A stretch of DNA of 32,159 nucleotides, from NCBI GenBank assembly GCA_026708965.1, contig JAPOTY010000028.1, positions 1 through 32,159 on the forward strand. Reading direction: 5' to 3'. Position 1 is the first letter of the stretch, and each line of letters begins with the position of its first letter. A program made the translations under genes and the position numbers. Under the pieces are notes generated by a model that had not been told where the DNA came from, ran no database searches, and was given only the letters and a program-made list of their open reading frames with translations. Shown piece by piece: positions 1-32,159 of this stretch. Origin of the DNA: Gammaproteobacteria bacterium (GTDB lineage: Bacteria; Pseudomonadota; Gammaproteobacteria; Steroidobacterales; Foliamicaceae).

Positions 1-52
1 CCCCATGGATGGGTTCATGCGTCTCCCGCGAGGGAGGGGCAAGCAATGGGCG
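1..52. repeat. Right half of a variable-arm palindromic element, cut by the window start
   Basis: The first bases match the outer part of the conserved core seen in the elements at 7773-7882 and 12825-12925: CCATGGATGGGTTCATGCG followed by CTCCCGCGAG. An arm-like tail runs from about 23 to 52. The partner arm would lie upstream of the window, so the palindrome cannot be confirmed. It sits just downstream of the reverse-strand reductase gene, the same 3'-side position as the other copies. Confidence 0.6.
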
Positions 53-85
53 AGGAAGAAAGCCTGCGAGGGCCAAAGGCGGGCA

Positions 86-823
86 TTACCAGCCGATGCT
101 GCGGCCGCCGTCCACGGCGATGATCTGCCCGGTCACGAAGGGCGCGTCGCACACCACGAAACGCACCAGCCGGGCCACGTCCCGAGGCTCGCCGGCGCGA
201 CCCAGCGGCGTTCTGGCCAGGATCGCATTCTTGATGCTCTCCGGCGGCTCCGGTTCCGCCCACATCACCATTCCCGGCGCAATGCCGTTCACCCGCACTT
301 CCGGCGCCAGTTCGCCGGCCAAGCTAAGCGTGAGGGCCGCCAGCCCCGCCTTGGCCGCGCTGTACACCGGGTAGCCCCGAAGCGGGATGCGGGCATGGAT
401 ATCGACCATGTTCACGATGACGCCTTGCGAGGCCCTGAGCGCCGGGGCCAGCGCCTGGGAAAGGAACACCGGGGCTTTCAGGTTGCTGCCCACCAGGCTG
501 CGCCAGTCGCCCTCGGTGATCTCGCCCACCGCGGTGGGATAGAACGTCGAGGCGTTGTTCACCAAGCAATCGAGACGCCCGGCGCGCTCCAGCACATCCT
601 GCGCCAGCCGCTCGCAGGCGCCATCTTCGAGCAGGTCGCCCTGCAGCGTGAAAGCCGAATCAGGGCGGCTTTGGTTGAGCCGCTCCGCCAAGGCGTCGGC
701 ATCGGCGCGCGAGCGATTGCAATGCACCGCCAGCGTGAAACCGGCGCTGTGCAACGCCTCGGCGGTCGCCGCGCCCACGCGCCTGGCGCCGCCGGTAACC
801 AGTGCGACTTTCGCCATCCTCAT
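86..823 (-). CDS. Pteridine reductase (short-chain dehydrogenase, PTR1/FolM type)
   Basis: NAD(P)H-dependent short-chain dehydrogenase of about 245 residues. The nucleotide-binding motif is TGGARRVG, with Arg where most SDRs carry Gly; this is the signature of pteridine reductases. The active-site stretch NMVDIHARIPLRGY followed by YSAAK places Asp, Tyr and Lys as in PTR1. The expected reaction is reduction of dihydropterins (dihydrofolate, dihydromonapterin or dihydrobiopterin) to tetrahydro forms in the cytosol. Two starts are possible, ATG at 823 (MRMAKV) or 817 (MAKV). The open frame continues upstream into the neighbouring gene, but those residues do not look like SDR sequence. It is divergent from the methyltransferase at 864. 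folE (18658) in the same window gives a pterin-pathway context. Family is secure; the exact pterin substrate is inferred. Confidence 0.85.
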   Translation of the reverse strand: MRMAKVALVTGGARRVGAATAEALHSAGFTLAVHCNRSRADADALAERLNQSRPDSAFTLQGDLLEDGACERLAQDVLERAGRLDCLVNNASTFYPTAVGEITEGDWRSLVGSNLKAPVFLSQALAPALRASQGVIVNMVDIHARIPLRGYPVYSAAKAGLAALTLSLAGELAPEVRVNGIAPGMVMWAEPEPPESIKNAILARTPLGRAGEPRDVARLVRFVVCDAPFVTGQIIAVDGGRSIGW

Positions 824-847
824 GGCCCTTTGCTGCCCGGAAGCGGC

Positions 848-853
848 ATTATA
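848..853 (-). promoter_or_regulatory. Perfect -10 hexamer TATAAT in the 40-bp divergent gap
   Basis: Read on the reverse strand, 853-848 is TATAAT, ideally placed about 24 bases before the reductase start at 823. On the forward strand an overlapping TATATG (850-855) lies 8 bases before the ATG at 864. No good -35 is visible for either. The 40-bp gap must carry both promoters, so the methyltransferase transcript may be leaderless or nearly so. Confidence 0.4.
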
Positions 854-863
854 TGAAGTCGCG

Positions 864-2039
864 ATGAAAACAGCCCCGTTGCAGGCCCCGCCCGGGCATA
901 TCCAGGCCGCGATCACCAAGGCGGGCGGCTGGCTTGCGTTCGACCGCTACATGGAACTCGCGCTGCACCACCCCGAAGAGGGCTATTACGGCGCCGGACG
1001 AGCCCGGTTCGGCGAGGACGGAGACTTCGACACCGCGGCGGAAACATCCGCGCTGTTCGGACGCGCCTTGGCGGGCCAGTGCGCCGAAATCCTTGCCGCC
1101 TGCCCGGGGGGCGATATCGTGGAACTCGGACCCGGCAGCGGCAGGCTGGCCGAAGTATTGCTGGGCGAACTCAAGAACGTCGGCAAGCTGCCGCAACGCT
1201 ATCTTCTGGTGGAGCCGTCGCCCGCCCTGCGCGCCGCGCAGCAGCAGCGCCTGGCAGGCTCGCACCCGGACCTTGCCGCCCGCCTTGAATGGACGGATCG
1301 GCTCGCGCGCGAGCGCATCCGGGGCGTGATTCTCGCCAACGAAGTGCTCGACGCCCTGCCTTGCAAATGTTTCCGGCGCGCGCAGGATGGCTGGCTGGAG
1401 CGAGGCGTCCGCTTGGGCGGGGCAACCGGGCTGGAATGGGAGGATCGGCGCGCCGGCCCGGCGCTGGCGGGCGCGCTTGACGGTTTGCAGGCGGAATTGC
1501 CATGGATCCTGCCGGAGGGCTACTGTTCCGAAATCCGGCTGAATCTGGACGGGTTCATCGGCGGGCTGGCCCGGTCGCTGGAGGCCGGCTTGGCGCTGCT
1601 GGCCGACTACGGGCTGCCCCGGCATGAGCTGTACCTGGCCGAGCGCGGCCAGGGAACGCTGGGCTGCCACTCCGAACAGCGCTGGCACGACAACCCGTTC
1701 CGCCGGCCGGCCCAGGAAGATATCACCGCCTGGGTGGATTTCACGGCGGTCAGGCGCAGCGCGGAAGCGGCGGGACTCGCCGCCGTGGGCTTCTCCAGCC
1801 AGGCCCAGTTCCTGATAGCGGCCGATATTCTTGAACTGGCGGGAGCGCCGCCCGCGCCGGAGGACGCCGCGGCGCTGCGGCGGCTGATGCTGCCGGGAGG
1901 CATGGGCGAGGCGTTCAAGTTCCTGGGACTGGCCACGGCAGGGATCAAGGCCCCAAGCGGTTTCGCTGAACGCGACCTGCTGGCATCGCTCGACCTGGAG
2001 CGCGCTCCGGCGCTGGCGGCTGAGGCGGCCGGCGCATGA
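864..2039 (+). CDS. COG1565 class I SAM-dependent methyltransferase (NDUFAF7/MidA-like)
   Basis: 391 residues. Family hallmarks in order: the N-terminal FDRYMELALHHPEEGYYG; SAM-binding motif I IVELGPGSGRLAEVLL; NEVLDALP; then DYG.PR and CHSEQRWHDNPF, with DITAWVDFTAV near the C-terminus. Eukaryotic relatives methylate an arginine of a complex I subunit (NDUFAF7). The bacterial role is not well established, so I assign only protein or small-molecule methylation. The ATG at 864 was chosen because upstream residues do not fit the family and because it follows a -10-like TATATG. Its stop overlaps the uppP start by four bases (ATGA), so the two are probably translationally coupled. Confidence 0.85.
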   Translation: MKTAPLQAPPGHIQAAITKAGGWLAFDRYMELALHHPEEGYYGAGRARFGEDGDFDTAAETSALFGRALAGQCAEILAACPGGDIVELGPGSGRLAEVLLGELKNVGKLPQRYLLVEPSPALRAAQQQRLAGSHPDLAARLEWTDRLARERIRGVILANEVLDALPCKCFRRAQDGWLERGVRLGGATGLEWEDRRAGPALAGALDGLQAELPWILPEGYCSEIRLNLDGFIGGLARSLEAGLALLADYGLPRHELYLAERGQGTLGCHSEQRWHDNPFRRPAQEDITAWVDFTAVRRSAEAAGLAAVGFSSQAQFLIAADILELAGAPPAPEDAAALRRLMLPGGMGEAFKFLGLATAGIKAPSGFAERDLLASLDLERAPALAAEAAGA

Positions 2040-2827
2040 GCATCTGGCAGATCATCCTGCTCGCGCTGCTGCAAGGCATCACCGAGTTCCTGCCGATTTC
2101 CAGCTCGGCGCACCTGATCCTAGTGCCCGCCTGGCTGGGCTGGCAAGACCAGGGCATCGCTTTCGACGTGGCGGTGCATTTCGGCAGCCTGATCGCCGTG
2201 ATCGCATTCTCGCGCCGCGAAATCGCCGCAATCCTGCGCGAATGGCGGGCCTGGGCAGCGCGGGGCGCGCCGGCCGGCCCTTCGGCGCGGCTGGGGTTGA
2301 TGATCGCCGTGGCTTCGCTGCCGGTGGCCGCGCTGGGTTTGCTGCTGCACGACACGGTGTCGTCGTCGTTCCGCGAGCCACAATTGATCGCCGTGGCCGG
2401 GGCGCTGTTCGCTATCCTCATGCTGTGGTCGGACCGCCGTCCGCAATCCATCACGCGGATCCGCGAAATCGGCTTCAGGCAGGCGCTGTGGATCGGCTGC
2501 GGCCAAGCACTGGCGTTGATTCCCGGCGCGTCGCGCTCCGGCGTCACCATGACCGCCGCCCGGATTCTGGGCATGGCGCGTCCGGCCGCGGCCCGCTTGT
2601 CCTTTCTGCTGGCGATACCGGTCATCACGGCCGCCGGCGCCTTGGAGGCGCTGAGCCTTGCCGCCGCGCCCGCCGTCGCCCACTGGGGCGCGCTGGCGCT
2701 GGGCATGGCGGTGGCAGGGCTGGCCGCTTTCGGCTGCATGGGCTTGTTGCTGCGCCTGGTTGCGCGCTGGGGCCTGTGGCCATTCGCCGCCTACCGCCTG
2801 GCGCTCTCCGCCGTTATTCTGCTGTAA
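2036..2827 (+). CDS. uppP: Undecaprenyl-diphosphatase (UppP/BacA)
   Basis: Integral membrane enzyme of 263 residues that dephosphorylates undecaprenyl diphosphate to recycle the lipid carrier for peptidoglycan and other envelope polymers. Both catalytic signatures are intact: the N-terminal GITEFLPISSSAHL (Glu17, Ser-rich loop, His26) and GASRSGVTMTAARILGM with Arg167. Several hydrophobic segments follow, as expected for a polytopic protein, and length is normal for the family. The start ATG overlaps the stop of the COG1565 gene by four bases. Loss or overexpression of this family affects bacitracin sensitivity. Confidence 0.95.
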   Translation: MSIWQIILLALLQGITEFLPISSSAHLILVPAWLGWQDQGIAFDVAVHFGSLIAVIAFSRREIAAILREWRAWAARGAPAGPSARLGLMIAVASLPVAALGLLLHDTVSSSFREPQLIAVAGALFAILMLWSDRRPQSITRIREIGFRQALWIGCGQALALIPGASRSGVTMTAARILGMARPAAARLSFLLAIPVITAAGALEALSLAAAPAVAHWGALALGMAVAGLAAFGCMGLLLRLVARWGLWPFAAYRLALSAVILL

Positions 2828-2847
2828 CTTGAACGAACCGGCGCGCT

Positions 2848-2853
2848 TATACT
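2848..2853 (+). promoter_or_regulatory. Possible -10 element TATACT before the lactonase-like gene
   Basis: TATACT lies in the 84-bp gap after uppP, about 58 bases before the next ATG. A TTGAAC at 2829-2834 resembles a -35, but spacing is only 13 bases, so it is not a convincing pair. A clear Shine-Dalgarno (AGGAG) precedes the ATG at 2912. Confidence 0.25.
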
Positions 2854-2911
2854 CGCCATTGAGCGTCGGCGGTCGTGCAGACGGTCGGCAACCGGGTGAA
2901 GGAGCCAGGCA

Positions 2912-3976
2912 ATGAAGAAGCTTCTCGTGGCGATCGCGGCGGTTCTCGGCGTGCTGATACTGGCCGGCGGGGCGGCGATGGACCGCATGAACGCCTTTAC
3001 CCGCGTGGACGGCGAGCTGCCCTGGGCCTGCGAGGCCATCAGCCTGCCCGGAAGCGCCGAGGATATCGTGATCGACCGCCTGCGCGGCGTGGCCTATCTC
3101 TCGGTCCTCGACCGCCGCTCGCTGGGCGGCAACCGCAGCGTGCGGGGCGTTATTTTCGCTCTTGATCTCAATACCGATCCCATTGGCCTGTCGCTGCCGC
3201 TGGCGGAAGTGCCCGCGCACCTGCATCCGCACGGCATGAGCCTGCACCAGGACGAAGCCGGGAATACCCGCCTGTTCGTGATCAACCACCCCCGGGACCG
3301 CGACGGCGGCGCGCCGGAGGCGGTCGAGATCTATGAACGGCGGGACGACGGCCTGCTCCACCACCTGCGCTCGGTGAGCAGCGGCCTGCTGAACAGCCCC
3401 AACGACCTGCAAGCCATCGGGCCGGAGCAGTTCGTGGCGGTTAATGACACCGGCGCGGCCAACGGCTTTGAGCGGGCGCTGGAATTTCTCTTCGGAGCGG
3501 GCTGGGCGACAGCGGTGCATTACGACGGCCGCAGCGTTGAAGTGGCGGCCGAAGGGCTGGCCGGCGGCGCCGGGATCGCGTACGCCGATGGCCGGTTCGT
3601 GATCGCGGAAACCCAGGGCAAGCGCCTGCGGTTCATGACCATGGAGCCCGGCGGCCGGCTCAGCGAGTCTGCCCGGGTGGCGATGCCGGGGTTTCCGGAC
3701 AATATCGATGCGGATGCCAGCGGCATGCTGTGGGTGGCCGAGCATCCCAACGGCATCGCTTTAGGACGCCATTTTGGCGATGCGGACTATCCGGCCCCCA
3801 GCCGCTTTTATCGCATCGCGCCGGACGGAACGGATCTGGAGCTCATAGCGGCCGATTCCGGCCGCCGCCACTCCGCCGGCAGCGTGGCGGCCCGCCATCA
3901 GGACAAGCTGCTGCTGGGCTCGATCACCGAGCCGCGGGTGCTGGTATGCCAACTGCCGAAAGGAGAAAGCCCTTGA
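2912..3976 (+). CDS. Paraoxonase/SMP-30-like beta-propeller hydrolase (arylesterase or lactonase)
   Basis: 354 residues with an N-terminal hydrophobic segment (about residues 3-23) that is probably a signal anchor, so the propeller is likely periplasmic. Calcium-site motifs of the serum paraoxonase family are present in order: AEDIVID, HPHGMSL, NSPNDL, VNDTGA, PDNID and EHPNG. These supply the Glu, Asn and Asp ligands and the His that in PON1 hydrolyse lactones and aryl esters. SMP-30/gluconolactonase is a structural relative, but these motifs favour the paraoxonase branch. The natural substrate cannot be read from sequence; a lactone is most likely. The downstream gene overlaps its stop by four bases. 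Confidence 0.75.
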   Translation: MKKLLVAIAAVLGVLILAGGAAMDRMNAFTRVDGELPWACEAISLPGSAEDIVIDRLRGVAYLSVLDRRSLGGNRSVRGVIFALDLNTDPIGLSLPLAEVPAHLHPHGMSLHQDEAGNTRLFVINHPRDRDGGAPEAVEIYERRDDGLLHHLRSVSSGLLNSPNDLQAIGPEQFVAVNDTGAANGFERALEFLFGAGWATAVHYDGRSVEVAAEGLAGGAGIAYADGRFVIAETQGKRLRFMTMEPGGRLSESARVAMPGFPDNIDADASGMLWVAEHPNGIALGRHFGDADYPAPSRFYRIAPDGTDLELIAADSGRRHSAGSVAARHQDKLLLGSITEPRVLVCQLPKGESP

Positions 3977-4548
3977 TTGCCGATTCCCAGCAGCGCGTGC
4001 GCGAGGAGCGCATGCGCATGTCGAAGGTCCGCCGGGTGCTGGGCGCGGCGCTCGACGGCGAAGCCGCGCTGGGAGATCCCATCCCGGCGTATCTGGCTTG
4101 CGCGGACTACCTGAAGCATTCGCTGGATCGCCTGCACGCTCAGGACCACCGCCTCTGGCAGCGGCTGGACCCGCATGCGGGTCCGGACGACGTTGCGTTG
4201 CGGCAAAAGCTCGACCACCTCAAGGAGCGGCTGGCGGCCAGCGAACAGGCGCTGGTCGGCCTGGTGGCGGCCCGCGATGCGCTGCGCGGCCAAGGCGCGT
4301 GCCGGCGCGCCGCTTTCGAGAAGGAGGCGCGCGCCTTCCTGCATGTCTTCCTCAATATTCTGGCGGCCAGCCGCCACTCCACGCTCGCCGAGGAAGAGGA
4401 AAAGTTCGCCGGCGCCGATTGGGACTACGTGGCGGACCACACCGCCGAGGCCGCGGCGCGCGAACTGCGGCTCTTCGGGCAGGTGGAAAACGCGGCGCCC
4501 GGCGTGATCGGCGCCCTGCCCCCCATCGCGCCTCCCCCCGGCCACTAG
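3973..4548 (+). CDS. Small helical, His-rich protein of unknown function
   Basis: 191 residues if translation begins at TTG 3973. That start sits 7 bases after AGGAG and overlaps the lactonase stop (TTGA), which is why I prefer it to the in-frame ATGs at 4012 and 4018. The sequence is rich in Leu, Ala and charged residues and is predicted helical. His residues fall in YLKHSLDRLHAQDHRLW, FLHVFLNILAASRHSTLAEEEEKF and DYVADHTAE. That spacing loosely recalls a hemerythrin-like four-helix metal site, but I cannot align it confidently. There is no signal peptide or membrane segment. Probable cotranscription with the lactonase-like gene suggests a linked role. Confidence 0.65.
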   Translation: MIADSQQRVREERMRMSKVRRVLGAALDGEAALGDPIPAYLACADYLKHSLDRLHAQDHRLWQRLDPHAGPDDVALRQKLDHLKERLAASEQALVGLVAARDALRGQGACRRAAFEKEARAFLHVFLNILAASRHSTLAEEEEKFAGADWDYVADHTAEAAARELRLFGQVENAAPGVIGALPPIAPPPGH

Positions 4549-4570
4549 CCGCCCAGCGCGCCGGCCCTCT

Positions 4571-4600
4571 CGGTGCGGCTGCGCTCGGGAGCGGGCACCG
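4571..4600. other. Weak stem-loop after the helical protein gene
   Basis: CGGTGC (4571-4576) pairs with GCACCG (4595-4600), and a smaller inner pairing is possible in the loop. It lies 22 bases past the stop at 4548 and could aid termination, but there is no following T-run. Confidence 0.25.
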
Positions 4601-4605
4601 CTAAA

Positions 4606-4799
4606 GCCCTGCTTTCCTCCACCCCTGTTGGAGGAGCGTTGAAGCAGGGATAGCGAAACCGAGCTAGGATGGCGGCTCCGCAAACACGCGCCGCTGAAGC
4701 TCTGCTTTCCTCCGCCCCTGTTGGAGGAGCGTTGAAGCAGGGATAGCGAAACCGAGCCAGGATGGCGACTCCGCAAACAGGGGCGGAGGAAAGCAGAGC
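4606..4799. repeat. Tandem variable-arm palindromic elements: one intact (4699-4799), one lacking its right arm (4606-4686)
   Basis: The intact copy has perfect 24-nt inverted arms at 4699-4722 and 4776-4799. They flank a 53-nt core with GGAGCGTTGAAGCAGGGAT and AACCGAGCCAGGATGGCG, ending in CTCC. A second copy of left arm plus core lies 93 bases upstream (4606-4686) with only a few substitutions. Its right flank (about 4687-4698) does not pair with its left arm. The cores match those at 12855-12895 and 20057-20117, but the arms are unrelated. The elements fill most of the gap between the helical-protein gene and ald. The rest of the gap (4800-4862) holds a TAAAAT at 4830-4835 that may be the ald -10. 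Confidence 0.9.
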
Positions 4800-4862
4800 G
4801 AGGGTACACGACCAAGCGCCGCGGAGCGGTAAAATCGCAGGCCTGTTCATAGGAATTCCAAT

Positions 4863-5984
4863 ATGCTGATCGGCGTGCCCAAAGAGATAAAGCCTGACGA
4901 GCACCGGGTAGGATTAAGTTTAAGCAGCGCCCGCGAACTGATCGAACACGGCCACCAACTCATGGTGGAAACCGGCGCCGGCGAGGGCCTGCGCCGCAGC
5001 GACGGCGACTACCGGGCCCTCGGCGCCCGCATCGCGGACAGCGCCGAGGACGTGTTCGCCAAGGCGGACCTGATCGTGAAAGTTAAGGAGCCGCAGGCCA
5101 GCGAATGCCGGATGCTGCGCGAGGGGCAGGTGCTGTTCACCTATCTGCACCTGGCGCCGGATCCGGGCCAGGCGCGCAGGCTCATGGAATCAGGCGTAAC
5201 CGCGATCGCCTACGAAACCGTCACCGACCGCCTCGGACAGCTGCCGCTGCTCGCGCCGATGAGCGAGGTGGCGGGCCGAATGGCGGTGCAGGCGGGCGCC
5301 CGCTGCCTGGAAACGGAAATGGGCGGCTGCGGCAAGCTGCTCGGCGGCGTTCCGGGCGTGCTGGCGGCCAACGTGGTGGTGCTGGGCGGCGGCGTGGTGG
5401 GCACCAACGCGCTGCGCATCGCGGTGGGCATGGAGGCGCGGGTGGTGGTGCTGGATAAATCGCTGGCGCGGCTGCGCGAGCTGGACCTGCAGTTCGGGGC
5501 GCGCCTCAACACGGTGTATTCCACGCGCTCGGCCATCGAGGAATACGTGGAGCAGGCCGACTTGGTGATCGGCGCGGTGCTGGTTCCGGGCGCCTCCACG
5601 CCCCGGCTCGTCTCCCGCGGCATGGTGGATGCGATGGCGGCCGGATCGGTGGCGGTGGATGTGGCCATCGACCAGGGCGGCACCTTCGAGACCAGCCGCC
5701 CCACCACGCACTCCGATCCCACCTTCATCCATCAAAACGTGGTGCATTACTGCGTGGCGAACATGCCGGGCGCGGTGCCCCGCACTTCCACGCAGGCGCT
5801 TAACAACGCCACGCTGCCGTTCGCGCTGGCTTTGGCCGACAAGGGCTGGCGCCAGGCCATGCGGGACGACCCGGGGCTGATGGCGGGGCTGAATGTCCAC
5901 GCTGGCCGGGTCACCAACGCCGCGGTGGCCGAGGCGCTTGACCACGCCTACACGCCGCCGGAGAATGCGCTCGATATCCATTAA
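4863..5984 (+). CDS. ald: Alanine dehydrogenase
   Basis: 373 residues, a typical length. It catalyses reversible NAD-dependent oxidative deamination of L-alanine to pyruvate and ammonia in the cytosol. The N-terminus MLIGVPKEIKPDEHRVGL carries the conserved substrate-binding Arg, with KVKEPQ and YLHLA following. The Rossmann segment is NVVVLGGGVVGTNALRIAVGM, and VAIDQGGTFETSRPTTHSDP holds the catalytic Asp region. AGGA (4851-4854) precedes the ATG. It stands after the palindromic repeats and seems to have its own promoter (TAAAAT at 4830-4835, weak -35). Pyruvate produced here could feed the E1/E2 dehydrogenase encoded 10 kb away. Confidence 0.95.
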   Translation: MLIGVPKEIKPDEHRVGLSLSSARELIEHGHQLMVETGAGEGLRRSDGDYRALGARIADSAEDVFAKADLIVKVKEPQASECRMLREGQVLFTYLHLAPDPGQARRLMESGVTAIAYETVTDRLGQLPLLAPMSEVAGRMAVQAGARCLETEMGGCGKLLGGVPGVLAANVVVLGGGVVGTNALRIAVGMEARVVVLDKSLARLRELDLQFGARLNTVYSTRSAIEEYVEQADLVIGAVLVPGASTPRLVSRGMVDAMAAGSVAVDVAIDQGGTFETSRPTTHSDPTFIHQNVVHYCVANMPGAVPRTSTQALNNATLPFALALADKGWRQAMRDDPGLMAGLNVHAGRVTNAAVAEALDHAYTPPENALDIH

Positions 5985-6008
5985 ACTCCGTTTCCCGATC
6001 CAAACCTC

Positions 6009-6368
6009 ATGCCTTCCAATACCCAACCTCATAAACGCCCCCGCCGCGCGCTGGGCAAGCGGCCCGCGTTTTACGGCGACGAGCGGCTGGATATGCTGTT
6101 CGCGATGCTGACCGCCCTGCTGGGCGAGGTGAGCGTGATCCGCGAGCGGCTGGACACGCACGAGCGCCTGCTGGAAAAGGCCGGGCTGTTCGGCAAGGAT
6201 GCCGTGGACGCCTGGCTGCCTGACGCGGAGGCCGAAGCGGAGCGCGGGCCGATCCGCGAGCGGATGATGAAGCGGGTGCTCCGCTACCTTGAGGAAGACA
6301 TGGAGCCCGCCGCGGCCGGCGGCGAACTCGACCGCATTTCAAAGGAGGTTCAACATGGTGATGTTTGA
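6009..6368 (+). CDS. Small charged protein of unknown function
   Basis: 119 residues with no recognised domain. The basic N-terminus (HKRPRRALGKRP) is followed by an amphipathic stretch with heptad-like spacing (LDMLFAMLTALLGEVSVIRERLDTHERLLEKAG), probably a short coiled coil, and then an acidic C-terminal half. Its last 14 bases overlap the following methyltransferase, whose strong Shine-Dalgarno lies inside this gene. This tight arrangement points to coupled expression and perhaps a partner role for the methyltransferase. No membrane segment or signal peptide was seen. Confidence 0.6.
   Translation: MPSNTQPHKRPRRALGKRPAFYGDERLDMLFAMLTALLGEVSVIRERLDTHERLLEKAGLFGKDAVDAWLPDAEAEAERGPIRERMMKRVLRYLEEDMEPAAAGGELDRISKEVQHGDV
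6341..6350 (+). promoter_or_regulatory. Near-perfect Shine-Dalgarno fixing the methyltransferase start
   Basis: AAAGGAGGTT ends four bases before ATG 6355 and is one of the strongest ribosome-binding sites in the window. It decides the start at 6355 over the longer open frame beginning at 6289. Confidence 0.75.
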
Positions 6369-7557
6369 AGCCCAGGGCGTGCGCCAGGAAACCATGCGCC
6401 GCGACGTATATCCGCGCCACGGCATGATGGCCGCCGCCAACCACGACGAACTGGCGGCGCAGAAGTACTTTCTCGGCTTGCGCGCCTACGCCAACGGGCG
6501 GCTGATGGCGCAAGCCGTCGAAGCATGCAATGACCAGATCGTTCCGCAAATGGGCGAGCGCGACCCGGAAAACGGGAAGGACCGCGCCGAGGTGCTGCGC
6601 AAGGCCGAACAGCTGCCCATCTTCCAGAACTGGGGAGCGCTGCTGCGCGCCTCCCAGGAGCTGATGTGGGACTACGTGGCCGACACCGTCGACCGGCAGC
6701 TCGACGAGCTGGAGGATAAATTCCGTTCCATCGAAAACCCGGCAGGCAGCCTCACGCTCCATCCGCAACTTCCCAACCCCGAGTATCTCGCCCTGGTTGA
6801 CCAGCATATTCAGCCGGGCGGCTATCTGCATGATGCCGGTGGCGAGGATGTGCGCGCCGGAGCGATTTACGACCGCGGCGCGGTGCTCTATGGCCTAGGC
6901 CGCGCCGGCGGACTCAACGACATGCGCGGCCACACGCTGTGCGCCTTCATACAAGACGCCTTCGGGGAAATGAAGCCGAAGCGGATTCTGGATCTGGGCT
7001 GCGGCGTGGGCCATGGCACGCTCGCGCTCACCGATCTGTTCCCGGAGGCCGAGGTGCATGCCATCGATATTGGCGGCGCCATGCTGCGCTACGCCCACGC
7101 CCGCGCGGAATCGCTGGGCAAGCCGGTGCATTTCCACCAGCAGGATGCCCGCCGCACGCTGTTCGACAACGAAAGCTTCGATATGGTCACGTCGGAAATC
7201 CTGTTCCATGAGAGCTCGCGCACGGCCATGCCGGCGATCCTGAAAGAGGCCCGCCGGGTGCTCAAGCCGGGCGGCGCGATGTGCAATCTGGAGGTGCCGT
7301 TGCGCTACAAGGGCATGGACATGGGTTCGGTCGTGGTTCGCGATTGGCAGAACTACTACAACGCGGAGCCTTTCTGGGGCTCGCTAGGCACGGTGGATCT
7401 GGAGAAGGCGATGGCGGACGCGGGATTCAAGCGTATCGTGAAAGGCTTCCAGCCGCGCACCAACAACTTCGCGGGCGAGCGGGGCCGCCTCACCCGCCAA
7501 GACCCCAGCGGCGGCATGCTCTCGCACTGGCTCGTCTTCGGCGGCCACAAGGAATAA
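6355..7557 (+). CDS. Class I SAM-dependent methyltransferase with an N-terminal helical domain
   Basis: 400 residues. The N-terminal ~190 residues (MVMFEAQGVRQETMRRDVYP..) form a helical region I do not recognise. The C-terminal half is a Methyltransf_11/25-type fold: motif I ILDLGCGVGHGTLALTDLFP (Asp213), acidic motif II VHAIDIG, FHQQDARRTLFDNESFDMV and LKEARRVLKPGGAMCNLEV. The substrate is unknown; small-molecule methylation, for example of a lipid, quinone or polyketide, is plausible. It overlaps the small upstream protein by 14 bases. It ends at a convergent junction with the TonB-dependent receptor, where two palindromic elements sit. Confidence 0.8.
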   Translation: MVMFEAQGVRQETMRRDVYPRHGMMAAANHDELAAQKYFLGLRAYANGRLMAQAVEACNDQIVPQMGERDPENGKDRAEVLRKAEQLPIFQNWGALLRASQELMWDYVADTVDRQLDELEDKFRSIENPAGSLTLHPQLPNPEYLALVDQHIQPGGYLHDAGGEDVRAGAIYDRGAVLYGLGRAGGLNDMRGHTLCAFIQDAFGEMKPKRILDLGCGVGHGTLALTDLFPEAEVHAIDIGGAMLRYAHARAESLGKPVHFHQQDARRTLFDNESFDMVTSEILFHESSRTAMPAILKEARRVLKPGGAMCNLEVPLRYKGMDMGSVVVRDWQNYYNAEPFWGSLGTVDLEKAMADAGFKRIVKGFQPRTNNFAGERGRLTRQDPSGGMLSHWLVFGGHKE

Positions 7558-7561
7558 CCCG

Positions 7562-7606
7562 CCAGCCGAAGCTTCTTTGCGCGTTCCCCTCCCGCAGGAG
7601 ACGCAA
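7562..7606. repeat. Orphan half of a palindromic element
   Basis: The stretch CCAGCCGAAGCTTCTTTGCG and the following arm-like sequence through GGAGACGCA resemble the left side of the element at 7773-7882, displaced by 202 bases (CCAGCCG at 7562 and 7764). No matching right arm or core follows. Directly after it comes GGCGCTTCGATTCGCCC (7614-7630), a short motif also found in reverse orientation near other elements. Confidence 0.6.
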
Positions 7607-7626
7607 GGCGTTTGGCGCTTCGATTC

Positions 7627-7733
7627 GCCCACTGCTTGCTTCCTTCTTCCGGGAGACGCATGGACCATCCATGGGCTTGGTTCCGCCATCCCTGGCTCCA
7701 CATACTCCCGGAAGAAGGAAGCAAGCAGTGGGC
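7627..7733. repeat. Variable-arm palindromic element A1
   Basis: Perfect 29-nt inverted arms at 7627-7655 and 7705-7733 enclose a 49-nt core (7656-7704) with GGTTCCGCCATCCCTGGCTC. This is the core in the orientation opposite to 12855-12895. Arms end inward in CGGGAG/CTCCCG. The whole element recurs almost unchanged at 12679-12785. It lies between the convergent methyltransferase and TonB-receptor genes and could act as a bidirectional transcript end. Confidence 0.95.
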
Positions 7734-7772
7734 TTGCGGGGTGCCGATCCTTGGGGGTCTGCGCCAGCCGGA

Positions 7773-7882
7773 GCCTGTTTGCGCGTTCCCCTCTCGCGGG
7801 AGGCGCATGAACCCATCCATGGGGCTTGGCGGCGACATCCCTGTCGCCGACACTCCCGCGAGAGGGGAACGCGCAAACAGGC
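7773..7882. repeat. Variable-arm palindromic element B1
   Basis: Perfect 30-nt inverted arms at 7773-7802 and 7853-7882 enclose a 50-nt core (7803-7852). The core begins GCGCATGAACCCATCC and contains its own small palindrome (CGGCGAC..GTCGCCG). The arms are nearly the same as those of 12825-12925 but differ at two positions that change on both arms together. The right arm is followed by GCGAACCCGAAGCG. It ends 20 bases before the stop codon of the reverse-strand TonB-dependent receptor. Confidence 0.95.
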
Positions 7883-7901
7883 GAACCCGAAGCGAAGCGT
7901 A

Positions 7902-10340
7902 TTAGAAGGCGGCGGCCAGCTTAAGACCCACTTCGCGCTTGTACGGCAGAGGCGCGAAGGTCTTGCGGTGGGGCAGGCCGAATATGCTGGTGGTGCCGCC
8001 TGCCGTGAGGTAGCTTAAATCATTCGTCAGGTTATTGGCGTACAGCTCAACCGAGAAGGTGTCGCCAAAGTCCGCATGCAGCCGGGCGTTGATCTTCCAA
8101 TGGCCTTCCACCGAGTTGTAGTTGAAATTATCGATATAGAACTGCCCCTGGTAAATTCCATCAACCCGCATCCACAAGCCGTTGGCCATGCCGATCAGCG
8201 AATCCAGCTGGAGCACCGCGGACAGGCTCCCGGTCCATTCCGGGATATAGCGCGGCCGCCCGCCGGTGGCGGAAATCTGCTCCCCGACGCTCAGCGTTGG
8301 AGGCGGCGCAAGCACTGCCGTGGCCACCGAACCGGTGCCGGCGAAATCGGTGAACTCCACATCGTTGAAAGTCACGCCGCCGCTTAAGCCAAACCACTCG
8401 CTCAGCATCAGATCGAACTCGGCTTCCAGGCCGGTGATCTCGGCATCGCCGGGAATATAGGCCGCGACAAACAGCGGCGCCGGACTCAACTCGAAGAAAG
8501 TCTGGTTCTCCCAATCCATGAAGTAGGCGGAAAGCGCGTAGTCCAGCCAGCCGCCCACGCGCTGCTTGAAGCCCGCCTCGAAAGCCGAAAGCGCCTGCTT
8601 GGGGGTGAAGTCGCCAAGAGCCAAGGGCACCCCCGTGGCGGCGCCGTAGTCCTCCGCATTGGTGTCGTTGCCCTGAAGATTGCTTCTTGAGTAATGGGCG
8701 TAGAGATTGGCGTTTTCCGAAGGCTGCCAGGAAATAATCAGGCGCGGCATGAAGGCGCTGTATTTCTGGTCCACATCCACGGTCGCGGTGGCGTCGATCC
8801 GTTGCGCCACCGAAACGCCGTCATAGACGATGGTTTGGGTGTCGGTGTTCCAGCGCCCCTCCAGCGACAGCGTCCACCGGTCGCTGAGCGCATAGTCCAG
8901 CGAGCCGAACACGCCGAAATTCTCGCCATCCTGGAAATTAAGGTTGTTGGCGGCGCCGAATTGCGCGAAGTCCGTCTCCCGGTTGTCCTGCGAGTAGTAA
9001 CTGGCGCCAACCATGTAGTTGAACCGCTCCCCGGCCTGCGGCGTATAGCGGAGCTCCGTATAGGTATCGCGCACCCAGCCAGCCCGCCCGGTCAGCCAGG
9101 GGCTGCCGGCGCCCCGGAAGAAAAATGCCGCCGGCGTGCCGAAGCTGTTGTCAAGCAGCCGCCAGCTTGAGGACTCCCCGCGAGCGAATTGAGCGCTTAG
9201 GACCGCCTGGTTCGCCAACTCGTATTCGCCGGACACGTCAACCCGCCACAGCTCATAGGTGTTGCCCAGCCCGTCCGGCGGGTCAACGATAGCGAGATCT
9301 TCCATTTCCGGCGGCAGAGTCGTAACGAAGGACCAGGAATTGGAGAACTGGAACAGCGGCGTGCTGTCCGTGATCCTGCCAACCTCGGAAAGATTCGGCG
9401 GCACCGCGTCCCAATCGGGAACCGAGCCGCAAAACAGGCTGCGCACGGATTGCGACAGATCCGTGGTGAAAGTGCCGCCGTTGCCGCCGCCCACGGGCCG
9501 GATGGCGCCGGAATAGCTGCGGTTGCAGCTTCCGGGCGCGTCCGGACCGACTTGCGACTGAAGCTGCATGGTGTCGTCGGAATCCACATAGAAGCCCGAA
9601 ACTTGGAAGCTGAAGGTTTCCGATACCTCGAACGTGGCCAGGCCGGTCATGGCGGTGGTGTTCTGCTCGCCGTTGGGGTCGCCGTTGCGGAAGTGGTAGT
9701 TGGCGCCCACCTTCTCCTGCATCACCGCCACCCGCACGCCCACGCTGTCGCTGAGCGGCCCGCCCAGCGCGGCGGTCACGTTATGGCTGCTATCGTCCGA
9801 TCCCGACCACGACAACGATACCTTGCCGCTCACCTCGTCGCCCGGCCTGGCGGGAATATAGTTGACCGCGCCGGCAAAGGTATTGCGGCCGAAAAACGCG
9901 GTTTGCGGCCCTTTCAGAATCTCCACCCGTTCCAGGTCGATCAGCGGCAGGATGCCGGCGCCGTCGGAGATATAGCCGCCGTTCCAGAACACCGAACCGG
10001 CCCGCGAGGCAGGGCTTTCCACCTGAACGCCCAGCCCGCGGAAGCGGATATTGGGATTATTCCGCCCGCCTCCTCCGCCTTGGCTGATATTCTGGAAAGT
10101 GAAGCCGGTGGTGACCGCGGACAGCTGCTCGATGGTGTTCATGCCCAGTTCGTCGAGGTCGTCCTGGGTGTAGGCCGATACCGACAACGGAATCTCCAGC
10201 ACCGACTCGTCGCGCTTGCGCGCGGTGACCACGATTTCCTCGAATTCCTGAGCGGCTATATCCTGAATGCCCATCAGGGCGGCGGCGCCAACGGCCGCGG
10301 CGGCGGAAAGCCGACGGAAGAAGCAGGTGCGAACGGTCAT
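7902..10340 (-). CDS. TonB-dependent outer membrane receptor
   Basis: 812 residues from ATG 10340; the longer open frame to 10406 was rejected because a signal peptide begins at MTVRTCFFRR. Residues 1-30 form that signal peptide (cleavage near IAA|QE), followed by a TonB box EEIVVTA (34-40) and a plug domain with IEQLSAVTTGFTF, NIRFRGLG and VEILKGPQTAFFGRNTFAGAVN. A 22-strand barrel region ends in the outer-membrane C-terminal Phe (REVGLKLAAAF). It would take up a large substrate across the outer membrane with TonB/ExbBD energy. The ligand is unknown and no substrate-processing genes adjoin it. An unusual run of five glycines precedes RNNPNIRFRG. Confidence 0.95.
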   Translation of the reverse strand: MTVRTCFFRRLSAAAAVGAAALMGIQDIAAQEFEEIVVTARKRDESVLEIPLSVSAYTQDDLDELGMNTIEQLSAVTTGFTFQNISQGGGGGRNNPNIRFRGLGVQVESPASRAGSVFWNGGYISDGAGILPLIDLERVEILKGPQTAFFGRNTFAGAVNYIPARPGDEVSGKVSLSWSGSDDSSHNVTAALGGPLSDSVGVRVAVMQEKVGANYHFRNGDPNGEQNTTAMTGLATFEVSETFSFQVSGFYVDSDDTMQLQSQVGPDAPGSCNRSYSGAIRPVGGGNGGTFTTDLSQSVRSLFCGSVPDWDAVPPNLSEVGRITDSTPLFQFSNSWSFVTTLPPEMEDLAIVDPPDGLGNTYELWRVDVSGEYELANQAVLSAQFARGESSSWRLLDNSFGTPAAFFFRGAGSPWLTGRAGWVRDTYTELRYTPQAGERFNYMVGASYYSQDNRETDFAQFGAANNLNFQDGENFGVFGSLDYALSDRWTLSLEGRWNTDTQTIVYDGVSVAQRIDATATVDVDQKYSAFMPRLIISWQPSENANLYAHYSRSNLQGNDTNAEDYGAATGVPLALGDFTPKQALSAFEAGFKQRVGGWLDYALSAYFMDWENQTFFELSPAPLFVAAYIPGDAEITGLEAEFDLMLSEWFGLSGGVTFNDVEFTDFAGTGSVATAVLAPPPTLSVGEQISATGGRPRYIPEWTGSLSAVLQLDSLIGMANGLWMRVDGIYQGQFYIDNFNYNSVEGHWKINARLHADFGDTFSVELYANNLTNDLSYLTAGGTTSIFGLPHRKTFAPLPYKREVGLKLAAAF

Positions 10341-10371
10341 ATTTGATTCCCTCGGAGTGAATTCCTTGAGT

Positions 10372-10394
10372 ATTCCCGGCAAAAAAGCGGGAAT
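10372..10394. other. Stem-loop in the TonB-receptor leader
   Basis: ATTCCCG (10372-10378) pairs with CGGGAAT (10388-10394) around an A-rich 9-nt loop, so the reverse-strand transcript carries a U-rich loop. It sits 32 bases upstream of the receptor start. A reverse-strand TATACT (10416-10421) further upstream could be the -10. The stem could bind a regulator or shape the leader RNA; nothing identifies which. Confidence 0.3.
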
Positions 10395-10577
10395 TGAGTT
10401 TCCCAATGCTGGCTGAGTATATGCTGATCGGCGCGGCGCGCAAACTCGCGCCTGAATGCGCTCGCATCAATCCGCGGCGCTGGTTCGCCCGGCGCCGGGC
10501 GGCAAACGGTTGAACGCGCGGCCATGCCCACGGATAGAATTTCCGCCTTGATTCACGGTCGATCCAGTCCAGCATCC

Positions 10578-11618
10578 ATGGCCAACAACGATTTCCCCCA
10601 CCGCAGCGATCCAAGGGCCTTGGAGCAGGTGGCGGGCGAGTACGGCTTGCGCGCCGTGGCGCTGGAATCTATCGACCACGGGCTGATCAACCGCACCTGG
10701 CGGGTGCGCGCCAGCGATGGCGAGAGCTACGCGCTGCAGCGATTGAGCGCCATCCTAGGCGCCGAGGTCCATCCCGATATCGAGGCCGTATCGGCGCATA
10801 TCGCCGCCAAGGGCATGCCCACGCCGCGCCTGCTGCGCACCGCCGGCGGCGATCTTTGCGTGAAGCGCGAGGACGGCATCTGGCGGATGCTCACCTGGCT
10901 GGAGGGCGAATTCCGCAACCGGCTTGAGAGCGCCGCGCAGGCCGCGCAGGCCGGCGCGCTGCTGGCGCGTTTCCACTGCGCGCTGGACGATTTCGATCAG
11001 CCCTTCGCCAGCAAACGCCGTCCGATCCACGAGCCGTCCCGGCGGTTTGCCGAACTCGACCGGGCGCTGGCCGGCCATCCGGATCATCCTCTGCGCGCAG
11101 AGGCCGATGCGCTGCGCCGCCGAACCTTGGCGATCGCGGCCGGCCTGCCGCCCATGCCGCGCACGCCGCTGCGGGTGGCGCACGGCGACCCGAAAATCAA
11201 CAATATGCTGTTCACGCCCGAGGGCGAAGGCTTGGCGATGGTGGATCTGGACTCCCTGGGCCGCCTGAGCCTGCCCTACGAGCTGGGCGACGCCTTTCGT
11301 TCGTGGTGCAACCCGGCCGGCGAGGACAGCGAGGACACGGCGTTCTCCGCCGAGCTGTTCGAGGCCGCGCGCGCAGCCTATCTCGACGTGGCCTCCTTCG
11401 TGACCGAGGAGGAGCGATCCTCTCTGGTGAATGCCACACTGTGGATCACGCTGGAGCTCGCTACGCGCTTCGCCGCCGATATCCTCAATAACCGCTACTT
11501 CGGCTGGGACCCGAAACGCTTCGCCTCGCGCGCCGAGCACAACCTGGTGCGCGCCCGCGGCCAGCTCCGCCTGGCCGAATCGCTGCTCGCCATTCGCGGG
11601 CAGCTGGACTGCGGGTAA
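10578..11618 (+). CDS. Aminoglycoside phosphotransferase-family small-molecule kinase
   Basis: 346 residues from ATG 10578 (MANNDFPHRS); an upstream in-frame ATG at 10524 is less likely because the intervening residues look non-coding. Kinase signature motifs are present: LINRTWRVRASDGESYALQR in the N-lobe, the Brenner motif HGDPKINNML with His202 and Asp204, and MVDLDSLG with Asp223. The layout resembles N-acetylhexosamine 1-kinase and homoserine/choline-kinase-like members rather than resistance enzymes, so a sugar or amino alcohol is the probable phosphate acceptor. Only 7 bases separate it from the xdhC-like gene, so they probably form an operon. I would not call antibiotic resistance. 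Confidence 0.75.
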   Translation: MANNDFPHRSDPRALEQVAGEYGLRAVALESIDHGLINRTWRVRASDGESYALQRLSAILGAEVHPDIEAVSAHIAAKGMPTPRLLRTAGGDLCVKREDGIWRMLTWLEGEFRNRLESAAQAAQAGALLARFHCALDDFDQPFASKRRPIHEPSRRFAELDRALAGHPDHPLRAEADALRRRTLAIAAGLPPMPRTPLRVAHGDPKINNMLFTPEGEGLAMVDLDSLGRLSLPYELGDAFRSWCNPAGEDSEDTAFSAELFEAARAAYLDVASFVTEEERSSLVNATLWITLELATRFAADILNNRYFGWDPKRFASRAEHNLVRARGQLRLAESLLAIRGQLDCG

Positions 11619-11625
11619 CGCGATC

Positions 11626-12612
11626 ATGGCGCTTAAGCATCTGATCGAGCGTTTTGAGGAGTGGCGGGGCTTTAACGAGCGCCTAGTGCTGGGCACGGTG
11701 TACGAGACGGCGGGCTCGACCTACTCGAAGGCGGGCGCGCGGGTGCTGATCGACGGCGAGGGCAACTACCAGGGGCTGGTGAGCGGCGGCTGCCTGGAGG
11801 GCGACCTGGCCGAGCATGCCGCCGCCGTGCTGGCCTCCGGCAAGGCGCGTTCGGTGTGCTACGACATGCGCGGCGAGCACGATATCCTGTTCGGCACGGG
11901 GGTGGGCTGCGACGGGATGCTGAAGGTGCTGCTGCAGCCGCTATCGGGCGGTGGCGGCGCTCCCTGGGCGCCGCTGGCGCGGATGGCGGCGCTGGCGATG
12001 GGCACGGAAGCCTCGCGCTGCGCGGTGGTGGTGGAGGGCGAAGCGGCGCCGCTGGGCGACACGTTCATCGACGAAGAGGTGCCGGCCGAGCATCCCGATG
12101 GCCTTCATGCGCTTGGGAATCCGGCGCGCAAGGTGCTTGTTTATCCGCTGCATCCGATCCCGCGGCTGCTGGTGCTGGGCGCTGGCGTGGATGCCGTGCC
12201 GCTGGTGGCGTTCGCTGAACGGCTGGGCTGGCGGGTCACGGTTTGCGATCACCGCCGCGCTTACTTGGAGCGGGGCGATCTGGGCGCGGCCGAGAAGATG
12301 ATCGAGCTGCGCCCTGAGCGCCTGGCCGAACGCATTGAGCTGAGCGGCTGGGCGGCCTGCGTGGTGATGAGCCATCATCTGGCCTCGGACCGCGCCTACT
12401 TGGCGGCGCTGGCGAACCAGCCGATTCCGTGGGTGGGCGTGCTCGGCCCCAAGGCGCGCCGCGAGCGCTTGCTCAAGGAGCTCGGCGACGACGCAGGCGA
12501 TCTCCGAGACCAGCTGCGCGGCCCGGTGGGCCTGGACATCGGCGCCAACGACCCCGCCTCCATCGCCCTCTCGATCATGGCCGAACTCACCGCCCACCTC
12601 CCCTCCCCCTAA
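11626..12612 (+). CDS. XdhC/CoxI family protein (molybdenum-cofactor maturation)
   Basis: 328 residues. The N-terminal XdhC_CoxI domain carries LGTVYETAGSTYSKAGARVLI and LVSGGCLEGDL with Cys56. The C-terminal Rossmann domain begins near residue 183 (LLVLGAGVDAVPLVAFAERLGWRVTVCDHR). Characterised XdhC binds molybdenum cofactor and helps sulfurate and insert it into xanthine dehydrogenase-type enzymes. No molybdoenzyme structural gene is in the window, but moaC and mobA lie 5-6 kb downstream. The gene follows the kinase by 7 bases and ends at a convergent junction filled with palindromic elements. Family assignment is strong; the client enzyme is unknown. Confidence 0.85.
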   Translation: MALKHLIERFEEWRGFNERLVLGTVYETAGSTYSKAGARVLIDGEGNYQGLVSGGCLEGDLAEHAAAVLASGKARSVCYDMRGEHDILFGTGVGCDGMLKVLLQPLSGGGGAPWAPLARMAALAMGTEASRCAVVVEGEAAPLGDTFIDEEVPAEHPDGLHALGNPARKVLVYPLHPIPRLLVLGAGVDAVPLVAFAERLGWRVTVCDHRRAYLERGDLGAAEKMIELRPERLAERIELSGWAACVVMSHHLASDRAYLAALANQPIPWVGVLGPKARRERLLKELGDDAGDLRDQLRGPVGLDIGANDPASIALSIMAELTAHLPSP

Positions 12613-12639
12613 CCAAACGCCACACATTTCGCCCCCCCC

Positions 12640-12678
12640 CTCTTCCGGCAGGCGCATGCAATCTGGGCGCTTCGATCC
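12640..12678. repeat. Orphan half element and motif before element A2
   Basis: CTCTTCCGGCAGGCGCATG resembles an arm end joined to the start of a core, without a partner. It is followed by GGCGCTTCGATCCGCCC (12666-12682), one mismatch from 7614-7630. The same order (half element, motif, element A, element B) occurs at 7562-7882. Confidence 0.5.
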
Positions 12679-12785
12679 GCCCACTGCTTGCTTCCTTCTT
12701 CCGGGAGACGCATGGACCCTCCATGGGCTTGGTTCCGCCATCCCTGGCTCCACATACTCCCGGAAGAAGGAAGCAAGCAGTGGGC
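12679..12785. repeat. Variable-arm palindromic element A2
   Basis: Perfect 29-nt arms at 12679-12707 and 12757-12785 are identical to those of A1, with a 49-nt core (12708-12756) that differs at one base. It is the first element of the second A-B cassette, 5052 bases from A1. It lies between the convergent xdhC-like and carbonic-anhydrase genes. Confidence 0.95.
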
Positions 12786-12824
12786 TTGGGAGTGCCGGTC
12801 CTTTTAGGGTCTGCGCCAACCAAA

Positions 12825-12925
12825 GCCTCTATGCGCGTTCCCCTCTCGCGGGAGCGTTGGAGCCATGGATGGCGGAACCGAGCCAAGGATGGCGTCTCCC
12901 GCGAGAGGGGAACGCGCATAGAGGC
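12825..12925. repeat. Variable-arm palindromic element B2 with inverted core
   Basis: Perfect 30-nt arms at 12825-12854 and 12896-12925 flank a 41-nt core (12855-12895) reading CGTTGGAGCCATGGATGGCG then GAACCGAGCCAAGGATGGCG. Compared with B1, the outer arm has CTAT in place of GTTT, with the matching change on the other arm. The core is in the opposite orientation. GCGAACCCGAAGCG follows (12924-12937), as it does after B1. Confidence 0.95.
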
Positions 12926-12973
12926 GAACCCGAAGCGTCCTTCGCGGGATTGAGGCGGCTTGGGGCGGGAGGG

Positions 12974-13489
12974 TTAGGCTGGGCGGAGCTGGGCGCGGAA
13001 GCGGCGGGCGTTGCGGACGTAGATGCGGGCGCCGCGCGCCACCTCGGCGCGTTCTTCGTCGCTGAGCAAGCGAACCTGGCGGCCCGGCACGCCCATGATG
13101 AGGCTGCCCGGCGGGTAGGAGCGGCCTTCCGGCAGCAGCGCGCCGGCCGCCACTAGGCTATGCGCGCCAACGCGCGAGCCGTTCAGCAGGATGGCGCCCA
13201 TGCCAACGGTGCAGCCGTCTTCCACCGCGCAGCCGTGCAGAATCACGCGATGCCCCACGGTCACATCCTCGCCAACCGCGACGGGGAAGCCCGGATCCGT
13301 GTGCGCCACCGAGCCGTCCTGGATATTGCTGCGGGCGCCAATGCGGATAGGCTCGTTATCGCCGCGCAGCGCGGCACCGAACCATACGCTGCTGTGCTCG
13401 CCGAGTTCAACATCGCCGATCACCGCCGCGTCCGGGGCGATGAAAAGCGCCGCCGAGCGCGGCGCGAGATCGCCCAAGCGGTAAATCAC
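12974..13489 (-). CDS. Gamma-class carbonic anhydrase-like hexapeptide protein (YrdA/PaaY type)
   Basis: 171 residues of left-handed beta-helix sequence with hexapeptide periodicity and a C-terminal helix. The three zinc-binding histidines of the gamma-carbonic-anhydrase family are in place: SVAHTD (His63) and VTVGHRVILHG (His80 and His85). Relatives form trimers; some hydrate CO2, PaaY has thioesterase activity, and many are untested. I chose GTG 13489 because it overlaps the gpmA stop as GTGA and GGGAG lies upstream. The alternative ATG at 13531 would add 14 atypical residues read from within gpmA. It is the last gene of the reverse-strand central-carbon block. Confidence 0.85.
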   Translation of the reverse strand: MIYRLGDLAPRSAALFIAPDAAVIGDVELGEHSSVWFGAALRGDNEPIRIGARSNIQDGSVAHTDPGFPVAVGEDVTVGHRVILHGCAVEDGCTVGMGAILLNGSRVGAHSLVAAGALLPEGRSYPPGSLIMGVPGRQVRLLSDEERAEVARGARIYVRNARRFRAQLRPA

Positions 13490-14184
13490 TGCGACGCTCC
13501 CAAGTCGATGCGCGCCGGCGCCCGCAGGCACGCGCCGAAGCGGTAAAGGATCGGCGCGCCGGTGGGAATTTCCAACCGCACGATATCGCGGTCGGAAATA
13601 TTTTCCAGCAGTTTCATCAGCGCCCTCAGGCTGTTGCCATGCGCCGACACCAGCGTGCAGCGGCCAGCTTCGATATCCGCCGCGATGCGGCTTTCCCAGT
13701 AGGGCCGGACCCGGTCCAGCGTGTCCTTGAGCGACTCCGCGGCCGGCGGCGCCTCAAGATCGGCGTAGCGGGGATCGTTGCGCGGATGGCGGGAGTCGTC
13801 CGGCTCCAGCGGCGGCGGCGGCGTGGCGTAGGAACGGCGCCATATCCTCACCTGCGCCTCGCCGTGCTTGGCCATGGTCTCGGCCTTGTTCAGCCCCTGC
13901 AGCGCGCCGTAGTGGCGCTCGTTCAAACGCCAGCTTCGATGCACCGGGACCGCGCCGCCGCCCAGCTCGCCAAGCATCAGCTTCAGCGTCCGCTCGGCGC
14001 GCAGCAGCATGGAGGTGTGCGCCACCTCGGGCGCCAGGCCCGAGGCGCGCAGCAGGCGGCCGGCATGGCGGGCCTCTTCCTCGCCCGCAGGGCTTAGGTC
14101 CACATCGGTCCAGCCGGTGAAGCGGTTCTCGCGGTTCCACAGGCTTTCGCCGTGGCGGCAGAGGATCAGCGCGCCCAGCGCCAC
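13486..14184 (-). CDS. gpmA: 2,3-bisphosphoglycerate-dependent phosphoglycerate mutase
   Basis: 232 residues, close to the usual length for dPGM. It interconverts 3- and 2-phosphoglycerate in glycolysis and gluconeogenesis through a phosphohistidine. Visible motifs are LCRHGESLWNRENRFTGWTDVDLS with the phosphorylated His11, LNERHYGALQGLNKAE, WRRSYATPPPPL and the second catalytic His in VSAHGNSLRALMK. It lies 69 bases after the E2 gene on the same strand, and its stop overlaps the carbonic-anhydrase start by four bases. Clustering with the E1/E2 genes puts the glycolysis end next to pyruvate oxidation. Confidence 0.95.
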   Translation of the reverse strand: MALGALILCRHGESLWNRENRFTGWTDVDLSPAGEEEARHAGRLLRASGLAPEVAHTSMLLRAERTLKLMLGELGGGAVPVHRSWRLNERHYGALQGLNKAETMAKHGEAQVRIWRRSYATPPPPLEPDDSRHPRNDPRYADLEAPPAAESLKDTLDRVRPYWESRIAADIEAGRCTLVSAHGNSLRALMKLLENISDRDIVRLEIPTGAPILYRFGACLRAPARIDLGASQ

Positions 14185-14253
14185 GTTATTCCGATAGCGC
14201 CGGAGCCAAGCGCTCGCAAGGCCCGGCTGCCGACCTGCCGGCGCAGGAGGGCT

Positions 14254-15489
14254 TCACGAGGCCTGCATCAGGTCCGCCACCACCGCGCTCAAAAACCGCG
14301 CCGCTTCGGCGCCGGCCACGCAGCGGTGATCGAAGGTGAGCGAAAGCGGCAGCATGCGCCGGATCGCGATCGCGCCGCTCAGCGCCACCACCTCCTCGCG
14401 AGCCGCGCCGCTGCCCAGGATGGCCACGGTGGGCGGCACCATCAGCGGCGTGGCGTAGCGCGAAGAGCCGCCAGCGATATTCGACAAGGTGATCGTGTAG
14501 CCGCGCACTTCCTCGGGCGTGAGCGTGCGCTCCGCGCCGGCCTGCTTCAGCCGCGCCACCTCGCCGCGCAGCTCGTCGAGGCTGCGCTGGTGGGCATTCG
14601 GGATCGATGCCACGATCAGGCCGTGGGGCGTATGCATGGCAAGCCCCATGTTCACGTTTTCGGACATGGACAGCAAGCCGGCTTCGGCGCTGAAAGTGCC
14701 GTTCAGGCGCGGTTCGGCGCGGCAGCCGGCCACCATGGCGCGGATCAGCCTGGGAGTGAAATCGCGCGGCCGCTTCCAGTCGTGGATATCGGCATCGTCC
14801 ATTACCGTGCACAAGGCCGCTTCGCTGTGCGCGGCGGTCATGCTCTTGAACATGGCCCGGCGCGGGCCGGTGAGTTTTTCCTGGCCCGAAGCGAGGGCAT
14901 CAGGGGCGAGGGCGGCATCTTGCCCTCCACGAGAGCCGGGAGCTTTCGCTGCCGGGCCGGACGAGGGAGCGCCCCGTTGGCCCGCTCCGTTTTGCCCAGC
15001 GGCCTTTGCGATATCTTTCGCCGTGATCCGGCCCTGCGGCCCGGAGCCTTCGATCAACGCGATATCCACTCCCAATTCGCGGGCCAGCGCGCGCACCGAA
15101 GGCGCGGCCTTCACCCGCCGCCCGCGCGGCGCCGCAGAGCTGGATTGCGTGGTGTCGCTGAGCACCAGTCCGCTGGCCGGCAGCTCGCCCACCACGCCGG
15201 GCGCCTTGCCTTCGGAGGAGGGCGCAAGCCCTCGTTCCCGGGCATCGTCGTGCTGGCCCGTGTCGAAGCGCGCCAGCACGTCGCCCACCGGAATCACGTC
15301 GCCCGGCTCGCCATGCAGCGAGAGCACGCGGCCCGACACCGGCGAGGGCACTTCCACCACGGCCTTGTCGGTCTCCACCGACAGCAGGGGCTGATTCAAT
15401 TCGATATGCTGATCGGCGCCCACATGCCACTCGACGATTTCCGCTTCGGTCAATCCCTCGCCCAAATCCGGCAATTTGAACTCTTTCAT
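14254..15489 (-). CDS. 2-oxoacid dehydrogenase E2 component (dihydrolipoamide acyltransferase)
   Basis: 411 residues from ATG 15489 (MKEFKLPDLGEGL). One lipoyl domain (about 1-76) carries the lipoylated Lys42 in VETDKAVVEVP. A Pro/Ala/Gly-rich linker leads to a peripheral subunit-binding domain (KAAPSVRALARELGVDIALI, then GPQGRITAKDI). The catalytic domain (about 185-411) ends with FDHRCVAGAEAARFL. It transfers the acyl group from lipoyl to CoA in the E1-E2-E3 complex. Catalytic His388 is present, but the usual Asp of HRxxDG is Ala392. Some gammaproteobacterial E2 proteins have other residues there. It lies 16 bases after E1beta; no E3 (lpd) gene is nearby. The substrate could be pyruvate or branched-chain oxoacids. 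Confidence 0.9.
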   Translation of the reverse strand: MKEFKLPDLGEGLTEAEIVEWHVGADQHIELNQPLLSVETDKAVVEVPSPVSGRVLSLHGEPGDVIPVGDVLARFDTGQHDDARERGLAPSSEGKAPGVVGELPASGLVLSDTTQSSSAAPRGRRVKAAPSVRALARELGVDIALIEGSGPQGRITAKDIAKAAGQNGAGQRGAPSSGPAAKAPGSRGGQDAALAPDALASGQEKLTGPRRAMFKSMTAAHSEAALCTVMDDADIHDWKRPRDFTPRLIRAMVAGCRAEPRLNGTFSAEAGLLSMSENVNMGLAMHTPHGLIVASIPNAHQRSLDELRGEVARLKQAGAERTLTPEEVRGYTITLSNIAGGSSRYATPLMVPPTVAILGSGAAREEVVALSGAIAIRRMLPLSLTFDHRCVAGAEAARFLSAVVADLMQAS

Positions 15490-15505
15490 TGAATATTTCC
15501 CATCA

Positions 15506-16483
15506 TCAGCTCCCCACGCTCTCATGCACCGCATCCTTGATGCGCTGCACACTGGGAATATAGCCGTATTCCATCCGCGCCAGCGGCGGCACCGCGTCGT
15601 ATCCCGCCACCCGCGCGACCGGCGCCTCCAGGCTGTAGAGGCCCTCGGAAGCCAGGATCGCGGCGATTTCCGCGCCCACGCCGCCGCTCACCGCCGCCTC
15701 GTGAACAATCATCGCCCGACCGGTGCGGGACACCGACTCAAGCAGCGTGTCCTTGTCCAGCGGGCTCACCGTAGCCATATCGATCACCTCGCAGTCCACG
15801 CCCTCTTCCGCCAGCTCGGCGGCGGCGTTCCACGTTTCCAGCGCCGAGGCGCCCCACGAAATAAGCGTCACGTCCGTGCCCTCGCGGGTCACGAAGGCGT
15901 GATCCAGCGGCAGGCCCTCGCCGTTGTCCGGCACTTCCTGGCGGAAGGCGCGATAGACGCGCTTGGGCTCTAAGAACACCACCGGGTCGGGATCGCGGAT
16001 GGCGGACAACAGCAGCCCGTAGGCGCGCACCGGCGAGGACGGGATCACCACCCGCACCCCCGGCATGTGGGCGAATAGCGCCTCGGTGCTCTCGGAATGG
16101 TGCTCCGGGGCGCGGATGCCGGTGCCGAAGGGCGCCCGCAGCACCATCGGGCAGGTCAGCCGTCCGCGGGTGCGGTTGCGCAGGCGGCTGGCGTGGCTGA
16201 TGATCTGGTCCAGCGCCGGATAGATAAAGCCCATGAATTGGATTTCCGGCACCGGCTTGAGGCCCTGCGAAGCCATGCCCACGGCCAGGCCGGCAATCAT
16301 CGCCTCGGCCAGCGGCGTGTCGAACACCCGCTCGGCGCCGAAGCGCTCCTGCAAGCCCAAGGTGGCGCGGAACACGCCGCCGTTCACGCCCACATCCTCG
16401 CCGAACACCACCACGCTGTCGTCGTGCGCCATTTCCCAGGTCAAGGCCTGGTTGACGGCTTCGACTAGAGTGAGGCTGGGCAT
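15506..16483 (-). CDS. pdhB: 2-oxoacid (probably pyruvate) dehydrogenase E1 beta subunit
   Basis: 325 residues. It pairs with E1alpha to form the thiamine-diphosphate heterotetramer that decarboxylates the oxoacid and acylates the E2 lipoyl arm. Typical features are VVVFGEDVGVNGGVFRAT, RVFDTPLAEAMIAGLAVGMA, EIQFMGFIYPALDQI, GIRAPEHHSESTEA and a transketolase C-terminal domain (VIDMATVSPLDKDTLLESV, then VHEAAVSGGVGAEIAA). Its ATG overlaps the E1alpha stop by one base (TGATG). Pyruvate is favoured by the glycolytic neighbour gpmA, but a branched-chain oxoacid role cannot be excluded from sequence alone. Confidence 0.85.
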   Translation of the reverse strand: MPSLTLVEAVNQALTWEMAHDDSVVVFGEDVGVNGGVFRATLGLQERFGAERVFDTPLAEAMIAGLAVGMASQGLKPVPEIQFMGFIYPALDQIISHASRLRNRTRGRLTCPMVLRAPFGTGIRAPEHHSESTEALFAHMPGVRVVIPSSPVRAYGLLLSAIRDPDPVVFLEPKRVYRAFRQEVPDNGEGLPLDHAFVTREGTDVTLISWGASALETWNAAAELAEEGVDCEVIDMATVSPLDKDTLLESVSRTGRAMIVHEAAVSGGVGAEIAAILASEGLYSLEAPVARVAGYDAVPPLARMEYGYIPSVQRIKDAVHESVGS

Positions 16484-17562
16484 CAGCCGTGCTCGGCAAC
16501 CGGGTATCGGCGGGCGATCTCGCGCTGCGCCGCGAGCGTGGCGGGCATGTTGCCGAACTGGTGCTCAAAGATATCCTCGAGCTGCGGCCTAGGCGTGTTC
16601 AGATACACCTCCACTTCCGCCTCCACTTCCGCTTCCAGCTCCTTGATCAGCGCCTGTTCCCGCTCATCGCTCCAGCCGAAACGCTCCTCCATCAGGCGCC
16701 GCGTGCGCCCCAAAGGCTCGCGGCGGCCCGCCTCTTCCACTTCGCTAGCTGCGCGGTAGCGGGTGGCGTCGTCCGCCGTGGTGTGGTCCTCCAGCCGGTA
16801 GCTCAGGGCCTCGATCAGCGCCGGGCCGCCCCCGGAGCGGGCCTTGCGCAGGGCTTTATCCAGCACATGGCGCACCGCGATCACGTCGTTGCCGTCCACC
16901 TGTTCGCCCGGAATGCCGGCCGCGATCGCCTTCTGCGCCAGTGTGGCGGCGGCGGTCTGGCCTTCCACCGGCATGGAGATGGCGTAGCGATTGTTGGTGA
17001 CCATGAACACCACCGGCAAGCGCATCGCGCCGGCGGCGTTGAGGGCCTCGTAGAACGCGCCTTCGGAGGTGGCGCCGTCGCCGCAGAGGGCCACGGCGCA
17101 ATTGGGCTGGCCGCGCATTTTGATGGCCAGCGCCGCGCCGGCCGCATGCAGGCATTGCGTGGCGATCGGCACGCAATAAGGAAAGTCGCGGCGCGGGCCG
17201 TCCCAGTTATGGCCGCGCTCGTCGCCGCCCCACACGGCAAGCAGCTGGCTCATGCGCACGCCCCGCCAAATCACCGCGCCGTGTTCGCGGTATGAGGGCG
17301 CCAGCACGTCTTCCGGCTGCATCGCGGCGGCCACCCCGATCTGGGCGGCTTCTTGGCCCCGGCTGGAGGCGATGGTGCCCACTTGGCCGGTGCGTTGAAG
17401 ATTGATGCAGCGCCGGTCGAAGACCCGGGTGAGCATCATGAAGCGATACAGGCGCGCCATCTGGTCCGCATCGGCGGCAAATTCGGGCAATTCTTTCTGG
17501 GCCTTGCCGTGCTCGTCTAAGAACTGCGTATATGTGATTTCAAACTGGGCTACTACGGACAT
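16483..17562 (-). CDS. pdhA: 2-oxoacid (probably pyruvate) dehydrogenase E1 alpha subunit
   Basis: 359 residues from ATG 17562 (MSVVAQFEITYTQFL); the longer frame upstream would run into the moaC promoter. The ThDP-binding motif GDGATSEGAFYEALNAAG (Asp162) through VTNNRYAIS is complete. SSRGQEAAQIG, APSYREHGA and the phosphorylation-loop-like YRLEDHTTADDATRYR are also typical. It begins the reverse-strand run E1alpha-E1beta-E2-gpmA-carbonic anhydrase, whose spacing fits one operon. It is divergent from moaC with a 78-bp gap that must hold both promoters. Confidence 0.88.
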   Translation of the reverse strand: MSVVAQFEITYTQFLDEHGKAQKELPEFAADADQMARLYRFMMLTRVFDRRCINLQRTGQVGTIASSRGQEAAQIGVAAAMQPEDVLAPSYREHGAVIWRGVRMSQLLAVWGGDERGHNWDGPRRDFPYCVPIATQCLHAAGAALAIKMRGQPNCAVALCGDGATSEGAFYEALNAAGAMRLPVVFMVTNNRYAISMPVEGQTAAATLAQKAIAAGIPGEQVDGNDVIAVRHVLDKALRKARSGGGPALIEALSYRLEDHTTADDATRYRAASEVEEAGRREPLGRTRRLMEERFGWSDEREQALIKELEAEVEAEVEVYLNTPRPQLEDIFEHQFGNMPATLAAQREIARRYPVAEHG

Positions 17563-17625
17563 CTTAAAACTCGATTCGGGACGGGAAGTATATCCCGGCG
17601 GCCTCGCTCCCGAAACGGCGGAAAC

Positions 17626-17631
17626 TATAAT
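17626..17631 (+). promoter_or_regulatory. Consensus -10 TATAAT just before moaC
   Basis: A perfect TATAAT ends 9 bases before the moaC ATG (17641). If used, the transcript would start at or within a few bases of the start codon, giving a leaderless mRNA. No good -35 is present 16-18 bases upstream, and no Shine-Dalgarno lies between the hexamer and the ATG. Confidence 0.45.
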
Positions 17632-17640
17632 TCGCGGGCG

Positions 17641-18117
17641 ATGCTTACGCATATCGACTCACAACAGCGGGCCGGCATGGTGAACGTGGCGGACAAGGCC
17701 GTGACCCTCCGCACCGCCCGGGCGCGCGCCAGCGTGGCGCTGCCTCCCGAGGCGGCGGCCATGGCGGCGGACGGCGAGATCGCCACCCGCAAGGGCCCCG
17801 TTTTCCAAACCGCCATCATTGCCGGCACCCAGGCCGCCAAGCGAACCCACGAGCTCATTCCCTTCTGCCATCCGCTCAAGCTGGAGGGCTGCCGGATCGA
17901 AGTGGATCTTAAGGACGAGGAAGTGGTGATCGAATGCGCGGTGCGGGTCACCGATAAAACCGGGGCGGAAATGGAGGCGCTCACCGGGGCTGCGGTGGCG
18001 GCGCTCACGATTTACGACATGCTCAAATCGGTGTCGCGCGGAATGGTTATCCGCCAAGCGCGCCTGCTCGGCAAGACGGGCGGAAAAAGCGATGACACCA
18101 ACGAGCAGGACGGCTAG
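17641..18117 (+). CDS. moaC: Cyclic pyranopterin monophosphate synthase (MoaC)
   Basis: 158 residues. It converts the 3',8-cyclo-GTP product of MoaA to cyclic pyranopterin monophosphate, the first stable molybdopterin intermediate. Conserved segments are LTHIDSQQRAGMVNVADK, ATRKGPVFQTAIIAGTQAAKRTHELIPFCHPL with His77, and VTDKTGAEMEALTGAAVAALTIYDMLK including catalytic Lys and Asp positions. No moaA, moaD or moaE is in the window. The stop overlaps the mobA start by one base. A consensus -10 only 9 bases upstream suggests a leaderless message. Confidence 0.95.
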   Translation: MLTHIDSQQRAGMVNVADKAVTLRTARARASVALPPEAAAMAADGEIATRKGPVFQTAIIAGTQAAKRTHELIPFCHPLKLEGCRIEVDLKDEEVVIECAVRVTDKTGAEMEALTGAAVAALTIYDMLKSVSRGMVIRQARLLGKTGGKSDDTNEQDG

Positions 18118-18731
18118 TGCAAACAGGCGAAGCCGAAGCGCCGCTGTGCGGGCTGGTGCTGGCGGGGGGCTTGAGCGCCCGCTTCGGCAGCGACAAGGCG
18201 GCGGCGCAAATCGGCGGCATGAGCCTGCTGGAACGCGCGGTGCGGCTGCTGGCCTCATGCCTTGGCGAGGTTTGGGTGTCGGTGCGCGCCGAGCAGGCCG
18301 CCGACCGCTTGCGCTCGCGTTTCCGCTGCTTGGCGGACCGCCATCCCGGCCGCGGGCCGGCCGCGGGGCTGGAGGCCGCCCACGCGCAGGCGCCGGATCG
18401 GGCCTGGCTGGCGCTGGCCTGCGATCAGCCGGGGCTTTCGGCCAATGAAATCAGGCGCTTGATTGCCGAACGCGACGCGGATTGCGCGGCCACCGCCTTC
18501 TGCAATCCCGGTTCCGGGGCGCCGGAACCATTGTGCGCCATCTACGAACCGGCTACCCTTGCGGGCTTGGCGGAGGCCGTCGCCGCGGGAGCGGCGCTCT
18601 CGCTCCGGGATTACTTGGGGGGGCGGCCGCTGAAACTGATGCCACTGGAAATTACGAATGTCAACAACTATGAGCAATTCCGTTCTTTTGCACACAAGAC
18701 AACGCCAAGGCGAGCCTGTGGGCGGGAATGA
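18117..18731 (+). CDS. mobA: Molybdenum cofactor guanylyltransferase (MobA)
   Basis: 204 residues from GTG 18117. It attaches GMP from GTP to molybdopterin to make bis-MGD precursors. The nucleotidyltransferase signature [20 protein letters not shown] is present, with [25 protein letters not shown] (metal-binding Asp) and the C-terminal [10 protein letters not shown], equivalent to the family's NINTPEDL. About 16 residues extend past that natural end and overlap folE by 74 bases. The first 23 bases after the start resemble the tail of a palindromic element, so the N-terminus MQTGEAEAP seems to be element-derived. A bis-MGD enzyme should exist elsewhere in the genome. Confidence 0.9.
18118..18139. 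repeat. Element relic inside the mobA 5' end
   Basis: TGCAAACAGGCGAAGCCGAA and the next two bases differ from the right end of element B1 and its flank (7873-7894) at two positions only. No arm partner or core accompanies it. It forms codons 1-8 of mobA. Confidence 0.5.
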
Positions 18732-19308
18732 ATCCGAACGCCCGACGCGGGCCGAGGCGGAAGAGGCGGTCCGCACCCTGCTGAGCTGGGCCGGCGACGA
18801 TATTGGCCGCGAAGGCCTGGTGGACACGCCCAAGCGCGTGGTGCGCGCCTACGAGGAGTGGTTCAGCGGCTACTCGGAGGATCCCTACGAGTTTATGAGG
18901 CGCACCTTCAGGGAAGTGAACGGCTACGACGAGATCGTGGCGCTTACCCATATCGACTTCAACTCCCACTGCGAGCACCATATCGCTCCGATTATCGGCA
19001 AGGCGCATGTGGCCTATCTGCCGCGCGACAAGGTGGTGGGCATCAGCAAGCTGGTGCGGGTGGTGGATGCTTACGCGCACCGCCTGCAGGTGCAGGAGAA
19101 GCTCACGGCGCAGATCGCCGATTGCATCGCCAAGGTGCTGGAGCCGCGCGGCGTGGCGGTGGTGGTCGAGGCGGCGCACGAGTGCATGACCACGCGCGGG
19201 GTGGGCAAGCGCAACGTGAGCACGGTCACCAGCCGGATGCTGGGGGCATTCCGCGACGATGCGCGCGCGCGCGCTGAGTTCCTGGCCTTGATCGAGCGCG
19301 GGCGTTGA
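18658..19308 (+). CDS. folE: GTP cyclohydrolase I (FolE)
   Basis: 216 residues from ATG 18658; GTG 18718 is a shorter alternative that reduces the overlap with mobA to 14 bases. It converts GTP to 7,8-dihydroneopterin triphosphate, the entry to folate and other pterins. Zinc and catalytic motifs are complete: [25 protein letters not shown] (Cys and His ligands), [25 protein letters not shown] and the second Cys in [32 protein letters not shown] is the usual N-terminal block. Grouping with moaC and mobA puts GTP-derived pterin enzymes together; the pteridine reductase at 86-823 could act on its downstream products. Confidence 0.93.
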
Positions 19309-19361
19309 TAATCCAAGGCCTGTTGGCGCTAAACTCGTAAGCCCTCGCTGGCCGCGGTGCA

Positions 19362-19826
19362 TTGCTGTTGGGTCATGAAGTTCGCACGATAGACGACGCG
19401 CGCGCGCTGGAGGGCGTGGAAGTGGGCGTTTCCGGCTGGATCCTGGTGGATCAGGACCGAATCGACCGGTTCGCGCGGGCCACGGAGGACTTCCAGTGGA
19501 TCCATGTGGACCGCGAGCGTGCCGCCCGCGAGCTCGAGGCTGGCGCCACCATCGCCCACGGCTATTTAACGCTGTCGCTGATTCCGGGCGCCACTGAGCG
19601 TTTCGTGGTGTTTCCCGCGCTCAAAAGAGCGATTAACTGGGGCCTTAACAAGGTGCGCTTTTCCAGCATGGTGGCGTGCGGCAGCCGGGTGAGGGTGCGC
19701 ACCACGGTGCTGCAGGCGCGGGCCCGGGCCGGCGGCATTCAGATGACCTGCCGACACAAAATCGAGATCGAGGGCCAGCGAAAGCCCGCCTGCACCGCCG
19801 AAACCCTCGCCCTCTACATGCTTTGA
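19362..19826 (+). CDS. MaoC/NodN-like (R)-specific enoyl-CoA hydratase family protein
   Basis: 154 residues of hot-dog fold. The hydratase signature is ERATEDFQWIHVD-like: FARATEDFQWIHVDRERAA with the Asp and His pair, then GATIAHGYLTLSLIP. The NodN subgroup is suggested by ALEGVEVGVSGWILVDQDRIDRFA. The expected activity is hydration of a trans-2-enoyl thioester, but many NodN-like members are uncharacterised. The start is uncertain: TTG 19362 keeps the family's N-terminal segment, whereas GTG 19422 has a better Shine-Dalgarno (GGAGGG, 7 bases away) but would truncate it. It ends at a convergent junction with two palindromic elements. tesB and the CoA transferase nearby also handle acyl-CoA. 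Confidence 0.75.
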   Translation: MLLGHEVRTIDDARALEGVEVGVSGWILVDQDRIDRFARATEDFQWIHVDRERAARELEAGATIAHGYLTLSLIPGATERFVVFPALKRAINWGLNKVRFSSMVACGSRVRVRTTVLQARARAGGIQMTCRHKIEIEGQRKPACTAETLALYML

Positions 19827-19885
19827 TCCGTGAAGAGAGAGGGCTTCCAAGCCTTCCTTTCAGCACGGGCGCACTGAAGCTGGCA

Positions 19886-19989
19886 AGCCCTTGTTGGCCG
19901 ATCTTGTCTCTACGGAGGCGCCATCCTGGCTCGGTTCTGCCATCCCTGGCTCCAACGCTCCGTAGAGACAAGATCGGCCAACAAGGGCT
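19886..19989. repeat. Variable-arm palindromic element D
   Basis: Perfect 32-nt inverted arms at 19886-19917 and 19958-19989, the longest in the window, flank a 40-nt core (19918-19957) containing GCCATCCTGGCTCGGTTCTG then CCATCCCTGGCTCCAACG. Inner arm ends are GGAG and CTCC. Arms are unrelated to A, B, C or E. It lies 60 bases past the MaoC-like gene. The leading gap 19827-19885 shows no further feature beyond a few short inverted matches. Confidence 0.95.
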
Positions 19990-20027
19990 AAGCATCAAAG
20001 ATTGGCGCTGGAAACGGCACTGCGGAA

Positions 20028-20146
20028 GCCCCGGTTTTGCCCGTCGCTTCCGGGAGCGTTGGAGCCAGGATGGCGGAACCAAGCCAGTGCGCGCCAATAG
20101 CTTGGCGGGCACAGCGCCTCCCGGAAGCGACGGGCAAAACCGGGGC
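20028..20146. repeat. Variable-arm palindromic element E with an expanded core
   Basis: Perfect 29-nt arms at 20028-20056 and 20118-20146 flank a 61-nt core (20057-20117). The core starts CGTTGGAGCCAGGATGGCGG and then carries about 26 extra bases with a small hairpin (CGCCAA..TTGGCG, 20092-20107) in place of the second GGATGGCG. It is 39 bases from element D and ends 26 bases before the reverse-strand DUF1499 gene's stop. Confidence 0.93.
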
Positions 20147-20171
20147 GGGACGTAACGGTCTAACGTGAAGG

Positions 20172-20924
20172 TTATTGGGAGCGGAGCGCGGCGAGGAGGC
20201 GGCGGATGCGGCGGGCGTTGGTGCCTGCATCGGCCATATCGATCCGCGACTTGGAGCGCACGTCCACAATCACGCCGCGGTCCGCAGGTCGGACCCGCAC
20301 CACCACGTCGCCCTTCAGCCCGAACCACGGCGTGGTGTACACCGCCTCCAAGCGGCCCTCGCCGGGCGACCGCGCCACCACTTCCCAGCCTAAGCCCGTT
20401 GCGGCCCTCTCGGCCCGCGCCACCGCCTCGGCAACGCTGGCCTCAAGGAATAGCGGCTCAATTTCCGGGTAGGCGGCGCGCTGCCGGAAGGCCGCCGCCT
20501 CTGCCGCGTAGCGCGGAGGGCTGGGGCCGGCGGGATCGGCTTGCGGCGGCCGCTCCGTCTTGAATGCCGGCGGATTCTCCAGGTCGGTGCTCACGTCGTT
20601 GATGGCGGGCAATACCTGCACCTGGCGAAACCAAAGAAGATTGTTGAGCGTTATGCCCACGCACAGAACCAGCGCGATCCAGCCCGCCGCATTGAGGCCC
20701 CAGCCGCCCAAACGGCCGCGCGACCCGATCATGGCCACTAGAATGACCGGGGTTGCGGCCGCCAGCGCCACCATGCTGGCCGCGTAGGTGCCGATGGCGG
20801 GGAACAGCGGCAGAAGCTCAAGGCGGTAGCCGCCGATAGCGGCCACGCCAAGAAACGCGCCGATAGCGCATGCGGTCACGCCGATCTTCGCCAGAAGAAC
20901 GGACATTCTCCCTTGTCCGGCCAT
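20172..20924 (-). CDS. DUF1499 membrane protein
   Basis: 250 residues. Three hydrophobic segments occupy about residues 10-30, 40-63 and 78-100. A Pro-rich linker (NPPAFKTERPPQADPAGPSPPRY) leads to a C-terminal DUF1499 domain (AFRQRAAYPEIEPLFLEAS, ARAERAATGLGWEVVARSPGEG, VYTTPWFGLKGDVVVRVRP and VRSKSRIDMADAGTNARRI). The family has no established function; members are envelope-associated. Two starts are possible, ATG 20924 or ATG 20906 (MSVLLAKIG), each with a purine-rich stretch placed very close. It is divergent from tesB across a 100-bp region with a strong hairpin. Confidence 0.8.
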   Translation of the reverse strand: MAGQGRMSVLLAKIGVTACAIGAFLGVAAIGGYRLELLPLFPAIGTYAASMVALAAATPVILVAMIGSRGRLGGWGLNAAGWIALVLCVGITLNNLLWFRQVQVLPAINDVSTDLENPPAFKTERPPQADPAGPSPPRYAAEAAAFRQRAAYPEIEPLFLEASVAEAVARAERAATGLGWEVVARSPGEGRLEAVYTTPWFGLKGDVVVRVRPADRGVIVDVRSKSRIDMADAGTNARRIRRLLAALRSQ

Positions 20925-20960
20925 GCCTCCCGACCTTGAAAACAGCAGGGCATGTATCTT

Positions 20961-21004
20961 AACCCGCCTATTGCGTCAGGCCACACTGGAGCAATAGGCG
21001 GGTT
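20961..21004. terminator. Strong hairpin in the DUF1499/tesB divergent gap
   Basis: AACCCGCCTATTGC (20961-20974) pairs perfectly with GCAATAGGCGGGTT (20991-21004) across a 16-nt loop. On the forward strand a T-run (TTATTTTTTGGG) follows after several bases. It therefore looks like a factor-independent terminator, but its position in front of tesB is odd, so attenuation or operator function is equally possible. The stem is unrelated to the palindromic element family. Confidence 0.5.
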
Positions 21005-21049
21005 GCGGCATTATTTTTTGGGCCAATGCTGGTACGCTTGCCTGCTGTA

Positions 21050-21937
21050 ATGGACGATCAACGCGCACCCGGGCAAGGCGACGATTTGCGCAAGCTGATC
21101 GAGCAGCTTGAACTGGAATCCTTGGAGGCCAACCTGTTCCGCGGCCAAAGCCGCGACTTCGGCACCGGACGGGTTTTTGGCGGACAGGTGCTCGGCCAGG
21201 CTTTGCACGCGGCGATGCGCACCGTGGAAAATCGCATGGCGCATTCGCTGCACGCCTATTTTCTGCGCGAGGGCGACCATCTGGCGCCGATCATCTACGA
21301 GGTGGACCGGGCCCGCGACGGGCGCAGCTTCTCCAACCGCCGGGTGGTGGCGATCCAGCACGGGCGGCCGATCTTCAACATGGCGGCCTCCTTCCAAGCC
21401 CGCCAGGACGGACCGCAGCACCAGGATCCGATTCCGGACACGCCGCCGCCCGAGGCGCTCAAGGACCTTCGCGAGCTCAGCGCCACGGAGTCCGACTGGA
21501 TGCCTCGGCGCTACTTCAACCTGCTCAGGATTTCCAGCGCGCTGGACTTCCGGCCGGTGGATCCCGGGCACAGCCTCGGCGCCGGGGCGCGCCATCCCCG
21601 CCAGTTGCTCTGGATGCGGACCTCGGCGCGGCTGCCGGACGATGTGGCGGCGCACCAGGCCTTCCTCGCCTTCCTGTCCGACCTGGGGCTGATCGGAATG
21701 GTCACCTTTCCGCACCGGCGGCCGCCCGCAGGCTTCCTGCTGGCCAGCCTGGACCATGCCATGTGGTTCCATTGCCCGATACGGGTGGACGAATGGATGC
21801 TGTTCGATCTCTACAGCCCCTGGGCCGGCGGGGCGCGCGGCTTCGCGCAGGCCTCGGTCTATCGGCGCGACGGCGCGCGCGCGGCCACCATGGTGCAGGA
21901 GGGGCTGTTCCGCATTCGCAGGGCGGCCTCCCAATGA
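21050..21937 (+). CDS. tesB: Acyl-CoA thioesterase II (TesB)
   Basis: 295 residues from ATG 21050 (MDDQRAPGQGDD); ATG 21026 would add eight residues. A double hot-dog thioesterase that hydrolyses acyl-CoA to free acid and CoA. Family hallmarks are FGGQVLGQALHAAMRTV, HSLHAYFLREGDH, VDRARDGRSFSNRRVVAIQ, the catalytic-Asp segment FLSDLGLIG, SLDHAMWFH and QEGLFR with the Gln. Length and both domains are normal. No convincing Shine-Dalgarno precedes either start. Its stop overlaps the leuC start by four bases, so it belongs to the leuC-leuD-CoA transferase run. Confidence 0.93.
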   Translation: MDDQRAPGQGDDLRKLIEQLELESLEANLFRGQSRDFGTGRVFGGQVLGQALHAAMRTVENRMAHSLHAYFLREGDHLAPIIYEVDRARDGRSFSNRRVVAIQHGRPIFNMAASFQARQDGPQHQDPIPDTPPPEALKDLRELSATESDWMPRRYFNLLRISSALDFRPVDPGHSLGAGARHPRQLLWMRTSARLPDDVAAHQAFLAFLSDLGLIGMVTFPHRRPPAGFLLASLDHAMWFHCPIRVDEWMLFDLYSPWAGGARGFAQASVYRRDGARAATMVQEGLFRIRRAASQ

Positions 21938-23352
21938 GCGCGCCGCGCACGCTCTTCGACAAGCTCTGGGAGGGCCACGAGATCGCCGTGGCGGACGACG
22001 GGCAGTCGCTGCTGGCCATCGACCGGATCTTTCTGCACGAGCGCACCGGCACGCTGGCGCTCAAGGCCCTCAAGAAGGCCGGCCGCGCCATCCGCCATCC
22101 GCAGCGCGCCTTCTGCGTGATGGACCATATCGTTGATACCCAGCCGGGGCGCCCGGCGCTCACGCGCATGCCCGGCGGCGTGGAATTCATCACCGCGACC
22201 CGCGAAGCCGCGCAGGAAGCCGGAATCCGCCTGTTCGATATCCACGATCCGCGCCAGGGCATCGTGCATGTGATTTCGCCGGAGCTGGGCATCGCGCTGC
22301 CCGGCCTCACGCTGGTTTGCCCCGACAGCCATACCTGCACCGTGGGCGGGCTGGGCGCGCTGGCCTGGGGCATAGGCACCACCCAGGCCGAGCACGCGCT
22401 GGCTACCGGAACGCTCCGGGCGGAACGGCCGAAAACCATGCGGGTGCTGTTCACCGGAACGCCGGGCGCCGCGATCAGCGCCAAGGACCTGATCCTGGCG
22501 CTGATCGCGCGCCATTCCGTCACAGGCGGGTTGGGCCATGCGGTGGAGTTTGCCGGCCCGGCCATCGAGGCCCTGGGCGTGGAGGGCCGCATGACGCTAT
22601 GCAATATGGCCATCGAGTTCGGCGCCTTCACCGGCATGGCGGCGCCTGACGAAAAGGTGTTCGAGTTTCTTAAGGATCGGGAATTTTCGCCGAAAGGCGA
22701 GTTGTGGAAGCAGGCGGTGGCGCACTGGCGCGAACTGCGGTCCGATGGCGGCGCGCGCTTCGACCGCGAGCTCGAACTGGACTGCGCCGGCCTGACCCCG
22801 CAGGTCAGCTGGGGCACCAGCCCCGAGCATGCCGTGGGCATCGACGCGCAGGTTCCCGAGCCGCAGGGCGCCGCAGGGCGGCGCGAGGCCATGCAGCGGG
22901 CGCTGGACTATATGGGCCTGAAGCCGGGCCAACGGATGGAGGAGCTGGCCATCGACGCCGCCTTCATCGGCTCGTGCACCAACGCACGGCTGTCGGACCT
23001 GCGCGCCGCCGCCGCCATTCTTGAAGGCCGCCGGGTGGCGGAAAACATAAGGGCCATCTGCGTTCCGGGATCGATGGCGGTGCGCGCCGCGGCCGAGGCC
23101 GAGGGGCTGCATCGGGTGTTCGAGGCGGCCGGCTTCGAATGGCAGGAATCCGGCTGCGCGATGTGCTTCTACGCCGGCGGCGACGGTTTCGGCGGCCAGC
23201 GCGCCGTATCGAGCACCAACCGCAACTTCGAGAACCGCCAGGGCCCCGGCGCCCGCACCCATCTAGCCAGCCCGGCCACCGTGGCCGCCTCCGCCGTGCG
23301 CGGCCGCCTCGCCGACCCGCGCGCGCTTACCCGAGCGGAGGCGCGCGCGTGA
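21934..23352 (+). CDS. leuC: Isopropylmalate isomerase-type dehydratase, large subunit
   Basis: 472 residues from ATG 21934, overlapping the tesB stop (ATGA). Aconitase-superfamily [4Fe-4S] protein. Cluster cysteines are visible as GSCTNARLSDLR (Cys348) and SGCAMC (Cys408 and Cys411). DHIVDTQPG, CPDSHTCTVGGLGALAWGIGTTQAEHALAT and STNRNFENRQGPGARTHLASP are standard. In leucine synthesis it isomerises 2- to 3-isopropylmalate with LeuD. There is no leuA or leuB here, and the partners are a thioesterase and a CoA transferase, so a related substrate such as 2-methylmalate/citraconate is possible. Sequence alone does not separate these. Confidence 0.88.
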   Translation: MSAPRTLFDKLWEGHEIAVADDGQSLLAIDRIFLHERTGTLALKALKKAGRAIRHPQRAFCVMDHIVDTQPGRPALTRMPGGVEFITATREAAQEAGIRLFDIHDPRQGIVHVISPELGIALPGLTLVCPDSHTCTVGGLGALAWGIGTTQAEHALATGTLRAERPKTMRVLFTGTPGAAISAKDLILALIARHSVTGGLGHAVEFAGPAIEALGVEGRMTLCNMAIEFGAFTGMAAPDEKVFEFLKDREFSPKGELWKQAVAHWRELRSDGGARFDRELELDCAGLTPQVSWGTSPEHAVGIDAQVPEPQGAAGRREAMQRALDYMGLKPGQRMEELAIDAAFIGSCTNARLSDLRAAAAILEGRRVAENIRAICVPGSMAVRAAAEAEGLHRVFEAAGFEWQESGCAMCFYAGGDGFGGQRAVSSTNRNFENRQGPGARTHLASPATVAASAVRGRLADPRALTRAEARA

Positions 23353-23954
23353 GAGGCATTGTGTCGGGCGTGGCCGCGCCGCTGATGCGGAGAAATGTCG
23401 ATACCGACGCGATTATCCCCAGCCGCGAAATGAAGCGGGTATCGCGCGAAGGCCTGGGCGAGGGCCTGTTTGCGAACTGGCGCTACAAGAATCTGGACAC
23501 GCGCGAGGAGGCGCCGGAATTCGTGCTCAACCGGGCCCGCTACCGGCAAGCCGGAATCCTGATTTCCGGCGCCAACTTCGGCTGCGGCTCATCGCGCGAG
23601 CACGCCGTTTGGGCGCTCGCGGACTGGGGCATCGGCGCGGTCATCGCCCCCAGCTTCGGCGAAATTTTTCAGGCCAACTGCGCCCAGAACGGCCTCGTGG
23701 CCGTAGAATTGGACGAGGAGCATGTGGCCGCGCTGGCCGCCGAAGCCGAACGGCGCGAACTGCGCCTCACGGTGGACCTTGCGGCTTGCGAAGTGCAAGG
23801 CTTGGGCGCAACCACCCTCCCTTTTTCCATCAAACCCCGAGAGCGCGAAATGATCCTGAAAGGCCTCGACCCCATTGCCCTCACGCTCGAAGAGCACGGC
23901 GCCGCCATCGAAGCGTTCGAAAAATCCGACCGCGCCGGCCGCCCCTGGGTCTGA
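23349..23954 (+). CDS. leuD: Isopropylmalate isomerase-type dehydratase, small subunit
   Basis: 201 residues from GTG 23349, which overlaps the leuC stop as GTGA. The swivelling domain of the aconitase superfamily supplies substrate-binding residues to the LeuC cluster. Motifs are NVDTDAIIPSREMKRVSREGLGEGLF, ILISGANFGCGSSREHAVWAL, GIGAVIAPSFGEIFQANCAQNG and a C-terminal IALTLEEHGAAIEAFE. Length matches proteobacterial LeuD. The start is fixed by the overlap, since codons upstream of it belong to leuC in another frame. A 20-base gap leads to the CoA transferase. Confidence 0.9.
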   Translation: MRGIVSGVAAPLMRRNVDTDAIIPSREMKRVSREGLGEGLFANWRYKNLDTREEAPEFVLNRARYRQAGILISGANFGCGSSREHAVWALADWGIGAVIAPSFGEIFQANCAQNGLVAVELDEEHVAALAAEAERRELRLTVDLAACEVQGLGATTLPFSIKPREREMILKGLDPIALTLEEHGAAIEAFEKSDRAGRPWV

Positions 23955-23974
23955 GCGCGGCGAACCAAGGCAGC

Positions 23975-25129
23975 ATGAGCATGAACGACTGCAGACCGCT
24001 GGCGGGGCTGAAGGTTCTCGAGTTGACGCACATGGTGATGGGGCCGGCCTGCGGGCTGGTGCTGGCGGACCTGGGGGCGGACGTGATCAAGGTGGAGCCG
24101 CCGGGCGGCGACCCCACGCGCAGGCTGCCGGGGTCGGGCGCGGGCTACTTTCCCATGTACAACCGCAACAAGCGCAGCATTTGCCTCAACCTCAAATCGC
24201 CGGAAGGCATCGACACGGCGCTCAAGCTCGCCGACCGCTCGGATGTGCTGATCCAGAACTTCCGTCCCGGCGCGATGCAGCGCCTGGGGCTGGACTACGA
24301 AACGCTGTCGAAGCGCAATCCGCGCCTGATCTACTGCACCGAGAAGGGCTTTCAGGCCGGTCCTTACGAGAACCGCGCGGCGCTGGACGAAGTGGCGCAG
24401 ATGATGGGCGGGCTGGCCTACATGACAGGGCCGCCGGGCCGTCCGCTTCGGGCCGGCGCGTCGGTGATCGATGTGCAGGGCGGGATGTTCGGAGCGCTGG
24501 GGGTTCTGGCGGCGCTGCCCATGCGCGAGCGCACCGGGCGCGGTTGCGAGGTCACGGCCACGCTTTACGAGAGCGCCGTGTTCCTGGTGGGCCAGCACAT
24601 GGCGCAGAAGGCCGTCACCGGCACAGCGGCCACGCCGATGCCGGCCCGCGTGTCGGCCTGGGCCATCTATGAGGTGTTCGCCACGAAAACCGGCGAGCAG
24701 ATCTTTGTGGGCGTGGTGAGCGATGTGCAGTGGGCGCGGTTCTGCGAGGCTTTCGAGCTGCATGAGCTGGGCAGCGACGAAAACCTTAAGACCAATGCCG
24801 GACGGGTGGCGCGGCGCGACGAGTTCATCCCCAAGATCAAGGCCGTTTTCGCGGCCATGGCACCGGCCGAACTGATGGAGCGCTGCGCCCGGGCGGGCCT
24901 GCCGTTTGCGCCCATTGCCCGCCCCGAGGACCTTTTCGACGATGCCCACCTGACGGCTTCCGGCGGGCTGATGGAAGTGACCATGCCGGACGGCGAGCAT
25001 GCAGGCGCGAAAGCAGCCCTGCCTGCGCTGCCCGTAGCGATGGACGGAGCGCGCCCCACGCTGTTCCGCGATGTGCCCAAGGCAGGCGAACACACCCACG
25101 AAATCCTCGCCGAACTCGCCACGCCCTAA
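23975..25129 (+). CDS. CaiB/BaiF family (class III) CoA transferase
   Basis: 384 residues from ATG 23975 (MSMNDCRPLAGLKVLELTH). Class III CoA transferases exchange CoA between an acyl-CoA and a free acid through an aspartyl thioester. Conserved segments are VLELTHMVMGPACGLVLADLG, DVIKVEPPGGDPTR, NRNKRSICLNLKSPEG, LIQNFRPGAMQRLGLDYE and YENRAALDEVAQMMGGLAYMTG, where Asp138 is the probable catalytic Asp. The donor and acceptor are not readable from sequence. Placement after leuC/leuD suggests activation of a C5 dicarboxylate such as mesaconate, citramalate or itaconate. It ends at a convergent junction with the tolC-like gene, where only an element relic is found. Confidence 0.85.
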   Translation: MSMNDCRPLAGLKVLELTHMVMGPACGLVLADLGADVIKVEPPGGDPTRRLPGSGAGYFPMYNRNKRSICLNLKSPEGIDTALKLADRSDVLIQNFRPGAMQRLGLDYETLSKRNPRLIYCTEKGFQAGPYENRAALDEVAQMMGGLAYMTGPPGRPLRAGASVIDVQGGMFGALGVLAALPMRERTGRGCEVTATLYESAVFLVGQHMAQKAVTGTAATPMPARVSAWAIYEVFATKTGEQIFVGVVSDVQWARFCEAFELHELGSDENLKTNAGRVARRDEFIPKIKAVFAAMAPAELMERCARAGLPFAPIARPEDLFDDAHLTASGGLMEVTMPDGEHAGAKAALPALPVAMDGARPTLFRDVPKAGEHTHEILAELATP

Positions 25130-25132
25130 AAA

Positions 25133-25149
25133 GGGCGAATCGAAGCGCC
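25133..25149. repeat. Palindromic-element flank motif (relic)
   Basis: GGGCGAATCGAAGCGCC is exactly the reverse complement of 7614-7630 and one base from 12666-12682 reversed. It lies in the 34-bp gap between the CoA-transferase stop and the tolC-like stop, without a core or arms. Confidence 0.55.
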
Positions 25150-25163
25150 TTCTGCGGAGGGGT

Positions 25164-26453
25164 TTACAGGGAGGGGGTGAGGATGCCTAGGGTGCGGAGC
25201 AGGCCCACGCGGGCCTGGGCCAGTTCCATGCGTTTTTCGAGCAGCGTGACATCGGTTTGGGCCACGATCTCCTCGGCCTCCAGCTGATCGAGCACCGTTC
25301 CCCGCCCCACCAGCAGCCTTTCCTCCACGATCGACACGATTTCCCCGGCGTCTTCGAGCGAGCGCTTCAGTTCCTCGCAAGCCTGCGCCAAACCCTCGAC
25401 CAGGTTCCAGGACACGATGATATTCAGCTCCAGCTGCTCCAGGTCCGCGCTGAGGTCGTGTTCGGCCGCCTCCATGGCGTAGCGGGCCTTGCGGGCCCGG
25501 GCGAATTTCCGGCCGCCCTCGAAAATCGGCATGCGCAGCATCAACTGCGCGTCGGCGTCGCGGGTTTTGATGTCGCCCACATAGCCGTCGGAGCCGCCCA
25601 GCTTCAACTCCAGCGACGGCCAGAGTTCGGCGCGCTGGTACTCCATTCGGCTTTGGGCCACCGCTAGGCTCTGGCGGGCCTTGCCGGCAATCGGCGCTTC
25701 CTCCCGAGCCCGGGCCCTCGCCGCTTCCAGCGTACCGGGCTGCACCTGCTCCAGCGCGCCCAGATCGCCGGCCTGGAGGTTTTCGCGGATCGCGCCGGTC
25801 AGGCGCGCCAGCTCGTACTGCGCGCGGCGGTAGGCGGTGTCGGCCTCGATCCGCTGCGCCCGCGCCTGGTGGAGATAGCGCAGCACCTCGTGGACCTGGG
25901 TCTGGTCGGACCGGCCCAGCGCCAACTGCTCGCGCACCGAAGTCTCCTGCTCGGCCACCAGGCTCTCGAACTCAATGCGGCGGTTGAGAATGCTGCGCAT
26001 GTAGATCTGCTCGGCGTAGGCCACCGCCACGTCCCGCTGAACCGACTGGCGGATATCCTCGGCGTCGAAGCCGGCGGCCGCGATCATGGCGCTGGCCTCG
26101 CGTTCGCGCGCGCCGATGCGGCCGAAGGAAAAGAGGGTTTGGGTGACCTGCAGCCCGGAGCTTTGCGAATCGCCCTCGTAGATGCCAAGGTTGCGGGCCT
26201 CGTTGCGGTTGTAGCCGTAGCCCCGGCCGCCGGTGAAGTTAACCGTGGGGAAACGCAGGGCGCGGGCTTCGGCGAACTCTTCGCCGGCTTCCTGCATGCG
26301 GCTGCCGGCGGCGCGGATGCGGGGGTCGCGCTCAAGCGCGTCGCGCAGGGCCTCGCGCAGGGTATAGGGGGCATCCGGGGCCGCGGCCTGCTGCGACCAG
26401 GCGGGAGCGGCGAGGAGAACGAGGAAGGCGGCGAGGACAGGGAAAATTTTCAT
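25164..26453 (-). CDS. TolC-family outer membrane efflux/secretion protein
   Basis: 429 residues with a signal peptide (MKIFPVLAAFLVLLAAPAWS, cleavage near residue 20). Two OEP repeats follow, each long-helix rich: YTLREALRDALERDPRIRAAG, SSGLQVTQTLFSFGRIGARER, and in the second half ALEQVQPGTLEAARARAREE and MRMPIFEGGRKFARARKARYAME. The trimeric channel-tunnel exports substrate in a type I secretion system. Its ATG overlaps the HlyD-like stop by four bases, so the three T1SS genes form an operon. Family placement is secure; which substrate it exports is unknown. Confidence 0.93.
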   Translation of the reverse strand: MKIFPVLAAFLVLLAAPAWSQQAAAPDAPYTLREALRDALERDPRIRAAGSRMQEAGEEFAEARALRFPTVNFTGGRGYGYNRNEARNLGIYEGDSQSSGLQVTQTLFSFGRIGAREREASAMIAAAGFDAEDIRQSVQRDVAVAYAEQIYMRSILNRRIEFESLVAEQETSVREQLALGRSDQTQVHEVLRYLHQARAQRIEADTAYRRAQYELARLTGAIRENLQAGDLGALEQVQPGTLEAARARAREEAPIAGKARQSLAVAQSRMEYQRAELWPSLELKLGGSDGYVGDIKTRDADAQLMLRMPIFEGGRKFARARKARYAMEAAEHDLSADLEQLELNIIVSWNLVEGLAQACEELKRSLEDAGEIVSIVEERLLVGRGTVLDQLEAEEIVAQTDVTLLEKRMELAQARVGLLRTLGILTPSL

Positions 26454-27841
26454 TCTTCTTTCATTCCGCGGCGCAGCACGCCGGTAAGCGGTTCGGCCAG
26501 ATACTGCAGCATGGTGCGCTGGCCGCCGGTAAAGGTCACCTCCACCGGAAAGCCGGGACGGATGTCCTTGTTGCCCAGCTTGCTGTATTCCTCGTCGGGA
26601 ATGGTGATGCGGGCAACGTAATACTGCATCTGGCTATCCGCGTCGGTGAGGATATCGGCGGACACGAGGTTCACCACGCCCAGCAGCTCCGGCGTGGCGC
26701 GCTGGTTCAGCGGCGTGATGCGCAGGCGCGCCTCCTGCCCCACGTTCACGTTATCCACGTCGGTGGGGCTGACCTTGGCCTCCACGATCAGCTGGTCGTC
26801 CTCCGGCACGATATTCATGATCGGCTGCGCGGGAGGCACCACGCCGCCCACGGTATGCACCTGCATGTTGATGACCTTGCCCTGCAGAGGCGCCACGATG
26901 CGGGTTCGCGCCACCTCGTCGCGCACCGCGAACAGGCGGTCGCCGGTCTCGAAGTAGAGATTCTGCGCCCGGGTGAGATCAGCCGACAGCTCGGTGCGGT
27001 AGTCGTTCTGCAACTGGATGATCCGCTGCCGGGTTTCGCCCACCGCGAGCCGCGCCTCGGCGATCTCGGCGATGATCTGGCCCACCTGCCCGCGCGTCTG
27101 CGCCAGGTCGAGGCGCCGCTGGGTCAACTGCTCCTCGGACACGAGCTGGCGTTCGGCCAGGTTGGCCAGCGTGGCCACATCCTTCTCCAGCAGCTCCTGC
27201 TCCTGCTGCGCGGCGTCGCGCCTCGCCGAAAGGCCGTTCACCTGCTCGCCGAGCTGCTCCACCCGCCCTTTAAGGATTTCGATTTCGCCGGCATGCTGGG
27301 CGCGGCGCTCCTTGAACAGGTCGATCTGGGCCTGCATGATTTCCTCAACCCGAGGATCGTTGCGCAAGGACTCGAACTCGCGCGAAAACGCCACCTCGCC
27401 GCGGCCGTAGAGCTCGGCATTGAGGCGGTCGATTTCCGCCAGCGCGCTGTAGTAGCGGGCCTCCAGCAGCTCCTGCTCGGCGCGCGGCTTGGTGTCGTCC
27501 AGATCCAGCAGCGGATCGCCGGGCGCCACGTTGTCGCCTTCGCGCACGTGCAGCGCGCGCACGATGCCGCCTTCCAAGTGCTGCACGGTCTTGTTCTCGC
27601 CGTCCACTTCCACCAGGCCCTGGGCCACCACGCCCTGCGCCAGCGGCGCCAGCGAGCCCCATAGGATAAAACCGCCCAGCGCCACGCCCACCACCGTGCC
27701 GCCAATCCACATGGCGCGGTCCTTCAGAGGATCGACGGTTTCGTTGTCCTCGATTTTCGGCGGCGTTTCGAGGATGCGCCGCAAAAAGGCCATGAGCTTT
27801 CCGCGCCAGTTGTCCGGGGCGTTTTGTATCTGGATATTCAT
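26450..27841 (-). CDS. HlyD-family type I secretion adaptor (membrane fusion protein)
   Basis: 463 residues. A cytoplasmic N-terminus is followed by one transmembrane helix (about residues 45-66, MWIGGTVVGVALGGFILWG). A split lipoyl-like domain (NKTVQHLEGGIVRALHVREGDNVAPGDPLLDLD) leads to a long alpha-helical hairpin (about 110-290, coiled coil) and a beta-barrel region with VEAKVSPTDVDNVNVGQEA and ARITIPDEEYSKLGNKDIRPGFPVEV near the end. It bridges the inner-membrane ABC transporter and TolC. Length and motif LEGGIV match the PrtE/HlyD T1SS subgroup. ATG and stop overlaps with both neighbours show translational coupling. Confidence 0.93.
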   Translation of the reverse strand: MNIQIQNAPDNWRGKLMAFLRRILETPPKIEDNETVDPLKDRAMWIGGTVVGVALGGFILWGSLAPLAQGVVAQGLVEVDGENKTVQHLEGGIVRALHVREGDNVAPGDPLLDLDDTKPRAEQELLEARYYSALAEIDRLNAELYGRGEVAFSREFESLRNDPRVEEIMQAQIDLFKERRAQHAGEIEILKGRVEQLGEQVNGLSARRDAAQQEQELLEKDVATLANLAERQLVSEEQLTQRRLDLAQTRGQVGQIIAEIAEARLAVGETRQRIIQLQNDYRTELSADLTRAQNLYFETGDRLFAVRDEVARTRIVAPLQGKVINMQVHTVGGVVPPAQPIMNIVPEDDQLIVEAKVSPTDVDNVNVGQEARLRITPLNQRATPELLGVVNLVSADILTDADSQMQYYVARITIPDEEYSKLGNKDIRPGFPVEVTFTGGQRTMLQYLAEPLTGVLRRGMKEE

Positions 27842-29616
27842 TGCTGATAGCGAACCTGTATGGGTTTGGCGGCCGAAGCCGGCTTCTCCGCAGGCTGCGG
27901 GCCCCGCGGCCTGGCGGCGCCGAACTGCCCGAGCACCTCGTCGCGCGCGCCGAAATTGGCGAGCTGGCCTTCGTTCATCACGCCAATGCGGTCCACCCGC
28001 CGGAGCAGGCGCATATTGTGGGTAATCAGCACCGTGGTGACCCCGCGCTCGCGCAGCGTGTCCAGCACCTGCGCCAGCGCTTCCTGCCCCTCGGTGTCGA
28101 GGTTGGAATCCGGCTCGTCCAGCACCACATAGGCCGGGTCGCCGTAGAGCGCCCTGGCCAGCGCCACGCGCTGGCGCTGGCCAGCGGACAGCCCGCGGCC
28201 GCCGGCGCCGATCGGCGTGGTGTAGTTTTGCGCCAGCCGCATGATGACTTCGTGGCAGCCGGCCCGCTGCGCGGCGCCGATCACGCCCTCGTCATCCGGC
28301 TCCTCTAAGCGGGATATATTCTCGGCCACGGTGCCGTCGAATAATTCCACGGTTTGCGGCAGGTAGCCGAAATGTTTGAGGCGCAGATGGTCGGGCCAGC
28401 CGCTGATCTCGGCGCCGTCGAGCCGCACCGCGCCTTCGGCGGGCGGCCACACGCCCATCATAACGCTGGCCAGCGACGACTTGCCGCTGCCGCTGGGGCC
28501 GATCAGCCCGGTAATGCTGCCCGGCTCCAGCGCCAGGCTCAGGCCCCGCACCACCGGCGTTTCCGCCCCCGGAGGCACTGCGGTGATATTCTCCACCTCC
28601 ACTTTGCCCGAAGGGCGCGGCAGCTCCGTTGGCGGGCCGGCGTCTTCGGCGCCGAAGTTCTCAAGCAGCGCATTCACCCGCCGCCAAGCCTGCCGGGCGC
28701 CCACAAACCCGCGCCAGGCGCCGATGCCCTGCTCGATGGGGGCCAGCGCCCGGCCCATGATGATGGAGCCGGCAATCATCATGCCGGGGGTGAGGTCGCC
28801 GGCCAGCACTAGGTAGGCGCCGGTGCCCAGCATGCCCACCTGCACCGAAAAGCGGAACGCCTTGGTGGCGGACAGCAGCACGCTCAGGCGCCCGGACGCG
28901 GCCGAATGGAACGAGGCCGAACGGCGGTGCCGCCCCTGCCATCGGCCCATCAGCCCGTCGAACATGCCCATGGCCTTGAGCGCGTCGGAGTTGCGCATCG
29001 AGGATTCGAGCAGCTGATGCGACTGAAGCCCCTCCATGGCCGCGGCCCGCATGGGCAGGCGGGAGCGAAATTCCGCAAGGATGCCCAGCGTGAGTATGAC
29101 GAGCGCGCCGAACACCGCCACTGCGCCCATGAGCGGATGGAACATGAAAATAACGGCGGTGAATATGGGCGTCCAGGGAATATCGAAAAACGCGAAGATC
29201 GTGGGGCTGCCCATGAATTGGCGGATATTGTCGATATCGCGCACCGGCTGGCTGGCGGCCTGCCCCTGGTTGGCGAGATTGCTGCGGAAGGCGCTGGAGA
29301 GCACATCGTCGGCCATATTGAGGCCCAGCGCCAGGCCAATGCGCTGCATCAGCCGCTGGCGCACCCATTCCAGCAGGCCGAAGCAGGCGAGCAGGAAAAC
29401 GGCGATAAGGGTGAGAAGCAGCAGGGTTTCGGCGCTGGCGCTGGTAAGCACCCGGTCGTACATCTGCAGCATGTACACCGGCGACACCAGCATCAGCAGG
29501 TTGACCAGCGCGCTGAATACGGCGATCGCGACAAAGCCCCCGCGGTACTGGTTGAGCGCGGCGCGCAGCGGCGACACGGGCCGCTCCGCGGCGAGCGTTT
29601 TCGGCTGCTCGTTCAC
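27838..29616 (-). CDS. Type I secretion ABC transporter (PrtD-like permease/ATPase)
   Basis: 592 residues. A six-helix transmembrane domain spans about residues 20-310, and the nucleotide-binding domain about 340-570. NBD motifs: Walker A GLIGPSGSGKSSLASVMMG (Lys379), Q-loop YLPQTVELFDGTV, signature LSAGQRQRVALARALYGDP, Walker B YVVLDEPDSNLD and switch VLITHNMRLLRR. There is no N-terminal C39 peptidase-like domain, so it resembles PrtD/AprD exporters of RTX proteins with uncleaved C-terminal signals. It overlaps the adaptor gene by four bases. A Pro/Ala-rich tail (FGAARPRGPQPAEKPASAAKPIQVRYQQ) follows the NBD. Confidence 0.94.
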   Translation of the reverse strand: MNEQPKTLAAERPVSPLRAALNQYRGGFVAIAVFSALVNLLMLVSPVYMLQMYDRVLTSASAETLLLLTLIAVFLLACFGLLEWVRQRLMQRIGLALGLNMADDVLSSAFRSNLANQGQAASQPVRDIDNIRQFMGSPTIFAFFDIPWTPIFTAVIFMFHPLMGAVAVFGALVILTLGILAEFRSRLPMRAAAMEGLQSHQLLESSMRNSDALKAMGMFDGLMGRWQGRHRRSASFHSAASGRLSVLLSATKAFRFSVQVGMLGTGAYLVLAGDLTPGMMIAGSIIMGRALAPIEQGIGAWRGFVGARQAWRRVNALLENFGAEDAGPPTELPRPSGKVEVENITAVPPGAETPVVRGLSLALEPGSITGLIGPSGSGKSSLASVMMGVWPPAEGAVRLDGAEISGWPDHLRLKHFGYLPQTVELFDGTVAENISRLEEPDDEGVIGAAQRAGCHEVIMRLAQNYTTPIGAGGRGLSAGQRQRVALARALYGDPAYVVLDEPDSNLDTEGQEALAQVLDTLRERGVTTVLITHNMRLLRRVDRIGVMNEGQLANFGARDEVLGQFGAARPRGPQPAEKPASAAKPIQVRYQQ

Positions 29617-29701
29617 GCTAGCTCAACTGCGGGGCCGCAAGGCAGGAAAGAACGGGGCCGGCCGCATTCCCTCGCTCCCGGCCCTCTTTCCGCCCGGCTT
29701 G

Positions 29702-29971
29702 TCAGGTGGCGGTGCCGCCGTTCGCCTGGGCCGCGCGCTGCTTCTCCACTTCCTGCTTGAGGCGCTCGTTGACCTCCTGCATCATGCGCAGCGTGCGAAG
29801 GAAACCGGGCCAGGGCATGGCCACGCGGGTTTTGGGAATCATCTGGGGCGGCGCGTTCTCGCCCCCCTCCGCTTCCGCATCGGCCTCGAATTCGCCAAAT
29901 TCCAGCCGCACCACGCCATCGCGCAGCACGGCGGACATCAGCCCGTCAACAAAGATTTTGGTATCGCTCAT
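29702..29971 (-). CDS. Small protein of unknown function leading the T1SS operon
   Basis: 89 residues (MSDTKIFVDGLMSAVLRDGVVRLEFGEF..). A predicted beta-rich N-terminal half is followed by an acidic linker (EADAEAEGGENAPP) and a helical C-terminus with IPKTRVAMPWPGFLRTLRMMQEVNERLKQEVEKQ. The VRLEFGEF..TRVAMPWPGFLRTLRMM layout vaguely recalls DUF3467-type small proteins, but I do not claim membership. No signal peptide, membrane helix or RTX repeat is visible, so it is unlikely to be a classical secreted substrate. It lies 85 bases upstream of the ABC gene on the same strand and may be cotranscribed. It could be a regulator or an accessory factor. Confidence 0.6.
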   Translation of the reverse strand: MSDTKIFVDGLMSAVLRDGVVRLEFGEFEADAEAEGGENAPPQMIPKTRVAMPWPGFLRTLRMMQEVNERLKQEVEKQRAAQANGGTAT

Positions 29972-30108
29972 CCGGCGTTTCTCCCACAGAGATTTGAAAA
30001 AGGCAGCGCTAAGCTGTCGCGCAAGCCCGACGATAGGATTCTAGCGGAGATATGGGGCTGCAAACGCCTCATTCAAGCAATCGGAAGAAGGCAGGAAACT
30101 TCGCGGGG

Positions 30109-31299
30109 CTAGTCCAGATTAAGCTGGGCGCCGGAGCCGGTGAGGAACTGCGCCCACGACTCCATCAGTTCGCGGCGCCGCGCAAAGAGATCGGAACGGC
30201 GGTAGGCGCGCTCCACGCGATTTGAGTTGACATGCGCCAAAGCAAGCTCGCACACCTCGCGCGGCGCGTCCGAGCACTCCGCGCACCAGTCCCGGAAACT
30301 GCTTCGCATGCCGTGCGGAACGCACCCCAGGCCCAAATCGCGGCACAGCTTGGCCAGCGCGTTCTCGCCCATCGGCCCGCCGCCGGCGGACGGAAACACC
30401 AGACCGCTTCCATCATCCAGCCGCCGGGCCTCCAATAAAACCCTGAGTGCCCGCCGGGATAAAGGCACGCGATGCGTCCGGTTGGCTTTCATCCGGTCGG
30501 CCGGAATCGTCCAGATCGCGTTTTTCTCGTCTATTTCGTCCCAGCGCGCCAGCCGGGCCTCGGCATTTCGCACCGCGCACAGCACAAGAAACTCAAAGCA
30601 CAGCGCCTTGCCGGGGTAGGCGCCTGAGTCCCTCACCTGATGCAGCGCGGCAGGAACGCGATGGTAAGGAAGCGCGCGGTAGTGCGTTTGGGAATTCGAA
30701 ACCCTGGGAAGCGCGGCGTTCAGGGCGCTGTCCGCCGGATTATCGGTGCGGTAGCCCTGCGCGACCGCCCACTTCATCACGATGCTGATGCGCTGGCGAA
30801 TGCGCCGCGCCGATTCCGGCATGGTGCCCCAGATCGGCATCAGCACATTCATCACGTCGCGCGGCTGAATCGCATCCACCGGCTGCGCCCCTAGGTGGGC
30901 CAGCACGTAGTTGCGCAAACTGGAGCGCCACTGGCCTTCGCTCTTGCCGCCCTCCTTCCATGCCTGGGCATGAATTTCGATGGTCTTTTCGACCGCATCG
31001 GCAAACGTGGGAACCAAGCGCGGCCTTGAGCGCGGGTCTTTGCCCTTGGCGATGGCGCGGCGGTTGCGAAGAGCCTGTTCGCGGGCCTCGTCCAGGTTCA
31101 CCAGCGGCCAGGCGCCCAGCCCGATATTGGCCGGCTTGCCTGCCAAAAGCACCCGCTGCGACCATGATTTGGAGAGTCCCTGGCCGTGTTTGGGCTTGAC
31201 CAGAAGACTGAGGCCAAAGCCGCCCCGTCCGTCGCCGTAGCGGCCGGGGCGGCTCACTTTGCGCACAAACGATTCGGAAAGCCTCTGCGGTCGCTTCAT
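30109..31299 (-). CDS. P4-type tyrosine recombinase (integrase)
   Basis: 396 residues. The N-terminal DUF4102-like DNA-binding segment (ESFVRKVSRPGRYGDGRGGFGLSL) is followed by a SAM-like core-binding domain (TFADAVEKTIEIHAQAWKEGGKSEGQW). The catalytic domain carries the Arg in LCAVRNAEARLARWDEID, Lys in PADRMKANRTHRVPLS, HGMRSSFRDWC, LALAHVNSNRVERAYRRSDLF with the second His and the nucleophilic Tyr. All active-site residues appear intact. Such enzymes integrate genomic islands and phages, usually at tRNA genes. No tRNA or obvious att repeat is visible on either side. The 138 bases between its stop and the T1SS leader gene hold nothing recognisable. Confidence 0.93.
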   Translation of the reverse strand: MKRPQRLSESFVRKVSRPGRYGDGRGGFGLSLLVKPKHGQGLSKSWSQRVLLAGKPANIGLGAWPLVNLDEAREQALRNRRAIAKGKDPRSRPRLVPTFADAVEKTIEIHAQAWKEGGKSEGQWRSSLRNYVLAHLGAQPVDAIQPRDVMNVLMPIWGTMPESARRIRQRISIVMKWAVAQGYRTDNPADSALNAALPRVSNSQTHYRALPYHRVPAALHQVRDSGAYPGKALCFEFLVLCAVRNAEARLARWDEIDEKNAIWTIPADRMKANRTHRVPLSRRALRVLLEARRLDDGSGLVFPSAGGGPMGENALAKLCRDLGLGCVPHGMRSSFRDWCAECSDAPREVCELALAHVNSNRVERAYRRSDLFARRRELMESWAQFLTGSGAQLNLD

Positions 31300-31444
31300 C
31301 GGGCATCACTTCAGGTATTACAAGAGCTATCGAATTTTTTGCGCGTAAACGGCGCAAACAAACGCCTGAAACGCTTTATTGGGTATGAGTCCGGCTATTA
31401 TAAAAAACTTGTCCAGAAAGAAAACACGGCCACTCTTTCCGCGT

Positions 31445-31474
31445 TTGACTCCGCGGAGGCCCCTGCGCTATAAA
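31445..31474 (+). promoter_or_regulatory. Sigma-70-type promoter for the DUF1640-like gene
   Basis: TTGACT (31445-31450) and TATAAA (31469-31474) are separated by 18 bases, the best -35/-10 pair in the window. Transcription would start near 31481, giving a leader of about 50 bases. The 232-bp region between the integrase start and the next gene is noticeably more AT-rich than the rest of the window. Confidence 0.6.
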
Positions 31475-31487
31475 GGTGATCGGAAGG

Positions 31488-31506
31488 AGCGGCTGGCCAA
31501 GCCGCT
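31488..31506 (+). other. Leader stem-loop
   Basis: AGCGGCT and AGCCGCT pair around GGCCA in the predicted 5' leader, upstream of the Shine-Dalgarno AAGGAG (31520-31525). It could stabilise the transcript or bind a regulator. There is no T-run. Confidence 0.35.
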
Positions 31507-31532
31507 TCAAGGAATTCACAAGGAGTGCGAAA

Positions 31533-31973
31533 ATGGCGCAATTGCTATTCGATGCGATTTCGGCGACCCACCGCCTTAAGGCGGCGGGCTTCGTCGCGAA
31601 ACAGGCGGAGGCGGTCGTGCGGACGGTAACCCAAGCCAACAGCCTGACTCTGCAACTGGTTCAGGACCTGGCCGACCTCAAGGCCCACGTGACGCAAAAC
31701 ATGGTCACGAAGGTTTTCCTAACCGAAACGCTGAACCAGTACGACCTCAAAAACATGGTCGTCAAGGACGACCTCAAGCACTTCGTGACCAAGGACGACA
31801 TCAAGGACATGGTCGTCAAGGACGACCTCAAGAACTTCGTGACCAAGGACAATGTTCGCGATTTGGTCACCAAGGCGGAGCTTCAAGAGGAGTTCGCGCG
31901 GCTCTACCGGAATCTGTTCTTTGGCAGCGCGGCCTGCATGAGCGTGCTCCTCGCAGCGCTCGCCTTGTTATGA
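31533..31973 (+). CDS. DUF1640-like coiled-coil protein with C-terminal membrane anchor
   Basis: 146 residues from ATG 31533, preceded by AAGGAG. The N-terminus MAQLLFDAISATHRLKAAGFVAKQAEAVV resembles the DUF1640/CCDC90 opening (FD..K..KRLKAAGF...QAEA). A charged coiled coil follows with internal repeats (MVVKDDLKHFVTKDDIKD and MVVKDDLKNFVTKDNVRD), encoded by a 54-bp direct repeat. A C-terminal hydrophobic helix (NLFFGSAACMSVLLAALALL) should anchor it in a membrane. Function in bacteria is unknown; eukaryotic relatives act in mitochondria. Its position beside an integrase suggests it is cargo of a mobile element. Confidence 0.75.
   Translation: MAQLLFDAISATHRLKAAGFVAKQAEAVVRTVTQANSLTLQLVQDLADLKAHVTQNMVTKVFLTETLNQYDLKNMVVKDDLKHFVTKDDIKDMVVKDDLKNFVTKDNVRDLVTKAELQEEFARLYRNLFFGSAACMSVLLAALALL
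31753..31854. repeat. 54-bp in-frame direct repeat
   Basis: ACATGGTCGTCAAGGACGAC begins at 31753 and again at 31807. The copies stay nearly identical for about 47 bases. The unit is 18 codons, so gain or loss of one keeps the reading frame and lengthens or shortens the coiled coil. Confidence 0.85.
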
Positions 31974-32159
31974 AACGCGCCGCGAAGCAGGCGGAGGCGG
32001 GGGAGGATTTCCCCGCTGATTTTGCGGTCCGCCAGCCAGCCCATAAATTGCTGACCACGCTGGTTTAGCCCGCTCGGCGCTAATCCGCCATTCGCTACTT
32101 AAGCGCGCTGCACAGCGGTGCCCTGGGGCCTATATTCCGAGATACTCCAAGGCCTTGAG
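31974..32159. other. Window end without a supported gene
   Basis: No convincing coding sequence was found in the last 186 bases. A short reverse open frame overlaps here but lacks a Shine-Dalgarno and recognisable residues. Partial features may continue outside the window. Confidence 0.4.

Follow-up and report, generated by a model that had tools for sequence, protein, structure and literature searches.

Described elements with the same core

YPAL/RU-2, the Yersinia palindromic element, is 130-169 bp long, and the Y. pestis RU-2 sequence printed in an earlier report contains GCGCCAAGGATGGCGC and TACATGGATGTATTTACGGCGTC, which make up the twin-hairpin core seen in the elements described here, with flanks that are partly complementary (PMC2759123). 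YPAL was reported to be multicopy and intergenic, with filled and empty sites, and perhaps to affect upstream transcripts (PMC2229807). According to N. Delihas, it forms a single sequence family whose internal inverted repeats are short. Unlike YPAL, the family found in the window (the whole stretch of DNA analyzed, 32,159 nucleotides) has arms that are mostly 28-30 bp long, near perfect, and variable between groups of copies. The twin-hairpin core of the YPAL/RU-2 superfamily (...GGATGGC...TACANGGATGTATTYACGGCGT) is present in the elements, RU-2 being compared as a printed sequence.

The Rfam model RF02770, Ysr224 (Yersinia sRNA 224), matches a locus of a same-class genome (L291) over the element with 82.4 bits (cut-off 70), which points to Gammaproteobacteria as the class of the genus. 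Weak matches below threshold lie on the elements of L281, L285, L289, L284, L283, L280, and L148, among 20 loci searched. At gathering scores no Rfam model, Ysr224 included, matches the window, and assignment of the window to a known Rfam family was rejected. The Ysr224 model represents the strand opposite the GGA loops, and the arms are not modelled as a free stem. Judged by sequence comparison, the family is not undescribed, since YPAL/RU-2 and Ysr224 carry the same core; the sequence-only reading, which knew of no described family of this design, was in part wrong.

REP, BIME, and REPIN elements (GTAG- and CGTC-tagged) were reported as small palindromes that come in pairs and lie mainly between genes that converge or run in the same direction (PMC3733652). 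The window family is likewise small, palindromic, found in paired copies, and mostly in such gene contexts, with stems of 28-30 bp versus 6-13 bp in REP (PMC3733652). The REP tags GTAG (hairpin of 6-13 bp) and CGTC (8-9 bp) lie at the foot of the hairpin. GGAG/CTCC and GCGTC of the present elements may or may not be counterparts of these tags, the stem being different in kind. CsrB/RsmZ-type RNAs are encoded by few dedicated sRNA genes, whereas the present family consists of ~120 short copies with at most two candidate sites each, scattered on either strand. What these CsrA-binding RNAs share with the window family is repeated hairpins with A(N)GGA loops (PMC4347634).

Copies in the window and in other genomes

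All seven elements of the sequence-only reading were confirmed by inverted-repeat search, with the arm lengths it had given (Table 1); a partial and a half copy have to be added to its list. The arms of A and D are the same, B and E have arms with two differing positions, and large differences exist only between the types A/D, B/E, C, F, and G, so that the description of the arms of C, A, B, D, and E as largely unrelated holds between types only. The string quoted as the common core did not stand, since B has another hairpin stem and the second hairpin of G is replaced; the shared part is the hairpins with A(N)GGA loops. In related genomes, counterparts of element C occupy the interval between the same gene pair.

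Table 1. Palindromic elements and partial copies in the window; the strand is the one that bears the GGA loops.
Feature	Position	Strand	Description	Evidence
Half element	1..51	+	right half, truncated by contig end	R1 39.2 bits, E 2.4e-8; R2 31.9 bits
C0	4606..4686	+	partial; left arm and core kept, right arm mostly gone	sequence; weak R1 match 4626-4686, 13 bits
C	4699..4799	+	24 perfect bp (31 bp at 94%)	inverted-repeat search, R1
A	7627..7733	-	perfect 29-bp arms	inverted-repeat search, R1
B	7773..7882	-	perfect 30-bp arms; compared with sibling copies, core reversed against arms and flanks	inverted-repeat search, R1, sibling comparison
D	12679..12785	-	perfect 29-bp arms, as in A	inverted-repeat search, R1
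E	12825..12925	+	perfect 30-bp arms, close to those of B; short core, two GCC-ANGGAU-GGC hairpins	inverted-repeat search, R1, sequence
F	19886..19989	-	perfect 32-bp arms; flanks suggest inverted core	inverted-repeat search, R1, core/flank comparison
G	20028..20146	+	perfect 29-bp arms; longer GGA-less hairpin replaces second GGA hairpin	inverted-repeat search, R1, sequence

The search for copies in the genome and its relatives, as proposed in the sequence-only reading, found at least 120 distinct places in the genome that match the palindrome structure, fragments included (150 of 1537 candidates scored; 125 rows minus five giving the same place on the other strand), and at least 34 matches in every one of the nine genus genomes (99 candidates scored per genome). 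These numbers exclude chance as the origin of the window palindromes, which are a real, dispersed repeat. The core-only model R2 was made from cores of the window genus and relatives (36 rows, picked for at least 3 bp in both hairpins) and detects the family in 32 of the 398 genomes sampled from the phylum, with a single match each in three of them (G061, G364, and G232). As 14 candidates were scored per genome in this sample, its copy numbers, like those of the two sets above, are lower bounds. The comparison of empty sites, also proposed earlier, showed filled and empty states at matching sites among related genomes. Elements come in pairs and composites. A plasmid search with the core as query gave no match. 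A scan for paired GGA hairpins in 80 named loci yielded two unlike places. On the same 80 loci, model R1 found a plain long stem in L065 (E 1e-7) and, in that locus as well, a weaker one; the plain stem indicates that R1 by itself can score arms without a core.

Paired change of the arms and inversion of the core

Arms of at least 28 bp are present in 94 of 109 elements. In these 94, arm pairing is 96-100% up to bp 28 and drops to 78% at bp 29, 38% at bp 30, and 9% at bp 31; over the first 27 bp, 2538 pairs include 28 mismatches. The high pairing within 28 bp is partly a selection effect, since the elements were found by inverted repeats, which favors well-paired copies. A search of the fetched loci independent of the arms gave 83 twin-hairpin matches, 77 inside such an inverted repeat and six outside, and recovered one full copy with imperfect arms (L201) that the inverted-repeat search had missed. 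For four of the more distant loci (23 in all), pairing of the flanks does not exceed that of shuffles. Across the genome, arm sequences are not random: the 5' arm of the GGA strand is rich in pyrimidines and in most cases begins with GCC and ends with GGAG, much as had been noticed for the ends. GGAG...CTCC flanks the core in most copies, and GCGTC precedes the right arm in many.

The arms change in pairs. Cells changed on both sides number 356 in a 41-row alignment, versus a mean of 98 in shuffles. Nearest-copy pairs with up to eight differences show 156 paired and 31 unpaired changes (49 pairs with members in common, hence not independent), and the 11 reciprocal nearest-copy pairs show 36 and three. 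Where nearest copies differ at a single arm position (ten pairs), both arms were changed in eight. Transversions make up 70 of the 156 paired changes (45%), and T·G/G·T mismatches (13) are not in clear excess over C·A/A·C (7, p 0.26). Upstream of ald, the arms differ at five of 24 positions among four genomes and are paired throughout, except for one unpaired state in G003. An IS-derived MITE, whose arms would be conserved terminal repeats, was rejected, because the arms vary between copies by paired changes and there are no conserved terminal inverted repeats.

The reversed core of element B matches two siblings at 49 and 47 of 50 positions, versus 10 of 50 when unreversed; flanks and arms are shared by B and these siblings, apart from a single arm position in one of them. 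A conflict between core and flank orientation (margin > 3) was observed in 10 of 103 elements.

Template switching is described in the literature as homogenizing arms and inverting loops (PMC8794818, PMC8604942). DNA template switching between the arms fits the combination of paired one-step changes, many transversions, no clear favoring of G·U, and inversion of the core. One arm would be copied from the other by hairpin-templated switching at replication, which would keep the arms complementary and sometimes flip the core. Many arm sequences would thereby be tolerated, provided that both arms match. The core is enclosed by a stem, usually of 28-30 bp, whose sequence is peculiar to a single copy or to a few related ones. 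Alternatively, selection at the RNA level may maintain the stem, as an RNase III site or for mRNA end protection, the paired changes being compensatory evolution in large populations. The possible action of YPAL on upstream transcripts (PMC2229807) and the scarcity of elements between divergent genes (see below) are in line with such selection, but intermediates are rare even at a single difference, G·U is not clearly above A·C, nearly half of the paired changes are transversions, and the core of B is inverted; such selection is considered unlikely. The sequence-only reading had left homogenization and RNA selection side by side, and of the two, homogenization by template switching is better supported.

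Core hairpins, gene context, and possible recognition

Both A(N)GGA hairpins (at least 3 bp each) are present in 83 of 109 cores, versus 1 of 2180 shuffles; one of 110 inverted repeats was left out of this count as two merged elements. One or both are missing in the other 26, and two hairpins are thus not essential to every copy. The loops are constant and the hairpin stems covary across families, in rows chosen for the presence of both hairpins. Minimum-energy folds of several elements give a core pairing other than the two hairpins. In shape, the A(N)GGA(N) loops look like the CsrA/RsmA binding site, for which a SELEX consensus RUACARGGAUGU with GGA in a hairpin loop was reported (PMC4347634). 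The segment GTACAGGGATGT of some relatives fits this consensus, the full consensus being a sequence feature of those relatives only. Of the 32 genomes with a core match, 31 encode CsrA, versus 189 of the 366 without one (Fisher p 8e-8), an association confounded by ancestry, since 29 of the 32 belong to one class in which CsrA is common. In the order-level set, CsrA is encoded in 33 of 39 genomes, elements being present in only 12. A literature search found no link between YPAL and CsrA, and no publication brought up by searches on palindromic repeats together with CsrA concerns the present family by title or abstract. Searches of the literature with DNA strings gave unrelated papers among 20 of 105 matches.

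Around the elements of the genome itself, 32 gene pairs are convergent, 13 divergent, and 56 tandem (110 inverted repeats, nine of them lacking a gene call on at least one side, and three tandem cases without an assigned strand). Since divergent pairs are avoided, many elements may be transcribed. The fetched loci gave 18 sense, 19 antisense, 18 convergent, and 12 divergent cases (73 taken; two incomplete loci and four without a twin core left out). Gene strands were assigned by a codon-usage script in the own genome and by a cruder GC-frame script in the fetched loci. In tandem contexts the GGA strand is sense in 47 cases and antisense in 43. Host genes therefore make no preferential use of it, and a CsrA site in the sense 3'-UTR of host genes is not supported by orientation.

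The lower number of elements between divergent than between convergent genes would also be expected of ordinary intrinsic terminators that share the core by chance. On the GGA strand, however, no U-run follows the stem, 96 of 101 elements having 0-2 T among the first 8 nt; on the opposite strand, three of 101 have at least five T and 18 have four. The core is also common to families of a class. Intrinsic terminators were rejected for lack of the U-run, and this explanation is highly improbable.

The hairpins might instead be recognized by a transposase or a comparable enzyme acting on single-stranded DNA, in the manner of REP and RAYT, their likeness to CsrA sites being coincidental. Such recognition agrees with the absence of strand preference relative to genes, with the BIME-like pairs and composites, with sites occupied or empty among related genomes, and with the GGAG...CTCC bracket of most cores. 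Against it, none of the nine genus genomes has a Y1_Tnp match at E 0.001, in a search that covered Y1_Tnp only, and the loop and closing pairs of some relatives fit the SELEX consensus for CsrA more closely than a DNA tag requires. A RAYT-driven REP was rejected for want of the Y1 transposase; the wider possibility of a DNA-recognizing enzyme is rather unlikely, if still worth considering.

The elements are probably a dispersed, non-coding palindromic mini-element related to YPAL/RU-2, with template-switched arms and a CsrA-type twin-hairpin core, the CsrA part being the weaker. The earlier proposal that the core is the recognized part may stand in the form of twin CsrA-type hairpins, recognition itself being putative. 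More tentatively than the switching of the arms, the core may be kept because transcripts containing it bind CsrA, and the copies would then form a scattered pool of putative CsrA sites. An extended version, which appears doubtful, has class-wide selfish palindromes spreading via their twin CsrA sites. There would be about a hundred transcribed CsrA decoys per rich genome, copy number would be coupled to the Csr network, and the arms would be constantly rewritten by template switching, with almost any arm sequence surviving.

Relative to YPAL as described, the near-perfect arms of 28-30 bp that differ by copy group and yet change together are, on the sequences compared, new. Long perfect stems that change in sequence while keeping their pairing have long been puzzling in RNA evolution, and about a hundred copies in one genome, together with sister genomes, provide a natural data set in which loop inversions and single steps of arm copying could be counted. 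Should the core bind CsrA, the functionally obscure repeat YPAL/Ysr224 and its class-wide relatives would add a dispersed layer to the Csr/Rsm network.

Copies of the element in the window and in related genomes

The seven palindromes described by the sequence-only reading were all recovered at the same coordinates by an inverted-repeat search of the window. The description of their arms as largely unrelated holds between arm types, but elements A and D have identical arms and those of B and E are nearly identical. The A-type and B-type elements occur as a fixed pair separated by about 40 bp (window 7627-7882 and 12679-12925; also loci L239-L242, L097 and L093), and travel together as in a BIME. 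The arm-like remnants suggest partial deletions of further copies. Contigs of the draft genome begin or end within an element at the start of the window and in C6, C44, C47, C27 and C20, which indicates that the assembly breaks at palindromes.

Copies and remnants of the element in the window (strand: that on which the core hairpins show A(N)GGA loops, the GGA strand)
Feature	Position	Strand	Remark
Half copy	1-51		contig start
Partial copy	4606-4686
C	4699-4799	+
Arm-like remnant	7572-7606		adjoins complete element; by eye
A	7627-7733	-
B	7773-7882	-	core reversed
Arm-like remnant	about 12640-12670		adjoins complete element; by eye
D	12679-12785	-
E	12825-12925	+
F	19886-19989	-
G	20028-20146	+

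The sequence-only reading had proposed a covariance search in which the stem is free to vary and the core forms the loop. Such a model, built from 41 elements, matched at least 120 separate places of the own genome, counting fragments (125 rows at E ≤ 0.01, five being the same place on the opposite strand). It had matches in 12 of 39 genomes, the own included: the nine genus members each had at least 34, one genome of family f6 at least 40, and two of family f12 at least 3 and at least 5. A core-only model matched 32 genomes in a sample of 398 from across the phylum, namely 29 from the own class, two from family f75, and G232; the match in G232 is single and weak, and G061 and G364 also have one match each. 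Of 24 loci outside the own genome (L280-L303), 23 could be centred; a locus-specific stem in the flanks beat all 50 shuffles at 19 of these and failed to do so at four.

The proposed comparison with empty sites revealed both states. Upstream of ald, the arms in G000, G002, G003 and G004 are recognisably one stem differing at 5 of 24 positions, the sole unpaired state being position 12 in G003; G006 carries an oppositely oriented element whose arms are different, and G001 none. At the A/B site, the copy in G008 (L243:6320-6459) has perfect arms of 46 bp, where 28-30 is usual, and that in G003 has other arms; the element is absent from G006, G005 and G001, whose spacers there are short, and the core is absent from the spacer of G004. 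The elements thus come and go.

Paired change of the arms and inversion of the core

The arm data set comprised 110 inverted repeats from 86 loci, and pairing statistics were calculated on 109. In the 94 of these 109 with detected arms of at least 28 bp, pairing is 96-100% to bp 28 from the inner end and falls to 78% at bp 29, 38% at bp 30 and 9% at bp 31; this selection accounts in part for the high pairing over those 28 bp, but not for the sharp end. Matches to the two core hairpins, found without regard to arms, fall inside such an inverted repeat in 77 of 83 cases. The other six comprise L201, whose arms are imperfect, a half copy, a degenerate place that was matched twice, and two matches of dissimilar sequence, probably due to chance. 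The flanks outside the arms are conserved and non-palindromic (left ...CAGCTGAA, right GAAGG...), so the element reaches beyond the stem.

Changes in the two arms go together. In the alignment, 29 of 36 pairs are altered on both sides, with 356 cells changed on both sides; shuffles gave a mean of 98, and sliding the partners gave no more than 61. Nearest copies differing at one arm position differ in both arms in 8 of 10 pairs. At up to eight differences, 156 paired and 31 unpaired changes were counted (49 nearest-copy pairs, with members shared between pairs), and 11 reciprocal pairs gave 36 and 3; neighbours were chosen by summed distance, a choice biased against paired changes. Transversions account for 70 of the 156 paired changes. 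Stems maintained by selection on an RNA would be expected to tolerate G·U and to change by way of it. Of the 28 mismatches in 2538 arm pairs, T·G/G·T make up 13, C·A/A·C 7 and other types 8; T·G/G·T is not clearly above C·A/A·C (equality not rejected, p 0.26), a point against RNA selection.

The core of element B is reversed, while its arms and flanks match the sibling copies L242 and L239: 47 and 49 of 50 core positions are identical when reversed, and 10 of 50 each when unreversed. Scored by flank profile, core and flanks are opposite in 10 of 103 elements (margin > 3), agree in 87 and are unclear in 6. The arms are probably best explained by template switching between inverted repeats, since it is described both to homogenise arms and to invert the loop (PMC8794818, PMC8604942). 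Switching between the arms would keep them matched and would sometimes flip the core.

Core hairpins, CsrA and known relatives

On one strand, 83 of 109 cores carry a pair of hairpins whose loops read A(N)GGA(N), 21 carry one and 5 none (3-bp rule); among 2180 shuffled cores, one had both. About a quarter of copies have one or both hairpins shortened, altered or exchanged for a longer hairpin lacking GGA, and some deficient copies, such as element A, fall one pair short of the rule. The innermost stem pairs covary around a constant loop, in rows selected for the presence of both hairpins. At L196, L198, L204, L212, L217 and others, one GGA hairpin is replaced or extended by a longer one, GCGCGCCAATGGCTTGGCGCGC or GAGCGCCGATGTCCCGGCGC, as if the hairpins were exchangeable modules. 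The second hairpin is GTACAGGGATGTA in some f12 and f6 elements; it agrees with RUACARGGAUGU, the SELEX consensus for CsrA, in which GGA sits in the loop (PMC4347634).

One CsrA is encoded in the own genome, and CsrA is present in 220 of the 398 genomes. It occurs in 31 of 32 genomes positive with the core-only model (the exception is G232) versus 189 of 366 negative ones (p 8e-8), an association inflated by shared ancestry. In the order-level set 33 of 39 genomes have it, among them all 12 that bear elements, so it does not discriminate there. Where the adjoining genes are in tandem, 29 own elements have the GGA strand in sense and 24 in antisense, and in other genomes (73 loci) the numbers are 18 and 19; at 47 to 43, no preference was found. 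The Rfam Yersinia sRNA family Ysr224 runs on the strand opposite to the GGA strand, and single-element folds often give another core pairing than the two hairpins. For these three reasons, binding by CsrA is graded as plausible and the hairpins as candidate sites.

The kind of element is already known, as the Yersinia palindromic element YPAL/RU-2 and as Ysr224. The Y. pestis sequence of YPAL/RU-2 printed in PMC2759123 carries a core of the same kind. PMC2229807, PMC2267715 and PMC2847712 describe YPAL as a mini-insertion present in multiple copies, and PMC12112432 reports Ysr224 copies as differently expressed sRNAs of Y. ruckeri. None of the publications searched mentions both YPAL and CsrA. 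As far as these searches reach, three things are new: the core is spread across the class, its sequence can be read as a pair of CsrA sites, and the arms drift together, with inversion of the core.
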